Positions 1 to 64,000 of a DNA stretch of 64,000 nucleotides are shown here, piece after piece; positions within the stretch are counted from its first letter, which is position 1, and the number at the start of each line of letters is the position of its first letter. The stretch comes from Oribacterium sp. WCC10 (GTDB lineage Bacteria; Bacillota; Clostridia; Lachnospirales; Lachnospiraceae). Location: positions 248,001 through 312,000 of the forward strand of contig NZ_FOPH01000001.1 in the NCBI RefSeq assembly GCF_900113415.1, given 5' to 3'. The position numbers were made by a program, and so were the translations under genes. The notes below the pieces were generated by a model. It was not told the DNA's origin. It saw only the letters and a list, made by a program, of their open reading frames with translations, and did not search any database.

Positions 1-1188
1 GAGGTAGCTGTTAACCGAAGCTACAACGGATTTATCGACTTTCTTGCCTTCCATTCTAATGTGCTTTACAGCTTCAGGATGAATCAGTACAAGAAGTTCC
101 TTTCCAATCTCCTTAAACAGGATCATGATTCGTGATACCTTGATTCCACCACCGGTGGAGCCTGCGCAGGCACCGCTAAACATAAGGAATAGTATGATCA
201 TCTGGCATGGTTGCGACCATGTATCAAAGTCCAATGTTGAAAAACCTGTGGTGGTTATCAGAGATGAAACAGTGAAAAAACTGTGATGCAGTGAATAAAT
301 CAGGTCTCCTCCACACAGCTTAAGGATGTTGAAAGCGATAAAAAGGGTTGCCGATAAGACAAAAATCAGGTACATCCTTGCTTCTTCACATCCCAGCGCA
401 TCTTTGAACTTTCTCTTTTCGCACAGGTAGTAAACATTAAAATTCACACCGAACATCAGCATCGCTATAGTGATGAGGAACTGGCTGAACATGCTGTAGT
501 CGGCCATTCCTGAATTTCTGACAGCGAAACCGCCCGTTCCGGCTGAACCGAAGGCGATGCACAGTGAATCGAAAAGTGACATTCCGCTGAGCATAAATAT
601 TATCACCCACGCCAATGTCAGTAAAAAGTAGATTTTGTAAAGTGCTTTTGCCGTGTCTGCAACTCTGGGAACCATCTTGCTGACATCAGGTCCGGGGGAT
701 TCGGCCTTCATGATCATCATATTGTATCCTCCCCCAAGAGGAAGAATGGTGAGAACCAGAACGAGAACACCCATGCCTCCTACCCAGTGACTGAAGGAAC
801 GCCAGAAAAGCAGTCCCTTGCCGAGATGTTCAACGTCACTGAGAATCGAGGCTCCGGTTGTTGTGAAACCGGAAACTATCTCGAATACAGCGTCGATGTA
901 ATGAGGTATCGTTTTGCTTATATAGAATGGTAATGCTCCTATCAGAGACATCACCATCCAGCTCAAAGCGCAGACTACGAAACCTTCACGAATATAGTAG
1001 GAAGTTCTTTTGGGCTTCCTTAATGTGGCCAGGGTGCCGATGAGAAAAGCGATAATAGCAGCAACTCCCAGTGCGTGGAAAGCCCAGATTTCCTTATAAA
1101 TCAATGCACAAACCATGGGCAGAAGCAACAGCGCCGCCTCGAGCTGTAATACCCATCCAAGTACATATACGATCATATTGATGTTCAT
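1..1188 (-). CDS. trkH: Trk-type potassium uptake protein TrkH, 3' end cut by window edge
   Basis: Membrane pore subunit of a Trk/Ktr potassium importer that works with the cytoplasmic NAD-binding subunit encoded just upstream. The 396 codons visible from the ATG at 1188 give repeated hydrophobic helices with the K+ filter-like loops typical of the family: a TTTGAS-type loop near residue 110, a GSAGTGGF loop near residue 210, a TTTGFST loop near 300 and a GACAGSTGGG loop near 330. The gene runs off the left edge, so the C-terminal pore segment is missing from view. It starts 14 bases after the trkA stop, which indicates one trkA-trkH transcript. No frameshift was seen in the visible part. Confidence 0.93.
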   Translation of the reverse strand, partial: MNINMIVYVLGWVLQLEAALLLLPMVCALIYKEIWAFHALGVAAIIAFLIGTLATLRKPKRTSYYIREGFVVCALSWMVMSLIGALPFYISKTIPHYIDAVFEIVSGFTTTGASILSDVEHLGKGLLFWRSFSHWVGGMGVLVLVLTILPLGGGYNMMIMKAESPGPDVSKMVPRVADTAKALYKIYFLLTLAWVIIFMLSGMSLFDSLCIAFGSAGTGGFAVRNSGMADYSMFSQFLITIAMLMFGVNFNVYYLCEKRKFKDALGCEEARMYLIFVLSATLFIAFNILKLCGGDLIYSLHHSFFTVSSLITTTGFSTLDFDTWSQPCQMIILFLMFSGACAGSTGGGIKVSRIMILFKEIGKELLVLIHPEAVKHIRMEGKKVDKSVVASVNSYL

Positions 1189-1202
1189 TAAACTAAGCTC
1201 CC

Positions 1203-2564
1203 TTATGCAAGAATGTCCTTAAGATCGTTAAATCCGGTATTGGTGGTGATAACGATAACATTGTCTCCCGGAAGCATGTAATCAGAACCTCCCGGTGTGA
1301 TGAGCTTGTTTCCTCGAACGATGGCTGCGATAAGGACATTTTTCTTGAACTTAAGCTCGGCAAATGTATGCTTAATGAGCTCATTGTTGTTTCCAACCTT
1401 GAATTCAAGAGCCTCAGCCTTGCCGTCTGCAATCTTGTACAGAGTTTCAACGTTTGAACCCTGTGAATTCTGAAGAGCTCGAACATATTGAACAATGTAG
1501 TCTGCAACAATCTGCTTTGGATAAATGATGGAGCCTAGATTGAGCTCATTGACAACATCATCGAAAGAGATACGGTTTATCTTTGTGACAAGACGTGCAT
1601 GTGACATCTTTCCGGCATAAAGAGAAAGCATGATATTCTCTTCGTCAAAGCCTGTAAGTGAGCAGAAAGCATCTGTATTCTCTAGACCTTCACGGATAAG
1701 AAGATCCTGATCTGTTCCGTCTCCGTTTATGATTGTGGCATCAGGGAACTCGTCTGCCAGGAAATCGCATCTATCCTTGTCGATCTCAATGATTTTGAGT
1801 TTACCCTTGAGCTTTGAAGCTTTCATTGACTTTGCAATGTAGTAAGTCACACGACCGCCGCCTACGATCATGATATCCTTTATAGGTGAGAAGCTGATGC
1901 CCAGTTTCTTTACGAAGGAGTTTGCCTGCTGTGCACCTGCTATAAAGCTGATGACATCCCCCTCCATGATCTCATGGATACCTGAAGGAATGATAACTTC
2001 CTCACCTCTTTCGATTGAACATATCAGGAGATTGATGCCAAGAGTTCTGGAGATATCCATGATCTTCATGCCACAGATTTCACTGTGTTCAGGAACCTTA
2101 ACTCTGATAAGGTCGATTTTTCCTCGTGAAAAGCTATCAATCTTCATGGCTGACGGGAAACGGAGAAGTCTTGAAACTTCCTTGGCTGCCGCCATTTCGG
2201 GATTGATGACCATAGCCAGGTTAAGTTCATCACGAAGATATGTGATCTCATCTGTATATTCCGGATTTCTGATACGTGCTATGGTGCTGCAGTTACCCTC
2301 CTTCTTTGCGATAAGGCAGCAAAGCATATTTATCTCATCTGAATCAGTGGCAGCGATGAGAACATCTGCATTCTTAACTCCGGCTTCCTGCTGTGTTTTC
2401 AGCATGGCACCGTTTCCGTTAATTCCCATTACATCGATGGTATCCACAGCATGGCGAAGAGCCTTTTCGTTGTGATCTATGATTGTAATGTTGTGATTTT
2501 CCTTGTTGAGCTGTGCGGCCAGAGTCAGACCGACTTTGCCGCAACCTACAACGATTATATTCAT
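1203..2564 (-). CDS. trkA: Trk potassium uptake regulatory subunit TrkA
   Basis: Peripheral NAD(H)-binding subunit that gates the TrkH potassium pore. The 453-residue protein has the full-length two-copy architecture: Rossmann fold with GCGKVG near residues 7-12, a first TrkA_C domain near 135-215, a second Rossmann fold with VGGGRV near residue 232, and a second TrkA_C domain at the C-terminus. The ATG at 2564 was chosen over one 23 codons upstream because GGAG lies 6 bases ahead of it and the Rossmann strand begins at once (MNIIVVG). It is followed 14 bases later by trkH. Confidence 0.95.
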   Translation of the reverse strand: MNIIVVGCGKVGLTLAAQLNKENHNITIIDHNEKALRHAVDTIDVMGINGNGAMLKTQQEAGVKNADVLIAATDSDEINMLCCLIAKKEGNCSTIARIRNPEYTDEITYLRDELNLAMVINPEMAAAKEVSRLLRFPSAMKIDSFSRGKIDLIRVKVPEHSEICGMKIMDISRTLGINLLICSIERGEEVIIPSGIHEIMEGDVISFIAGAQQANSFVKKLGISFSPIKDIMIVGGGRVTYYIAKSMKASKLKGKLKIIEIDKDRCDFLADEFPDATIINGDGTDQDLLIREGLENTDAFCSLTGFDEENIMLSLYAGKMSHARLVTKINRISFDDVVNELNLGSIIYPKQIVADYIVQYVRALQNSQGSNVETLYKIADGKAEALEFKVGNNNELIKHTFAELKFKKNVLIAAIVRGNKLITPGGSDYMLPGDNVIVITTNTGFNDLKDILA

Positions 2565-2669
2565 ACAAATCTCCATTAATGAATAAGTCCGGTCAAATAG
2601 CAAATGTGAAATGAAATATTTTTTCAGAATCACCTGTGCAGAAGTATTGACGGGACTTATACATAATTA

Positions 2670-3239
2670 CTAAATATTGGTTTTATCCTCTTCTCCTGAA
2701 CCTGCCTTATCCCTCTCATCCAGATCCCGCTGCAACGGTTCCAGATAATGTACGAACATATCCTTGTGTGAACGTATGGAATAATTGTGGTCAAGTTCGT
2801 CATAATTGAAGGACTTTTTGCCACCGTTTTCCATTCGCTCCCAAAAGTAAAGTATGTCTCTGAATGGAATATAGTAGGTTTCATTTCTTGTAGTGAAAGA
2901 AAGAATGATAAAGCTTATTCCACCCTGCTCCTCAAAGGCCTTCATGAATCTGACCTGATGTGGATGGAGGTTTTGAAGAGGCCAAAGATCCTTGGCACAT
3001 TCCTTCGCATCAAAACATACAGGAATGCCTTGAACTACGCCAATGTAATCCACAGTAGATTTCTGGTCAAAATATGCCAGTGTTATCTGAGTGTGGTCTT
3101 CATTCATATTGATAGGCGTGATAGGAGTGGGAATCTTCTGCACCACTGCAAGGTGCTTGTCGAAATACGCATCATTTGTGCGATTAATGAGGTCTTCAAG
3201 TTGTGAACCTCGAAGACCTCTGGATTTCCATGTGCCCAT
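2670..3239 (-). CDS. recU: Holliday junction resolvase RecU
   Basis: Firmicute resolvase that cuts four-way DNA junctions during recombination and repair. The 189-residue product carries the family signature: an N-terminal NR..N..Y segment, KIPTP at 35-39, STVDYIGV near 61-68, and the nuclease core FDAKE at 76-80. By family knowledge Asp64, Asp77 and Lys79 would bind metal and catalyse cleavage; the middle acid is Asp where the Bacillus enzyme has Glu. The C-terminus has an extra charged tail. Its ATG overlaps the trpS stop by one base (TAATG), so translation is probably coupled to trpS. In many Firmicutes recU sits beside a penicillin-binding protein gene; here it does not. Confidence 0.88.
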   Translation of the reverse strand: MGTWKSRGLRGSQLEDLINRTNDAYFDKHLAVVQKIPTPITPINMNEDHTQITLAYFDQKSTVDYIGVVQGIPVCFDAKECAKDLWPLQNLHPHQVRFMKAFEEQGGISFIILSFTTRNETYYIPFRDILYFWERMENGGKKSFNYDELDHNYSIRSHKDMFVHYLEPLQRDLDERDKAGSGEEDKTNI

Positions 3240-4384
3240 TATTTACGGCTCTCGTTAAGCCAGTCGCTCCAATCGGAAACCATAGTAGACTTGTCATCAA
3301 AATAGTTGATGCGCATTGCCTCACGACACTCTGCGAGAGTTTGATTTGTGACTTTGACTGCGTGGTCTGTACCTTCCTTAAGGATGTCATAAACAGAAGC
3401 GATATCCTTCTCCCACTTTGTACGCTCGGCACGAATAGGTGTAAGCATCTCTTCAACAACCTTGAGAAGGAACTTCTTACACTTGACGTCACCAAGACCA
3501 CCTCTCTGATAATGCTCCTTCATCTCGTCAAGGTTCTTGTAATCAGGAAGGTAATCCGCAAACTGACTGTCATCACGAAGGAAAGCATCAAGGTATGTAA
3601 ATACCATATTGCCTTCAACGTGACCCGGATCTGCAACATTGATATGAGTAGGATCTGTATACATGCTCATGATCTTCTGCTTTACAGAAGCCTCATCATC
3701 AGACAGATAAATGCAGTTTCCGAGAGACTTTGACATCTTGGCCTTGCCGTCTATACCCGGAAGTCTTCTCTGGGCCGCAACATCAGGAATGAGGATATCC
3801 GGCTCAACAAGAACATCGCACTTATAGATAGTATTGAAGCGGTGAGCAATCTCGCGGCACTGCTCAACCATCGGCATCTGGTCTTCACCTGCAGGAACAG
3901 TTGTTGCCTTGAATGCTGTGATATCTGCAGTCTGTGATACAGGATATGTAAAGAAACCTGCCGGGAGACCTGCTTCGTTATCGTCGGAATCATTACCGCT
4001 GAAACCGCGCATCTGCATCTCTGACTTTACTGTCGGGTTTCTGGAAAGACGCTGGGTTGTAACCAGATTCATATAGTAGAAAGTCAGTGCGTGAAGTGCA
4101 GGAATCGCGGACTGAATTGATATGAATGACTTTGCAGGATCGATACCGACTGAAAGGTAGTCAAGTGTTACCTCGATGATGTTGTCGCGAACCTTCTTCG
4201 GGTTTGCCCAGTTGTCGGTGAGTGCCTGATCGTCTGCAACAAGAATATTTATCTCATCAAACTTACCTGAGTTCTGAAGCTCAACTCTTCTCTTGAGAGA
4301 ACCGATGTAGTGACCAAGATGAAGCTTTCCGGTTGGTCTGTCTCCGGTAAGGATTATTTTCTTTTCACTGTCTTTAGCTAACAT
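3239..4384 (-). CDS. trpS: Tryptophan--tRNA ligase
   Basis: Class I aminoacyl-tRNA synthetase that charges tRNA-Trp. It shows the HIGH-like motif LHLGHY at about residues 21-26, following GDRPTG, and the KMSKS loop at 216-220. The length is 381 residues, slightly longer than the Bacillus enzyme, with an insert around residues 125-145. The ATG at 4384 is preferred to one 19 codons upstream because GGAGG lies 6 bases before it and the upstream part does not look like family sequence. It is the first gene of a trpS-recU unit. The leader contains two inverted repeats but no recognisable T-box core. Confidence 0.94.
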   Translation of the reverse strand: MLAKDSEKKIILTGDRPTGKLHLGHYIGSLKRRVELQNSGKFDEINILVADDQALTDNWANPKKVRDNIIEVTLDYLSVGIDPAKSFISIQSAIPALHALTFYYMNLVTTQRLSRNPTVKSEMQMRGFSGNDSDDNEAGLPAGFFTYPVSQTADITAFKATTVPAGEDQMPMVEQCREIAHRFNTIYKCDVLVEPDILIPDVAAQRRLPGIDGKAKMSKSLGNCIYLSDDEASVKQKIMSMYTDPTHINVADPGHVEGNMVFTYLDAFLRDDSQFADYLPDYKNLDEMKEHYQRGGLGDVKCKKFLLKVVEEMLTPIRAERTKWEKDIASVYDILKEGTDHAVKVTNQTLAECREAMRINYFDDKSTMVSDWSDWLNESRK

Positions 4385-4419
4385 GTGTGCCTCCGGTAAA
4401 ATACATATAATTACGTGAA

Positions 4420-4459
4420 TGTCAAAGCTCTTGACACGCACAGCTGAGGTTTAACCTCA
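4420..4459 (-). promoter_or_regulatory. Two inverted repeats in the trpS leader
   Basis: Two short perfect dyads lie between the putative promoter and trpS: TGAGGTT-T-AACCTCA at 4445-4459 and TGTCAA-AGCTC-TTGACA at 4420-4436. They are about 60 and 36 bases before the ATG. They could be operator sites or leader hairpins; no regulator can be named. No T-box specifier stem or T-box sequence was found. Confidence 0.4.
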
Positions 4460-4518
4460 CTGTTGTTGAGATGCCCGTAAGTTCCTTCAAATGGCTGCAC
4501 ATCAACACATTTCCGTAA

Positions 4519-4527
4519 ATTATAACA
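4519..4527 (-). promoter_or_regulatory. Putative extended -10 promoter for trpS-recU
   Basis: Read on the minus strand, TGTTATAAT is an extended -10 box (TGn followed by TATAAT). It lies just outside the yraN stop and about 135 bases before the trpS start. No good -35 hexamer is seen, as expected for an extended -10 promoter. Confidence 0.5.
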
Positions 4528-4529
4528 TA

Positions 4530-5060
4530 TCAGAATGCATTTTTAAACAAACTTATGGAGTCCCCGTCTATAGAAATGACGTCGAAACGGCATGGAGTCC
4601 CTGTGAGACTGAGATGCTTTGACATCAGGTAGGCAGTGGCAACTTTCTTCAGCAGACTCTGCTTTTTAATGTCTACAGCTTCGCAGCCATAACCATGCCG
4701 GGAACTCTTTCTGGCCTTTACTTCAACAAAAACGAGAAACTGGCCGTCCCTTGCGATAATGTCGATTTCATTCTTATGGAATCGAAAATTGCGCTCAAGT
4801 ATCGTATACCCATTCTCTTCAAGATATAAGGAAGCTTTTGTTTCTGATAGAAACCCCTTCAGGTGATTATCCCGCCTTGCTTCCGAACGGACATTGTTTT
4901 TGTTATCGGATGATGTCCTTTTATCTGCCCGGGCTCCTGATGAATATTCCGTCGAAGAGATTCTTCCATAGTGAGAAGGCCTTTTATAGGAACTGAATAC
5001 AGGGGGTAATGTTTTCTCACTGTCAGATGTTTTTCTGTTTTCTGTCATGTCCGGAATCAT
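4530..5060 (-). CDS. yraN: YraN/UPF0102 family nuclease-like protein
   Basis: Small protein of the UPF0102 family, which has a restriction-endonuclease-like fold; its cellular role is not settled. The conserved part is the C-terminal ~110 residues, with the family pattern GxxAExxAxxxLxxxGYxILxRNFR and the core VFVEVKAR, whose E and K correspond to nuclease-type acid and lysine positions. The N-terminal ~65 residues are low-complexity, rich in Ser, Arg and Lys, and look unstructured. The ATG at 5060 overlaps the rnhB stop by one base and is the start used here; ATGs at 5102 and 5048 are also possible because no ribosome-binding site decides between them. The rnhB-yraN order is common in Firmicutes. 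Confidence 0.82.
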   Translation of the reverse strand: MIPDMTENRKTSDSEKTLPPVFSSYKRPSHYGRISSTEYSSGARADKRTSSDNKNNVRSEARRDNHLKGFLSETKASLYLEENGYTILERNFRFHKNEIDIIARDGQFLVFVEVKARKSSRHGYGCEAVDIKKQSLLKKVATAYLMSKHLSLTGTPCRFDVISIDGDSISLFKNAF

Positions 5061-5725
5061 TAAACAAATTTCTTTATGAAAGATCTTCTGTGTATCGGGC
5101 ATGGCCCTAACTCCTTGAGAGCCGCTATGTGGGCCGCTGTGCCGTAACCTTTGTGTTTGGCAAATCCATAACCCGGATACTTTTCATCGTACTCTGCCAT
5201 TAGGTGATCCCTGGTGACTTTCGCAAGTACGCTTGCAGCAGCTATAGACACTGACTTTGCATCACCCTTGATGATGGAAATCTGAGGGATTTCGACACCG
5301 GGAATCTCAACCGCATCATTTAAGAGGAGCTCAGGAGTCTCTCCCAGTCCCTTTTCTTTAAGCATTGTCGAAGTCTTGTCTATGGCTATACGCATGGCTT
5401 CATAATCGGCCTGAAGTATGTTTATCTCGTCGATACGTTCTTCATCGACTATGCCTACTCCGTAGGCCAAAGCTTTCTCCATTACTTCAGGAAACAGGGC
5501 TTCACGGCGCTTTTCACTGAGTTTCTTTGAGTCATTGAGGTAAAGTATCACCGCATCTTTTGGAAGTATGCAGCAGGCGGCAACAACAGGTCCTGCAAGC
5601 GGTCCTCTTCCTGCCTCGTCAATACCTGCAATCAAAGCATATTCAGAATGAGCTTCCTCATATTCATGCATCAGTTTGAGACGTTCAAGCTCTTTTTCCA
5701 AACGTTCACCTTTTAATTCTCTCAT
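5060..5725 (-). CDS. rnhB: Ribonuclease HII
   Basis: Removes RNA from RNA-DNA hybrids and single ribonucleotides from DNA. The product of 221 residues has the RNase HII opening motif IAGIDEAGRGPLAGPVVAA near residues 33-51, with the catalytic Asp-Glu pair in DEAGRG, the DSKKLS loop near 75, and later conserved acidic positions. It is transcribed after rbgA across a 313-base gap, and overlaps yraN by one base. Confidence 0.94.
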   Translation of the reverse strand: MRELKGERLEKELERLKLMHEYEEAHSEYALIAGIDEAGRGPLAGPVVAACCILPKDAVILYLNDSKKLSEKRREALFPEVMEKALAYGVGIVDEERIDEINILQADYEAMRIAIDKTSTMLKEKGLGETPELLLNDAVEIPGVEIPQISIIKGDAKSVSIAAASVLAKVTRDHLMAEYDEKYPGYGFAKHKGYGTAAHIAALKELGPCPIHRRSFIKKFV

Positions 5726-5762
5726 ATATACTGAATCCGATATTTATTCGGACATGCCCTTT

Positions 5763-5789
5763 CTAAATAATGTATGACATAAAAGCCAT
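5763..5789 (-). CDS. Possible 8-codon leader ORF before rnhB
   Basis: On the minus strand a strong AAGGAG site is followed, at ideal 8-base spacing, by ATG and an 8-codon frame (MAFMSYII) ending in TAG about 37 bases before the rnhB start. The site lies inside the 9-bp AAGCCTGTC/GACAGGCTT hairpin. It may be a leader peptide or translational enhancer, or chance; nothing besides the ribosome-binding site and spacing supports it. Confidence 0.25.
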   Translation of the reverse strand: MAFMSYII

Positions 5790-6030
5790 AAGCCTGTCTC
5801 CTTCTTTTGCTCGCACGCAAGTTAGGTGACAGGCTTCTTGATGTGTCCAATCTGCTTTGTAGCGCCGGCTCTCGCAAAGCAACTTTTAATGAGCCGGTGT
5901 TTCGATAGAGCACGTAAGGACGTTTTTTCCGGCACTGACTTTCGATACAGGAATCGGTATACTTTAATTTAAATAAGTACCACAACCACGCAGTCTAATG
6001 GGAAATACTGCTGATGCCGGTATCGAAAGT
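5790..6030. repeat. Hairpin-rich intergenic segment between rbgA and rnhB
   Basis: This 313-base gap holds no convincing gene. It contains a 9-bp inverted repeat AAGCCTGTC/GACAGGCTT (5790-5798 and 5828-5836), a nearly perfect GCCGGCTC/GAGCCGGT pair around 5867-5899, and an 11-bp perfect inverted repeat ACTTTCGATAC/GTATCGAAAGT (5938-5948 and 6020-6030). The arrangement resembles the other structured intergenic elements in this window but shares no clear sequence with them. Confidence 0.45.
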
Positions 6031-6038
6031 GCATATTA

Positions 6039-6923
6039 TTAGGTTTCGGATTGATCCTGTTCGTCATCAATACCACCAGGAACATGTTCCAGAGTAATGT
6101 TTCCGAGACGTCCGCTTCTGAAATCATCAAGGATTATCTTGGCGGTTTTTGAATAGTCAACGTCTCCGCCTTTCTTGATGCAGCCGCGCTTCTTTCCGAT
6201 GGCATCGAATACTTTGATAGCTTCCTCGTCATCGGTTACAGTCTCTCCATAGCGGTTTGTGAGGGCATCAGGATAGTAACGGACCAGGTATTTCAAAAGG
6301 TAAAATACCAGCTCGTCAATGTTGATGATCTGATCGTTGATTGATCCGATCATGGCAAGGTTGAGACCGACTATCTCGCGCTCGAATTTTGGCCAGGTGA
6401 TACCCGGAGTATCAAGAAGCTGAAGGCGCTTGCCCACATTGATCCATTGGTTTCCTCTGGTGACACCGGGCTTATTTCCGGTTTTTGCCATTGCCTTTCC
6501 AACATAGGTATTGATAAATGTTGACTTACCGACATTTGGAATGCCAAGAACCATGGCTCTGATGGTTGGAGTTTTGATACCGCGCTTCAGATTCTTTTCA
6601 ATCAGCGGCTGGCATGCTTCATCGATAAGTGATGGGAGTTTTTTGAGGCTTCCCTTGTTTCTGGCATCGATTTCCATAGTATAGAAGCCCTTCTTTGCAT
6701 AGTAGGAAGCAAATCTTTTGGTTTCCTTCTTATCTGCAAGGTCGGCTTTGTTAAGAAGAAGTATACGTGATTTCTCCTTTGCAAAACTGTCTACATCCGG
6801 GTTTCTTGAAGACTCCGGACAACGGGCATCAACTACTTCGATAACCAGGTCTACAAGCTTCAGATCTTCGCGAATATTTCGTTTTGCCTTGGCCATATGA
6901 CCGGGATACCATTGAATATGCAT
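6039..6923 (-). CDS. rbgA: Ribosome biogenesis GTPase RbgA/YlqF
   Basis: Circularly permuted GTPase needed for late 50S subunit assembly. The permuted order is visible in the 294-residue product: G4 NKAD at 58-61 comes first, then the P-loop GIPNVGKS at 127-134, then G3 DTPG at 171-174. The N-terminal WYPGHM motif near residue 5-10 is characteristic. Its ribosome-binding site GGAGA lies 5 bases ahead of the ATG. It follows lepB after about 90 bases and precedes rnhB, matching the usual Firmicute order rplS-lepB-rbgA-rnhB. Confidence 0.95.
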   Translation of the reverse strand: MHIQWYPGHMAKAKRNIREDLKLVDLVIEVVDARCPESSRNPDVDSFAKEKSRILLLNKADLADKKETKRFASYYAKKGFYTMEIDARNKGSLKKLPSLIDEACQPLIEKNLKRGIKTPTIRAMVLGIPNVGKSTFINTYVGKAMAKTGNKPGVTRGNQWINVGKRLQLLDTPGITWPKFEREIVGLNLAMIGSINDQIINIDELVFYLLKYLVRYYPDALTNRYGETVTDDEEAIKVFDAIGKKRGCIKKGGDVDYSKTAKIILDDFRSGRLGNITLEHVPGGIDDEQDQSET

Positions 6924-7016
6924 TTAAATCTCCTTTTTTAGGTACAGATACGGACTGAATTACTGTCCATGTTTAAAACTGCAAACTGAGGAAATACGGA
7001 GTTTTTCTCCGAAGTT

Positions 7017-7544
7017 TTATTTGACAAAATTTATTTTATCTAAAGGTAATAATATGAACCAGACCTTACCGGTGATTTGGGATTTATGAACATTTCCGAC
7101 GTTGATAAAACGGCTGTCTTCGGAAGAGTCGGCATTGTCTCCGATAAGGAAGTATTCGTCCTCCATGAGCTGAACCGGCTTTTCTGCAATGCCGGCAAGG
7201 GAAATGTTTGATATTTTATCACTTTCAAGAAGTGTTCCGTTTATGTATATACGGCCATTCTGGATGACCACAGTTTCGCCCGGAAGACCTACGACTCTTT
7301 TGATATTCTCTGTAGAATCATTCTTCTGAAAAATAACCACATCAAGGCGTGAAGGCTTTAAGAACTTGTATTTCAATGTATCGACCAGTGCGATCTCACC
7401 GGATGATAAGCCCGGTTCCATGCTGTGCCCTGATATCTCCACGGTAGTGAGGAAACTGTGTACTATGAACCAGGCCAGCGCGATAAGAACAAATATATTG
7501 GTTAGTGTATGTACTGTTTTTTGTATGAAACTCTTTTCCCGCAT
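7017..7544 (-). CDS. lepB: Type I signal peptidase
   Basis: Membrane serine protease that removes signal peptides from exported proteins. The 175-residue protein has one N-terminal membrane helix (about residues 16-31). The catalytic Ser41 lies in SGHSMEP and the general base Lys82 in NIKRVVGLPG; the substrate-binding box GDNADSSEDSR near residue 140 is also present. This is the small single-membrane-span Gram-positive form. It lies between rplS and rbgA. A terminator hairpin behind rplS means lepB is reached by readthrough or has an unseen promoter. Confidence 0.94.
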   Translation of the reverse strand: MREKSFIQKTVHTLTNIFVLIALAWFIVHSFLTTVEISGHSMEPGLSSGEIALVDTLKYKFLKPSRLDVVIFQKNDSTENIKRVVGLPGETVVIQNGRIYINGTLLESDKISNISLAGIAEKPVQLMEDEYFLIGDNADSSEDSRFINVGNVHKSQITGKVWFILLPLDKINFVK

Positions 7545-7575
7545 AATGATCCCTCGATTTGGTTAATTAAGAAAA

Positions 7576-7601
7576 GGGGCATCCCGTAAACGGAACACCC
7601 C
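7576..7601 (-). terminator. Intrinsic terminator after rplS
   Basis: On the minus strand, GGGG...CCCC with an inner CCGT/ACGG pairing is followed by TTTTC. It begins about 23 bases after the rplS stop and lies before the lepB start. Confidence 0.7.
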
Positions 7602-7624
7602 AAAAGATCTTAATCAATAACAGA

Positions 7625-7972
7625 TTACAGAGCCTTAACCTTAGCTGCCTTACCTGTACGCTGTCTGAGATATGTAAGCTTAGCTCTTCTAACCTTACCA
7701 GCTCTAACAACCTCAACCTTCTCAACCATTGGGCTGTGAAGTGGCCAGGTCTTCTCAACACCTACACCGTTAGATGTCTTTCTAACTGTGAATGTGATTC
7801 TGTTTGAACCACCCTGGATCTTGAGAACTGTACCCTCGAAAACCTGTAATCTCTCGCGGTTACCCTCTTTGATCTTGTTGTAAACCTTTACTGTGTCACC
7901 TGTGTTGAAGCTGGGAACCTCAGCCTTAAGCTGACCCTGCTCAATGCTCTTGATGATATCGCTGTTTGCCAT
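7625..7972 (-). CDS. rplS: 50S ribosomal protein L19
   Basis: Large-subunit protein at the 30S-50S interface. The 115-residue product has the usual L19 length and family segments [32 protein letters not shown] and [20 protein letters not shown]. The start at 7972 is set by a strong AGGAGG site 7 bases upstream; an in-frame extension of 39 codons upstream is leader sequence. It closes the rpsP-khpA-rimM-trmD-rplS cluster, but repeat element 1A and its own putative promoter separate it from trmD. Confidence 0.97.
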
Positions 7973-7989
7973 TGTGCTACCTCCTAATA

Positions 7990-8060
7990 CTATTTGACAT
8001 TCATTCACGGATTTCTCGTCCGGCCTTATATATCCGGAATCCCCTATTCCGAGCATCGGA
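7990..8060 (-). ncRNA. Candidate structured leader of rplS (L19 leader type)
   Basis: Between the putative promoter and the rplS ribosome-binding site the minus-strand transcript can form CGGAAT-AGGGG-ATTCCG (8035-8051) followed by TCCGG/CCGGA, ending near the AGGAGG. Firmicute L19 genes are known to carry an autoregulatory leader; assignment to that family is inference from position and hairpin pattern only. Confidence 0.35.
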
Positions 8061-8098
8061 ACCGTCAGAGGAATATCTCTTTTAGTCACAACTTTTGT

Positions 8099-8127
8099 AA
8101 TTTAACATACATCCATGCATAATGCAA
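8099..8127 (-). promoter_or_regulatory. Putative promoter for rplS
   Basis: On the minus strand TTGCAT (8122-8127) is separated by 17 bases from TAAATT (8099-8104). It lies between repeat element 1A and the rplS leader. Confidence 0.4.
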
Positions 8128-8146
8128 GCGAATTTAGACTATTTTT

Positions 8147-8271
8147 AGGAAACGCTGATTAAAGCGTTTCTCCGGACGGATTTTCGATGAGAAGTGTAAA
8201 CTTCCTTTGAAAATCCGTGCCCCGGTGCCGGAGACTCTGAGGAAAAACTGATATAATCAGTGTTTCCTCAG
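8147..8271 (-). repeat. Dispersed three-hairpin repeat, copy 1A (behind trmD)
   Basis: Copy of the dispersed repeat, read from trmD on the minus strand. Hairpin 3 (CTGAGGAAA.../TTTCCTCAG) comes first, then a CTCCGG...CCGGGG linker, hairpin 2 (GGATTTTC.../GAAAATCC) and hairpin 1 (GAAACGCTTTAATCAGCGTTTC). The TGA stop codon of trmD is formed by the first bases of the element. Compare 17482, 33269, 35955 and 42506. Confidence 0.85.
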
Positions 8272-9050
8272 ATACTGTCAGTTGACTGTGTTTCCGTACC
8301 GTTAGTCTTTCTGCGACGCCTTTTCGGCTTCTTTGGAGCAAACTCGTCGGGATGCTCCGCAACGTACTTTTCATACAGATCCGGGCGGCGTTCTCTGGTT
8401 CTTTCAAGGCTCATCTGATGACGCCATTCATCAACCTTTTTGTGGTCTCCTGAAAGAAGGATCTTTGGAACGTAATGTTCTTCGAAATTTTCAGGTCTTG
8501 TATACTGAGGATATTCCAACAGTCCGTCAGAGAAACTTTCGATTTCATGAGACTCGTCTTTATTGAGTACTCCATGAACCAGGCGGGAAATGGAATCTAT
8601 CATGCTGAGGGCAGGTAGTTCACCGCCTGTCAGTACATAATCTCCGATGGAAACATTTTCAACATCCAGAATCTCGAGTGCGCGTTCGTCTATGCCCTCG
8701 TAGTGACCGCAAAGGAACAGGATATCTTCTTCCTGTGCCAGTTCCTCAGCCATCTTCTGATCAAATGTTCTGCCTTGTGGAGACATGAAAAGGACTCTAG
8801 CCGGTCTGTGTCCGATCTTGTTGACTATGTGCTTGTAACAGTCTACTACCGGCTGCACCTGCATGAGCATACCGGCTCCACCGCCGTAGGGATAGTCATC
8901 CACATGATTGTGGGCGTCTTTTGTATAGTCTCGTATATTGAAAGCGGTAACTGACATAAGTCCGGACTTGATAGCTCTTCCGGAAATGCTTTCTTTTGTG
9001 ACATTTTCGATGAGCTCCGGAAAAAGTGTCATCACGTAATAATTCTTCAT
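8268..9050 (-). CDS. trmD: tRNA (guanine-37-N1)-methyltransferase
   Basis: Knotted SPOUT-class enzyme that methylates G37 of tRNAs with SAM and helps prevent frameshifting. The 260-residue product has the family start MKNYYVMTLFPELI, the DYPYGGGAGMLMQ loop near residues 52-64, and the knot motifs ILFLCGHYEGIDER and SIGDYVLTGGELP. The C-terminus continues with a basic tail (KKPKRRRRK) and ends at a TGA contributed by the neighbouring repeat element. It overlaps rimM by 4 bases, so the two are probably translated together. Confidence 0.96.
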   Translation of the reverse strand: MKNYYVMTLFPELIENVTKESISGRAIKSGLMSVTAFNIRDYTKDAHNHVDDYPYGGGAGMLMQVQPVVDCYKHIVNKIGHRPARVLFMSPQGRTFDQKMAEELAQEEDILFLCGHYEGIDERALEILDVENVSIGDYVLTGGELPALSMIDSISRLVHGVLNKDESHEIESFSDGLLEYPQYTRPENFEEHYVPKILLSGDHKKVDEWRHQMSLERTRERRPDLYEKYVAEHPDEFAPKKPKRRRRKTNGTETQSTDSI

Positions 9051-9565
9051 AGATCTAAAAGTCCCGGTATAAGGTGTACCTTGATATATCCTTCTTCAGG
9101 AGCCTTCTCAAGTATAAACGGCTCACAATAAGGAATCATAAGGTCTTTTCCTTCTGTCTTTACAAGCATGACATCATGGGCACCTGTTTCGATGAACTCC
9201 TTAACGGTTCCGAGTTCTGTACCTTCATCAGTGATGACCTTGCAGCCAATGATGTCTCCGATGAAATATTCGCCTTCAGCGAGAGGGATGGCATCGGCTC
9301 TGTCTACATAAAGCTCTCCCTTACGGAACGGGATGACATCATCTATGTTGTCGAAGCCTGCGAACTTGACGATGGCAAGATTCTTGAAAAATCTTACATT
9401 CTGTACTTCAAGCTGGATCATATCCTTCATTGAACCTGAACGATCCAGCCAGACCTTCTTTAAATCATAGTATCTATCCGGATCATCAGTTGTCGGATAA
9501 ACCTTAACTTCGCCTTTAAGACCATGGGTGGTAACTACTGTACCGACTCTAAGTTTTTCCTGCAT
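9047..9565 (-). CDS. rimM: 16S rRNA processing protein RimM
   Basis: Assembly factor for the 30S head region that binds S19. The 172-residue product has the N-terminal RimM barrel (VGTVVTTHGLKGEVKV near residues 6-21) and a C-terminal PRC barrel-like part ending in MIPYCEPFILE...IPGLLDL. The ATG at 9565 has AAGGA ahead; the ATG 11 codons upstream lacks a site and overlaps a terminator-like hairpin region. It lies between khpA and trmD and overlaps trmD by 4 bases. Confidence 0.95.
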   Translation of the reverse strand: MQEKLRVGTVVTTHGLKGEVKVYPTTDDPDRYYDLKKVWLDRSGSMKDMIQLEVQNVRFFKNLAIVKFAGFDNIDDVIPFRKGELYVDRADAIPLAEGEYFIGDIIGCKVITDEGTELGTVKEFIETGAHDVMLVKTEGKDLMIPYCEPFILEKAPEEGYIKVHLIPGLLDL

Positions 9566-9589
9566 AATTTCCTTTATATTAACAACAAA

Positions 9590-9618
9590 ACTCAGCATAG
9601 TAAAAAACTATACTGAGT
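9590..9618 (-). terminator. Terminator or attenuator between khpA and rimM
   Basis: A 12-bp stem with one mismatch (ACTCAGTATAGT/ACTATGCTGAGT) and a short T loop is followed on the minus strand by TTTTGTTGTT. It lies 9 bases after khpA and 24 bases before rimM, so it probably reduces transcription from the ribosomal-protein part into rimM-trmD. Confidence 0.7.
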
Positions 9619-9627
9619 AATCAATGA

Positions 9628-9855
9628 TTATTTTATATCTACGGATACCTTGATATCTGCCTTACTAGCGGCAGCAGACATAACAGAACGGATTGCCTTT
9701 GCGATACGACCTGAACGTCCGATGACCTTACCCATATCCTGCTCATTCACAGAAAGGGTCAGGACGATCTCACCATCCCTGTTTTCCTCAACGACAGAAA
9801 CATCGTCAGGATTCTGAACAAGGGCTTTGGCAATTGTTTCGAGTAATTCCTTCAT
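9628..9855 (-). CDS. khpA: KH-domain RNA-binding protein KhpA (YlqC)
   Basis: Small single-KH-domain RNA chaperone; in Gram-positive relatives it partners with KhpB/Jag in growth and division control. The 75-residue protein is nearly all KH domain, with the GxxG RNA-binding loop in GKVIGRSGRIAKAIR near residues 42-56. It is located directly after rpsP, the conserved Firmicute order. Confidence 0.93.
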   Translation of the reverse strand: MKELLETIAKALVQNPDDVSVVEENRDGEIVLTLSVNEQDMGKVIGRSGRIAKAIRSVMSAAASKADIKVSVDIK

Positions 9856-9874
9856 TAGGTCTCCTCTCGGCGGA

Positions 9875-10114
9875 TTAGTTAATTCCGGCTCTCTTAAGAA
9901 GCTTTGCTACAGACTCAGTTGGCTGTGCACCGTTTGAAATCCACTGCTTAGCCTTCTCAGCATCAATCTTGATCTCTGATGGCTCAACACATGGGTTGTA
10001 TGTACCGATCTCCTCGATGAACTTACCGTTTCTTGGTGATCTTGAATCTGCAACGATTACTCTGTAGAAAGGTGCGTGAATCTGTCCCATTCTTCTTAAT
10101 CTGATCTTTAACAT
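9875..10114 (-). CDS. rpsP: 30S ribosomal protein S16
   Basis: Small-subunit protein needed for early 30S assembly. The 79-residue product starts [25 protein letters not shown] and includes the typical [10 protein letters not shown] motif. GGAG is placed 8 bases before the ATG. It is the first gene of the rpsP-khpA-rimM-trmD group; the 185-base gap before it holds an AACAGT-TGATT-ACTGTT hairpin but no clear promoter. Confidence 0.97.
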
Positions 10115-10299
10115 GGTTTTTTCTCCTATTTTTCAAAAAATAAATGTATATATGATCAACAGTTGATTACTGTTAAATCTATGGTTAATGCTTCTGTTCG
10201 GGCTGTATGGAATACAATACACCCCGGTGTTTGATTGATTCAGTTTAAATGTATCAATTACTTAATTTATATTGCGATTGTTCACTGACGGTGAGTGCA

Positions 10300-11697
10300 T
10301 CAGAAAGGAAATCTTCCCCCGCGACCAAAGCCGCCCAGATTTCCGAGATTACCGAGACCTCCGAAACCGCCTAAGCCCCCGCGACCGTGTTTGCTTCGCA
10401 TAGCACCGCCGAACTGCTTCATCATCTTGCGCATCTGCTCGAACTGTTTAACTATACGATTGACTTCTGCAATATCTACTCCTGCACCATTGGCGATACG
10501 ACGCTTTCTGGAAGGATTGATGAGATCGGGATTGGCTCTTTCCTTTGCTGTCATGGACTGGATGATGGCACGAACTTTACCGAGCTGCTTTTCGGTATCG
10601 TCCATATCGATATCCCCGAGTCCGGATAGACCTGGAAGCATCTTCAGGATACCGCCGAGGCCACCAAGCTTCGACATCTGATCCATCTGGTCCATGAAGT
10701 CGTTGTAGTCAAACTTACCTCTTGTAAGCTTGCCCATTGACTCACGGCTCTTCTCCTCGTCGATATTCTTGGCAGCTTTCTCGATAAGGGAAAGCACATC
10801 GCCCATGCCGAGGATTCTTCCGGCCATACGGTCCGGATAGAACTGCTCAAGGTCATCAAGTTTCTCGCCCATACCCAGGTACAAGATAGGCTTACCTGTC
10901 ATGGCCTTGATGGAAAGTGCGGCACCTCCTCGTGTATCACCGTCACACTTGGTGAGGATGACACCGTCTATGCCGACTTTGTCTGAAAATGTTTCGGCAA
11001 CATTAACGGCTTCCTGACCGGTCATAGCATCGACTGTCAGTACTGTCCACTGAACCGAAACAGCTTTCTTGATGTTTTCAAGCTCATCCATGAGCCTTTC
11101 GTCAATCTGTAAACGACCTGCGGTATCAAGGATAACTACGTTGTAGTGCTTTTCCTTTGCCTCGACGATAGCCCGTCTTGCTATCTCTACAGGATCTACC
11201 TTATCTCCCAGTGAGAAGAAAGGAACATTGACCTTCTCGGCATTGACTCTCAACTGGTCAATGGCGGCCGGTCTGTAAATGTCACAGGCTACAAGCACAG
11301 GTGTACGTCCGTTTGACTTGAACTTTCCCGCAAGCTTTGCAGCTGTTGTTGTTTTACCTGCACCCTGAAGACCTACCATCATGATAACGGAAATGTCACT
11401 CGCGGGCTTAAGCACGATTTCAGTAGTTTCAGAACCCATCATGGATGTGAGTTCATCATTGACGATCTTTACAACTGTCTGTGCCGGAGTAAGACTGTTG
11501 AGAATCTCTTCTCCGATTGCTTTCTCCTTGACCTTGGCAATAAAGTCCTTAACAAGTTTGAAGTTGACATCGGCTTCGAGGAGCGCCATACGTACTTCTC
11601 TGAGTGCCTGTGTTACATCATCTTCGGTAAGCTTTCCTTTATGACCGAGATTGGAAAATATATTGGTTAATCTGTCTGTCAGATTTTCAAACGCCAT
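10300..11697 (-). CDS. ffh: Signal recognition particle protein Ffh (SRP54)
   Basis: GTPase that binds signal sequences on nascent chains with SRP RNA and docks at FtsY. The 465-residue product has the N domain, a G domain with GLQGAGKT at 109-116, DTAGRLQ, and TKCDGDTRGG, then the Met-rich M domain with the SRKRRIANGAG RNA-binding motif. The last ~35 residues are a Gly-rich tail (GGLGGFGG repeats). Its start overlaps the ylxM stop by 11 bases. No SRP RNA gene was found in this window. Confidence 0.97.
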   Translation of the reverse strand: MAFENLTDRLTNIFSNLGHKGKLTEDDVTQALREVRMALLEADVNFKLVKDFIAKVKEKAIGEEILNSLTPAQTVVKIVNDELTSMMGSETTEIVLKPASDISVIMMVGLQGAGKTTTAAKLAGKFKSNGRTPVLVACDIYRPAAIDQLRVNAEKVNVPFFSLGDKVDPVEIARRAIVEAKEKHYNVVILDTAGRLQIDERLMDELENIKKAVSVQWTVLTVDAMTGQEAVNVAETFSDKVGIDGVILTKCDGDTRGGAALSIKAMTGKPILYLGMGEKLDDLEQFYPDRMAGRILGMGDVLSLIEKAAKNIDEEKSRESMGKLTRGKFDYNDFMDQMDQMSKLGGLGGILKMLPGLSGLGDIDMDDTEKQLGKVRAIIQSMTAKERANPDLINPSRKRRIANGAGVDIAEVNRIVKQFEQMRKMMKQFGGAMRSKHGRGGLGGFGGLGNLGNLGGFGRGGRFPF

Positions 11698-12001
11698 CTA
11701 TGATTTCTCCTGCCAGTTTCTGGATTTCTTTATCTTCTGTGTGCTCGAGTATCATTACAGCACGTTCACGTATATGCCTGAGTTTGGATTGAAGTCCGAG
11801 AGTGGTTTCTGTATCCTGAAGCTTTTTATCAGCTCTTCTGAAAAGCTCCTGAGCAGCCTGTCTTGATGTGCCGAGCTCCTCACCGATCTCTGTGAAGCTC
11901 ATATCATCAATTACGTGGTACTCATAAACCTTTCGCTGGTTTTCATTGAGCAATCCGCCGTAAAGCTCATACAGATTGCCGCGTACTACAAAATCATCCA
12001 T
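11687..12001 (-). CDS. ylxM: YlxM/p13 family SRP-associated HTH protein
   Basis: Small helix-turn-helix protein encoded just ahead of ffh in most Firmicutes; in streptococci it modulates SRP and FtsY GTPase activity. The 104-residue product contains the typical YGGLLNENQRKVYEYHVIDD segment and a sigma-like HTH (SFTEIGEELGTSRQAAQELFRRA). The ATG at 12001 is set by GGGAGA 6 bases upstream; upstream codons lie across the promoter. Confidence 0.92.
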   Translation of the reverse strand: MDDFVVRGNLYELYGGLLNENQRKVYEYHVIDDMSFTEIGEELGTSRQAAQELFRRADKKLQDTETTLGLQSKLRHIRERAVMILEHTEDKEIQKLAGEIIDGV

Positions 12002-12025
12002 AGAGTTCTCCCTCAAACCTTTGCT

Positions 12026-12053
12026 AGTATAACATAAAAAAAGCACCTGTCAA
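12026..12053 (-). promoter_or_regulatory. Promoter of ylxM-ffh
   Basis: On the minus strand TTGACA (12048-12053) and TATACT (12026-12031) are separated by 16 bases, close to the sigma-A consensus. The -35 box is part of one arm of the terminator hairpin behind it, so termination of the upstream transcript and initiation of ylxM-ffh share the same bases. Confidence 0.75.
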
Positions 12054-12079
12054 CAAAAAATATTGACAGGCGCTTTTTT
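12037..12079. terminator. Bidirectional terminator between ftsY and ylxM
   Basis: A 17-bp stem with one mismatch (AAAAAAGCACCTGTCAA/TTGACAGGCGCTTTTTT) has T runs on both strands. On the minus strand it would end the ftsY transcript just before the ylxM promoter. Confidence 0.8.
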
Positions 12080-12144
12080 GTTTTGAAAATAATTATGTTT
12101 ATTGAGATTAAAGATGGTGCACGGTTCTGGCCTGAGCGATGATA

Positions 12145-12367
12145 GGATTGAGCAGGTGGGGTGCGATTTTATAACGTAAAGCTACGGTGTGAAAAATCAA
12201 AACAGTCCCATTAGAAACACTTGGATTTTTCCTTGTTTCCCCCGGCAATTCTTAGTATTCATCAGGAATACTAAGAAACTGCCGGGGGCCTGGTGTTTCT
12301 TAGGGGGCTGTTTCAGATTTTTCCACCGAAGCGTCCCGTTATAAAATGCAATCCACCTGCTCAATCC
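12145..12367. repeat. 223-bp imperfect palindrome between ftsY and ylxM
   Basis: The two halves are near-complete inverted copies. The outer arms share GGATTGAGCAGGTGG and ATTTTATAACG, the middle parts share GAAAAATC, AAACAG and AGAAACAC, and the centre is CCCCCGGCA/TGCCGGGGG with TTCTTAGTATTC-ATCAG-GAATACTAAGAA. One arm has about 15 extra bases. As RNA it would be one long hairpin. No open frame of note lies in it; it looks like a mobile or structural intergenic element. Confidence 0.85.
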
Positions 12368-12470
12368 CAGTGGCGTTCAAGTTGAAACGCGGAGCTCTCT
12401 TTAGCCGTTCCATTGATCATCTGGTTAATGCAGGATTATTATTGGGGAAACTTGCCCAAAATCAGTAAAA

Positions 12471-13343
12471 TCAATCCTCGAATATGGAATCCACGTACTC
12501 TTTGGAATCAAAGCGTCGCAGATCAGAAGCCTTTTCACCTACACCGATATACTTTACAGGGAGTCCAAGCTCTGACTGCACGGCAAGTGCGATACCGCCC
12601 TTGGCTGTTCCGTCCATCTTTGTAAGGATGATGCCTGTTACTTCACAGGCATCTTTGAATATCTCGGCCTGTGACATGGCATTTTGTCCGGTGGTGGCAT
12701 CGAGAACTACAAGTGTCTCTCTGTAGCCTTCGGCAAATTCCTTATCAATGATTCTGTTGATCTTCCCGAGTTCCTGCATGAGATTCTTCTTATTATGAAG
12801 TCTTCCCGCTGTGTCAATGATGAGGAGATCCGCATTCTTTCTTTTGAATGACTGAAGGGCATCAAATACTACTGCGGCAGGATCGGAACCTTCCTTCTGT
12901 GCTATGACATCAACGTCGATACGGTTTCCCCATTCCTTGAGCTGCTCAATGGCACCGGCTCTGAATGTGTCGGCTGCCGCAAGAATAACTCTCTTATTCT
13001 GGTCCTTGAAGTTCTTTGCGAGCTTTCCGATGGAAGTAGTCTTTCCGACGCCATTTACACCGATGACGGAAATGATGCTTTTCTGTTTCTCAAAGTCATA
13101 GTAGGAATCATCCACACGCATCAGTTCGTAAAGGTAATCACGAAGAATCTTTTTGATTTCTCTGGTGGTGTTCACTCCCTGGCGGGAAGCTTCGGTTTTT
13201 ACAGCGTCAATAACCTTCAGGGTTGTAGTGACGCCTACATCGGACATGATCATCGCATCTTCCAGATCCTCGTAGAATGCGTCATCCGCAACTTCGTTGG
13301 ACTGAAAGATATTGTTTATAAGTTTTGAAAAGAAATTAGCCAT
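12471..13343 (-). CDS. ftsY: Signal recognition particle receptor FtsY
   Basis: Membrane-docked GTPase that receives SRP-ribosome complexes. The 290-residue product has a short N domain, a P-loop GVNGVGKT at 95-102, the ADTFRAGA motif, DTAGRLHNKK, TKMDGTAKGG and the C-terminal GVGEKASDLRRFD. The long acidic A domain of enteric FtsY is absent, as usual in Firmicutes. It begins 40 bases after smc and GGAGA precedes the ATG. Ffh and YlxM, its partners, are encoded downstream in a separate unit. Confidence 0.96.
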   Translation of the reverse strand: MANFFSKLINNIFQSNEVADDAFYEDLEDAMIMSDVGVTTTLKVIDAVKTEASRQGVNTTREIKKILRDYLYELMRVDDSYYDFEKQKSIISVIGVNGVGKTTSIGKLAKNFKDQNKRVILAAADTFRAGAIEQLKEWGNRIDVDVIAQKEGSDPAAVVFDALQSFKRKNADLLIIDTAGRLHNKKNLMQELGKINRIIDKEFAEGYRETLVVLDATTGQNAMSQAEIFKDACEVTGIILTKMDGTAKGGIALAVQSELGLPVKYIGVGEKASDLRRFDSKEYVDSIFED

Positions 13344-13383
13344 GAGCTGATATCTCCTTTGTGATAGATGAGTTTTTCCTTAA

Positions 13384-16300
13384 TCAGGCGTCCAGCTGAT
13401 CCTGTACCAGATCTACGGATACCAGAGTTGATACACCCTTCTCCTGCATGGTGATACCGAACAGACGGTCGGTATTCTCCATGGTACCTCTACGGTGTGT
13501 GATGACGATGAACTGTGTCTGTACAAGCGTGTGCAGATACTCTGCAAAACGTGATACGTTTGAGTCATCCAGCGCCGCCTCAATCTCGTCAAGTAGACAG
13601 AATGGTGAAGGTTTCAGACTTTGGATGGCAAACAGAAGAGCTATGGCGGTAAGGGCCTTCTCTCCACCGGAAAGCTGCATCATGTTCTGAAGCTTCTTTC
13701 CGGGCGGCTCTGCGATGATGGAGATGGATGCTGTAAGAACATCCGGATCATCCGTGTCAAGCTCGAGTCGTCCCTGTCCGCCACCGAAAAGTATCTTGAA
13801 GGTCTTGTTGAACTGTTCCTGTATGAGTTTGAAGTTTTCATTGAACTGTTTACGCATACCCTGATCAAGCTCTTCGATGATCTCGTTAAGAGATTTCTCT
13901 GATTCTGTAAGATCAAGGTACTGGTTATTCAGGAATTCATATCGCTCGGATACTTCCTTATACTGCTCAATGGCATCAAGGTTAACAGGACCGAGAGCCT
14001 TTAACTGCCCCTTCAACTGATTAACAAGTGTGCGGACCTCGTTGGTGTTCTTGTACTCATCGGAATAACGTTTCTTTGCTTCTTCGTAGGTGAGACCGTA
14101 CTCGTCAAACATGTAGTTGGTGAGCTTATCGATCTTTTCATCCAGCTTTTCCTTCTTGTTCTGGACACGCATGGATTCCTTTTCCATATCAAGGAGTCGA
14201 ACCGATATTTCGTCCTTTTTCTGGAAGAATGAGGCACGCTCTTCCTGAAGTTTCGCCTTGCTTTCTTCATTTTTTGCCATTTGTCCGTTGAGAGCTTCGG
14301 CTGCGGTGTCGGCATTCTGAATCAATGCTTCAAGTTCACGGATCTTCTCTTCCTTTCCCTGAAGAACACTGTCGGAATTCTGCTGTGAATCCTCCATCAT
14401 ACCCTTTTCGCCGGTAATATCTTCGAGCTCAGAGTTGAGTCTGTGAAGATTCTCTGTGACGAAATCTGTACGTGTCGAAAGTGAAGAATACTCGACATTG
14501 ATCTGTGAAGCAATGGCCATGGTCTGAGTATTCTGCTCGATGGTGAGCTTTTCTATCTCCTGACGATGAGACTCGACAGATGCCTTGGCAATGTCTCGTC
14601 TGCTTTCGGAATCCGAAAGTTTGCGACTGAGTTCATCGATGGTCTTCTTTGATGTCTCGATGTGTTCTTCTATCTCTTCAAGTTCACGCTTACGTCCCAT
14701 AAGGTTCGAATTGTTCTTGAAGGAACCACCGGAGATTGAACCTCCCGGATTAAGAAGATCACCCTCGAGAGTAACGATACGAAGGGACTGGCGGTACTTC
14801 CTCTGAATCTGAAGCGCGGTTTCAATCCTGTCAACTACCAGAACTCTTCCGAGAAGGTACTCGGAAAGCGTCTTATACTTCGAATCAAACTTGATGAGGT
14901 CACATCCAAGACCGATGGCCCCCTTCTCGGAACTTGCTCTTTCGCAGTTCTCGTCACGTTTTCCTTTAATGTTGGTCAAAGGAAGGAATGTGGCACGACC
15001 GTAACGGTGCTGCTTGAGGAACTGTACCATGTTTTTGGCGGTATTTTCGTCTTCGGTTACCACGTTCTGAATGGAACCGCCTAGAGCTGTCTCAATGGCA
15101 GTTTCATAATCCTTTGGAACTTCAATGAGATCTGCCACAACGCCGAGGATTCCATGCTCCTGATCACGACGATCCATGACCATCTTTATGGCATTACCAT
15201 AGCCCTCATAACGCTCAGCCAGATTGCGGAGAGTTTCCAGACGGTTGCGGAGACTGTCATGCTCACGGGTTTTGTGATTTATCTGATCGCGTAACTGCTG
15301 ATTCATCTCGCCAAGTTTCATAACGAGCTGTGAATCTGATGCAATCAGCTGTTTGACCTCTTCCAGTCTCAGGTTAAGTCTTTCCAGTTCTTTGCGCTGC
15401 TCTTCAATGTTTGAAAGGAATCCGTCACTCTTTATATTGGAAGCCTTTTCGGACTCCTTTACAGGACGGTCTTCAAGCTGGAAATCAGCCCCCATACAGG
15501 ATGATACCGTAAGCTCTGTTTCATCCATGGTTGAGCGGATCATCTCGAGATCAAGATCGATATTCTCCATCATCTCGTCGGTGCCGGCTTTATTATCCTT
15601 GATGAAACTGATCTGTTCTTTTATCCACTTCAGGAGACTGAGGTTATCCTCAATCTGAGAGATGCGGTCGAACATATCCTTCTGTAATGCATTGATACGC
15701 TGGGTATAGTGGAGGGCATTGTTCTTCTCTGTATTTATCTGTTCGTTTAAGACATCTATCTGTCCGCGGAGATTGGTCTTTAAAAGGTCTGATTTGTTGA
15801 TCTCATCCTTTGCCCGGCTGAGTTCTTCATCCAGAGCTCTGATTTTTGATTCAATCTCTGTGTACTTGCCGTTCAGCTCTTCGGATTCCTTCTTTACGGC
15901 ATCCAACTCGTCATTGACGGTGTTGGCGTTTTCATTGACAGAATCGAGACCCTTCAGGGTATCGTCCATGTCGCGGATAAAGAGGTTTGAATCTGCATTG
16001 ACAAGTTCATCACGGATAGAGAGGTACTGTCTTGCTTCGTCGGACTGTTTCTTGAGAGGCCCGACCTGACGTTCCAACTCATTCAGAATGTCAGTGACAC
16101 GGGTGAGGTTGGCCTGCTCATCGCTGAGCTTTTTCTCAGCCAAAGCCTTACGACGCTTGAACTTAACGATACCTACTGCTTCATCGAAAAGGTCTCGGCG
16201 TTCCTCCGGTTTACCGGAAAGAATCTTCTCTACCTGACCCTGTCCGATGATACTGTATCCATCTTTACCGATACCGGTATCGTAGAAGAGCTCGTTGACA

Positions 16301-16668
16301 TCCTTGAGACGACATTCGGTACCGTTAAGCATGTACTCGGACTCACCGGAACGGTACAGACGTCTCGAAACAGTCACTTCATCATAGTCGATATTCAGAA
16401 TTCTGTCGGAATTGTCGAGAGTTATAGCTACAAATGCGGAACTCTGGGGACGACGAAGCTGGGTACCTGCAAAGATGACATCCTGCATGGATGAACCACG
16501 AAGCTGCTTGACCTTCTGTTCACCAAGTACCCAACGTACTGCGTCGGAGATGTTTGATTTTCCGGAGCCGTTAGGTCCTACTATACCTGTGACTCCTTTA
16601 CTGAAATCGAGGACAGTCTTGTTTGCAAAGGACTTAAAGCCATGAATCTCAATAGATTTTAAATACAT
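13384..16668 (-). CDS. smc: Chromosome partition protein SMC
   Basis: ATP-driven condensin arm that organises and helps separate the chromosome together with ScpA and ScpB. The 1094 residues show the SMC order: Walker A GPNGSGKS at 32-39, long coiled coil, hinge around residues 490-650 with RIVTLEGDLLNPGGSISGG, second coiled coil, and C-terminal LSGGEK signature with Walker B CLLDEIEAALDDSN. At 1094 residues it is shorter than the Bacillus protein (about 1186), which suggests slightly shorter coiled coils. It overlaps rnc by 20 bases; the rnc-smc-ftsY order is conserved in Firmicutes. Confidence 0.97.
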   Translation of the reverse strand: MYLKSIEIHGFKSFANKTVLDFSKGVTGIVGPNGSGKSNISDAVRWVLGEQKVKQLRGSSMQDVIFAGTQLRRPQSSAFVAITLDNSDRILNIDYDEVTVSRRLYRSGESEYMLNGTECRLKDVNELFYDTGIGKDGYSIIGQGQVEKILSGKPEERRDLFDEAVGIVKFKRRKALAEKKLSDEQANLTRVTDILNELERQVGPLKKQSDEARQYLSIRDELVNADSNLFIRDMDDTLKGLDSVNENANTVNDELDAVKKESEELNGKYTEIESKIRALDEELSRAKDEINKSDLLKTNLRGQIDVLNEQINTEKNNALHYTQRINALQKDMFDRISQIEDNLSLLKWIKEQISFIKDNKAGTDEMMENIDLDLEMIRSTMDETELTVSSCMGADFQLEDRPVKESEKASNIKSDGFLSNIEEQRKELERLNLRLEEVKQLIASDSQLVMKLGEMNQQLRDQINHKTREHDSLRNRLETLRNLAERYEGYGNAIKMVMDRRDQEHGILGVVADLIEVPKDYETAIETALGGSIQNVVTEDENTAKNMVQFLKQHRYGRATFLPLTNIKGKRDENCERASSEKGAIGLGCDLIKFDSKYKTLSEYLLGRVLVVDRIETALQIQRKYRQSLRIVTLEGDLLNPGGSISGGSFKNNSNLMGRKRELEEIEEHIETSKKTIDELSRKLSDSESRRDIAKASVESHRQEIEKLTIEQNTQTMAIASQINVEYSSLSTRTDFVTENLHRLNSELEDITGEKGMMEDSQQNSDSVLQGKEEKIRELEALIQNADTAAEALNGQMAKNEESKAKLQEERASFFQKKDEISVRLLDMEKESMRVQNKKEKLDEKIDKLTNYMFDEYGLTYEEAKKRYSDEYKNTNEVRTLVNQLKGQLKALGPVNLDAIEQYKEVSERYEFLNNQYLDLTESEKSLNEIIEELDQGMRKQFNENFKLIQEQFNKTFKILFGGGQGRLELDTDDPDVLTASISIIAEPPGKKLQNMMQLSGGEKALTAIALLFAIQSLKPSPFCLLDEIEAALDDSNVSRFAEYLHTLVQTQFIVITHRRGTMENTDRLFGITMQEKGVSTLVSVDLVQDQLDA

Positions 16669-17356
16669 ATCCGGTTTCCGCCTTAATCTGCTTTAATGTC
16701 TGGTAGGCAGCGCCCTGCTCACCCTTCTTCTTGCTTGAGCCTTCACCGATACCATACTCCTTGTTGTCGAGGATGGCCTGTACACGATAGAATCTGTCGT
16801 GACATGGTCCGGACTCTTCTATGACCTTATATTCCAGTTCCATCTTGTTCTGTGAAACATATTCCTGAAGAACAGTCTTGGCATCTCTGTAAAGGCCTGT
16901 ATTTTCAATGTCAGACAGCACAAATTTTTTCACGAATTTCTCTGCCTGCTCAAAACCGCCATCCAGATACATTGCACCTATAACAGATTCAAATGCATCC
17001 GAAATGACTGAATCACGATTGTTGATACATTCTCTTGCTTCACCCTTGCCTAAAATGATGTAATCACCAAGATTTACCTTGCGGGCAGCTTCTGCAAGTG
17101 TTGGCTCACATACCAGCGCGGCACGAACCTTGGTCATGACACCCTCTTGTAATACAGGAGTGCGATTGAAAAGAAATACGCTTGATATCAACTCGAGAAC
17201 AGCATCTCCTAAAAATTCCAGTCTCTGATTTGATGCTTCCTTGGGTTCTCCGTTTTCGTTGCTGAATGATGGATGAGTAAGAGCATGTTTCAGCAGTCCT
17301 ACATCATTGAAATGATACCCCAGCGCGTCCTGGAGCATTTCTAAATTGGTGTTCAT
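16649..17356 (-). CDS. rnc: Ribonuclease III
   Basis: Double-strand RNA endonuclease for rRNA processing and hairpin RNA turnover. The 235-residue product has the catalytic signature RLEFLGDAVLE at 45-55, the second acidic box DAFESVIGAMYLDGG, and a C-terminal dsRNA-binding domain (DAKTVLQEYVSQ through GEGSSKKKGEQGAAYQTL). It is followed by smc with a 20-base overlap. The 302-base gap to acpP is filled with hairpins and repeat copy 1B. Confidence 0.97.
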   Translation of the reverse strand: MNTNLEMLQDALGYHFNDVGLLKHALTHPSFSNENGEPKEASNQRLEFLGDAVLELISSVFLFNRTPVLQEGVMTKVRAALVCEPTLAEAARKVNLGDYIILGKGEARECINNRDSVISDAFESVIGAMYLDGGFEQAEKFVKKFVLSDIENTGLYRDAKTVLQEYVSQNKMELEYKVIEESGPCHDRFYRVQAILDNKEYGIGEGSSKKKGEQGAAYQTLKQIKAETGYVFKIY

Positions 17357-17411
17357 TAATTCTCCTTTATGGTTTTGTGATAGGCCGTTATGTAACGACC
17401 GGAAAGTAAAT

Positions 17412-17476
17412 CAGTGAGTGACACGAAATGCCACTCACATAATTCTGAACGTATATAGTGATGCGTGTCAAAAGAA
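17412..17476. repeat. Short hairpin and MITE-end-like sequence upstream of rnc
   Basis: GTGAGTG...CACTCAC forms a small stem at about 17414-17438. It is followed at 17459-17474 by GATGCGTGTCAAAAG, which resembles the terminal repeat of the 57975 MITE with two bases missing. It may be an eroded end of that element; no second end was found. Confidence 0.3.
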
Positions 17477-17481
17477 TTCAA

Positions 17482-17606
17482 CTTGGCAAAATACTGATTA
17501 TATCAGTGTTTTGCCAAGAGCCTCCGGCGCCGGGGCACGGATTTTTAAAGGAAGTTGATGTTTCACATCGAAAATCCGGCCGGGGAAACGCTTTAATCAG
17601 CGTTTC
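17482..17606 (+). repeat. Dispersed three-hairpin repeat, copy 1B (between acpP and rnc)
   Basis: Full copy in the opposite orientation to copies 1A, 1C, 1D and 1E. On the plus strand it reads hairpin 3 (CTTGGCAAAA.../TTTTGCCAAG), linker CTCCGGCGCCGGGG, hairpin 2 (GGATTTTTAAAGG.../CATCGAAAATCC), hairpin 1 (GAAACGCTTTAATCAGCGTTTC). The outer stem GGCAAAA/TTTTGCC replaces GAGGAAA/TTTCCTC of copy 1A with pairing intact. Confidence 0.85.
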
Positions 17607-17621
17607 ATTAGGCATCGCAGG

Positions 17622-17660
17622 AAAACATGAGGGATCTGAAGCTCACCCGAATCATGTTTT
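17622..17660 (-). terminator. Terminator-like hairpin at the acpP stop codon
   Basis: On the minus strand AAAACATGA and TCATGTTTT pair with 9 bp across a 21-base loop. The stem begins at the acpP stop codon itself; the trailing T run is short. Confidence 0.5.
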
Positions 17661-17898
17661 ACTTGTTCTTTACAGCTTCCTGAATGGCTGATACAGCATC
17701 CTGAACTGTGATCATATGCTCTGCAGCATCATCGGGAACTTCGATTCCGAACTCCTCTTCGATGGCCATAACCACCTGAACAACATCCAGCGAGTCCATC
17801 TCAAGATCATCTACAAACTTTGCTGTAAGAGTGATCTTGTCAGCTTCAACATGTGAAACTTCCTTTGTGATGATCTCTTTTAATTTTTCAAATTCCAT
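17659..17898 (-). CDS. acpP: Acyl carrier protein
   Basis: Carries growing acyl chains in fatty acid synthesis through a phosphopantetheine arm. The 79-residue acidic protein has the attachment Ser36 in DLEMDSLDVVQVV. The ATG at 17898 has GGAG 6 bases upstream; the alternative ATG four codons earlier would contain that same site. It lies between plsX and rnc, a very common bacterial order. Confidence 0.96.
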   Translation of the reverse strand: MEFEKLKEIITKEVSHVEADKITLTAKFVDDLEMDSLDVVQVVMAIEEEFGIEVPDDAAEHMITVQDAVSAIQEAVKNK

Positions 17899-17931
17899 AA
17901 TATTCTCCAATCTGTCACCATGATGACTTTA

Positions 17932-18984
17932 TTAAGGGTTTACTGTACTGTTTTCCTTTTCGGCAGTCTCAGCCTCGATGCTTTCGGCAATCTTTGCCAC
18001 CGCATCAGCTTTTACGAAATCGTAACACTGCTGAACCGCGTGTGTGATTTCGCGTCCGTCGGTATTGCCGTGTACCTTTACAACAAGTCCTTTGAGACCG
18101 AGTACAGGCGCTCCGCCGTACTGCTTTGCATCAAACTTCTTGAGTGTGTTCTTAAGAGAGCCCTTGATGAGCGCACCGCCCAGAAGTGAAATCGGGCTGG
18201 ACTTGATGGCACTCTTTATCTCGCCGAGAAGCATCTTTCCGACGCCCTCGTACATCTTGAGAATGCAGTTGCCCACAAATGCATCACAGATGACTACGTC
18301 ACACTCTCCGAAAACAATGTCTCTTGCTTCACATGAGCCTTTGAAGTTGATGTCCTTTACTTCCTTAAGAAGAGGCATGGTTTCCTTGACGAGCTGGTTA
18401 CCCTTTTCTTCCTCGACACCAACATTTACGAGACCTACAACAGGATTTTTGATGCCTACGACTTCTCTCATATAAATGGTGCCCATCTTGGCGTACTGAA
18501 CAAGCCATTCAGGCTTTGAGTCAACATTGGCACCGCTGTCAAGCAGCAGGGTAACTCCTTTTTGAGTCGGGATAAGTGCTCCGAATGGAGGACGTGGTAC
18601 TCCCTTGGCACGGCCGACGATGAGCTGCCCGCCTGCAAGTACGGCTCCGCTGGAACCGGCTGAGATGAAAGCGTCAGCATTGCCTTCTTTTATAAAGTGA
18701 AGGGCCTTGACGATGCTTGAGTCCTTCTTTCGTCTGATTGCGGTGACTGGTGATTCATGAAGAGTGATGACCTCTGCGGCATCCATGACCTCTACACGCT
18801 CAGAAAGCTCGGTCTCGCTGATTCCGCACTCCTTTGCATAGGAAAGCTCCTTCTTTACGGCTTCTTCGGGTCCAAATAAAAAAAGCTTTGTATCGGCTGT
18901 TGACTTGAGAGAATCAAGTGCACCTTTAACGATGGCGGAAGGTGAATTGTCTCCGCCCATACAATCTATAGCTATTCTAACCAT
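17932..18984 (-). CDS. plsX: Phosphate acyltransferase PlsX
   Basis: Makes acyl-phosphate from acyl-ACP and phosphate, the entry to phosphatidic acid synthesis with PlsY. The 350-residue protein begins MVRIAIDCMGGDNSP and contains the family segments HESPVTAIRRKKDSSIV, SAGSSGAVLAGG and LLDSGANVDSKPEWLVQYA. GGAG lies before the ATG. It is probably co-transcribed with acpP 33 bases downstream, from the TTGACG/TAGAAT promoter about 100 bases upstream. Confidence 0.96.
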   Translation of the reverse strand: MVRIAIDCMGGDNSPSAIVKGALDSLKSTADTKLFLFGPEEAVKKELSYAKECGISETELSERVEVMDAAEVITLHESPVTAIRRKKDSSIVKALHFIKEGNADAFISAGSSGAVLAGGQLIVGRAKGVPRPPFGALIPTQKGVTLLLDSGANVDSKPEWLVQYAKMGTIYMREVVGIKNPVVGLVNVGVEEEKGNQLVKETMPLLKEVKDINFKGSCEARDIVFGECDVVICDAFVGNCILKMYEGVGKMLLGEIKSAIKSSPISLLGGALIKGSLKNTLKKFDAKQYGGAPVLGLKGLVVKVHGNTDGREITHAVQQCYDFVKADAVAKIAESIEAETAEKENSTVNP

Positions 18985-19087
18985 CTTGCTCCAATCTGAT
19001 GTATTGTTGCTGCGCCATGTTTGGGATTTTGGCAGTCAACTAATCATGCCGCTTATGGGCATAGTAATGCTTTATACATACTTTGCT

Positions 19088-19116
19088 ATTCTAATATGCA
19101 CGATGTTTTGCGTCAA
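19088..19116 (-). promoter_or_regulatory. Promoter of plsX-acpP
   Basis: On the minus strand TTGACG (19111-19116) and TAGAAT (19088-19093) are 17 bases apart. The leader is about 100 bases. No FapR operator was recognised. Confidence 0.65.
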
Positions 19117-19156
19117 GTAGGGGGATAAAGCATTGCCGGGCACGGAACATACTGAT

Positions 19157-19246
19157 GTGATCGATTTTCTCTGACATAAAGGACGCTTCGATCACGCCTT
19201 GGATTTATACACTAAAACTCCCTTGACCGGGAAGGGCAAGGGAGTT
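19157..19246 (-). terminator. Intrinsic terminator after the EF-G-like gene, with nearby inverted repeat
   Basis: At 19216-19246, AACTCCCTTG and CAAGGGAGTT form a perfect 10-bp stem followed on the minus strand by TTTTAG, ending the fusA-like transcript about 21 bases after its stop. A second perfect 8-bp inverted repeat GTGATCGA/TCGATCAC (19157-19164, 19088+100 to 19195) follows; its role is unknown. Confidence 0.75.
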
Positions 19247-19266
19247 GAAAACTCTTAAATTCAGTT

Positions 19267-21360
19267 TTACTTTTCTGCCTCAGCAGCATTCTCCTCAACG
19301 ATCTGCTTCTGAACGTCACCAGGAGCCTGCTCATATCTTACGAACTCATACTCGTAATCACCGGCACCACCGGTCATTGATCGAAGGTCTGTGCTGTAGC
19401 CGTAGAGACTTGACATAGGAGCTTCAGCCTGAACGACCTGCTTGCCCTGTCCGATAGACTCCATGCCGAGAACTCTTCCGCGACGCTTTGTCATATCGCC
19501 CATGATATCACCTGTGTTTGCGTCAGGAACGGTGATCTTGACGGCTGCGATAGGTTCAAGGATGACAGGCTGGCACTTCATGAAAGCATCCTTGAATGCC
19601 ATATTGGCAGCGGTCTTGAATGCCATATCGGAAGAATCTACAGGATGGTATGAACCATCAAGGAGTGTAGCCTTGATACCAACTACAGGGTAACCTGCAA
19701 GAGGTCCCTTCTCTGTCCCTTCCTGGATACCCTTTTCAACAGCAGGGAAGTAATTCTTGGGAACCGCACCACCGAATACCTTCTCTTCGAAGATGTAAGG
19801 TGTATCAAGATCGCCTGATGGCTCGAACTGCATGATGACATCGCCGAACTGACCGTGTCCGCCGGACTGCTTCTTGTATCTGCCCTGAACCTTGGCAACC
19901 TTCTTGATGGTCTCCTTGTAAGCGAATCTTGGCTTCTCAAGGATAATGTTTACATTGAAACGCTCCTTGATCATGGATGCAACAACCTCAAGCTGCTGAT
20001 CACCTATACCGTAGATAAGTGACTGACGGTTACCGGGATCTGCAACGGTCTTCAGTGTCTTGTCCTCGTCCATCATACGTGCAAGAGCTGTTGAAAGCTT
20101 ATCTTCATCAGTCTTGTTCTCGGCACGATAAGCCTTATATGTGTAAGGCTTTGAAATCTGAGGTCCATGGTAAATGATAGGAGCATTTCTGTCAGCCATG
20201 GTGTCGCCTGTAGCGGTAACAGTAAGCTTTGCCACTGCACCGATATCTCCGGCCTTTAACTCAGTAACCTCTATATTCTCTTTTCCGCGAAGTATGTAGA
20301 TCTTTCCTACCTTTTCAACCTGTTCCTTGTTTACATTGTAAACTTCAGTGTTAGGTGTAAGGGTTCCGGTGCAAACCTTGAGCAGAGAATATTTGCCCAT
20401 GAACGGATCTGCGATGGTCTTCCAGACCTTAGCGGTAAGTGTGGCATCTGAATTGTACTTCGCTGTGAAACGTTCGCCGTTTGAAGCGTCAACGCCGACA
20501 GTCTCGAACTCGTCCGGAGCCGGGAAGTACTTGTCGATAACCTGAAGAAGAACATTGAATCCCTGTATGTTGATGCCGGAACCCATAAGTACAGGAACCA
20601 TCTCACAGGTCTTTACGCTTGCTCTTAATGCAGCCTGAATCTCTTCGACTGTGAACTCTTCACCGCCGAAATACTTCTCCATGAACTCGTCGGAAGTCTC
20701 GGCAACCGCTTCAAGGAGCGCATTTCTTGCGATATTAAGGTTCTTCTCTACATAGTCAGGAATCTCTGCGGCTTCATACTGGTTGAGATTGGTGAACTTA
20801 CGTCCTTCCATCTTAACTACGTTTACGAAACCTACGAATTTTTCATTTTCACGGATTGGAATCTGGAAAGGTGCGACAGATCTGCCGAAGCGCTTCTCAA
20901 GATCGAGTACCAGCTGACGGAATGATGCATGATCATCATCCATGTTGGTTACGAAGAACATACGTGGAATGTGGAACTTCTCACAGATATCCCATGCCTT
21001 GACTGTGCCGGGCTCTACGCCTGCCTTACAGTTCACAACGATGATGGCTGCGTCAGCAACTGAGATAGCCTCCTCTACTTCGCCCACGAAATCGAAGTAA
21101 CCCGGAGTGTCGAGTATATTGATCTTTAAATCTCCGCTCTCACCCTTGTATTCAACCGGGATGGTTGATGTGGAGATAGAAAACTTTCTTTTGATTTCTT
21201 CTTTGTCAAAATCTGAAACTGTGTTGCCCTCTGGGATGCTGCCCATACGGCTTGTTGTGCCGGTTACGTAAGCAAGCGCCTCGGCTACAGTTGTCTTTCC
21301 TGCGCCGCCATGTCCCAAGAGAACAACATTACGTATGTTGCCGGTGTCAAATACCTTCAT
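19267..21360 (-). CDS. Elongation factor G-like GTPase (EF-G2 type)
   Basis: Five-domain translational GTPase of the EF-G paralogue group rather than canonical EF-G. The 697 residues carry P-loop GHGGAGKT near residue 16-23 where canonical EF-G has AHIDAGKT, the DFDKEEIKRKFSIS switch I region, G3 DTPGYFDF, and C-terminal domains IV and V. The G4 motif, usually NKxD, reads TNMD, so guanine recognition may differ. The ATG at 21360 has AGGAGG upstream. It is monocistronic, bounded by its own promoter and terminator. Whether it translocates, recycles ribosomes or does something else cannot be told from sequence. Confidence 0.88.
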   Translation of the reverse strand: MKVFDTGNIRNVVLLGHGGAGKTTVAEALAYVTGTTSRMGSIPEGNTVSDFDKEEIKRKFSISTSTIPVEYKGESGDLKINILDTPGYFDFVGEVEEAISVADAAIIVVNCKAGVEPGTVKAWDICEKFHIPRMFFVTNMDDDHASFRQLVLDLEKRFGRSVAPFQIPIRENEKFVGFVNVVKMEGRKFTNLNQYEAAEIPDYVEKNLNIARNALLEAVAETSDEFMEKYFGGEEFTVEEIQAALRASVKTCEMVPVLMGSGINIQGFNVLLQVIDKYFPAPDEFETVGVDASNGERFTAKYNSDATLTAKVWKTIADPFMGKYSLLKVCTGTLTPNTEVYNVNKEQVEKVGKIYILRGKENIEVTELKAGDIGAVAKLTVTATGDTMADRNAPIIYHGPQISKPYTYKAYRAENKTDEDKLSTALARMMDEDKTLKTVADPGNRQSLIYGIGDQQLEVVASMIKERFNVNIILEKPRFAYKETIKKVAKVQGRYKKQSGGHGQFGDVIMQFEPSGDLDTPYIFEEKVFGGAVPKNYFPAVEKGIQEGTEKGPLAGYPVVGIKATLLDGSYHPVDSSDMAFKTAANMAFKDAFMKCQPVILEPIAAVKITVPDANTGDIMGDMTKRRGRVLGMESIGQGKQVVQAEAPMSSLYGYSTDLRSMTGGAGDYEYEFVRYEQAPGDVQKQIVEENAAEAEK

Positions 21361-21491
21361 AAGTCTTACCTCCTGTCTTCTCAAACGCCTGTCACTTTTA
21401 TATTCGCCTTCGGCAAGTGACCGGGCGCTGCGGTCCGGATTTCACGACTTCCCAAACCGCTGTATGCATACGAAGTATGTAATATGTAAGT

Positions 21492-21520
21492 ATTTTACTA
21501 AAAAAGAGAGGTTAATACAA
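21492..21520 (-). promoter_or_regulatory. Promoter of the EF-G-like gene
   Basis: On the minus strand TTGTAT (21515-21520) and TAAAAT (21492-21497) are 17 bases apart. The leader of about 125 bases contains a CATAC-TTC-GTATG dyad. Confidence 0.55.
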
Positions 21521-21564
21521 GAATTTAGGAAAATATGTATAAAGAATATAAAAACAAAATAAAA

Positions 21565-21591
21565 ATCCTTCGGGCGAAATGCCTGAAGGAT
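21565..21591 (-). terminator. Intrinsic terminator after the 64-residue ORF
   Basis: ATCCTTCAGGC and GCCCGAAGGAT pair with one mismatch and are followed on the minus strand by TTTTTATTTTG. It separates the small gene at 21744 from the EF-G-like gene promoter. The 150 bases between the terminator and the small gene show nothing else recognisable. Confidence 0.85.
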
Positions 21592-21743
21592 GATATGAAA
21601 AATTAAAAACAGATATGAAAAATGTTTATTGGATGCAACGATTTCATGAAAACCGGAATGACAAGCTTTCGATTTTACATTTATGACTATTGGCTTATCT
21701 GCATCATAATAACAGGCACTGAATCATAGACACCCGGACAGGT

Positions 21744-21938
21744 TCATTTCAAAGCATCATCTATCCCTCTGATCCTAATGTCATTGATAATCGCACGTTG
21801 CTCAGCATCAGGCTTATCCTTTAAATAATGCGCAAGACTGGCCATCTTCATTCCTGCAGCAACGGGATCACTATTATTCATCCACACCGAAATGCCACCG
21901 GCTTCAGCAAGCTGTCTCTTTAACTCTTCTTCGTTCAT
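21744..21938 (-). CDS. Small acidic protein of unknown function
   Basis: A 64-residue frame with a good ribosome-binding site (GAGGGA, 5 bases before ATG) and an intrinsic terminator 150 bases behind it. The product is soluble, charged and predicted helical (MNEEELKRQLAEAGG...), with no membrane segment, cysteine pair or recognised domain. It lies 140 bases after the TRAP transporter operon in the same direction and may be a late part of that transcript or a gene of its own. No function is proposed. Confidence 0.55.
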   Translation of the reverse strand: MNEEELKRQLAEAGGISVWMNNSDPVAAGMKMASLAHYLKDKPDAEQRAIINDIRIRGIDDALK

Positions 21939-22077
21939 AATAAATCCCTCAATACTATTTCCTAAGTTACTACATTATCACTCGGCAACAACTCCATCAG
22001 TTATAAGTAGTAGGATTTCAAGGGATAATTCATGACTCAATCATTTCCTGATTTGTATTTAAGGAGTATTATTTCAA

Positions 22078-23370
22078 TCAGTTTAAGCTATATCCCAACA
22101 TTAGCGGAAGCCATGTTGTGAGAGGTTCAAATATTGCTATAGCAACAAGAACAACTATATTACAGGTGATATACGGAAGTGCATGTCTGAATATTTCAAT
22201 AACCGGCATGCCGTTTATCTTGTTACATGCATTCAGACACATTCCTACAGGGGGCGTAACAAGGCCTATAGCAAGTCCGGTTATAATGATTGCCCCAAAC
22301 TGAAGTGTAGAAAAACCATACGCATGCATAACCGGTAAAAGAATCGGTGTAAGAAGCAGTATGGCAGGAGAAACATCGATAAATGTTCCAATCATAAGAA
22401 TCAGCAGAACAAATATGATTGCTACGCAAAATCTCGGAAGATTCAATCCCTCAAAAAATGCTGCAACCATCTGAGGGACTCCCTGCATTGTAAGAACCCA
22501 TGTAAAAATAGTTGTAAATCCAATGATTATCATTATGGAAGAACTCTGTATAAAGCTCTTTTTTAAAGCAGCCCAGATTTTTGCCCATGTTAATTCGTGA
22601 TAAATAAAGAATCCGATAATCAATGAATACAAAACCGCTACACCGGCACTTTCAGAAGCGGTACATACTCCGCCTGATACACAGATGATTATGAACAATG
22701 GCAGAAGAAGTGCCGGAAGACCTTCAAATAAAGCCTGCTTTACTTCCTTGCCTGAAATCTTTGTTTTCTTTGGATGCCAATGATTCTTTTCCGAAAGAAT
22801 ATATACAAGTATAAGCTGTGTGATACCGATGAGGATTCCCGGAATAGCACCCGCCATAAACAAAGCGCCAACCGAACCTCCTGAAATCATCGAATAGACA
22901 ATCATAGGTGTTGATGGAGGAATGATCATTCCCATGGTTGATGATGCAACAGTGATTCCGGCGGCAGTACCGCTGGGATATCCCGCATCTTCCATTGCGG
23001 GAATCTCGATTGATCCAAGAGCAGATGTATCTGCAACAGATGAACCTGAAATTCCTCCAAATATCATGGAAGCTACAACATTCACCTCTCCAAGACCACC
23101 ATTTATAGGATGAACTAAAACGGTACAGAAATTCATAAGTCTGTCTGTGATTCCGCCGACATTCATAAGCTCACCAGCAAGCATAAACAGAGGCATTGCT
23201 ATCATTAGTTCGGAAAAAGTACCATTCCATATTCTCTGAGGTATCATACTTATAAAGTTAGGCGAAAATGTCTCAATATAAGTGATACATGCTGCACCAA
23301 TGGCAAACGCCAGGGGTACTCCTATTATCGCAAATATGATCAACAGTACTAAAAGTATTACCATTGCCAT
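22078..23370 (-). CDS. dctM: TRAP transporter large permease DctM
   Basis: Large membrane subunit of a TRAP transporter, which imports organic acids with a sodium gradient. The 430-residue hydrophobic protein has about 12 membrane helices and family motifs such as PLFMLAGELM, GGISGSSVADTSALGSI, AAGITVASSTMGMIIPPSTPMI and the later GLVTPPVGMCLN. The true start is ATG 23370, because a GAGGAGG site lies upstream and is itself inside the longer GTG-initiated frame. It follows dctQ by 14 bases. Confidence 0.95.
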   Translation of the reverse strand: MAMVILLVLLIIFAIIGVPLAFAIGAACITYIETFSPNFISMIPQRIWNGTFSELMIAMPLFMLAGELMNVGGITDRLMNFCTVLVHPINGGLGEVNVVASMIFGGISGSSVADTSALGSIEIPAMEDAGYPSGTAAGITVASSTMGMIIPPSTPMIVYSMISGGSVGALFMAGAIPGILIGITQLILVYILSEKNHWHPKKTKISGKEVKQALFEGLPALLLPLFIIICVSGGVCTASESAGVAVLYSLIIGFFIYHELTWAKIWAALKKSFIQSSSIMIIIGFTTIFTWVLTMQGVPQMVAAFFEGLNLPRFCVAIIFVLLILMIGTFIDVSPAILLLTPILLPVMHAYGFSTLQFGAIIITGLAIGLVTPPVGMCLNACNKINGMPVIEIFRHALPYITCNIVVLVAIAIFEPLTTWLPLMLGYSLN

Positions 23371-23384
23371 GATCGTATCCCTCC

Positions 23385-23876
23385 TCACGCTGCCTCTGCC
23401 TGATCTTCGGGCAGGAAAACTTCAATCAACTTCACAATGATACAGATCGCACAGATAACTCCGCTTACCGGCATGATTCCGTACATATACTTCATGGGAA
23501 TTTCCATACCCATGCTGATCTGCTTTCCTGCCATAGCTACATAATTGAAGCCCTGAACTGTAAACACAAGATCAACGATGAGCATAATAATGAGATTTAC
23601 AATATTAAGGATCTTTTTTATCCCCGGTTTCAAAGAGTTATAAAGAATGTCAATCATTACATGTTCGCCCTTAATGACATTTATCCCCATTCCCCAGAAA
23701 GTTGTAAATGCAAAAAGCGTTACATTAAACTCTGAAAGTTCTTTCCAGCTCTTGGAAAAGAAATATCTCATTATAACTGCAAAACAAACCGATACAGCAA
23801 GTAAAGCCAGGGCTATCACTCCGATATTAAAATAAACATTAAACAGGCACCGTCCATATTTCCTTAACTGTTTCAC
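23385..23876 (-). CDS. dctQ: TRAP transporter small permease DctQ
   Basis: Small four-helix membrane subunit that pairs with DctM. The 163-residue protein has hydrophobic segments near residues 15-35, 50-65, 85-110 and 130-155, and the family pattern RYFF....W..E...ALFAFTTFWGMGINVIKGEH. It lies between dctP and dctM in the usual P-Q-M order. Confidence 0.92.
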   Translation of the reverse strand: MKQLRKYGRCLFNVYFNIGVIALALLAVSVCFAVIMRYFFSKSWKELSEFNVTLFAFTTFWGMGINVIKGEHVMIDILYNSLKPGIKKILNIVNLIIMLIVDLVFTVQGFNYVAMAGKQISMGMEIPMKYMYGIMPVSGVICAICIIVKLIEVFLPEDQAEAA

Positions 23877-23970
23877 GATATTCTCCTAATCTTCTATTAA
23901 TAGGTTTCCATATAAATAGCGCACATAAGGATAGTGCGCTATTTTAAGATCTTATTCGGTTTTGCAGCTG

Positions 23971-25071
23971 TTACTTTGCATTAGCTACGATTTCAAGCAT
24001 CTGATCCATCTCTTCCTGAGTGCAGATTCCTTCGCTTATCATCTTCTTGTATACAGGCTCGGCAGCTGTCTTGAAAGCCTGAAGCTCATCCTCGGTAGGA
24101 TCATAAACTTCTGCACCTGATGCGATGATTTCCTGCTTTGCAGCTTCGGAATTCTCATCAATAAGCTGGTCGTTATACTCACCCATTTCAGTTGCGCATT
24201 CGCTTATTATGTTTCTATACTCTTCAGGAAGTGAATTCCACCATGAAGCATTTACATAGAATGGATCCGGATGGAACTGGTAGTTAACCGCTGTGAAATA
24301 CTTCTGTACCTCATAGAATTTCATACCGACAACATTTACCCAAGGGTTTTCCTGTCCATCAGCAACACCTGTCTTAAGCCCCATGTAAAGATCGGCATAA
24401 GGAACAGATACTGTTGAAGCACCCATCTCCTGGAAGGTAAGATCAATGGTCTTCATGCCATTGGTACGCATCTTGAGACCTTTAAGATCATCCGGAGTCT
24501 TTATAGGATGATTGTTGTTTGAGAACTGACGGTATCCGCCGGCATCGCAGAGGTTGATAATTACTGTTCCTGTAGATTCCTCGGCTTCAGCGCATACGCT
24601 TTTTGCGAGATCTGACTGTAAAAGTGCTGTAACCTGTGCTCTGTTCTGTGTAAGGAAAGGCGCTGTAAACATAAGAAGTCTCGGTGAAAAATCAAACTGT
24701 CCGCCTCTCATACCCTGAACGGTTCCCTGTACTACCTGCTCAAGCATCTCTTTTTCTGTGCCAAGCTGACCATTTCCGTAAACTGTAACTTTGACATGAC
24801 CGCCTGTCTTCTCTTCAACATCTGAAGCAAACTTTTCCATGGAAACAAATCTTGGATTACCTTCAGGCTGTGCGTGTCCAACGATCATTGTGAAATCACC
24901 GAGATTTTCAACTTCTGCAGCAGCCTTTGTTTCACCGGAAGCCTGAGTTGTTTCGGTAGATGAATTTGCTGCTGCGGTTGATGTCGATGCTGCTCCTGAT
25001 GCGCCGCAGCCGGCAAGCATTGCTATAGACATAGTAGCTGTCAATAAAGTTGCCAGAAATCTTTTTTTCAT
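23971..25071 (-). CDS. dctP: TRAP transporter solute-binding lipoprotein DctP
   Basis: Extracellular solute receptor that delivers an organic acid to DctQM. The 366-residue precursor has a lipoprotein signal with LAGC (lipidated Cys22), a Ser/Thr/Ala linker to about residue 45, and a DctP domain with LKGLKMRTNGMKTIDLTFQEMGA, whose Arg is the usual carboxylate ligand, and VADGQENPW. The ATG at 25071 has GGGAGA upstream. Related GntR-linked TRAP systems often carry uronates or other sugar acids; the substrate here is not known. Confidence 0.94.
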   Translation of the reverse strand: MKKRFLATLLTATMSIAMLAGCGASGAASTSTAAANSSTETTQASGETKAAAEVENLGDFTMIVGHAQPEGNPRFVSMEKFASDVEEKTGGHVKVTVYGNGQLGTEKEMLEQVVQGTVQGMRGGQFDFSPRLLMFTAPFLTQNRAQVTALLQSDLAKSVCAEAEESTGTVIINLCDAGGYRQFSNNNHPIKTPDDLKGLKMRTNGMKTIDLTFQEMGASTVSVPYADLYMGLKTGVADGQENPWVNVVGMKFYEVQKYFTAVNYQFHPDPFYVNASWWNSLPEEYRNIISECATEMGEYNDQLIDENSEAAKQEIIASGAEVYDPTEDELQAFKTAAEPVYKKMISEGICTQEEMDQMLEIVANAK

Positions 25072-25112
25072 TACTTTTCTCCCTTTGTATAAAAAAATCA
25101 AATCTCACATTG

Positions 25113-25124
25113 CTTGTATACAAG
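25113..25124. promoter_or_regulatory. Probable GntR-family operator in front of dctP
   Basis: CTTGTATACAAG is a perfect 12-bp palindrome just downstream of the dctP -10 box. Ten of its bases recur at the regulator gene (25265-25276). FCD-type GntR regulators commonly bind TTGTATACAA-like sites, so repression by roadblock is likely. Confidence 0.75.
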
Positions 25125-25136
25125 TTCTATATTTTG

Positions 25137-25165
25137 ATTCTATTTCATAATTAAATTGTTGTCAA
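25137..25165 (-). promoter_or_regulatory. Promoter of dctPQM
   Basis: On the minus strand a perfect TTGACA (25160-25165) is 17 bases from TAGAAT (25137-25142). Transcription would start near 25130, just ahead of the CTTGTATACAAG operator. Confidence 0.8.
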
Positions 25166-25254
25166 TACATTAGATATTTACAGCATTAAGGCTGAAAATA
25201 TGTGCATTATGCATAAATTGAGTTATATACTACACGGATGATTATACTTTATGA

Positions 25255-25276
25255 TATAATTCTTCTTGTATACATC
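25255..25276 (+). promoter_or_regulatory. Promoter -10 and operator of the GntR regulator gene
   Basis: A perfect TATAAT at 25255-25260 is followed by CTTGTATACATC at 25265-25276, sharing CTTGTATACA with the dctP operator. This suggests the regulator controls its own gene as well as dctPQM. No strong -35 hexamer is seen. Confidence 0.6.
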
Positions 25277-25304
25277 AATGAGCGTTTTAAAGGAAAATTG
25301 TATT

Positions 25305-25997
25305 ATGTCTAAATATAGTTCGGAAGAAATATATAGAATCCTTGAAAATGATTTGGTCACACTAAGGATAAAGCCTGAGGAGATATTAAGTGAAAATGCC
25401 CTCAGTGCACGGTTCGATGTATCCAGAACCATAATACGAAGTGCCCTCCAGCGTCTGGCTCAGGCAGGCTTCCTTGATATAATTCCTCATGTTGGTACTA
25501 AAGTGACATCTATAGATTTGGAGGAAGTGAATCAGTTTATTTATATGCGAATTGCCATCGAGGTTAAAGTCATTAGAGATTTTATAAAGACTATTACTCC
25601 ACCTCAGATTGAAAAGCTGCGTTTTTATCAACAGGCTTTTGAGCGATCAGTCAAAGCTGCGGGAGACCTTTCTCAAAAAAATCCCGAAGAAATGAATGAA
25701 CTTCTTTCCAAAGATTTGGAATTCCACAAGGTATATTTCGAATATATGCATAAAGAAATACTGTGGGATGTAATAAGCCAGCCCAAACCTGGATATTCAA
25801 GATTTATACGACTAGATCTAATGGGTGGAAATAATATCCCCGATGTTTTACAGGAACACTCCGAGCTCATGGATGCAATAGAACGTTCAGATTCTGATGC
25901 TATAGAAGGTATAGTTTCCAGACACTTATATGGCGGAATTCGAAGATTGGGTTCGAGAATATATTCTGATGAATTGAATCGATACATAAAATCATAG
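25305..25997 (+). CDS. GntR/FadR-family transcriptional regulator of the TRAP operon
   Basis: The only plus-strand protein gene in the window. The 230-residue product has an N-terminal winged helix (residues ~5-70, with LSENALSARFDVSRTIIRSALQRLAQAGFLDIIPHVGTKV) and an all-helical FCD effector domain (about 90-220) in which the spaced His residues (EFHKVYF, EHSELMDA, RHLYGG) are typical metal-binding positions. The ATG at 25305 has AAGGA upstream; a TTG at 25266 and ATG at 25278 lie inside or beside the operator and are unlikely. It is divergent from dctPQM and shares an operator with it. Confidence 0.88.
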   Translation: MSKYSSEEIYRILENDLVTLRIKPEEILSENALSARFDVSRTIIRSALQRLAQAGFLDIIPHVGTKVTSIDLEEVNQFIYMRIAIEVKVIRDFIKTITPPQIEKLRFYQQAFERSVKAAGDLSQKNPEEMNELLSKDLEFHKVYFEYMHKEILWDVISQPKPGYSRFIRLDLMGGNNIPDVLQEHSELMDAIERSDSDAIEGIVSRHLYGGIRRLGSRIYSDELNRYIKS

Positions 25998-26023
25998 GGC
26001 ACCAAAAGTATCCTCATAAAATA

Positions 26024-26051
26024 AAACCGGAGACTTTTATGCCTCCGGTTT
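26024..26051. terminator. Bidirectional terminator between the GntR gene and the 112-residue ORF
   Basis: AAACCGGAG and CTCCGGTTT form a perfect stem with T-rich sequence on both sides. The two flanking genes converge here. Confidence 0.8.
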
Positions 26052-26101
26052 GTTTGTGAAGTTGATATTCGATAAAGATAACTTGTGATGATAAAAGCTT
26101 T

Positions 26102-26440
26102 TTAAACTGCTTTTGCCGGTAAAACACTTTTTATGATTATATCATACATTGCTGACACAAGATTTTTCTCATATCTGCATTTCAGATTTACTCTGGTTGA
26201 GTTGATAGAAATAAGCAGTTCACCATCGGCATCAAGGAACGGGTAAAAACGGCATAATTCGTAGCCGGTTTCATTGGCGTTGATCCTGTATGCGCAAAAT
26301 GGTTCTACCGCTCTTATATCGGGTTCTACAGACCAATGCCCATTGATACTTCTGCTGATATTGTTTGCTATTTCCATAAGAGTCATTCTGAGTTCTGTCA
26401 TACCTGCGCCTTCATTTGCCTGTAACTCTTCAAGTTTCAT
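26102..26440 (-). CDS. Hypothetical protein, 112 residues
   Basis: A complete frame with a purine-rich site (GGAAGGGAA) before the ATG and a terminator behind it. The soluble product has mixed helix and strand character and phrases such as GYELCRFYPFLDADGELLISINSTR; it has no signal peptide and no recognised domain. It converges with the GntR gene and has no co-directional neighbour within 500 bases, so it appears to be a one-gene unit. Confidence 0.6.
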   Translation of the reverse strand: MKLEELQANEGAGMTELRMTLMEIANNISRSINGHWSVEPDIRAVEPFCAYRINANETGYELCRFYPFLDADGELLISINSTRVNLKCRYEKNLVSAMYDIIIKSVLPAKAV

Positions 26441-26622
26441 TTCCCTTCCACCTTTCTTGAAATATTATCCTCGTCTTTTGTCTGAAATCCGGGGACAAAA
26501 CTCAAGCAGTTTAACATGATTTTGTGAACTAAATGTGTTTTTTTCTGAGTTAAAAATCATCTTTCTTCACGGAAAGTGTAACGAGTGCTTATAAACTCTC
26601 TTAAAATCGCAATATTTTGGTA

Positions 26623-26651
26623 TTGACAAATTGTATATAAATCAGTACAAT
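26623..26651 (+). promoter_or_regulatory. Consensus promoter of a small RNA gene
   Basis: A perfect TTGACA (26623-26628) is 17 bases from TACAAT (26646-26651) on the plus strand. No protein gene follows, but an intrinsic terminator lies about 110 bases downstream. Confidence 0.8.
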
Positions 26652-26657
26652 ATAAAC

Positions 26658-26765
26658 AAGTTAAAGAGATGTGGCGAGTGCTTCACAGATCCAAAACGAT
26701 TCGTGACGAACAAAGAACGGTAGATGAAATGGCGTGAGCTTCATGGATTCGAGGTTCTTTTTTTG
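26658..26765 (+). ncRNA. Putative free-standing small RNA (~107 nt)
   Basis: The transcript from the 26623 promoter would contain two similar units: GATGTGGCGAGTGCTTCAC and GATGAAATGGCGTGAGCTTC. Each can fold as a hairpin, the second with an ATGAA/TTCAT stem, joined by a short TTCG-TGA-CGAA hairpin. The second unit is enclosed by AAAGAAC/GTTCTTT followed by seven T residues, an intrinsic terminator. There is no ribosome-binding site with a plausible frame. It does not match the SRP, tmRNA, 6S or RNase P signatures I know. Confidence 0.65.
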
Positions 26766-27038
26766 TGCTCCAGTCTTATATTTATTTATCTTCCGCTTTC
26801 ACTGAATCCCTATGCTTCTCCATTTCTCCATGACCCCAAGATATAAAGAACCTTTCTTTTTAACAAAACCTACTGAAGGATATCATTTTGTTAGTATAGC
26901 TCACATCGGTTGGAAATAAAGACATTTTTCAGTCTGGCATTATACTTTTTGAATAGTCAGTCAGCCATAATGGCTTATCTATAAATCAAGCACAATGGTG
27001 CTGACGTACTATATATTTCCGGTTAATCCGGTAGGTAT
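26766..27038. other. Gene-free region between the small RNA and tyrA
   Basis: No gene is seen. It contains an 8-bp inverted repeat TAACAAAA/TTTTGTTA (26861-26868, 26886-26893). Near 26958-27006, two adjacent hairpins (AGCCAT-A-ATGGCT and AGCAC-AATG-GTGCT) are enclosed by GTCAG/CTGAC; these lie 30-80 bases past the tyrA stop and may serve as its 3' structure. Confidence 0.4.
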
Positions 27039-28130
27039 TCATCTTATATCATACATATATCTTCTAAGTGTCGTGATTGCCTGCTCCTTTGCCTCTTCCT
27101 CGTAGAAGGAAATACGGAGAGCGCCTTCACCATGGTCACGGGCATTGTTGATGCCGATGTTCTTTATGGAGATACCCTTTGATGCAAGGATAACTGATAT
27201 AGTGGAAATAGCACCGACTTCATCTGCGATATCAACGGAGAAGCTGTAATCCGGTGTCAGGGCACCCTTGTTCTTTGAGTCAATAGAGTTCCTGTAGGCT
27301 CTTGAACTCTCAAACATATGAAGAATCTTCTTGTCCGATACCTCCTTCTTTAGTGAAGTTGAGATATCCTGAAGGGACTCAATGTAGCTGTCGAGAAGTG
27401 TTACAAGCGGAACGGAATTCGTGTCACAAATCTGCTCCCACATCTCCGGACTTGAGCTTGCGATACGTGTAATGTCTCTGAAACCGCCTGCTGCGATAGT
27501 TTTCATAAGGTGTGATTCATCGTCAGAGTCCTTCACAATATTAACAAGTGAGCTTGCGATGATGTGCGGAAGATGTGAAACCGCAGCCACCGCTCTGTCA
27601 TGTCTCTCGGCAGGTACTATGATAGGGATTGCTCCAAGGGATGTTGCTACCTCTCGAAGTGTATCAACAAGTCTCGGATTCTGGTCTGATATCGGTGTGA
27701 TGATATAGTAAGCATTTGAGAAAAGATAATCTGTTGCAGCTTTATAACCGGTCTGTTCCGAACCTGCCATAGGATGTCCACCGATGAACTTGGCCTGAAG
27801 TCCAAGCTCAAGTGCCTTGTTGCAAACCGCCGTTTTTGTAGAACCTACATCTGTAAGTACAGCGCCCTCTTTCAGAAGCTTACTGATGCTATCCATGTAG
27901 GAAATGTTGGTTTCTACAGGTGCGCAAAGGAATACGATATCAGCCTCTGAAATTCTTTCGCTGTCAGGAGTGTCCAACACTACATTGATGATTCCTTCTT
28001 CCTGAGCAACTTCAAGATTTGACTTGTTTCTTGCATAAGCCATGATGCGGATGGAAGGATCCTTCTTTTTGAGTCCCTTTGCAATGGAGCCTCCGATGAG
28101 GCCAAATCCAATAAATGCTGCTGTTTTCAT
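27039..28130 (-). CDS. tyrA: Prephenate dehydrogenase
   Basis: Oxidises prephenate to 4-hydroxyphenylpyruvate in tyrosine synthesis. The 363-residue protein has the NAD(P) fold GFGLIGGSIA at 8-17, the active-site segment GGHPMAGSEQTGY near residue 117-129, and a C-terminal ACT domain (ADEVGAISTISVILASKGISIKNIGI) for amino-acid feedback. It stands alone, apart from aro genes, with a palindrome over its promoter. Confidence 0.94.
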   Translation of the reverse strand: MKTAAFIGFGLIGGSIAKGLKKKDPSIRIMAYARNKSNLEVAQEEGIINVVLDTPDSERISEADIVFLCAPVETNISYMDSISKLLKEGAVLTDVGSTKTAVCNKALELGLQAKFIGGHPMAGSEQTGYKAATDYLFSNAYYIITPISDQNPRLVDTLREVATSLGAIPIIVPAERHDRAVAAVSHLPHIIASSLVNIVKDSDDESHLMKTIAAGGFRDITRIASSSPEMWEQICDTNSVPLVTLLDSYIESLQDISTSLKKEVSDKKILHMFESSRAYRNSIDSKNKGALTPDYSFSVDIADEVGAISTISVILASKGISIKNIGINNARDHGEGALRISFYEEEAKEQAITTLRRYMYDIR

Positions 28131-28171
28131 AATTAGCTTCCCTCTTCTCGTTATTATTTAAAACACTTACA

Positions 28172-28201
28172 CACTTTAACGCGTTTAAGTGCAAAAGTCA
28201 A
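28172..28201 (-). promoter_or_regulatory. tyrA promoter overlapped by a 20-bp near-palindrome
   Basis: On the minus strand TTGACT (28196-28201) and TAAAGT (28173-28178) are 17 bases apart. CACTTTAACGCGTTTAAGTG (28172-28191), palindromic at 18 of 20 positions with a central CG, covers the -10 box, as a LacI-type operator would. No cognate regulator is encoded nearby. Confidence 0.5.
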
Positions 28202-28331
28202 CAAAACAATCAGATTTTTAAATCCACGGTACTTTCATTAATCGGATTTATATAGGATTTATATGAAATCCTGTCTGAGCCATCAGATAAGTTAGTAAAA
28301 ATACTTTACAACTTATACCTGCGGATAGTTC

Positions 28332-28380
28332 AACAGTCGGGTGATTGATATAAACCATTATACCAAAATACCCGACTGTT
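28332..28380. terminator. Second hairpin behind polC
   Basis: A perfect 11-bp inverted repeat, AACAGTCGGGT/ACCCGACTGTT, with a 27-base AT-rich loop. It lies downstream of the 28429 stem on the minus strand and may back up termination or protect the polC 3' end. Confidence 0.5.
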
Positions 28381-28428
28381 TAAATTATCATATTCTATTA
28401 ACTGTAAACTTAAATATATATTATTGCG

Positions 28429-28470
28429 ACCGGGCAGCTGACGGGCTCATGAAACCGTCAGCTGCCCGGT
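28429..28470 (-). terminator. Long GC-rich hairpin behind polC
   Basis: A perfect 16-bp stem, ACCGGGCAGCTGACGG with its complement and a 10-base loop, begins about 80 bases after the polC stop. A T run is lacking, so it may stabilise the 3' end or act as a factor-assisted terminator. Confidence 0.6.
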
Positions 28471-28549
28471 TCTGATGAAGATATACAGGTGGAATGAATT
28501 ACATCTGATGAACTATACGCGAGTTTTAAGAGCTATAGGATTCAATCCC

Positions 28550-31500
28550 TCAGCTCATGAAATCAAAAATACTCATCTGGTTAGACTCCGGTATATCACC
28601 GAGAAGCCCGAGTTCACTGAACTTCTCCACGAATCCCTTAGGACAGTGAGTACGGTTAATGAAATCGTCCTTACTGAGATATTTAACTCCGCTCTTTCCT
28701 CCGTCCTCGATACCCTGGGCAACGGCTTCTCCGAGACCTGCCATGGATGTAAAACTCGGCATGATCTTCTTATCCGGAGTTATGGTGAAGTCCTTGGCCT
28801 TTGCCTTATAGATATCAAGAGGTGCAAACTCAATTCCTCGGGCATACATCTCCTCACAGATACGCATGTCACGGAGACACACGGCTTCTGTGTTGGTAGG
28901 TTTCGGAATATTCATGTACTGATCGATGTAGAACCTGAGTTTATCAAGTCCACCGCACATCTTATCGTAGTCGAAACCGTCGGCACGGATACTGTAGTAA
29001 GCCGTGTAGTACTCGATTGGGTGGAACACCTTACACCAGGCAACACGCCATGCCATCATAACGTAAGCTGCGGCATGAGCCTTCGGGAACATGTACTTGA
29101 TTTTCTTGCAGGCATCGATGTACCACTGGGGAACATCGTGGTCCAGCATGTCCTGACACCAACTGTCCTTCAGAGGTTTATGCTTACGTGTAGCCTCCAT
29201 GATACTGAAGGACTCGCCGGGATCCATGCCCTTGTGCATGAGGTAAACCATGATATCGTCTCGACAACAGATCGCCTGCTGCAGAGTGGTTACTCCATCC
29301 TTGATGAGATCCTGTGCATTATTCAGGTATACATCAGTTCCGTGAGACAGACCCGAAATTCTGATAAGGTCAGAAAAATATTTCGGCTTTGTATCCTCAA
29401 CCATCTGCATGGCGAAGGAAGTTCCGAACTCGGGGATTCCAAGGCATCCGAGTTTGACACCGTGAATATCCTTAGGTTCAATGTTTAAGACCTCCGTTGA
29501 CTGGAACAGGCTCATAACTTCCTTACAGTCAAGAGGAATGTCCTTAACCGGGTCGATACCTATGAGATCCTGAAGACGACGTATCATGGTAGGATCGTCG
29601 TGCCCGAGGATATCAAGCTTCAAAAGATTATGGTCGATCTTATGGTAGTCGAAATGCGTAGTGATGATAGGCGAAGACATATCATTTGCAGGGTGCTGTA
29701 CAGGTGTAAATGTATTGATATCCTCACCGTGAGGAAGAACTACGATTCCGCCCGGATGCTGACCGGTGGTACGGCGGACTCCAACGCATCCCTGAACAAG
29801 TCTGTCTATCTCTGCGGTACGCTTCTCGACACCTCTTTCTTCATAGTACTTTTTGACCATTCCGTAAGCCGTTTTATCCGCAAGTGTACCGATGGTGCCG
29901 GCTTTGAAGGTATGCCCGTCTCCGAAGATGACGCCGGTGTAGGCATGTGCCTTGGCCTGGTATTCTCCGGAGAAGTTAAGGTCGATATCAGGCTCCTTGT
30001 CTCCGTTGAATCCCAGGAAGGTTTCGAAAGGAATATCAAAACCCCAACGGTTAAGTTCGGCACCGCACTTCGGACACTTCTTGGGCGGCATGTCACAACC
30101 TGCCATACCGGAGTATTGCTTGACCTCCGGTGAATCAAAATCATACCAGAAGCAGTCCGGGCACACATAGTGCGGACTCAGAGGGTTAACCTCCGTGATA
30201 TGGGACATGGTGGCTACGAAGGAAGAACCTACGGAACCACGGGAACCAACCAGATATCCATCCTCGTTTGACTTGTCAACCAGCTTCTGGGCGATGATGT
30301 ACATAACCGAGTATCCGTTACTGATGATGGAGTTAAGCTCTGTCTCAAGGCGGCTCTCCACTATCTTCGGAAGCTCGGGCCCGTACATTCTGTGGGCGGT
30401 CTCATAGCAGATCTGTCGTAATGTTTCATCCGAGTGTTCGATGACCGGAGGACACTTATCCGGACGAACCGGACTTATGGGGTCACACATATCTGCGATC
30501 ATGTTCGGATTGTCAATGACTATCTCTCTTGCCCTTTGCGGCTCAAGATAAGAAAACTCATCAAGCATTTCTTTTGTGGAACGGAAATAAAGCTTTGCAT
30601 CACTTTCTTCTTCATCGAATCCACGACCTGCCTGAATGATCTTACGATAGATGTCATCATCTTCATTTACGTAATGTGCATCGCAGGTTGCGCATACAGG
30701 TTTGCCAAGCTGATCCGCAAGAGAAATGATCTTCATATTGTAGTCAATGAGATCCTGAGTGGTGGTTGCGGAATACTTGTCACTTCCCAGCATGAAGCTG
30801 TTGTTGCCCAATGGCTGTATCTCAAGATAGTCATAAAAGGCGGCAATATTTAAAAGTTGTGCATCATCCGCGCCACGAAGCATGTTCTCGAAGACTTCAC
30901 CCATTACACATGCGCTTCCTATGATGAGACCTTCTCTGTACTCACGAAGCAGAGACTTCGGAATACGAGGTCTTGACTTGAAGTAATGCAAATGGCTTTC
31001 TGATATCAAACGGTAAAGATTTATTCGCCCGATATCGTTTTTTGCAAGAAGTATGATGTGGTATGTCGGAAGCTTCATGACATTTGCCGCATGGTCGTAC
31101 TCGAGAGTATCGATTTCGGCAAGCTTTGTGCAGCCTCTTGCTTTAACCATTTCGATCTCTTTAATATAGATTTCGGCTGTGCATCCTGCATCATCCACGG
31201 CTCTGTGATGATGTTCAAGGGAAACATTAAGCTCCTTGGCAACAGTGTCCAGCTTATATCTGTTGAGCTGTGGCAGCAGCAAACGGCTGAGACTTACGGT
31301 GTCAATGATGGTGGGATTGTAAGTGAGTCCCAGACGCTTTGCATTTTTACCGATGAAGCCTGTATCGAAAGAGGCATTGTGGGCAACTATGACAGCGTCA
31401 CCGCACCACTCAAGGAACTTTGGAAGAACCACTTCGATGGGATCTGCACCTATAACCATGGAGTCGTCAATGGATGTAAGCTCTGTGATACGGAACGGAA

Positions 31501-33154
31501 TGGGAACTCCGGGATTCACGAAAACATCCATGCGATCCACGATCTCGTTATTGTGAAGCTTAACCGCACCGATCTCAATGATATGGTCGGTGTCTGAGTT
31601 GAAACCGGTGGTTTCTATATCGAAAACAACGGTATCGTGACAGAGTTCCTGACCTTTATCATTTACAACTATGGTCTCAAGATCATCGACAAGATAACCT
31701 TCGCAGCCGTAGATGAGCTTGAAGTCCTTATCATGACCTGTCTTCTTCAGATGAAGGTTGGCATCCGGGAATGCCTGAACCACTCCGTGATCAGTGATGG
31801 CCATGGCTTTCATACCGAAAGATATGGCGGTGTTAATATATTCACTGACATCGGATACAGCATCCATATCAGACATCTTTGTATGAAGATGAAGCTCTAC
31901 ACGCTTGTCAGGATTGTCATCTGTACGCTTTGCACGTTTGATGTCGTGCTTAAGGATACCGTCGACAAAACTCATTTCAACCTGCTTGTCGAAGGTATCA
32001 AAAGATACCGAACCCTTGATCATGAGTCCGGTTCCTGCCTTTATGAAAGCATTGGCAAGTTCCATATCCTCGTCATCCACGAAGATCTTGCAGGTGATGG
32101 AATCTGTGTAGTCTGTTATGTCAAACTTGAGGATATTCTTGCCGGTCTTTGTATGAACAGGATCGTGTACGAGGAAAATGTTTCCGGCGATAATGATATT
32201 GCCGGAGCCTGCATCTATATCACTGAGAGGTACAGCTTCACCTTCAAAATACTTTCCGTAAAGAACCTCTTCGTTTTCGGACATCTTGAATGCACGCTTT
32301 TTACGCTGGAACTGTCCGTTTCCGCCGCCAAAACGATTGCTTCCGGGTTGTGAGGAGCCATTAGCTGCTCCGTTTGAAGAAGCTGCTTTCGTCTGATCAT
32401 TGCTCTTTGGTGCGCCATTTGCGGCAAATTCGGCATCCATTCTGGCCTTTTGAGCCTCGAGAGCGGCCATGGCAGCAGCCTGATTATTTCCGCCGCTTGC
32501 CATATCCATGCCGGATATATTGAAGACATCACGGGATTTCATGAAGCCCTCTTCCTTTTGTATTTCCGCCCTGCGACGTCTTGATTCGTCGGTGTCACCT
32601 CTGAACTCAGGTGGAACATAGTTCCTGTCAAGCTCCTGTGGATACTCTATCTTCTTCTCCTCATAAAGCATGTTAAGATTGAATGCTATAGAGCATCGAT
32701 CCTCAAACAGACGCTTTAAGACATGAAGAAGTTCCTTGGCTGACTCCTTGTATAGATGAGAGTTTGGGACAGTGAGGTCCAATGTATCGTCATCCTGCCA
32801 GGAAAGCTTTCCTCTGGTCAGCATATTGTGAAGGACGATGTTGTAGTTCTTCAGTTCTATAAGGATACTGTCCTTATACATGTCAAAAAGAGTTCTCGCA
32901 TTATATTGAGAACTCAGATGGAAATTTTCAGATATTTTGACGGTGATATGCTTTCGACCGAAAAGCTGTTCCTTGATGATCTTTTCTACTGCAAAAACTG
33001 ATCGTTTGTCGATGAGATGTGGACTTGTGATGTAGATGCGGATCATTTTGTGATCTTTCGTAATGGTCACACGAGTCACATATGTGTCACGAAATAAACT
33101 CTCGAGCTCTGCACTAAGTTCGAGAGTTTCAAATACTTCGAAAAACTTTTTCAT
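28550..33154 (-). CDS. polC: DNA polymerase III alpha subunit, PolC type
   Basis: Replicative polymerase of low-GC Gram-positives with built-in proofreading. The 1534-residue protein shows an N-terminal domain, a low-complexity Gln/Ala/Gly/Asn linker (~215-285), an OB fold (~305-400), a PHP domain interrupted by the 3'-5' exonuclease (DIETTGFNSDTDHIIEIGAV near 515), a zinc-binding Cys cluster (CPDCFW...CPKCGAE), and the polymerase palm and fingers (GDKEPDIDLNFS, HPGGIVVLP, LKLDILGHDDPT). It is the last gene of the pyrH-to-polC cluster, followed by strong hairpins. Confidence 0.98.
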   Translation of the reverse strand: MKKFFEVFETLELSAELESLFRDTYVTRVTITKDHKMIRIYITSPHLIDKRSVFAVEKIIKEQLFGRKHITVKISENFHLSSQYNARTLFDMYKDSILIELKNYNIVLHNMLTRGKLSWQDDDTLDLTVPNSHLYKESAKELLHVLKRLFEDRCSIAFNLNMLYEEKKIEYPQELDRNYVPPEFRGDTDESRRRRAEIQKEEGFMKSRDVFNISGMDMASGGNNQAAAMAALEAQKARMDAEFAANGAPKSNDQTKAASSNGAANGSSQPGSNRFGGGNGQFQRKKRAFKMSENEEVLYGKYFEGEAVPLSDIDAGSGNIIIAGNIFLVHDPVHTKTGKNILKFDITDYTDSITCKIFVDDEDMELANAFIKAGTGLMIKGSVSFDTFDKQVEMSFVDGILKHDIKRAKRTDDNPDKRVELHLHTKMSDMDAVSDVSEYINTAISFGMKAMAITDHGVVQAFPDANLHLKKTGHDKDFKLIYGCEGYLVDDLETIVVNDKGQELCHDTVVFDIETTGFNSDTDHIIEIGAVKLHNNEIVDRMDVFVNPGVPIPFRITELTSIDDSMVIGADPIEVVLPKFLEWCGDAVIVAHNASFDTGFIGKNAKRLGLTYNPTIIDTVSLSRLLLPQLNRYKLDTVAKELNVSLEHHHRAVDDAGCTAEIYIKEIEMVKARGCTKLAEIDTLEYDHAANVMKLPTYHIILLAKNDIGRINLYRLISESHLHYFKSRPRIPKSLLREYREGLIIGSACVMGEVFENMLRGADDAQLLNIAAFYDYLEIQPLGNNSFMLGSDKYSATTTQDLIDYNMKIISLADQLGKPVCATCDAHYVNEDDDIYRKIIQAGRGFDEEESDAKLYFRSTKEMLDEFSYLEPQRAREIVIDNPNMIADMCDPISPVRPDKCPPVIEHSDETLRQICYETAHRMYGPELPKIVESRLETELNSIISNGYSVMYIIAQKLVDKSNEDGYLVGSRGSVGSSFVATMSHITEVNPLSPHYVCPDCFWYDFDSPEVKQYSGMAGCDMPPKKCPKCGAELNRWGFDIPFETFLGFNGDKEPDIDLNFSGEYQAKAHAYTGVIFGDGHTFKAGTIGTLADKTAYGMVKKYYEERGVEKRTAEIDRLVQGCVGVRRTTGQHPGGIVVLPHGEDINTFTPVQHPANDMSSPIITTHFDYHKIDHNLLKLDILGHDDPTMIRRLQDLIGIDPVKDIPLDCKEVMSLFQSTEVLNIEPKDIHGVKLGCLGIPEFGTSFAMQMVEDTKPKYFSDLIRISGLSHGTDVYLNNAQDLIKDGVTTLQQAICCRDDIMVYLMHKGMDPGESFSIMEATRKHKPLKDSWCQDMLDHDVPQWYIDACKKIKYMFPKAHAAAYVMMAWRVAWCKVFHPIEYYTAYYSIRADGFDYDKMCGGLDKLRFYIDQYMNIPKPTNTEAVCLRDMRICEEMYARGIEFAPLDIYKAKAKDFTITPDKKIMPSFTSMAGLGEAVAQGIEDGGKSGVKYLSKDDFINRTHCPKGFVEKFSELGLLGDIPESNQMSIFDFMS

Positions 33155-33268
33155 AGGTTTCGTTTTGTCTCAGCGCCCTCGTTTCCACGGTAATCTGCGT
33201 TGAGACCCTTTCACTGATATAAAGAGATATTTCCGGGATCCAATAATGCTTCCTTAGTGCACGATTTA

Positions 33269-33341
33269 GAGAAACGCTGATTAAAGCGTTTCCCTGGCCG
33301 GAGTCACTGATAAAACACGGGGATTGCCTGTATTTTATCGG
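33269..33341 (-). repeat. Dispersed three-hairpin repeat, copy 1C (internally deleted)
   Basis: Shortened copy between ispG and polC. It keeps hairpin 1 (GAAACGCTTTAATCAGCGTTTC) and a hairpin-3 equivalent, GATAAAATAC/GTGTTTTATC at 33309-33339, with yet another paired stem sequence. Hairpin 2 is gone: CTCCGGC joins directly to CAGGGAAACG, as expected from a deletion between the two CCGG-containing linkers. Confidence 0.65.
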
Positions 33342-33358
33342 ATACAGCAGTTTTTTTC

Positions 33359-34417
33359 TTACATCTTTGCTATTTCTTCTTTGAGAGTGCTGAGAAGCTC
33401 GCCTTCAGGTACCTTTCGGATGATCTCGCCCTTTTTGATAAGGAGACCTTCGCCCTTGCCGCCGGCGATTCCGATGTCGGCTTCCTTTGCCTCTCCCGGA
33501 CCGTTAACCACGCAGCCCATAACCGCTACCTTGAGATTCTTATGATCATACTCTTCTACAAGAGTCTGAACTTCATTTGCCAGACTGATGAGATCAATGT
33601 TGGTTCTTCCGCATGTAGGGCAGGAAACAACCTCGATTCCTCCGGTACGGAGACCAAGGGTTCTCAATATAAGTTTTGCGGACTTGATTTCTTCTACAGG
33701 GTCGGCACTTAATGAAACTCTTATGGTATTACCGATACCCTGACCAAGTATCATGCCGAGGCCGATGGATGACTTGATATTTCCGGACCACACGGTACCC
33801 GACTCTGTGATACCTACATGAAGCGGATGGTTGGTTTTGTCAGCGATAAGCTCATGAGCCTTTGCGCACATAAGAACATCAGAGGACTTGATGGAAATAA
33901 CCAGATTGTCATAACCCATATCCTCAATGAGTTTTACCTTATCAAGAGCGGACTCGACGATACCTTCAGCGGTAACGTGTCCGCCGTACTTTGCTATGAG
34001 ATCCTTCTCAAGGGAACCGGAATTAACTCCGACACGGATAGGGATATTTCTCTCCTTCGCACAGTCTACTACAGCTTTTATCTTTTCGATGGAGCCTATG
34101 TTTCCCGGATTGATACGGATTTTGTCTGCACCGTTCTCCATTGCGGCGATAGCCATCTTGTAATCAAAATGTATGTCTGCAACAAGAGGGATGTGAATTT
34201 CCTTCTTGATCTCCTTAAGAGCCTTTGCAGCCTCATTGGTAGGCACTGTACAACGTATGATCTGACAACCTGCTTTTTCAAGCCTGAGAATCTGTTCTAC
34301 AGTGCCTTTGATATCTTCTGTTTTTGTGTTGCACATAGACTGGATGGCAACAGGATTGTTACCTCCGATCTTGACATTTCCTATGGAAACAACATGTGTA
34401 TTTTCTCTTGGTAACAT
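33359..34417 (-). CDS. ispG: 4-hydroxy-3-methylbut-2-en-1-yl diphosphate synthase (flavodoxin), IspG
   Basis: Iron-sulfur enzyme of the MEP isoprenoid pathway that opens the cyclic diphosphate to HMBPP. The 352-residue protein has the TIM-barrel start VKIGGNNPVAIQSMCNTKTED and the 4Fe-4S cysteines in SCPTCGR and GCVVNGPGEA. The ATG at 34417 has GGAG 8 bases ahead and fits the family start. It is followed by repeat 1C and polC and preceded by rseP; dxr of the same pathway lies two genes upstream. Confidence 0.96.
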   Translation of the reverse strand: MLPRENTHVVSIGNVKIGGNNPVAIQSMCNTKTEDIKGTVEQILRLEKAGCQIIRCTVPTNEAAKALKEIKKEIHIPLVADIHFDYKMAIAAMENGADKIRINPGNIGSIEKIKAVVDCAKERNIPIRVGVNSGSLEKDLIAKYGGHVTAEGIVESALDKVKLIEDMGYDNLVISIKSSDVLMCAKAHELIADKTNHPLHVGITESGTVWSGNIKSSIGLGMILGQGIGNTIRVSLSADPVEEIKSAKLILRTLGLRTGGIEVVSCPTCGRTNIDLISLANEVQTLVEEYDHKNLKVAVMGCVVNGPGEAKEADIGIAGGKGEGLLIKKGEIIRKVPEGELLSTLKEEIAKM

Positions 34418-34529
34418 ATATAAATCTCCATTCCGTCGGGTTTTCCCCGACATAAATAGTAGTTAATTATGATCAGACCCGGAAATTGTTGATTCAGGCA
34501 CATCCGGAGAAATGCCGGTATTCCGGCAA

Positions 34530-35864
34530 TCATCCACCGAGTATAGACGCGTAAGCGCCGGAAACAATATTCCAGATATCGTTTGACATGATAAATGCCA
34601 TCAGAGCAAGAAGGGCGATCATTCCTATCTGATTGATGCGGCCTTCAAGATCGGGATCAAGCCGTTTTCTCGATATCATCTCAAACAGGATGAATATCAA
34701 ACGTCCCCCGTCAAGTGCCGGTATGGGCAAAAGATTCATGATGCCGAGATTGGATGACAGCATGACAAGGAGTGCAAGAAGCACCAGGAAGGCATTTAAA
34801 AGGCCAAATTCCGTTGACTTCTCCACCGTTGTACCCATGACAGTTACAGCGCCCACAGGCCCCATGACTTCGTTTCTGTGAACTTTTCCGCGAAGCACCA
34901 GACCCAGGCTCTGCAAAACGATGGTCATATTATAACGTACTTCATAAAATGTATCTGTTAAAAACTCATAAAGATTTCCAGCCGCAAATCTTCCACCGTA
35001 AAAAGAGAGTCCAAGCATGTAGCGACTGTTTTCTTCGTTATAGTATGGCTTGAAGGTTATGGTTTTCTTTTCACCGTTACGGATGACTACCGCATCAAGC
35101 AGTGTGTTATCATCGAAATCTTCTGAATTGATGTAAAGCCAGATTGAAAGATCTCTGTAACCCGGTACGAAGGATAAATGCTTATCATGATAGCCTAGAT
35201 AACGGAATGAGTCTCCGTCTTCGAATCCTGCGGTTGCGGCAGGAGCATTATCCACGGAACCTGCTACATAAAGGTTGTCAAAGCCGCAGAAAAAGACGAT
35301 AATGCCTGCCAGTATGGCTGCCAGTATGAAATTGTTCAGTACCCCGGCTATGCAGATGAAAAATCTCTGATATGCAGGCTTGTCCTGGAATGAGTATTTT
35401 TGGATCTCAGAACGGCGGAAACGTACTCCGTCATAGTCTATCCACGGGTCTCTGTTCTTGATTTCGTAACCGATTTGTTCAGAAGTATCTTCTCTTGTTG
35501 ACTCTTCATAAGCGCTCAATGTGACGGATGTGTCCTGACTTAAATCAGATGACTCCGTGACGGTAAGTTCCGTATCAGACCCGGACTCCTGTTGCGGCTC
35601 CTCTTCTTCAATCTCCTCGCCTGTTGCTGTAGAGAAATCTCCTGAACCGGCAGCATCCTCTCCAAGCATGGCGCAGCTTCCGCCTATGGGAAGGAGCTTC
35701 AGTGAATAACGGGTGTTTTTCCACACACGACTGAAGATTCTTGGCCCCATGCCTATGGAAAACTCAAGGACACCGACATGGCAGAGTTTGGCTGCCAGAA
35801 AGTGTCCCAGTTCATGAAAGAATATCAAAAAGCTTAAACCTAAAATTGCGACGATGATACTCAA
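34530..35864 (-). CDS. rseP: Site-2 intramembrane metalloprotease RseP
   Basis: Membrane zinc protease that cuts anti-sigma factors or other membrane substrates. It has HELGH at 17-21, a PDZ region around residues 205-275, the C-terminal active-site motif NLLPIPALDGGR and about four membrane helices. An unusual Glu/Ser/Thr-rich acidic insert of some 70 residues (about 70-140) follows the first helix, which makes the 444-residue protein longer than typical relatives; it should face outside or fold beside the PDZ domain. It lies between dxr and ispG as is usual. Confidence 0.93.
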   Translation of the reverse strand: MSIIVAILGLSFLIFFHELGHFLAAKLCHVGVLEFSIGMGPRIFSRVWKNTRYSLKLLPIGGSCAMLGEDAAGSGDFSTATGEEIEEEEPQQESGSDTELTVTESSDLSQDTSVTLSAYEESTREDTSEQIGYEIKNRDPWIDYDGVRFRRSEIQKYSFQDKPAYQRFFICIAGVLNNFILAAILAGIIVFFCGFDNLYVAGSVDNAPAATAGFEDGDSFRYLGYHDKHLSFVPGYRDLSIWLYINSEDFDDNTLLDAVVIRNGEKKTITFKPYYNEENSRYMLGLSFYGGRFAAGNLYEFLTDTFYEVRYNMTIVLQSLGLVLRGKVHRNEVMGPVGAVTVMGTTVEKSTEFGLLNAFLVLLALLVMLSSNLGIMNLLPIPALDGGRLIFILFEMISRKRLDPDLEGRINQIGMIALLALMAFIMSNDIWNIVSGAYASILGG

Positions 35865-35954
35865 GTAGTTCTCCTCTATAAATATATGTTTTTTCCGATT
35901 ATAGCTGACATAAAGACAGTCAGTTAATATCTTTGTTTAAAGGACTATCATCTT

Positions 35955-36081
35955 AAGGAAACGCTTATCAAGGCGTTTCCCCGGTGGGATTTTCGATGCG
36001 AAGCATCAATTTCTTTTGAAAATCCGTGTCCCGACGCCGGAGGTTCTATGGAAAACACTGATTAAGTCAGTGTTTCCATAG
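35955..36081 (-). repeat. Dispersed three-hairpin repeat, copy 1D (at the dxr 3' end)
   Basis: Full copy. On the minus strand hairpin 3 (CTATGGAAACACTGA.../TTTTCCATAG) begins inside the end of dxr and encodes its last residues (METLT) and TAA stop. The linker CTCCGGCGTCGGGACACGG, hairpin 2 with an inner GATGC-TTC-GCATC stem, and hairpin 1 (GGAAACGC/GCGTTTCC) follow. Confidence 0.85.
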
Positions 36082-37222
36082 AATTGGTCTTTACGAAGTC
36101 TCTTGCCCACTTTTCTATAGAGAGAATTTCCTGAAGGGTAGGTGAAACCACCAGATTCTTCTCGTGAGCGTCCATGGCTTCTTCGATAACATCTGCTATC
36201 TCAAGGAAATCTATACGATTCTCAAGGAACATTGCTACGGCCTCTTCGTTGGCTGCATTGTATACAGTAGGCATGGAACCGCCTGTTCTTCCAGCACGGT
36301 ATCCCAGGGCAAGTCCCTTAAATGTCTCCATATCCGGATTCTCAAAGGTAAGTGTGGCGAGCTCTGCAAGGTCAAGACGCTTGTCCTCTGTGAGCGGATG
36401 ACGGTCAGGAGCATAAAGAGCATACTCTATAGGGATGCGCATATCCGGAAGACCGAGCTGTGCCTTGACTGAACCGTCAACATACTGTACCGCTGAATGA
36501 ACTATGGACTGAGGCTGTACCACAACCTTTATCATATCTACAGGTACATCAAAGAGCCAATGGGCTTCAAGTACTTCAAGTCCCTTGTTTACCATGGTTG
36601 AAGAATCTATGGTTATCTTTCTTCCCATTGCCCAGTTGGGGTGCTTTAATGCATCCTCCTTGGTTTTGCCGCGAAGATCTTCTCTCTTCTTTCCTCTGAA
36701 AGGTCCGCCCGAAGCGGTGAGAAGAATCTGTTCTATACGATTGTGCGGCTCTCCTGTAAGAGACTGCCAGATGGCACTGTGCTCAGAATCGATGGGCTTT
36801 ATCTCGATGCCACACTCTTCAGCGAGAGGCATGATGATGTGACCTGCGCAAACGAGGGTCTCCTTGTTGGCAAGAGCCACCTTCTTGTGAGCCTTAAGGG
36901 CTGCTATGGTAGGCTGAATGCCGATCATACCCACAACAGATACCACCACTTCATCACAGCTTTGCATGGTGGAGATCTCTATGAGGCCGTCCATGCCTGA
37001 AAGAACTTTCACCGGCAGACCATAGGATCTGAATATTTCAGCTTTTGTCTCATCATAGATGCATACGGTTTCCGGATGCAGTTTTTCGACCTGCTCACGA
37101 AGTTTCTCGATGGATCCGTAAACAGCGAGACCTGTAACAACAATCTCTGGATCATCCTTTATGACGTCAATGGTCTGGGTTCCAATGGAACCTGTAGAAC
37201 CAAGAATAACTAATCTTCTCAT
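36062..37222 (-). CDS. dxr: 1-deoxy-D-xylulose-5-phosphate reductoisomerase
   Basis: Second enzyme of the MEP isoprenoid pathway, making MEP from DXP with NADPH. The 386-residue protein has the nucleotide fold GSTGSIGTQT near residues 8-17, ALANKETLVCAG, the metal site PIDSEHSAIWQ, and the catalytic loop ASGGPFRG. The ATG at 37222 has GGAGAA upstream. The last five residues and stop are encoded by repeat copy 1D, so the natural C-terminus has been replaced or extended there. Confidence 0.96.
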   Translation of the reverse strand: MRRLVILGSTGSIGTQTIDVIKDDPEIVVTGLAVYGSIEKLREQVEKLHPETVCIYDETKAEIFRSYGLPVKVLSGMDGLIEISTMQSCDEVVVSVVGMIGIQPTIAALKAHKKVALANKETLVCAGHIIMPLAEECGIEIKPIDSEHSAIWQSLTGEPHNRIEQILLTASGGPFRGKKREDLRGKTKEDALKHPNWAMGRKITIDSSTMVNKGLEVLEAHWLFDVPVDMIKVVVQPQSIVHSAVQYVDGSVKAQLGLPDMRIPIEYALYAPDRHPLTEDKRLDLAELATLTFENPDMETFKGLALGYRAGRTGGSMPTVYNAANEEAVAMFLENRIDFLEIADVIEEAMDAHEKNLVVSPTLQEILSIEKWARDFVKTNSMETLT

Positions 37223-37367
37223 GAATAATTTCTCCGTTTTCAGTATCAGACTTTCGAAGTATCCTTCCGGGGAGTCTGACATAATACATTAGAGTTTATG
37301 GTATATGAATATGATCACTTTAATCTATATTCAAAACGTGATAGTTTTGTGAAAACCTGCGCTTCCT

Positions 37368-38219
37368 TTAATTTAAAAATGTCAGTGCAAAGTATACTGC
37401 CGGAGCGGTAAAGATCATTGAATCAAATCTGTCCATGATTCCGCCATGTCCCGGAATGATGGTTCCGTAATCCTTTATGGAGTAGTCGCGCTTTATTCCG
37501 GAAGCTGTAAGGTCGCCCACCATGGATATAAGTGCACCGATACCACAGGCTATTGCACAGGTGGCGGCAGGATCTATGATGAAAGTGAATCTGCTTTTGA
37601 AGATACTTGCGTAGATAAAACCTAAAAGCGCAGCACCTATAACTCCGCCAAAGGCGCCTTCTACAGACTTTTTCGGGCTGAGTATGGGAGTCATCTTATG
37701 CTTGCCGAAGAGCATGCCGACGCAATATGCACAGGTATCGGCACCCCAGCTTGCAAGGAATATCAGCCAGACCAGATAAGCCCCGTCAGGCATCTCCCTT
37801 GTCTGATAGAGATAACTCATCATGATACCGGCGTAGCAGACACACATAAATGCTTTTGCTACTGTTGAAATCTTGTAGGTGGGATAGGTAATAACATAAA
37901 AAGCCATAAGTGCCATGAGACTAAGCACGATCATGATGGTGAAATAGTCATTTATATTGAACCATACCAAAACATAGTAGCTTATGGTGGTCAGATATCC
38001 TATGAAACCCAATGATCTCTTTTCGATGCCAAATACTCTGTAGAGTTCATACAGTCCGATCATTGAGGTGAAGAATGTAAGAAGGAAGAGCAATGGTCCG
38101 CCCATAGGTACTATCACAACTGAGCAAAGCACAAGTATGATACCGCTTATAAGACGGGTGATGAATGAACTCATCTTCTTTTCGTTATGATCTTTTTTCA
38201 AATTATCTGTTTCTGTCAT
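37368..38219 (-). CDS. cdsA: Phosphatidate cytidylyltransferase
   Basis: Makes CDP-diacylglycerol from phosphatidic acid and CTP, the branch point of phospholipid synthesis. The 283-residue protein has about eight membrane helices and the C-terminal signature SVGDLTASGIKRDYSIKDYGTIIPGHGGIMDRFDS-like segment, here starting SMVGDLTASGIKR and ending GGIMDRFDS. The start at 38219 has AGGAAAA upstream; 38174 is also possible. It follows uppS by 115 bases. Confidence 0.94.
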   Translation of the reverse strand: MTETDNLKKDHNEKKMSSFITRLISGIILVLCSVVIVPMGGPLLFLLTFFTSMIGLYELYRVFGIEKRSLGFIGYLTTISYYVLVWFNINDYFTIMIVLSLMALMAFYVITYPTYKISTVAKAFMCVCYAGIMMSYLYQTREMPDGAYLVWLIFLASWGADTCAYCVGMLFGKHKMTPILSPKKSVEGAFGGVIGAALLGFIYASIFKSRFTFIIDPAATCAIACGIGALISMVGDLTASGIKRDYSIKDYGTIIPGHGGIMDRFDSMIFTAPAVYFALTFLN

Positions 38220-38334
38220 ATATTTTCCTGAGTGATCAAAGATACTGTACATGCTGCCGGAATGCAGCAAATGTACTAATACAGTTAACAACAAAGACAG
38301 GCTTCTTTTTTATAAAAGAAGCCTGAGTCATAAA

Positions 38335-39087
38335 TTATTTTTTTAATCTGCCGCCGAAACGACGCTCACGGCTGTTAAAGTTGTCAATGGCCTTGAGCAG
38401 TTCTTCTTTGTTGAAGTCAGGCCAGAGTACAGGCGTGATATAGTACTCGGCATACGCACTTTGCCAAAGAAGATAATTGGATATACGGAATTCACCTGAG
38501 GTTCTGATGACAAGATCAGGATCCGGCATACCGGCTGTATCGAGGTATCCTGCAAACTCCTGCTCTGTCAGAGATTCGATCTCTTCCTCGGTCTTTCCTG
38601 ACTTGACGGCCTCAATAGTGAATTTTCTTATGGCACGGACTATCTCGTCACGAGAACCGTAATTAACGGCAAAAACGAATGTCATACCTGTATTCTGTGA
38701 GGTTTCCTGCTCCAGCTTTTCGATACCCTCACGGATATCAGGAGCAAAACGGCTTCTCTCACCAATCATGCGGGCTTTGACATTGTGCTCGTTTGCAACC
38801 TTAATGAGCTTAACCATATATAAACGGAAAAGCTTCATAAGTGCGCCGACTTCTTCTTCTGAGCGCTTCCAGTTCTCTGTGGAGAAACCGTAAACCGTCA
38901 GGTATTTGACACCGAGTCTGGCGCAATCCGCAACGATGGTTTCAAGAGTCTCGCATCCCTGTTTGTGTCCCATGGCTCTGGGAAGCCCTTTTCTCTCTGC
39001 CCAGCGTCCGTTACCGTCCAGAATTATGGCGATATGTGAAGGGATATTTCTCCCTTCACTGTCTATGATATCATTAATGTTTTCCAT
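38335..39087 (-). CDS. uppS: Isoprenyl transferase (undecaprenyl diphosphate synthase)
   Basis: Cis-prenyltransferase that builds the C55 lipid carrier of cell-wall precursors. The 250-residue protein has the catalytic segment HIAIILDGNGRWA with Asp24, GHKQGCETLETI, YLTVYGFSTENWKR and the C-terminal RTSGEFRISNYLLWQSAYAE. Its ATG lies one base after the frr stop, so translation is probably coupled. Substrate comes from the MEP pathway genes in the same cluster. Confidence 0.96.
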   Translation of the reverse strand: MENINDIIDSEGRNIPSHIAIILDGNGRWAERKGLPRAMGHKQGCETLETIVADCARLGVKYLTVYGFSTENWKRSEEEVGALMKLFRLYMVKLIKVANEHNVKARMIGERSRFAPDIREGIEKLEQETSQNTGMTFVFAVNYGSRDEIVRAIRKFTIEAVKSGKTEEEIESLTEQEFAGYLDTAGMPDPDLVIRTSGEFRISNYLLWQSAYAEYYITPVLWPDFNKEELLKAIDNFNSRERRFGGRLKK

Positions 39088-39088
39088 A

Positions 39089-39643
39089 TCAGACTGTCAT
39101 GAGTTCCTTATTCTTAGCTTCTACTGACTTGTCGATCTTCTCGCACATATGATCAGTGAGCTCCTGAATGTCCTTTGTTGCACGTGTAAGGTCATCCTCT
39201 GTCATCTCAGAAGACTTCTCAAGCTTCTTGGCAAGATCCATGGCATCACGACGGATATTACGGATAGCAATCTTGGCCTCTTCGCCCTTCTTTTTTACGT
39301 CCTTTGTGAGCTCCTTACGTCTTTCCTCTGTAAGCTCCGGGAAAACAAGACGGATAACTGTTCCGTCGTTTGTAGGATTGATACCGAGCTCAGACATATT
39401 GATAGCCTTCTCGATCTCCTTGAGGAGAGTCTTGTCCCATGGCTGGATCTGGATGAGACGAGCCTCAGGAACGGAAATATTACCTACCTGCTGAATAGGT
39501 GTAGGTGTTCCGTAGTAGTCTACCATGATACGGTCAAGAACATGAGGGTTTGCACGACCTGCACGGATAGTTGCAAGCTCTGACATCAGATTGTCATGAG
39601 TTTTGTGCATCTTCTCGATATAAATAGTAAATTGATCATCCAT
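39089..39643 (-). CDS. frr: Ribosome recycling factor
   Basis: Splits post-termination ribosomes together with EF-G. The 184-residue protein has the normal length and the family segments ATIRAGRANPHVLDRI, YYGTPTPIQQVGNISVPEAR and IRNIRRDAMD. AGGAGG is placed 7 bases before the ATG at 39643. It lies between pyrH and uppS, the classic order. Confidence 0.97.
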   Translation of the reverse strand: MDDQFTIYIEKMHKTHDNLMSELATIRAGRANPHVLDRIMVDYYGTPTPIQQVGNISVPEARLIQIQPWDKTLLKEIEKAINMSELGINPTNDGTVIRLVFPELTEERRKELTKDVKKKGEEAKIAIRNIRRDAMDLAKKLEKSSEMTEDDLTRATKDIQELTDHMCEKIDKSVEAKNKELMTV

Positions 39644-39698
39644 AATTATTCCTCCTAAACCCCTTTTCGGGGAAATGTTCATTATATTATTTTATAAA

Positions 39699-40403
39699 TC
39701 ACGCAGTGACTCTTGTTCCGGTGATCTTCCCCTTTAGAGCATTGGAAATACCGTTTTTTTCATTAAGTGAGAATATAGCCAATGGCATGTGATTCTCCAT
39801 GCATATAACTGAAGCTGCAAGGTCGATGACGCCGAGACGCTTGTCAACAACCTCCTGTATAGAAAGCTCATCGTACTTTTTGGCGTCAGGGTTAACCTTA
39901 GGATCTGAATCGTAAACGCCGTCGATGGCCTTGGCAAGGAGGATCTCATCGCATTCAAGCTCAACAGCACGAAGTACAACACCTGTATCTGTTGAGAAGT
40001 ATGGATGGCCTGTGCCGCCTGCGCAGAATACAACCGCACCTTCTGACATAGCCTTGAGAGCCTCATCCTTATTGAAGAGATCAGCCATATCTCCGATCTG
40101 GATGGATGACATAACCCTGGTCTTCATACCCTGTGTACGGAATATCTCTGATACATAAATACAGTTCATAACTGTGGCGAGGATTCCGACCTGATCAGCC
40201 TTATAGCGGTCAACAGCCTCTGACTGACGTCCTCTCCAGAAGTTTCCGCCACCGATAACGATAGCAATCTCAACACCTGCATCAACAGCTGACTTGACTT
40301 CCTGAGCAACCTCTCTGATGGTATCATCGTCAAAACCGAAATGTTTCTCACCGGCAAGTGCCTCGCCGGAAAGCTTCAGCATAACTCTGCGTTTATCTGA
40401 CAT
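39699..40403 (-). CDS. pyrH: Uridylate kinase
   Basis: Phosphorylates UMP to UDP; the bacterial hexameric enzyme is regulated by GTP and UTP. The 234-residue product begins KRRVMLKLSGEALAG, with VIGGGNFWRGR and the TVMNCIYVSE segment. The ATG at 40403 has GGAG 7 bases upstream. It is the first gene of the pyrH-frr-uppS-cdsA-dxr-rseP-ispG-polC cluster; in many Firmicutes rpsB-tsf precede it directly, but here the opp operon does. Confidence 0.96.
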   Translation of the reverse strand: MSDKRRVMLKLSGEALAGEKHFGFDDDTIREVAQEVKSAVDAGVEIAIVIGGGNFWRGRQSEAVDRYKADQVGILATVMNCIYVSEIFRTQGMKTRVMSSIQIGDMADLFNKDEALKAMSEGAVVFCAGGTGHPYFSTDTGVVLRAVELECDEILLAKAIDGVYDSDPKVNPDAKKYDELSIQEVVDKRLGVIDLAASVICMENHMPLAIFSLNEKNGISNALKGKITGTRVTA

Positions 40404-40517
40404 ACAAAATCTCCATTCTGCCAAAACATGGCATAAAGTGAGAAAGATAACCCTTCTCACTGATATCTTCTATTAGATTGTAATGCGGCTAATATTAATA
40501 ACCTACATTAAAAAATA

Positions 40518-40546
40518 TTCTAGCATATTAAAATCTTAGGGGCAAC
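40518..40546 (-). promoter_or_regulatory. Putative promoter of the pyrH cluster
   Basis: On the minus strand TTGCCC (40541-40546) and TAGAAT (40518-40523) are 17 bases apart, about 115 bases before pyrH. A GTGAGAA/TTCTCAC hairpin (40438-40460) lies in the leader. Confidence 0.5.
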
Positions 40547-40624
40547 ACAGTAAACAACCGTGCCGCTTCTTTTGATATGGTATGCTTCACATGAGTCATG
40601 ACATCAGTACACAGATAATTAAAA

Positions 40625-40653
40625 AGCCCCGCGGCAGTATATGCCGCAGGGCT
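40625..40653 (-). terminator. Intrinsic terminator of the opp operon
   Basis: AGCCCTGCGGCA and TGCCGCGGGGCT pair with one mismatch and are followed on the minus strand by TTTTTAATT, 14 bases after the oppA stop. Confidence 0.9.
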
Positions 40654-40666
40654 AAAACATCAATAT

Positions 40667-42325
40667 TTATTCAAATGAACCGTACATAAGGTACCAGTAG
40701 CCGTATGGTGAGTGCCATGTACCCTTGAGGTTTGACTTCTGGAGCCAGAACTCGTTGTAGTATGCAAGAGGAGCCATAGCAGCATCCTTAAGCATAACCT
40801 GCTCAGCCTGGTGGAGAAGGTCATAGTGCTCGTTGATGTCGGTTGTATTTCTTGCATCATTAACAAGCTTATCGAACTCTGCTGATGAGTACTTGCCATC
40901 GTTGTTTCCGTTGGTTGTTTCAAGGAGGTTGATCATATTTGAAGGATCATCCCAATCATATACCCAGCCGTAACGTGCTGCATCAAAGTTTCCTGAACGA
41001 CGGTCAGCAGTTACAGTCTTCCACTCCTGGATGTTTACATTCATTGTAACACCAAGCTCTGCCCATGCAGACTGGAGATACTCGGCAACTGCCTTGTGAT
41101 ATGATGTATCGTTTGTAAGGTAGTCAAATGCAGGGAAGCCTTCACCATTTGGATAGCCTGCCTCTGCAAGAAGCTCCTTAGCCTTCTCGAGATCAGCCTC
41201 GTAGTTATCGATGTCAAAGTGATCTCCATACTTCTCCTTGGTTACTTCTTCGAAAGAAGAACCTTCTGCAGCATCAGAAACACCTGTACCTACAAAGTTT
41301 GTTGCAGGTGAATATGTACCCTGCATGATAGTTTCTGCAACATACTTACGATCGATTGCGAGTGAAAGTGCCTCACGTACTCTTGCGTCATCAAAAGGAG
41401 CCTTCTGAGTATTGAATACTACAGAATATGTTCCCATGAGCGGCTCAACATGGAACTCTTCATTGCCCTCGAGTGAAGGAATCTCTTCTGTAGGAACATC
41501 CTTGATAAGGTCGATCTCGCCCTGGTTGTAAGCAGTGTATGATGTGTTTGAATCCTCGATAAGGTGCCATACGATCTTGTCGAAAGTGATGTTTTCTGCA
41601 TCCCAGTAGTTAGGATTCTTTTCAAATACGATCTGAGAACCGTCTGTGAACTCAGTCATATAGTAAGGACCGTCTGTAATGTAGGTTGCAGGATCTGTTG
41701 TCCAGCCGTCTCCTGCAGCTTCGATAGTTGCCTGCTGTACAGGAACTGTAACTGCAAATGCGGCAATCTTGTCAAAGTACACACAAGGGCTTGAAAGATG
41801 AACAACAAAGGTGTTGTCATCAGGAGCCTCAACCTGAAGTGCATCAACATCGCCCTGTGATGCCTCTTCATAACCTGCGATAACATTGAGAAGGTCATAG
41901 CCATAAGGTGCAGCTGTATTTGGATCTGCGATTCTCTTCCATGAGTAAACAAAGTCGTTTGCTGTAAGAGCGCTTCCATCTGACCACTTGAGATCAGGTC
42001 TCAGATGGAAAGTCCATGTAAGACCATCCTCTGACTGCTCCCAGCTCTCAGCAAGACCGCCTACAACATCGTTGTTCTTGTCGAATTTGAGAAGACCTTC
42101 AAAAGCATGGATGATCATGTTTGCACCATCTGATGCTGAGTTAAGTGCAGGGTCAATAGTCTCAGGAGAAGGTCCGATCTGAACGTCGATGACATTCTCA
42201 GCTTCGCCTCCCTGTGCCTGACTTTCTGCAGCAGGTGTAGAAGTTGAAGATGAACCGCCACAGGCTGACAGAACAAGTGCTGCAGCGAGTGATGATGCAA
42301 GTACAGCAGTTACTTTCTTTTTCAT
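40667..42325 (-). CDS. oppA: Oligopeptide ABC transporter substrate-binding lipoprotein
   Basis: Extracellular peptide receptor (solute-binding family 5) for the OppBCDF importer. The 552-residue precursor has a lipoprotein signal ending LSAC (Cys22), a Ser/Gly linker, and family-5 features such as ETIDPALNSASDGANMI, GLTWTFHLRPDLKWSDGSALTANDFVYSWKR and the late ARYGWVYDWDDPSNM. It is last in the operon and is separated from oppF by repeat 1E and a 180-base leader with its own AAGGAGG site, which may allow separate expression. Confidence 0.95.
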   Translation of the reverse strand: MKKKVTAVLASSLAAALVLSACGGSSSTSTPAAESQAQGGEAENVIDVQIGPSPETIDPALNSASDGANMIIHAFEGLLKFDKNNDVVGGLAESWEQSEDGLTWTFHLRPDLKWSDGSALTANDFVYSWKRIADPNTAAPYGYDLLNVIAGYEEASQGDVDALQVEAPDDNTFVVHLSSPCVYFDKIAAFAVTVPVQQATIEAAGDGWTTDPATYITDGPYYMTEFTDGSQIVFEKNPNYWDAENITFDKIVWHLIEDSNTSYTAYNQGEIDLIKDVPTEEIPSLEGNEEFHVEPLMGTYSVVFNTQKAPFDDARVREALSLAIDRKYVAETIMQGTYSPATNFVGTGVSDAAEGSSFEEVTKEKYGDHFDIDNYEADLEKAKELLAEAGYPNGEGFPAFDYLTNDTSYHKAVAEYLQSAWAELGVTMNVNIQEWKTVTADRRSGNFDAARYGWVYDWDDPSNMINLLETTNGNNDGKYSSAEFDKLVNDARNTTDINEHYDLLHQAEQVMLKDAAMAPLAYYNEFWLQKSNLKGTWHSPYGYWYLMYGSFE

Positions 42326-42505
42326 AAATACCCTCCTTAAAAATAGGATTATCAGCTTTTAAAATGCTGAAATGATCATTGTGCTGTTTTGATCCGTGCA
42401 CCGGATATATATGATTTGGGTCAGGATGCTTTCGTATGAAAGGTTGTCCAAAGATAATTCAGGCAGACATGAAACTATACTGACCCTTAAATCACTGAAA
42501 TCTTT

Positions 42506-42632
42506 CAGGGAAACGATGATTAAAGCGTTTCCCTGGTCGAATTTTCGATGCGAAGCATCAACTTCTTTTAAAAATCCGTACCCCGACACCGGAGGCTCTG
42601 AGGAAATGCTGATTATATCAGTGTTTCCTCAG
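42506..42632 (-). repeat. Dispersed three-hairpin repeat, copy 1E (behind oppF)
   Basis: Full copy. On the minus strand hairpin 3 (CTGAGGAAACACTGATATA...CCTCAG) starts at the oppF stop, whose TGA is formed by the element. The linker CTCCGGTGTCGGGG, hairpin 2 with an inner GATGC-TTC-GCATC stem, and hairpin 1 follow. In hairpin 1 the outer stem CAGGGAAACG/CGTTTCCCTG is longer than in other copies. Confidence 0.85.
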
Positions 42633-43615
42633 TTTACTTTATCCAGATGATGACATGCAGCATAGTGCCCCGGCTTGACTTCCTTGAATTCAGGTGTCTT
42701 CTGTGCACAGAGATCATCGGCATAAGGACATCTTGTACGGAACGGACATCCTGAAGGCGGGTTAACCGGTGAAGGAACGTCTCCGTTAAGGATGATTCGC
42801 TTTGAAGCCCTTGCTGTCTTTGGATCTGCTATAGGTATGGCAGAAATAAGTGACTTGGTATACGGATGCATAGAATGGAAAATAAGCTCATCGGAATCCG
42901 CAAGTTCAACCATATGGCCAAGATACATAACACCGATTCTGTCGGAAATATGATTTACTATGGAAAGGTCATGGGCGATGAAAAGATATGTGAGCCCCAT
43001 CTTCTTCTGGAGATCCTCGAACATATTTACAACCTGCGCCTGAATGGAAACATCAAGTGCGGATACAGGCTCATCGCAGACGATGAATTCAGGATTAACG
43101 GCAAGTGCTCTTGCAATACCGATACGCTGGCGCTGACCACCTGAAAACTCGTGAGGATAACGGTTGGCATGTTCACTGTTGAGACCTACTGTTGAAAGGA
43201 GATCGAGTATCTTTTCTCTTCTCTCTTCCTTTGACTTGTAAAGCTTATGTATATCCAGAGCCTCTCCGACTATATCGCCGACTGTCATACGCGGGTCAAG
43301 AGACGCGTATGGATCCTGGAATACGATCTGCATCTTACGACGGTACGGAAGCATATTTGCTTTTGTGCCGGTCTCTGAATCAAAGATAACATTTCCGTCA
43401 TATACGATCTTTCCGGAAGTGGGCTCTGTAAGTCTCAGAATCGAACGACCGGTTGTTGTCTTTCCACATCCTGACTCACCTACCAGACCGAATGTCTCAC
43501 CCCTCTTTATAAAGAAGCTGACATCATCTACGGCTTTGACTGATTTGTTTGTTCCTGCCACAGGGAAATACTGTTTGAGGTGGGATACTTCAAGTAGGAT
43601 ATCTTCTTTGTTCAT
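42629..43615 (-). CDS. oppF: Oligopeptide ABC transporter ATP-binding protein OppF
   Basis: One of two ATPases of the peptide importer. The 328-residue protein has Walker A GESGCGKTT near residue 41-49, the ABC signature FSGGQRQRIGIARAL, Walker B FIVCDEPVSALDVS, the H-loop FIAHDLS and the C-terminal oligopeptide/dipeptide extension with Cys residues (GCPFRTRCPYADDLC) seen in Opp/Dpp ATPases. Its start overlaps the oppD stop by one base. Its stop codon is supplied by repeat copy 1E. Confidence 0.95.
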   Translation of the reverse strand: MNKEDILLEVSHLKQYFPVAGTNKSVKAVDDVSFFIKRGETFGLVGESGCGKTTTGRSILRLTEPTSGKIVYDGNVIFDSETGTKANMLPYRRKMQIVFQDPYASLDPRMTVGDIVGEALDIHKLYKSKEERREKILDLLSTVGLNSEHANRYPHEFSGGQRQRIGIARALAVNPEFIVCDEPVSALDVSIQAQVVNMFEDLQKKMGLTYLFIAHDLSIVNHISDRIGVMYLGHMVELADSDELIFHSMHPYTKSLISAIPIADPKTARASKRIILNGDVPSPVNPPSGCPFRTRCPYADDLCAQKTPEFKEVKPGHYAACHHLDKVN

Positions 43616-44679
43616 CAGTTTTCTCCTCCTCTGGTTAATGTTTCCTTTATGACATTACCCTGCTCATCTGTAGAAACGGTGGTTTTTCCGTTTTCAAAAT
43701 CTTCTTTCTGCTGAAGCCAGCATCTTGAGTAATGTATGCCCTCATAGTGGTTTCTCAGAGGCTTTTTATCTATACAGATCTTCATGCAGTTTGCACATCT
43801 CGGAGCAAATCCGCAGCCCTTGGGAGGATTCAGAAGATCCACAGGCTGTCCTTCGATAGGAACAAGTCTTTCGTACTCCTTTTCGGCAAGGTTCGGAATA
43901 GACTTGAGAAGCCCCTTTGTATATTCATGTTTCGGATTGTAGAAAATATCGTCGGTAGTTCCGTATTCAACGATCTCTCCGGCATACATAACGGCAATGT
44001 GATCACACATGCTGGCAACTACACCGAGATCGTGGGTTATCATGATGATTCCCATACCAAGCTTCTTTTTCAGATCCTGCATAAGTTCAAGGATCTGAGC
44101 CTGAATGGTAACATCAAGAGCTGTTGTAGGCTCATCGGCTATGAGAAGCTTCGGCTCACAGGCAAGAGCCATGGCAATCATGACACGCTGACGCATACCG
44201 CCTGAAAGCTCGTGAGGGAACTGCTTTAATCTCTTGTCCGGTTCATTGATGCCGACCAAAGTGAGAAGCTCTCTCGCTCTTCTGGTAGCTTCTTTTCCTT
44301 TCTTGTCAGTATGAAGCTTGATAGCTTCTTCCAGCTGATTTCCTATAGTCCATACCGGATTAAGAGATGTCATGGGATCCTGAAAAATGATTGATACTTC
44401 CTGTCCGCGGATACGTCTAAGTTCCTTTTCGGACATCTGATCAATGCGGTGACCGTTGAATTCAACGGAGCCGCCCATGATCTTTCCATTCTCTGCTGTG
44501 AGACCCATGATGGAGTATGCGGTTACTGACTTACCTGAACCTGACTCACCTACTATTCCGAGAACCTCGCCCTCTTTCATCTGTATAGTTACATCATTTA
44601 ATGTCTTGACCTCACCGGCCGGGGTGAAGAAGGAAAGACGTTCATGCTGTATATTTACTAAGTATTCTGATTCTGCCAT
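43615..44679 (-). CDS. oppD: Oligopeptide ABC transporter ATP-binding protein OppD
   Basis: Second ATPase of the importer. The 354-residue protein has Walker A GESGSGKSV near residue 41-49, signature LSGGMRQRVMIAMAL, Walker B LLIADEPTTALDVT, and the Opp/Dpp C-terminal extension with Cys residues (GCGFAPRCANCMKIC). It lies 10 bases after oppC and overlaps oppF by one base. Confidence 0.95.
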   Translation of the reverse strand: MAESEYLVNIQHERLSFFTPAGEVKTLNDVTIQMKEGEVLGIVGESGSGKSVTAYSIMGLTAENGKIMGGSVEFNGHRIDQMSEKELRRIRGQEVSIIFQDPMTSLNPVWTIGNQLEEAIKLHTDKKGKEATRRARELLTLVGINEPDKRLKQFPHELSGGMRQRVMIAMALACEPKLLIADEPTTALDVTIQAQILELMQDLKKKLGMGIIMITHDLGVVASMCDHIAVMYAGEIVEYGTTDDIFYNPKHEYTKGLLKSIPNLAEKEYERLVPIEGQPVDLLNPPKGCGFAPRCANCMKICIDKKPLRNHYEGIHYSRCWLQQKEDFENGKTTVSTDEQGNVIKETLTRGGEN

Positions 44680-44689
44680 GTTAAACTCC

Positions 44690-45745
44690 TTACTTCTGCT
44701 TCATCTTAGGATCGAATGCATCGCGAAGACCGTCACCTAAAAGATTGAAGCTCAGGATGATGATAAAGATAAGTGCAGCAGGTGCAAAAAGCTTTTCAGG
44801 ATAAGTCTGGAAGCCGTTAAGAGCAGCGCTGGCAAGGGAACCCAGTGAAGGCATTGGGGCCTGAACACCGAGACCGAGGAAACTGAGGAAAGATTCAGTA
44901 AAGATCGAACTTGGGATCTGAAGTGTTGTGGTAACAATGAGTGTTCCTATGCAGTTTGTGATGAGATGCTTACCGATGATACGCTTGTCATCAGCACCGA
45001 GAGCCTTGGCGGCTGTAACATACTCTGACTGCTTGAGAATCATGATCTGTGAACGGACTATACGTGCCATACCTACCCAGTAAAGAAGGGCAAATACTAT
45101 GAACATGGAGATCATATTAGGACCAAGCTTCTGTATCCATCCGAATCCCGGAGTTTCACCGAGACTCTCCAGCGGGAACTTAAGTGTCTGAGCAAGAAGA
45201 ATGATGATCAGGACATCAGGCACTGTATAGATGATATCAACTATACGCATCATGATCATATCCACCATTCCGCCGAAGTAACCTGCTATGGCACCGTATA
45301 GTGAACCGATCACAAGGATAAGAAGTGATGCAACGATTCCGACTGTCATGGAAACTCTTCCGCCTACGAGAACACGGATCATGTAGTCACGTCCGTTCTG
45401 ATCAGTTCCGAGAATATGAGGGAAAATGTTTTCGCCGGCAGCAATCTTCTGCTGCTCGAGCTTTGAAAATGCCATAGGGGCAAGTCTTTCCGAACCCTTG
45501 AGCTGTTCCTCATATCCGTAAGGATAAAACATAGGAACTATGTAACAGAAAAACATGATGATGAGCACAATAGAAAGTGCTGTCATTGCAATCTTATTTC
45601 TGCGGAATCGCTGTATGCCGTCTCTAAAGAAGCTTACAGATTCACGCATCACATTTAAGGACTGCTTCTCCTCCGATGAGGCTGGAGCAAAGTCGTCAAC
45701 ATTGAGCTGAAGACTCAATAGGTTTTTAGCTTTATTTTCAGACAT
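44690..45745 (-). CDS. oppC: Oligopeptide ABC transporter permease OppC
   Basis: Membrane subunit of the importer. The 351-residue protein has an N-terminal helix (about residues 53-73), a long extracellular segment with LGTDQNGRDYMIRVLVGGRVSM, and a BPD_transp_1 domain with the EAA loop (EYVTAAKALGADDKRIIGKHLITN). It ends with a DGLRDAFDPKM sequence typical of OppC/DppC. Confidence 0.94.
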   Translation of the reverse strand: MSENKAKNLLSLQLNVDDFAPASSEEKQSLNVMRESVSFFRDGIQRFRRNKIAMTALSIVLIIMFFCYIVPMFYPYGYEEQLKGSERLAPMAFSKLEQQKIAAGENIFPHILGTDQNGRDYMIRVLVGGRVSMTVGIVASLLILVIGSLYGAIAGYFGGMVDMIMMRIVDIIYTVPDVLIIILLAQTLKFPLESLGETPGFGWIQKLGPNMISMFIVFALLYWVGMARIVRSQIMILKQSEYVTAAKALGADDKRIIGKHLITNCIGTLIVTTTLQIPSSIFTESFLSFLGLGVQAPMPSLGSLASAALNGFQTYPEKLFAPAALIFIIILSFNLLGDGLRDAFDPKMKQK

Positions 45746-45834
45746 ATGAGAACTTTCCTTTCGGTTGTTTTCCTGTCCATCTGAACAGCATGCCGTTTTG
45801 CGGTATATGTATCATTCAGGAACAGGACTTGAAA

Positions 45835-46752
45835 TTACTTAAGTTTGATACGTGGATCGATCACTGCATAAAGGACATCTACGATCACATTCATACAGAT
45901 AACGAAAACCGCCAGGAATATGGTGGTTCCCATGATCATGGGATAGTCACGTGAAGTGATTGCTCCAACGAATTCAGATCCAAGACCAGGGATATTGAAG
46001 ATCTTTTCTATGATGAATGATCCGGTCATAAGTGATGCAAGTAAAGGTCCAAGGTATGTAACTACCGGCAGGATCGCATTACGCATAGCATGTTTGAAAA
46101 TGATAAGTACTGTGCTGACACCCTTTGCTCTTGCTGTCTTCATGTAGTCCTGACCCATGACATCAAGCATGGAGGAACGCATAAGACGTGCAATGTAAAA
46201 TGTCGGGTAAAGTGCAAGTGCCGTAACCGGCATGATATAGCTTGCCGGAGTTGTAAGTCCCAAAGACGGAAGCAGTTTAAGCTTCGTGGTGAAAACATAC
46301 ATAAGGAGTGTTGATGAAAGGAATGACGGAATGGCTATTCCCGCAGTGGAAAGCACTACCAGTATGTTATCTACAAGTTTCCCCCTGTTAAATGCTGCGA
46401 CTGATCCGAGCGGAACGCCAATGATGACTGCAAAAACAAGTGCGCAGGCACCAAGACGAGCGGATACGGGGAACTTGGTTGAGATGATCTCGGCAACTGT
46501 ACGTCCTCGTTTCTTTAAGGACAAACCGAAATCTCCGTGAAGAAGACCGTTGATATATGTGATGTACTGCTGTGGCAACGGTTTATCGAGACCATACTTT
46601 GCTTCCATCGCAGCCTGAGCCTGAGGCGTTACGGCTTTTTCTGCAAGAAATGGTCCACCCGGTACCAGATTCATAATACAGAAGGTTAAAGTTGCGACAA
46701 GGAATGCCGTTATCACAGCCATGGCTACTCTCTTTGCTATGTACTTTGGCAT
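45835..46752 (-). CDS. oppB: Oligopeptide ABC transporter permease OppB
   Basis: First gene of the opp operon. The 305-residue permease has six membrane helices, the N-terminal RVAMAVITAFLVATLTFCIM helix, GLDKPLPQQYITYI, and the EAA loop (QDYMKTARAKGVSTVLIIFKHAMRNAILP). It ends YAVIDPRIKLK. AGGAGG lies 10 bases before the ATG. Confidence 0.95.
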   Translation of the reverse strand: MPKYIAKRVAMAVITAFLVATLTFCIMNLVPGGPFLAEKAVTPQAQAAMEAKYGLDKPLPQQYITYINGLLHGDFGLSLKKRGRTVAEIISTKFPVSARLGACALVFAVIIGVPLGSVAAFNRGKLVDNILVVLSTAGIAIPSFLSSTLLMYVFTTKLKLLPSLGLTTPASYIMPVTALALYPTFYIARLMRSSMLDVMGQDYMKTARAKGVSTVLIIFKHAMRNAILPVVTYLGPLLASLMTGSFIIEKIFNIPGLGSEFVGAITSRDYPMIMGTTIFLAVFVICMNVIVDVLYAVIDPRIKLK

Positions 46753-46797
46753 AATTAAAAATACCTCCTTGATTAACAGACGTAATGTGAAATATAC

Positions 46798-46826
46798 ATT
46801 ATAGTTATCACTATTTCAAGTTAAAA
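46798..46826 (-). promoter_or_regulatory. Putative promoter of oppBCDFA
   Basis: A perfect TATAAT (46798-46803, minus strand) lies 45 bases before oppB; the best -35 at 17-base spacing is TTTTAA (46821-46826) in an AT-rich stretch. No convincing CodY box was seen. Confidence 0.45.
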
Positions 46827-47104
46827 TTTTAATGGTTTAAAGCGGATTAGTTTTAAATTGCTAAACTTGTTTGTTCGTTGCGGACATACAACTGTCTTGT
46901 GTACGCGTACGAAGAAAAATGAGCATTTTCGTATTTATCTATAAAAAATTAGTATAACAAAAAAGACTATTATATGTCTCGGCTATACCCTGCCGGTTAT
47001 AAGTATCCTGATCAAAAATCTTCAGGGGAAATGTTGCTACTATCTGTAAAAGTTACTGTGGATTATTTTTATGACACTCCTTGGGAACATCTGTAAATCC
47101 GGCA
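46827..47104. other. Gene-free region upstream of oppB
   Basis: No gene is seen. Notable only are the 10-bp palindrome GTACGCGTAC near 46902 and AT-rich sequence. The region ends in a fragment of the MITE-like element at 47105. Confidence 0.4.
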
Positions 47105-47133
47105 TGTGATTTGAGACTTTTGACCCTCACATC
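47105..47133 (+). repeat. End fragment of the MITE-like element
   Basis: These 29 bases match the right end of the 57975 element, including GACTTTTGACCCTCACATC against TACTTTTGACCCTTACATC and the preceding TGTGATTTG against CGTGATTTG. The left end and interior are absent, so it is a remnant or a solo end. Confidence 0.6.
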
Positions 47134-47144
47134 ATGTAATAAAA

Positions 47145-47173
47145 AAGCTTCGCCGTTTCATCCGGCGAAGCTT
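47145..47173 (-). terminator. Intrinsic terminator of the DUF1846 gene
   Basis: A perfect 11-bp stem, AAGCTTCGCCG/CGGCGAAGCTT, is followed on the minus strand by TTTTTT, about 60 bases after the stop codon. Confidence 0.9.
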
Positions 47174-47233
47174 GATTCGTTTATGGATAGACAAAAGGAT
47201 ACCGAAATGATGGTCCGGTGCCTCTTTGCATCA

Positions 47234-48718
47234 TCAGTTATGGAAAAGTTTTGAGGTCTGGTACTGAGGCTCACAGGTGACATTGACACCTAATTTCTTG
47301 AAAGTACGTGAATCAACCTCTGAAAGGATAACAGAACTGTGTACCTCACAGCCCTTAAGTTTCTCGAGCTGCTGCATAGCGCGCTCTGCATTGTCATCTG
47401 TTGTGGCGCAGATGGTGAGAGCTACAAGAATCTCATCAGTATGAAGTCTCGGGTTACGATTGCCGAGATGTTCGGTCTTCAAGTGCTGTATAGGCTCGAT
47501 GATCTCTCTTGAAATGAGATTTACAGAATCATCGATTCCTGCCATCACCTTAAGAGCATTCAGAAGCATAGCTGAACATGCTCCGAGAAGTGTGGAGGTC
47601 TTTCCGGTTACGATGGTTCCGTCGGAAAGCTCGATGGCTGCTGCAGGCTCGCCTGTGAGCTCTGCCTTTTGCTTGGCAGCGGCAACCGCAGGTCTGTCAT
47701 CCGTAGAGATACCGGCCTGCTCCATGAGAAGCTGAAGTTTATCTACTACCTGTTGTGAACCGTCACCCTTACGAACATCACAAAGCGCTGTGTAGTAACG
47801 GCGGATGATTTCCTGACGTGATGCATAGCAGCAGTTATCATCGTCAACGATGCCGTAGCCCGCCATGTTTACACCCATGTCTGTAGGTGACTTGTACGGA
47901 GACTCGCCGTAAATACGCTGGAACATAGCGTTAAGGACAGGGAATACCTCAACGTCACGGTTATAGTTAACTGTGGTCTTGCCGTAAGCCTCAAGGTGGT
48001 AAGGATCGATCATGTTAACGTCATTTAAATCAGCAGTCGCTGCCTCATAGGCAAGGTTGACAGGGTGCTTGAGAGGAATATTCCAGATAGGGAATGTCTC
48101 GAACTTGGCATATCCTGCCTTGACACCGTGCTTATTCTCCTGATAAAGCTGTGAAAGACATACCGCCATCTTTCCTGAACCGGGACCGGGAGCTGTAACA
48201 ACAACCAGGGAGTGAGTTGTCTGGATGTAATCATTCTTTCCGAATCCGTCATCTGAAATGATAAGAGGGAGATTTCCCGGATAACCCTGAATAGGATAAT
48301 GTCTGTATACCTTTACACCAAGGCTCTCAAGCTTCTTCTGGTAAGCAATAGCACTTTCCTGACCGTCAAATCTGGTAAGTACTACAGAACCAACGAAAAG
48401 CCCGTAGCTTCTGAAAGCGTCGATGAGACGGAGAACATCCATATCATAAGTGATGCCCAGATCGCCTCTGACCTTGTTCTTTTCTATATCGCCGGCATTG
48501 ATAACGACAACGATCTCTACATCCTCTTTCAACTGAGTGAGCATGCGGATCTTACTGTCGGGATGGAAACCCGGAAGAACACGGGATGCATGGTAGTCGT
48601 CGAAAAGCTTGCCACCGAACTCGAGGTACAGCTTGCCGCCGAACTTTGAAATACGCTCTCTGATATGCTCAGACTGCATCTTCAGATACTTGTCATTGTC
48701 AAAACCTTTTTTAAACAT
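47234..48718 (-). CDS. DUF1846 family protein (UPF0371)
   Basis: Conserved protein found widely in Firmicutes; I know of no settled function. The 494 residues match the family throughout: GFDNDKYLKMQSEHIRERI at the start, SRVLPGFHPDSKI, a nucleotide-binding-like VVTAPGPGSGKMAVCLSQLY loop near residues 180-200, NIPLKHPVNLAYEAATADL, and ALTICATTDDNAERAM near the end. The ATG at 48718 has GGGAG ahead; 46 upstream in-frame codons are leader. It is a one-gene unit between a terminator in front (48779) and behind (47145). Confidence 0.88.
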   Translation of the reverse strand: MFKKGFDNDKYLKMQSEHIRERISKFGGKLYLEFGGKLFDDYHASRVLPGFHPDSKIRMLTQLKEDVEIVVVINAGDIEKNKVRGDLGITYDMDVLRLIDAFRSYGLFVGSVVLTRFDGQESAIAYQKKLESLGVKVYRHYPIQGYPGNLPLIISDDGFGKNDYIQTTHSLVVVTAPGPGSGKMAVCLSQLYQENKHGVKAGYAKFETFPIWNIPLKHPVNLAYEAATADLNDVNMIDPYHLEAYGKTTVNYNRDVEVFPVLNAMFQRIYGESPYKSPTDMGVNMAGYGIVDDDNCCYASRQEIIRRYYTALCDVRKGDGSQQVVDKLQLLMEQAGISTDDRPAVAAAKQKAELTGEPAAAIELSDGTIVTGKTSTLLGACSAMLLNALKVMAGIDDSVNLISREIIEPIQHLKTEHLGNRNPRLHTDEILVALTICATTDDNAERAMQQLEKLKGCEVHSSVILSEVDSRTFKKLGVNVTCEPQYQTSKLFHN

Positions 48719-48778
48719 TTTTAACTCCCTGAAAATGAAATGAAAACAAATTGCTATATGAAAGGATTTCTTAAAAAT

Positions 48779-48813
48779 AAGAGGACAATGTCCAAATATT
48801 ACATTGTCCTCTT
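48779..48813 (-). terminator. Intrinsic terminator upstream of the DUF1846 gene
   Basis: A 13-bp perfect stem, AAGAGGACAATGT with its complement, is followed on the minus strand by ATTTTTAAG. It probably ends the MATE transcript. Confidence 0.8.
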
Positions 48814-48911
48814 TTACAATCTTTGAAATTATAGTTTTAGATAAATCAGATGTCAACGACGGTTTTTGAAGCAGGATTAAAAATCTTTTGCAAAATTGAT
48901 TGGTGTGAAAT

Positions 48912-48956
48912 ATAGGGAAATGCTGAATTACGAAGTTAATCCCTGTATTTCCTTAT
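48912..48956 (-). repeat. Hairpin behind the MATE gene resembling hairpin 3 of repeat 1
   Basis: AAGGAAATACAGGGATTAA and TTCAGCATTTCCCTAT pair imperfectly about 45 bases after the MATE stop. The arms and size resemble hairpin 3 of the dispersed repeat (compare GGAAATGCTGATTA in copy 1E). It could be a solo or decayed hairpin; relationship is uncertain. Confidence 0.35.
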
Positions 48957-49001
48957 TTGAATCGAGGATACACTGATGCCGGAGTACTGTCGTATACTCT
49001 G

Positions 49002-50384
49002 TCAATATATGTGATGCTTCCTTACATACCAGAAATAATATATCAAAAACATTATCGATGTAGTTATCCAAGTAAGCGGATAACTTGCCTCAATGGTTTC
49101 GATCCGGTGCCATACAGGAACCGCAAACATAATCCAGCCTATACGAAGGACACAGACACCCAGTACGGATATGAACATAGGACGCAGACTGTCGCCCATT
49201 CCTCGGAGAGATCCGGAGAAAAGCTCAATGGCAGTATATGTAATGTAGAATGGTGAAAGATATCTTATCATTACCCTGCCGATCTGCATGACATTTGGAT
49301 CGTCAGTGAAAAGCGCAAAGGCCAGATCCCCGTAATTATAGTAAATAACCGAGAAGAAAATGGTTATGATACCCATGATCACTGCGCTTTGACGGACACA
49401 GCTCCTTACTCTTTTGTAGAGCCTTGCCCCATAGTTCTGACCAACGAAGGTGGTTACACCTATTCCGAAGGAACTGGAGGCCATCCAGTAAAGTGCATCG
49501 ATCTTCGCAAAGGATGCCCATGCGGCTACGGCATCTGTTCCGAATTCATTGATGGCTGTCTGGATAAAGACATTGGACAATGAATACATAAGCGATTGTA
49601 TGCCTGCGGGAACTCCGATGGAAAGAATGCGGAATAGCTGCTTCTGTGTGAACTTAAGTTCTTTCGGTATAAAACGGTAGCACTCTTTTGTGGATGTAAG
49701 TGCTCTGATAACGAGAATGGCACTTACAAGCTGGCAAAGCACTGTTGCGATGGCTACTCCTGCTACTCCCATGTGAAGCACCAGTACGAAAAGAACATCA
49801 AGTATGATGTTGGTGATGCAGGAAACGATAAGGAAGTAAAGCGGACGTTTGGAGTCGCCTATGGCACGAAGTATGCCGGAACCCATGTTATATATGAGAT
49901 TCGGAATCATGCCGAGAGCATAGATTCTGAGATAGTTTACGGTAAGATCCAGGACGTCCTCAGGGGTCTTCATCCATACTGTAAACACCGGCATCATAAA
50001 GAAGCCGACAAGAGTGAGGATGGCACCGCTTACTATGGACAGCATCAGGGATGTGTGTACAGTGATCCTGACTTCCTCAGGATGTTCCGCGCCGAAATAC
50101 TGGGCGACAACAACCCCGGCACCTGAAGAGATACCGACGAAAAATCCTACGAAGACATTGATGAGCATGGCGGAGGTTCCGCCTACTGCGGATAATGCCT
50201 CCTTACCCACGAATCTTCCCACTACAACCGCGTCTACAGTATTGTAGAGCTGCTGAAAGAAGGTGCCCATGATAAGAGGAATGACATAAAGGATAAGTGA
50301 ACGCCACATTACGCCTTCTGTTATGGAATTCTGGGAAGAGGTACTTGAAACAGAATTGTTTTTTGTATTTAATTTATTCTTCAT
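49002..50384 (-). CDS. MATE family efflux transporter
   Basis: Cation-coupled multidrug exporter-like membrane protein. The 460 residues contain two MatE repeats and about 12 helices, with the first-repeat pattern PLIMGTFFQQLYNTVDAVVVGRFVGKEALSAVG and a matching second-repeat loop (NEFGTDAVAAWASFAKID). It belongs to the NorM/DinF-like branch common in Clostridia. The start at 50384 is the best fit but has only a weak AGGC site; 27 in-frame codons precede it. Substrate is unknown. Confidence 0.9.
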   Translation of the reverse strand: MKNKLNTKNNSVSSTSSQNSITEGVMWRSLILYVIPLIMGTFFQQLYNTVDAVVVGRFVGKEALSAVGGTSAMLINVFVGFFVGISSGAGVVVAQYFGAEHPEEVRITVHTSLMLSIVSGAILTLVGFFMMPVFTVWMKTPEDVLDLTVNYLRIYALGMIPNLIYNMGSGILRAIGDSKRPLYFLIVSCITNIILDVLFVLVLHMGVAGVAIATVLCQLVSAILVIRALTSTKECYRFIPKELKFTQKQLFRILSIGVPAGIQSLMYSLSNVFIQTAINEFGTDAVAAWASFAKIDALYWMASSSFGIGVTTFVGQNYGARLYKRVRSCVRQSAVIMGIITIFFSVIYYNYGDLAFALFTDDPNVMQIGRVMIRYLSPFYITYTAIELFSGSLRGMGDSLRPMFISVLGVCVLRIGWIMFAVPVWHRIETIEASYPLTWITTSIMFLIYYFWYVRKHHIY

Positions 50385-50541
50385 ACGCCTGCCTGTCTTT
50401 ACTTTCTGCTTGGATGTAATGTTTATGGATAGAAAGCAATGATAAACATGGAATACCGTATACACTCAGTAAGTATTAAAGATACTGTAACGGTCTACAA
50501 GGTATAGACGCAGATGCTCAATAACACATTATTGTTGCTTT

Positions 50542-51672
50542 CTATGCTTTGATGGCCCAGCGTAATTTCGTAGAGTGAGCGCGTGGATTGATAAAGCACT
50601 CTTCTTTTCCCGGACGTATAACTTCCCGGGAGATATCACTGTATATTCCTGCGCGTTTCATTTCCTTAAAGAACTGCTTTACAAGCCGGTCTTCACCGCT
50701 GTGGAAAGTCAGAACTGCGATTCTGCCGCCCGGATTCATGCAGTCGGGAACCTTGTTCAGGAAATCATAAAGTACTTCAAATTCGCTGTTTACTTCTATA
50801 CGCAAAGCCTGAAATACTCTCTTGCAGGACTTCTTTACCGCATCGGACTGTTCTTTTTCGGGTAGAAAACCGAGAGCTTTCTTTACAATGTTACGCAATT
50901 CGCTGGTTGTTTCTATATGTTCGCCTTTATGGTAGGCGCGGATAATCTCCTTTGCGATCTTTTCCGCATAGGGTTCATCCGAATTCTCTATAAATATATG
51001 GACTATCTCGTCGTAGCTTAAGCTTCTGAGACGCTCTGCCGCACTTTCTCCGCTTTCCGGATTCAGGCGGAGATCCAGAGGCCCATCAGTCTTATAACTG
51101 AAGCCGCGTTCGGGATTATCGATCTGCATGGAGGATACTCCGAGATCGGCAAGTACAAAATCAAACTTGTCGCCATTATCCGCGACGGTCTCTACATTTC
51201 TGAAGTTGGTACGCTTGATAGTGAAAATGTCTTCTCCGTAGCCCTTGTCACGAAGTCTCTTCTCTGTCTTCACAGACTCTATGGGATCAACGTCTGTAGC
51301 GTAGAGATGACCGCTGCCCCGGAGCTTCTCGAGCATCTTTTCGGTATGTCCGCCATAGCCGAGAGTTGCATCCATACCCACTTCTCCGGGTTTAATGTTA
51401 AGGACTTCAAGGATTTCATTTACCATGATCGGGATATGCATGCCGGCAGGGGTCTTGCCCTTCTGGATGATCTTATCAATATCTTCCTTGTATTTTTCCG
51501 GCTGATGTTCCTTATACTTTTCCTCGAATTTACGGGGATACTTGCCGCTGTATCGTTTGCGGCGGCGATGTACGGGAGCATCTCCGGTGCCTGATTCTGA
51601 CGAAGCTGTGGTGTTTACGGAAGTCGGATCAGCAATTATATTAATGTCTTTTTCTGTGTTCTTGTCTGTCAT
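50542..51672 (-). CDS. RsmH/MraW-like SAM methyltransferase with basic N-terminal extension
   Basis: Resembles 16S rRNA C1402-N4 methyltransferase: HIPIMVNEILEVLNIKPG, motif I DATLGYGGHTEKML near 101-114, LADLGVSSMQID, RGFSYKTDGPLDLRL and a C-terminal NPRAHSTKLRWAIKA. It differs from the housekeeping enzyme in having about 75 extra N-terminal residues rich in Lys, Arg and Glu, and in lacking the mraZ-ftsL-pbp neighbours. It is the last gene of the EAL-patatin-dus-fliB-lipoprotein run, 7 bases after the lipoprotein gene. It may be the only RsmH or a paralogue with another target; the window cannot decide. Confidence 0.85.
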   Translation of the reverse strand: MTDKNTEKDINIIADPTSVNTTASSESGTGDAPVHRRRKRYSGKYPRKFEEKYKEHQPEKYKEDIDKIIQKGKTPAGMHIPIMVNEILEVLNIKPGEVGMDATLGYGGHTEKMLEKLRGSGHLYATDVDPIESVKTEKRLRDKGYGEDIFTIKRTNFRNVETVADNGDKFDFVLADLGVSSMQIDNPERGFSYKTDGPLDLRLNPESGESAAERLRSLSYDEIVHIFIENSDEPYAEKIAKEIIRAYHKGEHIETTSELRNIVKKALGFLPEKEQSDAVKKSCKRVFQALRIEVNSEFEVLYDFLNKVPDCMNPGGRIAVLTFHSGEDRLVKQFFKEMKRAGIYSDISREVIRPGKEECFINPRAHSTKLRWAIKA

Positions 51673-51679
51673 GGAAACT

Positions 51680-52288
51680 TTATTTTACCTCTTTAATGAT
51701 TGATTTAAGAGTATCTTCGTCAATGCCGTTCTCTGAAATTATGGAGTAGGCTTTTTCAGCATTCTCCCAGCTGACAGTGTATATTTTGTCATCCTCTGAA
51801 ATGAGGCTTACTTCTTTACCGTCTATATTCTTTGTGACTTTGATGCCGTTTATACCTTCGGGAAGCTCCATTTCCGGGGCATCCTTATCTTCACTCTTTC
51901 GTATGATGATCTCATTACCGTCATCTGTAACGTAGGAAGCCTCAAGTATACCGGATATGGCGGTGAAGTACGGCTTTGCACCTGAGATATCATCGGGGAA
52001 GACAGCATTGAAACCGGCTCTTTGTGCAGCTTCTTTAAGTGTGATAAGTGAGGATTCCGGATTTGAAACCACATAATCTATGAGATTTGAGATCAGCTTT
52101 CTCTCTCTGGAAGTCACATCTATTTCACCGTTTTTGAAACCTTCCGCAATACCGGTGATGATATCCTGACTGAGTTCCTCGGCAGAGACAGTTTCCTTAG
52201 GCTGTTTTCTGGCACCGCATGAGACTATGAAAGGCATCGCCATAGTGATGAGGACGATATACAGGTATTTTTTGATATAACGATACAT
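51680..52288 (-). CDS. Lipoprotein of unknown function
   Basis: The 202-residue precursor has a lipoprotein signal with IVSC (Cys24), so it is probably anchored outside the membrane. The mature part begins with charged helical sequence and ends in a beta-rich segment (GIKVTKNIDGKEVSLISEDDKIYTVSW). No family is recognised. It lies 21 bases after the FliB-like gene and 7 bases before the RsmH-like gene, so is clearly part of that operon. Confidence 0.75.
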   Translation of the reverse strand: MYRYIKKYLYIVLITMAMPFIVSCGARKQPKETVSAEELSQDIITGIAEGFKNGEIDVTSRERKLISNLIDYVVSNPESSLITLKEAAQRAGFNAVFPDDISGAKPYFTAISGILEASYVTDDGNEIIIRKSEDKDAPEMELPEGINGIKVTKNIDGKEVSLISEDDKIYTVSWENAEKAYSIISENGIDEDTLKSIIKEVK

Positions 52289-52309
52289 ATAAAAGTCCTT
52301 TCGGGAACA

Positions 52310-53323
52310 TCACAGGTTCTTTATCTTAGCCACATTGCTGTCGTCATGTTCCACTTCTTTTGAATACAGATGGGAAACATAGATCATATCATTGACGCCA
52401 ATGTTCCCTTTCTTAAGCCATTCGGCAAAAAGCATGAAATATATCAGTTTCAGGCTCCTGTGTATGAGACAAAGTTCGTATTCTATATCGCCGTCGATGC
52501 ATGTGTCAATAAGATAGCGGAATATAAAGTATACTGCTGTCTTTGACATCCATGTGTTGAGCAGTGAAGCATTGTCGGTAAAGAAAACATCAAGCTTTTC
52601 AAGCTGTGAAGGATCGTCAGCAAGTGCTCTGTAAACGGATAATTTCCCGGACCACTCGTCATTGATGGAATCCATGGTTTCGAGCAGTGAAACGAGATCT
52701 CTGTAATCTTCCTTTAGAAATGTTCTTTCACTGTCCTTTTCCCCGGGAGTCATCCCCTGGGCTTCAGCTATCATCCCTCTCAGGACTTCCATCTTTTCAT
52801 GGAAAGAAGCCGGAGAATCCTGCATCATCTCTATACACCGGTTTCTGAGTGCCAGAACTTCTATAAGTGTTCCCTGTTCTTCTTCAGATAATGCCTCGCC
52901 AGGGACATCATTCTCTGCTCTTAAGTAATTTATCTTATCGCATTCTGTGTAAAAAATCCTGCCAAGTTCCATACAGCTCAAACTCATGTCCATCTGTTCA
53001 TAATTACCGATGTCCATGAAGTATCTGGGGTACTCTGTACAGGTCTGGCAAAGGCTCTCTTCGCCTATGTTAATGTAAATGTCGCAGAGGTTTTTGTTAT
53101 TAAGGAAGGGACAGCGTCTTTTTTCAGTCAAGGGAAAAAAGCTGTCCCCGTTTTCCTCACATATATGTTTTCTCAATCTGTCGCCGAAAGGACCTTCTAC
53201 GGATTTATAGTATTGAACCGAGTCATCGTCTACGTCTACTTCCCAACCGGCACAGCATGTATCGGGACATTCACCGCCGATGCATCGGAAACGTTCGTAG
53301 TATTCAGGGTATTCTATGATCAT
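52310..53323 (-). CDS. fliB: FliB-like lysine-N-methylase (Cys-cluster protein)
   Basis: Belongs to the flagellin lysine-N-methylase family. The 337 residues carry the N-terminal Cys cluster CIGGECPDTCCAGW (Cys14, 19, 23, 24), followed by CPFLNNKNLCDIY and SLCQTCTEYPR, which probably bind metal or an iron-sulfur centre. FliB methylates surface lysines of flagellin in Salmonella. No flagellar gene lies in this window, so the substrate may be flagellin encoded elsewhere or another protein. It overlaps the dus gene by 4 bases. Confidence 0.82.
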   Translation of the reverse strand: MIIEYPEYYERFRCIGGECPDTCCAGWEVDVDDDSVQYYKSVEGPFGDRLRKHICEENGDSFFPLTEKRRCPFLNNKNLCDIYINIGEESLCQTCTEYPRYFMDIGNYEQMDMSLSCMELGRIFYTECDKINYLRAENDVPGEALSEEEQGTLIEVLALRNRCIEMMQDSPASFHEKMEVLRGMIAEAQGMTPGEKDSERTFLKEDYRDLVSLLETMDSINDEWSGKLSVYRALADDPSQLEKLDVFFTDNASLLNTWMSKTAVYFIFRYLIDTCIDGDIEYELCLIHRSLKLIYFMLFAEWLKKGNIGVNDMIYVSHLYSKEVEHDDSNVAKIKNL

Positions 53324-54315
53324 TGTATCTCCAGTTTGCAGTTTGCCATAAGATTGCGAACTGCGGATTTATATTCGGGTAATGTTTTCGCCTTGTGGAT
53401 TTCCTTCATATACTTTTCTGATCCGGAAAAAGATCTGCTGAGCCAGCTCCAGTACTCCTTGACCTTATACAGAAGATTACGGTCACTGCCCATCTCCGGA
53501 CGATAGTTCTCTATAAGAACTTCATGGAAATGCTTAAGTTCATCAAGTGTGGCACCGGCACCACCGTTTATCTCTCTTAGAAGTGAAGGATTGATGAGAA
53601 GTCCGCGCCCCAGCATGAAAGTATCAATCTCCGGGAATAGCCCGGTAACCTTTTCGAAATCCGCCTTTGTAAATATATCTCCATTATATACAAGATGATG
53701 TTTGCATGACTCAATGAACTCACGAAATACATCATAGTGTATTTCTCCGCGATAAAACTCTTTCTGTACTCTGCTGTGAATGATGACATCATTTAAAGGA
53801 TAACGGTTGTAAACCGGTATGAGATACTCGGCTTCGGTTGCATCATGTATACCGATTCTTGTTTTTACGGAAATATTTACATGGGGTTTATCTACATCTG
53901 CTTTACCGCAAGGATCATATGATATGCCGCGTCGTTCAAGAAACTCAAATGTATTTTCCAGAAATTCATCAAGTCTTTCCGTAGATCTCAGCATGCCTGA
54001 ACCCTTGCCTTTGGCAACCACTGTTCCGGAAGGACATCCGAGATTAAGGTTTACTTCCCTGTAACCAAGTCTGACCATCTCTTCTATGGCCCATACGAAC
54101 ATCTCGGCATTATTTGTTATGATCTGTGGAACAAGCTCCGGAACTTTGTTTAGTTCAGGATCAGTGTCCCGGATTTCTCTTGTTGTAAATGAAAAAGTAT
54201 CGTTGGCCGATAAAAACGGGGTATAGAAACGATCTATCCCCGGAAAACATTGTTGGAAGGCATTACGGAATGGATATCCGGTAATGCCTTCCATAGGTGC
54301 AAAATAAAATCTCAT
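53320..54315 (-). CDS. tRNA-dihydrouridine synthase family protein
   Basis: FMN-dependent TIM-barrel enzyme that reduces uridine in tRNA. The 331 residues begin with the family motif FAPMEGITGYPFR, have the catalytic Cys94 in NLGCPSGTV, and the VKTRIG and HSRVQKEFYRG segments. A 10-residue insert (residues ~130-140) and the sequence as a whole place it outside the main DusB type often found with nusB-like neighbours. Its start shares one base with the patatin stop and its end overlaps fliB by 4 bases. Confidence 0.9.
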   Translation of the reverse strand: MRFYFAPMEGITGYPFRNAFQQCFPGIDRFYTPFLSANDTFSFTTREIRDTDPELNKVPELVPQIITNNAEMFVWAIEEMVRLGYREVNLNLGCPSGTVVAKGKGSGMLRSTERLDEFLENTFEFLERRGISYDPCGKADVDKPHVNISVKTRIGIHDATEAEYLIPVYNRYPLNDVIIHSRVQKEFYRGEIHYDVFREFIESCKHHLVYNGDIFTKADFEKVTGLFPEIDTFMLGRGLLINPSLLREINGGAGATLDELKHFHEVLIENYRPEMGSDRNLLYKVKEYWSWLSRSFSGSEKYMKEIHKAKTLPEYKSAVRNLMANCKLEIQ

Positions 54316-55181
54316 TATGGTTTATTCAAAAAATCTTTTATATCGGAAAGAGCTTCTGTGGCAGTGGATCTGCCGAGCTTATATACCCGTTCCAGTTCAT
54401 CTGTATCATGCTCTGTTCGCTTTATATCAAGTGGTTTGGGCGGACGGATAACGAAGATCTCCCCGCTCTGTTCACGCTTATTGATATAGTCCAACTGAGC
54501 ATTGTACATTATATGACGTTGTTCCATCGCTGTATAGATGGCCGGTTGTTTTTTTAGAAGAAGTTTGGCAGCAGGAAGTCCTTTCATTGCAGGTTTTCTG
54601 TAATCGGAATCCTGAGTCAGAATGACAACATTTCTGTTGTAGCCTATGTGTTCAAAGAACTCAAGGGGGATGGAGTTGGATATACCTCCGTCCAGAAGCT
54701 CATATCCGTCTACATGAACAGGCTTTGATACGAGAGGCATGGAGGCACTTGCTCTCATCCATTCAAGCTCATTATCTCCCCGGTCTTTGATTTCATGATA
54801 TACCGGTTTTCCTGTTTTGACATCTGTTGCCACAAGATAAAACTTCATAGGATTGTCAAGGAAAGTATCCCAGTCAAAGGGGAATATCTCATTGGGGAGT
54901 GTATGGTAACAGAACTCCACATCAAATAGGTCACCTGTTTTTATCAGAGACTCAAAGCTTCCGAATCGTTTGTCATTGGCAAACTGAAGACTGTAGCGTA
55001 TGGTTCTTCCGATCTGTCTGGATTTATAGTTACATCCGAATGTTGCACCGGCGGACACGCCTACCATTCCATCAAAGCTAATATCATTTTCAAGAAATAC
55101 ATCCAGCACTCCTGCTGTGAAAAGGCCGCGCATTGCGCCGCCTTCGCATACTAATCCGGTTTTTTTAGTTTTTTCGTTCAT
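54315..55181 (-). CDS. Patatin-like phospholipase
   Basis: Ser-Asp dyad lipid acyl hydrolase. The 288-residue protein has the oxyanion loop EGGAMRGL (13-20), the nucleophile Ser43 in GVSAG and the partner Asp in LLDGGISNSIP near residue 170, so it should be active. No signal peptide is seen, which suggests a cytoplasmic or membrane-face role. It overlaps the upstream EAL gene by 17 bases and the downstream dus gene by one base, so translation of the three is likely coupled. Confidence 0.9.
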   Translation of the reverse strand: MNEKTKKTGLVCEGGAMRGLFTAGVLDVFLENDISFDGMVGVSAGATFGCNYKSRQIGRTIRYSLQFANDKRFGSFESLIKTGDLFDVEFCYHTLPNEIFPFDWDTFLDNPMKFYLVATDVKTGKPVYHEIKDRGDNELEWMRASASMPLVSKPVHVDGYELLDGGISNSIPLEFFEHIGYNRNVVILTQDSDYRKPAMKGLPAAKLLLKKQPAIYTAMEQRHIMYNAQLDYINKREQSGEIFVIRPPKPLDIKRTEHDTDELERVYKLGRSTATEALSDIKDFLNKP

Positions 55182-57099
55182 TGAATTCCTTTACGTAGTC
55201 TATAAACTGGTCTTCAGGTATGGGCTTTGAAAAGTAATATCCCTGAAGATAATCAACGCCTATCTCTGTCAGGGTATCAACCATCTCTTTGGTTTCGATA
55301 CCTTCGCATATGATTTTGAGATTTTGATCCTTGAACATCTTTACTATACTTCGGAGCATGTAGTTTGAGCCGTCGAAATATGCCCATACCAGACTCTTGT
55401 CTATCTTGATGGTACTGAGAGGCAGCTGAAGTATCATGGTAAGATTTGAAAAGCCCGTTCCGTAATCATCAAGTGAAAAGCGGACTCCCAAATTGTGGAG
55501 AGTTTTCATCTGTTTTTTCAGAATCGCTATATCATAGGTTGCGGTTTCGGTTATTTCCAGATTGACTTTTGAAAGATCCACCCTGTTATCAAAAGCAAGA
55601 TCGATGAACTGCTCCGCAAGATTTGGCGTAGTGCACTGCACCGGAGAAAGGTTGATCTCCAGATACTCAAGTTCCTTGAAAAGCTCCTTGTGATTTTTCA
55701 TAAAGCGCAGAGTTTTCACGTAGATCTGTTGTCCCAATTGAATGATGGAACCATCCTGTTCCGCTTTTACGATGAACTCATCCGGAGGAATGCTGCCGAG
55801 CTTGTCATCAAAGAGTCTGGCAAGTGCTTCAGCCGAAATGATCTTTTTCTTTTTTGTATCATAAATTGGCTGATAGTATACCTCAAATGAATCATATTCC
55901 AGTGCCTTCTGGATAGCTTTATGTACGTCATTGTCTCTTGTCTGGGCCTTGAACATATCAGCTTCTATGACGTCATACTGGTTTTTGCTCATGGAAGCAG
56001 CAGAATTCAATGAATTGCGCACAACAGCCAGCAGATTGTGGGAATTGTCGCTGGCAAGTTCTTTGGGAAGATATGAAAAACTGATATCCAGCTGGATATC
56101 GCCTACTGCAGTGGTCCATGGTCGCTCGAAGCGGGAACTTATGGTTTCCATAAATGCTCCGGTGTTCATATCTCCACGTTTTATAATAGAAAAAATGCCG
56201 TCATCAAGATAAAAAATGACAACCCTGTCCAGAGAAGATTTGAAATTGGATTTCAGCATCATAGCAATCTGTCTCAACAGACTGTTGATGGTCATATCGC
56301 CGTAAGCATTGACAAGGGTCTGATAATGATGTACACGGAAGTTTAATATAGAGAAATTATGGTAGGAGTCCGCATATTCCGTTGTGAAATCGATAAATGC
56401 TCTGTAATTAAAACATGAAGCCTTGCCGCTGATGTAGTATTCCGGATTCTGCATCGACATATAAATGATCAGAAGTCCGAAAGCAACGAAATAGTTAATC
56501 AAAAGTGTTCCCGGAAAAACAGAGACCTGAAGAAATGCTCCCAATACTATCAGCGCATAAGAACCTAAAACCGCAAGCATCTGAGAGGTCACTATATCAT
56601 GATGGAAATATGACAGATATACTGCTGAAAAAATGATATAGCAGTACATATAGGGAACAAGTATGTAGTAGTATGCCCATTGTCTTGTGTATCCATTTAC
56701 GGAATCAAGAGTGAACAGTATATGGGTGAAAGGTGTGGATATGACGATTCCACACATTACCAGCATGGGAATCGATACCAGTACCTGTCTGACAGGCGAT
56801 TTAAAGAAAGAATGTCTTGAGATGGACATAGTGTAGTTGAAAAACAGATAATACTCTATGGTCAGCATCAGAAAAAAGACAATATTAACCAGATAGAGAA
56901 ACCATACCGGATACACTTCGTAATAAGCAGTTGTTATGGATGCTGCTATATTGATCAGAATAAGTGAAATATGACTTGATATGGTCATATAAAAGTACCG
57001 GTTTCTCCTGAGTGGCAGATAGTTCCTGGGTAGATACGACAAGAGCAACAGTATGGACAGCCCAAGTGCTGTGATTTCAAAATTAAGATTCGATTTCAT
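55165..57099 (-). CDS. Membrane c-di-GMP phosphodiesterase (7 TM, degenerate GGDEF, EAL)
   Basis: The 644-residue protein has seven N-terminal membrane helices (about residues 5-217), a degenerate GGDEF domain (~235-375) in which the active-site loop reads YLDDGIF, and a C-terminal EAL domain (~395-640). The EAL domain keeps the catalytic pattern: EAL in SAEALAR, EINLSP, EITET, DDYGTGFSNL, KIDKS, CEGIE and LQGYYFSKP. It should hydrolyse c-di-GMP, with the membrane part or dead GGDEF as sensor. It is the first overlapping gene of the patatin-dus-fliB-lipoprotein-RsmH run and follows an L,D-transpeptidase gene by 38 bases. Confidence 0.92.
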   Translation of the reverse strand: MKSNLNFEITALGLSILLLLSYLPRNYLPLRRNRYFYMTISSHISLILINIAASITTAYYEVYPVWFLYLVNIVFFLMLTIEYYLFFNYTMSISRHSFFKSPVRQVLVSIPMLVMCGIVISTPFTHILFTLDSVNGYTRQWAYYYILVPYMYCYIIFSAVYLSYFHHDIVTSQMLAVLGSYALIVLGAFLQVSVFPGTLLINYFVAFGLLIIYMSMQNPEYYISGKASCFNYRAFIDFTTEYADSYHNFSILNFRVHHYQTLVNAYGDMTINSLLRQIAMMLKSNFKSSLDRVVIFYLDDGIFSIIKRGDMNTGAFMETISSRFERPWTTAVGDIQLDISFSYLPKELASDNSHNLLAVVRNSLNSAASMSKNQYDVIEADMFKAQTRDNDVHKAIQKALEYDSFEVYYQPIYDTKKKKIISAEALARLFDDKLGSIPPDEFIVKAEQDGSIIQLGQQIYVKTLRFMKNHKELFKELEYLEINLSPVQCTTPNLAEQFIDLAFDNRVDLSKVNLEITETATYDIAILKKQMKTLHNLGVRFSLDDYGTGFSNLTMILQLPLSTIKIDKSLVWAYFDGSNYMLRSIVKMFKDQNLKIICEGIETKEMVDTLTEIGVDYLQGYYFSKPIPEDQFIDYVKEFNERKN

Positions 57100-57137
57100 C
57101 TACCGTATCCTTCCTGAAATTATCTTTCCTTAGTAAA

Positions 57138-57947
57138 TCAGAAATTTGATATGTAGCTTTCATCAGGTACGATCATGATGTAGCAGCCGTTATGGCATCT
57201 TGAAAGAAGTTCGATCATATCAGATTCAACTACAGAAACACAACCTGCGGATCCCCAGGACTCCGGATTCTTGCAATGAAGGAAGATGGCAGAACCGCGC
57301 TTATATACAGTTGGATTGATATTAAAACCTATAGCCATTGCATATTTATAGCAGATGTTATATTCGATGAGGTGTTCGCCTCCTACAGGTGTTGAACTCT
57401 CCACCCATGTATTGTAGGTGCTCTTTTCTCCGGACCAGTAGGAATTGGCTGTTATCTCGCGCCATGTCATGGCAGTTCCCGGATTGGAACCAAAGCCAAA
57501 GGCGTGGAGTATAGGGAATGATCCGATAGGTGTTGTTTCATCGCCCTCTCTTCTCTCGTTGAAAGGCTTCAGACCTTTTCTTCCGTAGCCGCAGTAAACG
57601 TCCATATCCTTCTTCCAGTTTCCGTCAGTTTGTCTGTTCCAAAGGGTCAGATTATGATCGTTCACCAATATGATCTGGTCTGTAAGCTGAGCTGTCATGG
57701 TGTTTTTTAACTTATCGGAGACGGAATCAACAGTGGTTGAAGCATTACCGGAAGTGGCAGCTACGGTGGATTCTGCAGGTATCAGCGCATCATTTGATGA
57801 GTTGACAGAAGTACCTGAACCTTCTACAGATGCTGTTGCCCCGGAAGTACCTGTAGGACCGAACTCTGCAAATGCAGAAAACGCGGTACAGATACTAAGT
57901 GCCATTGTTAATGAAACTGCAAGTAAACGATGTTTGAATTTATTCAT
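57138..57947 (-). CDS. Secreted L,D-transpeptidase family protein (SAGC type)
   Basis: The 269-residue precursor has a signal peptide (hydrophobic ~8-26, cleavage after AFA), a Ser/Thr/Ala linker to about residue 75 and a YkuD-like domain. The catalytic segment is FLHCKNPESWGSAGCVSV: the His and the Cys of SAGC are present, with Ala in place of the common His of SHGC. Such enzymes cross-link or modify peptidoglycan or release lipids from it. It is followed 38 bases later by the EAL gene, and a MITE separates it from a second L,D-transpeptidase gene. Confidence 0.85.
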   Translation of the reverse strand: MNKFKHRLLAVSLTMALSICTAFSAFAEFGPTGTSGATASVEGSGTSVNSSNDALIPAESTVAATSGNASTTVDSVSDKLKNTMTAQLTDQIILVNDHNLTLWNRQTDGNWKKDMDVYCGYGRKGLKPFNERREGDETTPIGSFPILHAFGFGSNPGTAMTWREITANSYWSGEKSTYNTWVESSTPVGGEHLIEYNICYKYAMAIGFNINPTVYKRGSAIFLHCKNPESWGSAGCVSVVESDMIELLSRCHNGCYIMIVPDESYISNF

Positions 57948-57974
57948 GGTATTCCTTTCGAGTTAACACATTAT

Positions 57975-58240
57975 GATGCGAGTGTCAAAAGTATTGCCAC
58001 TCACTGATTAGCGCCAACGCACACATTCGTGTGCAATGAGCAGGAATCCTTACAGATTCCTTTGAATCGCTCAAAGTTGCGTGGCTCCTTCGATTAAAAA
58101 TCGTAGGCAGATGTGCTGCTGAACACTCAAACCTGGGTCCTTTTGCTATGCAAAACGACTACGTTATTCGTGTTCGGGCGGGTCATAAAGGCTCAAATCA
58201 ACGTGCAAGCACGTGATTTGGTACTTTTGACCCTTACATC
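57975..58240 (+). mobile_element. MITE-like element with terminal inverted repeats and target duplication
   Basis: The 266-bp element is bounded by GATGCGAGTGTCAAAAGTA (57975-57993) and its inverted partner TACTTTTGACCCTTACATC (58222-58240), matching at 16 of 19 positions. ACATTAT occurs directly outside both ends (57968-57974 and 58241-58247), as a target-site duplication. Inside are hairpins GCACAC/GTGTGC, GGAATC/GATTCC, CGATT/AATCG and ACGTGC/GCACGT. No transposase frame is present, so it would move only with an enzyme supplied elsewhere. Confidence 0.85.
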
Positions 58241-58258
58241 ACATTATATGTCCTGATA

Positions 58259-59626
58259 TCAGTAGTAAATAATTACAGGCATACCTGCTTCTACCAGCCC
58301 GTAAAGCTCCTTGGCCTTCGGAATAGGCATATTGACGCAGCCGTGTGAACCGCTGTATCTGTAGATATTGCCGCCGAAGGAACCTCTCCAGGATGCATCA
58401 TGGAAACCGCAACCGTTATAGAAAGGCATCCAGTAGGTAACGGGTGATGCGTAGTTTGCACCACGGAGGACTACATTTTTGGCCTTATACATGATGCTGA
58501 AAAGGCCGGTTGGAGTACCTCGTCCCAAACTTGTATTTCCTGTTACACAGTCTGATGTAAATACGACCTGTCCGTCCTGAACAAAGTAAACAGTCTGGTT
58601 TGACATATCAACTTCGATGTATGTGGTTCCGTATTCCTGAGCTGATCTTTCTTTTCCGGTTGTTGTGTATACAGGCTCTCGTTCTACAGTTGTACCGGAA
58701 AGTATGTCTGCTTCAAGCTGTTCAGCTTCTTTTTTCTTTGAGATGTTGTAGCCGTAAGGACCTTTGACATTGATCATTCGTCCGGAAACGGTTTTGAAGC
58801 TTCTTGTGGTGTAGGCTGTATCCGTTGAGGATTTAAGCCTGCTGACATATTCTTCTACTGACTTTTTGTCCAGAGTAACAGTGCCGTCCTCTTCAGTGAT
58901 GAGCCACGGATAATATGTATCCGAGTTTAATGTTATCTTCTGATTTCCGAAATCATAGGTTATGGAAGCGGAAAGTGCGTCGTTAAGGGATACGGCCTCA
59001 CTGTTGAGGGAAGTATCGTCACGGCGGACGGAAGCCTTGAGATAACAATCGGAAGATGTAAGGTCAATATAATGAGTTCCCTCAGATATGGCATCCTTTA
59101 TAACCTGAGATACCTTTCCTGCGTCCGGAGTATCTCCGTCTACCTCTTCCGCAATGGCGTATCCGACTCCCGGAATATAGTTCGTGAGATAAGCGTCTTC
59201 AGGAACAACAGTTGAACCTGCCTGTGGCAGTATGGTGTTGTTGATGATATCCATAAGCTTGTCTTCATCATATGAAACAGAAGCCGGTGCAATGAAATAA
59301 GTACCCGGATTCAGCATATAGTACGGATATATAAGCGGATTCTGCACACGTATATCTGATGTCTGATAGTCGGCGCTGAGATCAATGTCTGTACCGTTTA
59401 TGACAGTGTCATTTCCGTGTATGTCACGAACTGTCAGTGAATAATTCTCCTGTTCCAATGCTGATAAACGCTGATTCAGTTCTTCTCTGGGAATCATGGA
59501 AAAATCTGCTCCATTGATGATGGTTCCCGGCATCATCTTATTCATCATAAAAGCCGTGCTGGCCAGATAGCCGGCAGTAAGTCCCGCTGTAACCCCCAAT
59601 ATTATCGCGATGCCTTTGCTTTTCAC
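58259..59626 (-). CDS. Membrane-anchored L,D-transpeptidase (PG_binding_4 plus YkuD)
   Basis: The 455-residue protein has an N-terminal anchor helix (~5-25), a putative peptidoglycan-binding region (~60-300) and a C-terminal YkuD catalytic domain with GCGFHDASW... and the active-site SGSHGCVNM. It should form 3-3 peptidoglycan cross-links, which are common in Clostridia. The start is a GTG at 59626 with GAGGGGG 9 bases upstream. It is transcribed after truA and before the MITE and the other L,D-transpeptidase. Confidence 0.92.
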   Translation of the reverse strand: MKSKGIAIILGVTAGLTAGYLASTAFMMNKMMPGTIINGADFSMIPREELNQRLSALEQENYSLTVRDIHGNDTVINGTDIDLSADYQTSDIRVQNPLIYPYYMLNPGTYFIAPASVSYDEDKLMDIINNTILPQAGSTVVPEDAYLTNYIPGVGYAIAEEVDGDTPDAGKVSQVIKDAISEGTHYIDLTSSDCYLKASVRRDDTSLNSEAVSLNDALSASITYDFGNQKITLNSDTYYPWLITEEDGTVTLDKKSVEEYVSRLKSSTDTAYTTRSFKTVSGRMINVKGPYGYNISKKKEAEQLEADILSGTTVEREPVYTTTGKERSAQEYGTTYIEVDMSNQTVYFVQDGQVVFTSDCVTGNTSLGRGTPTGLFSIMYKAKNVVLRGANYASPVTYWMPFYNGCGFHDASWRGSFGGNIYRYSGSHGCVNMPIPKAKELYGLVEAGMPVIIYY

Positions 59627-59701
59627 TACTAATTGCCCCCTCGTGCGTAAATATTATGTATACTGCATGTGATAATGAAAAATCATCACATGACTGATAA
59701 A

Positions 59702-60478
59702 TCAGTCGTAGTCGACCTTCATCAGACATAAGCCCTGGGCTTCAGCGGTATATCCCGCGGTCTGTCTGTTCTTACTCTCTATAGTATCCTTTACGGATTC
59801 AGGAGTGCGTTTACCGAAACCCACCTCCAAAAGTGTACCGGTCATGATGCGCACCTGATTCTGAAGAAAACCGGTACCGTGATAATAAAATCTTATGTAT
59901 GGACCGTTTTCCGATATTTCTATGTTGTCAATATTGCGGACTGTGGACTTCTTCATGTGCGAGTTGCCACAGAAACATTTGAAATCATGTTCTCCGATGA
60001 TATACTGAGCGGCTTTTCGCATTGCTTCCGTATCCGGATGCTGTTCAAGAACCGTCAGGTATTTTCTTTCAAATACAGGCTTCTGATCACTGTACCAACA
60101 GCTGTATCTGTAGGTCTTTCCTGTTGCCTTGAAGCGACTGTGGAACTTATCTCCGCAAAGCTTAAGTTCGTTAATGCTTATGTCGTCAGGCAGGTACCTG
60201 TTCATATAATCACGAATTTCTTCTTCTGTTTTGTCAGTGTCCAGTATGACATTGGCAGTCATTGCTCTGGCATGGACTCCGGCATCAGTACGCCCTGCGC
60301 CGATGACGGTGACAGGGAAGGAGGCAAAATCCTTCGCTGTATAGGAACTTCCATATATCATGCGGGTCAATACCTGTTCAAGCTTGCCTTGAATGGTTAG
60401 CTCCGTGTTAGGCTGATGTTCCCAACCAAAGTAGCGGGATCCATCATAGCTTAAAATCATTTTATAGTTGTGTTTCAT
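59702..60478 (-). CDS. truA: tRNA pseudouridine synthase TruA
   Basis: Makes pseudouridine at positions 38-40 of the tRNA anticodon arm. The 258-residue product begins YKMILSYDGSRYFGWEHQPN, has the catalytic Asp in AGRTDAGVHA near residue 60 and the C-terminal GTGFLQNQVRIMTGTLLEVG. It follows the acylphosphatase gene by 9 bases. Confidence 0.95.
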   Translation of the reverse strand: MKHNYKMILSYDGSRYFGWEHQPNTELTIQGKLEQVLTRMIYGSSYTAKDFASFPVTVIGAGRTDAGVHARAMTANVILDTDKTEEEIRDYMNRYLPDDISINELKLCGDKFHSRFKATGKTYRYSCWYSDQKPVFERKYLTVLEQHPDTEAMRKAAQYIIGEHDFKCFCGNSHMKKSTVRNIDNIEISENGPYIRFYYHGTGFLQNQVRIMTGTLLEVGFGKRTPESVKDTIESKNRQTAGYTAEAQGLCLMKVDYD

Positions 60479-60487
60479 TGTTTCCTT

Positions 60488-60901
60488 TCAACCTCTGATG
60501 CGAAAACTTTTTTCATCCGGATCAATATCTAAAGTATCAGACTCTATGTGATCAATCCGTATCCAGCGATGATTGTTAAGTCTTTGTAGAAATTCGTCTA
60601 TGGATGCATTATCACCCTGAACCTCACAGGATACAGTCCCGTCATATTCATTACGGACCCATCCTGTAAGCCGGAGTGATTCTGCAAAATGATATGAGGT
60701 GTATCTGAAACCGACTCCCTGTACCGAGCCGTGAAAGATAAAATGTTTACGTATCATTGTTTTTCGCGCTGTGACTTCGGGAGAATCTGATCTGTATTGA
60801 GAATCTCCTTTATTTACGGAACTGCTGTCCGGACCTATGCCGGATTTTTCGGATGTGATATCAAATTGTTCTGAATATTTTTTCAAAAAATCAAACAACA
60901 T
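60488..60901 (-). CDS. acyP: Acylphosphatase with N-terminal extension
   Basis: Hydrolyses acyl-phosphates. The C-terminal 90 residues are a complete acylphosphatase domain: HFIFHGSVQGVGFRYTSY with the phosphate-binding loop Arg, GWVRNEYDGTVSCEVQG with the catalytic Asn. Ahead of it are about 48 residues rich in Ser, Asp and Glu that are not family sequence. The start at 60901 is chosen because GAGG precedes it; the ATG at 60757 would give a normal 89-residue enzyme but lacks a site. It is probably co-transcribed with truA. Confidence 0.82.
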   Translation of the reverse strand: MLFDFLKKYSEQFDITSEKSGIGPDSSSVNKGDSQYRSDSPEVTARKTMIRKHFIFHGSVQGVGFRYTSYHFAESLRLTGWVRNEYDGTVSCEVQGDNASIDEFLQRLNNHRWIRIDHIESDTLDIDPDEKSFRIRG

Positions 60902-61019
60902 ACATTGGAACCTCATTCCGCAGCGCACACTTTTCATCAAAACAATTGTACCATAAATTAAATTACAAAAAACTATAGAACATCTTTAAATTTAAGGACA
61001 TACTGTTTTTTTCATAAAA

Positions 61020-61050
61020 AAAGACTTCGGAGACATGCTCCGAAGTCTTT
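61020..61050 (-). terminator. Intrinsic terminator after tsf
   Basis: AAAGACTTCGGAG and CTCCGAAGTCTTT form a perfect 13-bp stem followed on the minus strand by TTTT, 24 bases after the tsf stop. Confidence 0.95.
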
Positions 61051-61073
61051 ATAAATGCTTTTTAAAGAATGGA

Positions 61074-62018
61074 TTAAGCCTTCTTTGCAGCAGCCTGCTG
61101 TGCAGCAACCTCTGCAGCGAAATCCTCGTTCTTCTTCTCAAGACCTTCACCAGTCTCGAAACGAACGAATGTAACAACCTCGATAGTTGCATTCTCAGCC
61201 TTAGCTACAGAATCAACATACTGCTGAACTGACTGCTTGCCATCCTCAGCCTTAACGTATGTCTGATCAAGGAGACAGATCTCCTTAAGCTCCTTGTTGA
61301 TACGTCCCTGAACCATACCTGCGATAACCTTCTCAGGAGCGTTTGGCTTCTCGTTCTTAGCTGCAGCTGTAAGAATCTCAGTCTCGTTTGCAAGATAAGC
61401 CTGATCAACTTCCTTACGTGATGTGTACTTTGGCTTAAGAGCTGCAACCTGCATAGCGATGTTCTTTGCCATCTCTACAACAGCATCGTTAACAACTGTT
61501 GACTTAACCTGAAGAAGAACACCGATACGTCCGCCGCCGTGAACGTAGTCCTGTACGAAACCATCGTTCTCTGTAAGCTTCTGGAAACGACGGATGTGCA
61601 TGTTCTCACCGATGATTGAAATCTCCTCTGAAAGCTGCTCAGCAACTGTTCTTGAGTTATCAAGATCCCACTTCTCAGCAAGGAAAGCGTCGATATCAGC
61701 TGCTGAAGACTTAAGAGCCTGAGCTGCTACATCAGCAACGTATGTCTGGAACTTCTCGTTCTTAGCAACGAAATCAGTCTCAGCATTAACCTCAACAACT
61801 ACACCTGTGTGCTTGTCATCAGAAAGCTTTGTGAAAGAAACACCCTCAGCTGCGATTCTGCCGGCCTTCTTCTCTGCACCTGCAAGACCCTGCTCTCTAA
61901 GGAACTCTATTGCCTTGTCCATATCTCCATCTGTTGCACCGAGAGCCTTCTTACAAGCCATCATACCTGCACCAGTCATGTCACGTAACTCTTTAACCTG
62001 AGCTGCTGTAATTGCCAT
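61074..62018 (-). CDS. tsf: Elongation factor Ts
   Basis: Nucleotide exchange factor for EF-Tu. The 314-residue protein has the family opening ITAAQVKELRDMTGAGMMACKKAL, the Ef-Tu contact TDFVAKNEKF, and VAALKPKYTSRKEV. An AGGAGG site lies 8 bases before the ATG. It is co-transcribed with rpsB, from which it is separated by 240 bases with an internal hairpin and a copy of the MITE core. Confidence 0.97.
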   Translation of the reverse strand: MAITAAQVKELRDMTGAGMMACKKALGATDGDMDKAIEFLREQGLAGAEKKAGRIAAEGVSFTKLSDDKHTGVVVEVNAETDFVAKNEKFQTYVADVAAQALKSSAADIDAFLAEKWDLDNSRTVAEQLSEEISIIGENMHIRRFQKLTENDGFVQDYVHGGGRIGVLLQVKSTVVNDAVVEMAKNIAMQVAALKPKYTSRKEVDQAYLANETEILTAAAKNEKPNAPEKVIAGMVQGRINKELKEICLLDQTYVKAEDGKQSVQQYVDSVAKAENATIEVVTFVRFETGEGLEKKNEDFAAEVAAQQAAAKKA

Positions 62019-62118
62019 TGTTGTATCCTCCTGGATTCATAATATATAGAAGAAAAATCTTCGAATGTAGTACGTGTTTTATGTATAATCCCGCAATTGA
62101 CACCGGACTTATACAATA

Positions 62119-62167
62119 AAGAACCCAGCATTTAGCAATCTATGAAATTGTCTAATGCTGGGTTCTT
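62119..62167 (-). terminator. Terminator or attenuator between rpsB and tsf
   Basis: AAGAACCCAGCATT and AATGCTGGGTTCTT form a perfect 14-bp stem, followed on the minus strand by TATTGTAT. It lies about 100 bases before tsf and could lower tsf expression relative to rpsB. Confidence 0.65.
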
Positions 62168-62174
62168 GTTGTTT

Positions 62175-62256
62175 ACTTAATTCTGCCCACGATTTTCAAT
62201 CGCGGGAGCTACGCGAATCTGAGCGCTTCAAAAGAATCCGTAGGGATTCTTTCATT
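62175..62256 (-). repeat. Core of the MITE-like element behind rpsB
   Basis: On the minus strand this 80-bp segment aligns along its whole length with the interior of the 57975 element (about 58034-58113). Shared blocks include TTTGAA.CGCTCA, GCGT.GCTCC and CGATT.AAAATCG..GGCAGA. The first hairpin is AAAGAATCC-CTAC-GGATTCTTT here and GGAATC...GATTCC there, so pairing is kept while bases differ. The terminal repeats are absent. It begins two bases after the rpsB stop codon. Confidence 0.75.
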
Positions 62257-62258
62257 AA

Positions 62259-63005
62259 TTAAGCCTCTGCAACTACAGAATCGTCACCAGCTGTAGCAGC
62301 TGCTGCCTCTTCCTCTGTCATCTCGCCCTGCTTTGCCTCGATAACAGCGTCAGCCATCTTGCCTACGATAAGCTTGATAGCGCGGATAGCGTCATCGTTT
62401 CCTGGGATAACATAATCAAGCTCCTCAGGATCAGCATTTGTATCAGCGATACCGAAAAGTGTGATGCCAAGTGCGCGAGCTTCCTTAACACAGATCTTCT
62501 CCTTTTTAGGATCAACAACGAAGATTGCATCAGGAATCTGCTTCATATCCTTGATACCACCGATGTTAGCCTCAAGCTTGTCCCACTCCTTCTTGATAAG
62601 GGCAACTTCCTTCTTAGGAAGAACATCGAATGTACCGTCCTCAGCCATCTTCTCGATCTCCTTAAGACGATCGATACGTGTCTGGATTGTCTTGAAGTTT
62701 GTAAGCATACCGCCAAGCCATCTCTCGTTTACGTAGAACTCACCGCAACGAAGAGCCTCTGACTTAACTGCATCCTGAGCCTGCTTCTTTGTACCAACGA
62801 AAAGAACAGTACCACCGTCCTGTACAAGCTTAACCATAGCATTGTAAGCATCGTCTACCATCTTAACTGTCTGCTGAAGATCGATGATGTGGATACCATT
62901 ACGCTCTGTGTAGATGTAAGGAGCCATCTTAGGGTTCCATCTTCTTGTCTGATGACCAAAGTGTACGCCAGCCTCAAGGAGCTGCTTCATTCCAATTGCA
63001 CTCAT
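62259..63005 (-). CDS. rpsB: 30S ribosomal protein S2
   Basis: Small-subunit protein at the back of the 30S head and neck. The 248-residue product begins [27 protein letters not shown] and has [18 protein letters not shown] and the [11 protein letters not shown] segment. The ATG at 63005 has AGGAGG 8 bases ahead; 26 in-frame codons upstream are leader. It precedes tsf as in nearly all bacteria. Confidence 0.97.
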
Positions 63006-63032
63006 TTTAAATACCTCCTGGTTAAAATCTTC

Positions 63033-63101
63033 CATCTGATCGTGTGTGCTCACCGGCTTCGCCTGATGAACATCAGGTACCATCCCGGTTTTCGGTCAGA
63101 T
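63033..63101 (-). ncRNA. Structured leader of rpsB
   Basis: The minus-strand leader can close with CATCTGA/TCAGATG (63095-63101 with 63033-63039) around an inner hairpin CCTGATG-TT-CATCAGG (63061-63076). It lies between the promoter and the ribosome-binding site, as in autoregulatory ribosomal-protein leaders. Binding by S2 is inference; no known leader family is claimed. Confidence 0.4.
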
Positions 63102-63104
63102 GTG

Positions 63105-63133
63105 CTTTATAATGTATCTTTTGCAATACGCAA
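63105..63133 (-). promoter_or_regulatory. Promoter of rpsB-tsf
   Basis: On the minus strand TTGCGT (63128-63133) and TATAAA (63105-63110) are 17 bases apart, directly after the topA terminator stem. Confidence 0.6.
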
Positions 63134-63160
63134 AAGTCGCGCCCACCTTGGACGCGACTT
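63134..63160 (-). terminator. Intrinsic terminator between topA and rpsB
   Basis: AAGTCGCGTCC and GGGCGCGACTT pair with one mismatch, followed on the minus strand by TTTTG. It lies about 165 bases after the topA stop; the intervening sequence has no gene. Confidence 0.75.
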
Positions 63161-63324
63161 GTAATATAACATAGGTTATTAATTTATGTCAACGATTTTG
63201 TATAAGACATATTTCCACCCTGATATGTGTACTTTAAGGAACCGATATTACGAGTTTCGTCATAAACGAGTAATCGCTGACAGTCTCTGAAAGCATTACA
63301 TAATCCGGAATGGAATCTATATGC

Positions 63325-64000
63325 TTATGCCATGATTTCACCGTCTTTTTTCTCGCCTACGGCTGCTTCTTTCGGCTTGTTCCAGGTCATGTAATTGCAA
63401 TCCGGATATCTTGAACAGCTGTAGAATATACGGCCCTTCTTTGAGCGGCGCTTAACGCATTCTGCACCACACTCAGGACATACAAAGCCGGCGTACTCGA
63501 CATAAGGCTTTGTATTTCGGCAGTCAGGGAATCCGGGACATGCCAGGAACTTTCCGTGAGGACCGTACTTGATAACCATCTTACGGCCGCATTTATCGCA
63601 TTCGATATCAGTTTCTTCGTCTCTGATGGTTATCTTCTCAACTTCAAGCTGAGCCTTCTCCACGGCCTCGGAAAGATCAGGATAGAAATTCTCAACTATA
63701 GTCTTCCAGTTGATATTTCCGTTGGCAACATTATCAAGAAGAGATTCCATGTTGGCGGTAAAAGCTGTATCCACGATAGTCGGGAAGTTCTTCTGCATCA
63801 TGTCGTCAACTGCCTGCCCGAGCTCGGTCACAAATATATTACGCTTTTCCTTTGTGATATATCTTCTTGCAAGAAGTGTTCCGATGGTAGGCGCATATGT
63901 TGAAGGTCTGCCTATGCCGTCCTCTTCAAGTGCTTTTACAAGAGATGCTTCGGTATAATGTGCAGGTGGCTGTGTGAAATGCTGTTCCTTGTCAAAGTGA
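63325..64000 (-). CDS. topA: DNA topoisomerase I, C-terminal part (5' end beyond window)
   Basis: Relaxes negative supercoils. The visible 225 codons begin inside the core (HFTQPPAHYTEASLVKALEEDGIGRPSTYAPTI, the conserved segment downstream of the active-site Tyr) and continue to two C-terminal C4 zinc ribbons: CDKCGRKMVIKYGPHGKFLACPGFPDC and CPECGAECVKRRSKKGRIFYSCSRYPDC-type motifs, here cut to their Cys pairs. The frame is open to the right edge, so the catalytic N-terminal two thirds lie outside. A shorter frame starting at 63831 is only the tail of this gene. Confidence 0.96.
   Translation of the reverse strand, partial: HFDKEQHFTQPPAHYTEASLVKALEEDGIGRPSTYAPTIGTLLARRYITKEKRNIFVTELGQAVDDMMQKNFPTIVDTAFTANMESLLDNVANGNINWKTIVENFYPDLSEAVEKAQLEVEKITIRDEETDIECDKCGRKMVIKYGPHGKFLACPGFPDCRNTKPYVEYAGFVCPECGAECVKRRSKKGRIFYSCSRYPDCNYMTWNKPKEAAVGEKKDGEIMA

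Follow-up and report, generated by a model that had tools for sequence, protein, structure and literature searches.

A dispersed four-hairpin repeat in a Lachnospiraceae genome, very probably a MITE and presumably moved by an IS5-family transposase

The 64-kb window, meaning the whole stretch of DNA analysed here, carries a dispersed hairpin-rich repeat, which raises the question of whether its fold is kept by the host, as in a regulatory RNA, or belongs to a mobile element. Sequence comparison makes it very probable that the repeat is a ~120-bp non-coding MITE, presumably mobilised in trans by an IS5-family transposase whose insertion sequence has matching ends. The MITE forms a large family in Lachnospiraceae for which no description was found in the open-access literature, and naming a likely transposase makes this family directly testable.

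Architecture and genomic copies

In the window this mostly intergenic ~120-bp element, whose coding capacity does not exceed 40 codons, is present in full four times and in truncated form once. Copy 1 (8148..8267, + strand; about 8143-8272 including flanks) carries its hairpins in the order A-B-D-C between the tetramers TTTA (8144-8147, left) and TCAG (8268-8271, right), the latter containing the stop codon of ORF 8268-9050(-). Copy 2 lies in the opposite orientation (17487..17607, - strand; about 17482-17612 with flanks), and the outer arms of its hairpin C are altered yet complementary (CTTGGCAAAA/TTTTGCCAAG). Copy 4 (35957..36077, + strand; about 35952-36082 with flanks) reaches into the final codons of ORF 36062-37282(-), which ends in the element-coded METLT*, compared with KIVR* in seven relatives. 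Copy 5 (42509..42628, + strand; about 42504-42633 with flanks) sits between identical TCAG tetramers (42505-42508 and 42629-42632), and the right one contains the stop codon of ORF 42629-43615(-). The original prediction counted five copies in the window; four are full, and the one near 33 kb is truncated to hairpin A and a few bases (about 33265-33306, or 33266-33303 by a second comparison, + strand). The fifth 'hairpin 3' ascribed to it, reaching to 33341 with the stem GATAAAA/TTTTATC, is not homologous and lacks the CACTGAT..ATCAGTG core.

Terminal inverted repeats with a GGAAACRCTGATTA-like motif stand at either end of the element. In copy 5, hairpin A (42509..42532, + strand) joins the left terminal inverted repeat to its complementary arm, while hairpin C (42598..42632, + strand) joins the right one to an inner complementary arm, whose CTGA is in addition complementary to the TCAG of the right target repeat. 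Hairpin B (42536..42581, + strand, limits from the consensus) consists of an outer stem, an inner GATGC-GAA-GCATC hairpin and an unpaired pyrimidine-rich stretch. The three hairpins first described are all present, as A, B and C, and a small fourth one, hairpin D, had been missed between B and C; its consensus is GCC-GGA-GGC, and its position in copy 5 (42588..42596, + strand, limits again from the consensus) holds an imperfect form. Outer pairs had also been attributed to 'hairpin 1' (A) in the 42.5-kb copy; the outer CAG is the flanking target repeat. The typed consensus of the element has a very stable predicted fold (z = -11.4).

Searches of the window's 3.64-Mb genome place the element at at least 119 non-overlapping places (E<=0.01), from 384,360 bases examined; these searches scored the best 40 of 143 and the best 150 of 2168 candidates, and more copies may exist. 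By type, the places comprise 70 full copies, 21 left ends only, 7 right ends only, 19 solo hairpins and 2 others, and 12 of the 119 are weak, scoring under 20 bits. The end motif GGAAACRCTGATTA (<=1 mismatch) occurs 148 times in this genome against 4 for a reversed control pattern, and the 24-nt hairpin A (<=2 mismatches) 58 times against 0 for the control. According to a gene caller written for this analysis, 118 of the 119 places lie outside genes, which bears out the predicted high-copy intergenic family. The stop codon of the gene facing hairpin C falls within the right tetramer in 9 of 44 cases.

Matching insertion sequences and target repeats

In four other genomes (G181, G021, G154 and G186, G154 and G020 being apparently one genome), insertion sequences of ~1.23 kb that encode IS5-family transposases have ends matching those of the MITE (GGAAACGCTGATTA). 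There the ends, alike at 13/13 bases or with one change, stand 1.22-1.24 kb apart around a transposase gene, and all four insertion sequences are flanked by identical 4 bp of the form YTAR (CTAG, TTAG, CTAG and CTAA, respectively), the target duplication given for IS5 in the cited account (PMC10359306). The transposases of G181, G021 and G154 match NF033581 at E<=5e-85 (285-307 bits against a cut-off of 140) and contain the domains DDE_Tnp_1 (PF01609) and DUF772 (PF05598); that of G186 is assigned by similarity only, being 62% identical to the query. Additionally, in G017, which has 22 matches to the MITE, two such ends lie 602 bp apart around pieces of a transposase, and their flanks differ (TTAG, TTAA); in G030 a transposase fragment is accompanied by a single end at the edge of a contig. 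Five other transposase relatives in the 250-genome draw (L422-L426) are without these ends. The MITE shares with IS5-family insertion sequences the type of 4-bp target repeat and, in four cases, the ends; unlike them it has no gene, and by eye nothing beyond the ends is common to both.

Left and right tetramers are equal at 18 of 59 copies in the window's own genome (9.2 by permutation, p=0.001), at 24 of 39 in the named genomes (15.3 expected, 0 of 5000 permutations) and at 44 of 74 in other genomes (37.7 when shuffled within genomes, p=0.002). The base next outward of the tetramers shows no left-right association in the three data sets. At the remaining 41 of the 59 own-genome copies the tetramers are unequal, and the hairpin foot is YTAR-like, varying by insertion site. 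The original prediction had not noticed the terminal inverted repeats and this target-site duplication, which together explain the element's spread.

The distribution is patchy: at two mismatches, hairpin A occurs in 9 of 250 family genomes and is absent from 241, a search that diverged forms would escape. Eight of the 250 have the transposase and nine the hairpin, with only two having both (p=0.03); among high-copy carriers, two of four have the transposase (p=0.005). The window's genome, in an assembly 97% complete, has no match to this transposase at E<=1e-8, and the element was presumably active there in the past. By eye, 27 site-relative pairs with both flanks, from seven relatives, contain no element copy and no clean empty site, the relatives' flanks being only 70-95% alike and the DNA too diverged. 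In viral contigs the hairpin-A pattern has no exact match.

Two inverted hairpins with a linker, accompanied by solo hairpins, resemble the palindromic BIMEs and REPs described in PMC3733652, which would make the repeat a REP/BIME mobilised by a RAYT, a Y1 HUH transposase that works on hairpins of single-stranded DNA. This origin is extremely unlikely. The features that the cited source describes for REP/BIME, a GTAG or CGTC tag and a Y1 transposase, are missing from the MITE: neither tag was found at the hairpin foot, the own genome and 13 of 23 carrier genomes have no Y1_Tnp match, and of the 20 Y1 loci examined in the genus only two contain anything end-like, in each case a weak match with 2 mismatches and without the hairpin. 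The 4-bp target repeats and the DDE insertion sequence with matching terminal inverted repeats also fit another mechanism. A RAYT/REP link was likewise rejected on co-occurrence, with Y1_Tnp in 9 of 17 genus genomes (the own genome without) and in 10 of 23 carriers, and no association.

Other small repeats offer partial parallels, as far as the cited descriptions go. RUP of Streptococcus pneumoniae, given as 107 bp with 108 intergenic copies (PMC2229807, PMC3049150), is similar to the MITE in size and copy number and has ends that also resemble those of an insertion sequence; its description sets it apart by a link to IS630-Spn1 and a TA target. BOX, from the same species, is portrayed as modular and tightly folded with a past chromosomal expansion (PMC3049150), as is the MITE. 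For both BOX and RUP, descriptions have the two ends pairing with each other, whereas the covarying MITE structure gives each end its own hairpin; end-to-end pairing is predicted for the consensus of G019 and for that of G025. CIR of Caulobacter/Brucella, like the MITE, has two arms joined by a linker and no single end-to-end stem, and differs in carrying GANTC (both points as described in PMC2229807). No open-access paper with the motif letters was found.

Covariation and constraint on the fold

Covariation across genera is strong, with 136 double-changed cells against 41 in shuffled data, and reveals the fourth hairpin. Between genera, this agrees with the selection on a folded form that the original prediction proposed, with templated correction of palindromes as an alternative. 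Within the window's genome, double changes exceed chance in hairpin C, which confirms the covariation claimed for 'hairpin 3' (C). The other stems (A, B and D) are near chance, except for one B pair, and 'hairpin 1' (A), for which varying pairs had also been claimed, shows no double changes above chance there. G025, G028, G154 and G021 likewise have no double-change excess in stems other than C. The further searches and covariation test that had been suggested returned more copies and cross-genus covariation, but within the genome a signal in C only.

Stems A, B and D show little sign of constraint within genomes. Mutations in resident copies fall on paired sites at nearly the rate seen for unpaired ones (0.134 vs 0.157). 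Counted over 98 copies in the window's genome, G·T and A·C mispairs are similarly frequent (229 vs 221). An earlier 32-copy table had appeared richer in G·U than A·C; the 98-copy count did not. Across genera the two also show no clear difference (33 vs 24, p=0.29). A strand-specific fold was rejected on this likeness, with G021 as the exception (3 vs 13, p=0.02, one of six sets). In G019 and G028, paired sites vary less than unpaired ones (0.014 vs 0.055 and 0.045 vs 0.125).

The very stable fold, the strong cross-genus covariation, the position of copies beside genes, often at 3' ends, and the lower variability of paired sites in G019 and G028 would all suit a structured RNA whose fold the host maintains, be it a regulator, a terminator or an mRNA stabiliser. 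Such an RNA is nevertheless very unlikely, given the similar G·T and A·C counts, the lack of double-change excess in resident stems other than C and the many family genomes in which hairpin A was not found at two mismatches. Full copies also have no orientation preference where both neighbouring genes are in tandem (26 vs 21), and Rfam gives no match above gathering score for the window copies and the elements in 11 carrier loci, with sub-threshold matches only (E 0.75 or worse) at 8000-8400. The structure seems to be kept in the spreading lineage and not in resident copies, as in a selfish element. Covariation among genera combined with near-neutral decay within genomes offers a general means of telling host RNAs apart from selfish elements that are structured; on covariation alone the element would have passed for a regulatory RNA.

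Part of the covariation in hairpin C reflects pairing of its inner arm with the flanking 4-bp target repeat, which exceeds expectation in the own genome (18/50 vs 8.0, p=0.0002) and in other genomes (51/74 vs 42.7, 0 of 10000). Together with the new, extended palindromes seen in single copies, this pairing speaks for an origin of the cross-genus covariation other than selection on the fold, namely polymerase template switching, by which imperfect palindromes undergo templated correction. That origin, which would account for nothing but the covariation and does not conflict with the MITE reading, deserves consideration but is on the whole unlikely: since resident stems A, D and B (one pair excepted) have no double-change excess, and neither do G025, G028, G154 and G021, templated correction would seem to happen too seldom to account for the cross-genus pattern in B and D. 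Under a 'guide' model the target would be selected by the C inner arm; local correction is preferred to it. The sequence of the inner arm is associated with that of the right tetramer and with single left positions (position 1, p=0.002, and position 4, p=0.01, in the own genome; 0.04 and 0.03 in other genomes), but as a 4-mer it has no association with the left tetramer (8/50 vs 5.9, p=0.20; 34/74 vs 32.5, p=0.29).

A possible course of spread and decay

For the MITE, the putative transposase would recognise GGAAACGCTGATTA at each end and move the element into a YTAR-like tetramer, which would become the 4-bp direct repeat. Intergenic insertions may persist, as may those at the 3' end of a gene, whose stop codon can lie in the tetramer. 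The four-hairpin architecture is probably kept because it is important for transposition or its control. A stricter version, in which the MITE needs its fold to move and the DDE transposase acts on a folded single-stranded or cruciform form, is quite doubtful. Under this version, hairpins A and C would let a single strand re-form a double-stranded terminal repeat, B and D would keep the two ends positioned, and the folding might occur, for instance, in lagging-strand DNA at a fork; structure would be selected only during spread, giving strong covariation between genera and little in resident copies.

After insertion, resident MITE copies would decay, and in some, deletion between the direct repeats carried by arms A-left and C-inner may leave just one hairpin. 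The solo C hairpins are often A-left/C-right chimeras, with the arm GC in 6 of 12 compared with 3 of 60 full copies (p=4e-4).

Architecture, copy number and placement of the element

The window carries four full copies of an element of about 120 bp and one truncated copy, where the original prediction had counted five. Its three hairpins recur as the same modules, here read in the opposite direction as A-B-D-C with a small hairpin D added. Hairpin A, at the left end, is GGGAAACGCTGATTAAAGCGTTTCCC, and hairpin C, at the right end, is CTGAGGAAACACTGAT..ATCAGTGTTTCCTCAG. Between them, hairpin B combines an outer stem (CGGATTTTC/GAAAATCCG) with an inner GATGC-GAA-GCATC hairpin and a pyrimidine-rich unpaired stretch, followed by hairpin D (GCC-GGA-GGC). 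The typed consensus has a predicted folding energy of -74.1 kcal/mol versus -31.4 for shuffles, and the genome holding the window (the own genome) contains 148 matches to the end motif versus 4 to a reversed control.

Further copies were proposed to be findable with a covariance model, and the own genome indeed yields at least 119 non-overlapping places at E<=0.01, extracted from fetched DNA; scoring covered the best 40 of 143 candidates with BLAST and the best 150 of 2168 with the covariance model. These places comprise 70 full copies, 21 left ends, 7 right ends, 19 solo hairpins and 2 others, with 12 of the 119 scoring below 20 bits. By a simple purpose-written gene caller, 118 of 119 lie outside genes, some overlapping a gene end. 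Among the 69 full copies outside genes, 21 run along both neighbours and 26 against both, while 9 sit at divergent sites, 3 at convergent sites (as scored), and for 10 the fetched DNA shows no neighbour. Hairpin C faces the 3' end of a gene in 44 cases, and in 9 of these the gene's stop codon lies within the right tetramer, the 4 bp that flank the element's right end. One is the window's 42.5-kb copy, whose facing gene has the same stop codon position in the compared genome G013 and not in G004 or G008. The 36.0-kb copy overlaps the last codons of gene 36062-37282 (-) and codes a new tail, METLT*, versus the conserved KIVR* of seven relatives.

Partner insertion sequences and target repeats

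The element works like a MITE of IS5-family insertion sequences and fits one on sequence criteria. Sequence comparison shows its ends, the repeats at its target sites, an insertion sequence as partner, where copies lie, the chimeras among solo hairpins and the near-neutral decay of its A, B and D stems. The IS5-associated domain PF05598, searched in 21 genomes, matches at 20 loci in 13 of them. GGAAACGCTGATT or a one-base variant borders the transposase gene on both sides at loci L394, L395, L396 and L397, of which the last two apparently belong to a single genome with two handles, and a protein search found a further insertion sequence with such ends in genome G186. Identical tetramers bound all four distinct insertion sequences (CTAG, TTAG, CTAG and CTAA), and the three transposases scanned all match the NCBIfam IS5 family NF033581. 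Passages of PMC10359306 give the target duplication of IS5 as YTAR. Genome G017, with 22 MITE matches, holds transposase fragments flanked by such ends 602 bp apart. The partner protein matches in 6 of the 43 genomes searched, G154 and G020 being counted apart, with no match in the own genome. The MITE would be moved in trans, and its fold may have a role in this movement.

Left and right tetramers of the MITE are identical in 18 of 59 own-genome copies (those parsable among 70 full copies) versus 9.2 after shuffling, and a stricter parse of 50 gives 15 versus 8.2 (p=0.002). Named genomes give 24 of 39 versus 15.3, and other genomes, with shuffling confined to each genome, give 44 of 74 versus 37.7. 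In the same data sets, the base outside the tetramers has no left-right association. Solo hairpins of the named genomes agree in 9 of 19 versus 6.0 (p=0.04), these being 19 of 37 rows, picked by right tetramer.

A RAYT-type REP was rejected by two tests, for a Y1 transposase in the genome and for a hairpin-foot tag. Judged by passages describing them, RUP, BOX and CIR are set apart by partner, target or hairpin arrangement, and the open-access literature searched contained no prior description of the element. Y1 transposase matches number 30 in G004, a genus relative, and 0 in the own genome.

Solo hairpins and distribution

Solo C hairpins of the own genome are often chimeras in which the left half of A is joined to C's right half: 6 of 12 solos have this form, versus 3 of 60 among full copies (p=4e-4), and 6 of 12 versus 2 of 60 have a YTAG-like left tetramer. 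A deletion between the direct repeats GGAAACRCTGAT would be expected to leave such chimeras, an origin that resembles that of solo LTRs. At an intergenic site orthologous to window 33262, the sister species G004 and G011 carry a different solo hairpin (GGGAAACACCGATACTATCGG..TTCCC). The window also holds an Rfam Clostridiales-1 RNA (RF01699) at 58109-58241 (-); the stretch 58209-58248, mostly inside this match, recurs at 47102-47141 with 83% identity, and a similar motif, ACTTTTGACCC, adjoins a solo hairpin at C41:110809.

An exact hairpin-A scan of one genome per species returned at least 115 stretches. Among the 80 matches listed, 56 are titled Lachnospiraceae, 15 have vaguer titles, and 7 come from Blautia, Oribacterium and Roseburia, which we take to be Lachnospiraceae, and Hominisplanchenecus, assigned there by look-up. 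The other 2 come from Candidatus Mailhella (Desulfovibrionaceae), where loci L201 and L259 have an exact hairpin A and then different sequence, which suggests either that the element crossed between phyla or that this is a sister element. Viral contigs held no exact hairpin-A match. The own genome is taken to belong to Lachnospiraceae, as in the original prediction. Among 250 genomes drawn from its family, with almost every one from a different genus, a search at <=2 mismatches, which misses diverged forms, found the hairpin in 9, and four of these 9 have 6 to 58 matches each; the partner protein occurs in 8 genomes of this draw, including 2 of the 9 carriers.

Covariation of the stems

Across genera, 29 elements were compared: 26 of 40 composites, after outlying lengths and some near-duplicates were dropped, plus 3 from the window's genus. 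Paired cells reach 93.8%, 27 of 46 pairs have a double change, and double-changed cells number 136 versus 40.8 shuffled, a value matched in 0 of 500 shuffles. Every covariation measure falls when pairing partners are slid out of register. Because the scan required an exact hairpin A, its invariance is uninformative, while B, D and C were free to vary.

Within the own genome, double changes over the whole fold exceed chance (59 versus 33.9 expected). In a count on 98 of its copies, hairpin C contributes 45 of 78 double changes, exceeding chance at two pairs including the target tetramer and at two other pairs. The predicted covariation stands across genera and for hairpin C at home; A, B and D are near chance there, apart from one B pair (4 versus 1.0, p=0.003). 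G·T and A·C pairs are about equal (229 versus 221, p=0.74), and paired sites mutate at a rate of 0.134, unpaired ones at 0.157. Most simply, these results would mean that structure is important in the lineage that spreads; the main alternative is templated palindrome correction, which would itself produce covariation.

Five other genomes were tested with the fold predicted from each consensus; those of G019 and G025 pair the element's two ends together, so some tested stems differ. Double changes observed versus expected are 5 versus 4.7 in G025, 5 versus 3.9 in G028, 1 versus 0.5 in G154 and 3 versus 1.7 in G021, with none in G019. Paired/unpaired variation is 0.014/0.055 in G019, 0.065/0.035 in G025, 0.045/0.125 in G028, 0.026/0.039 in G154 and 0.059/0.062 in G021, which makes weak constraint possible in some sets.

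Three single copies, at C15:86666, C13:46506 and window 17482-17518, have a hairpin C with new complementary bases on both arms, and in the first two it reaches past its usual end. These arms look as if one had been copied from the other.
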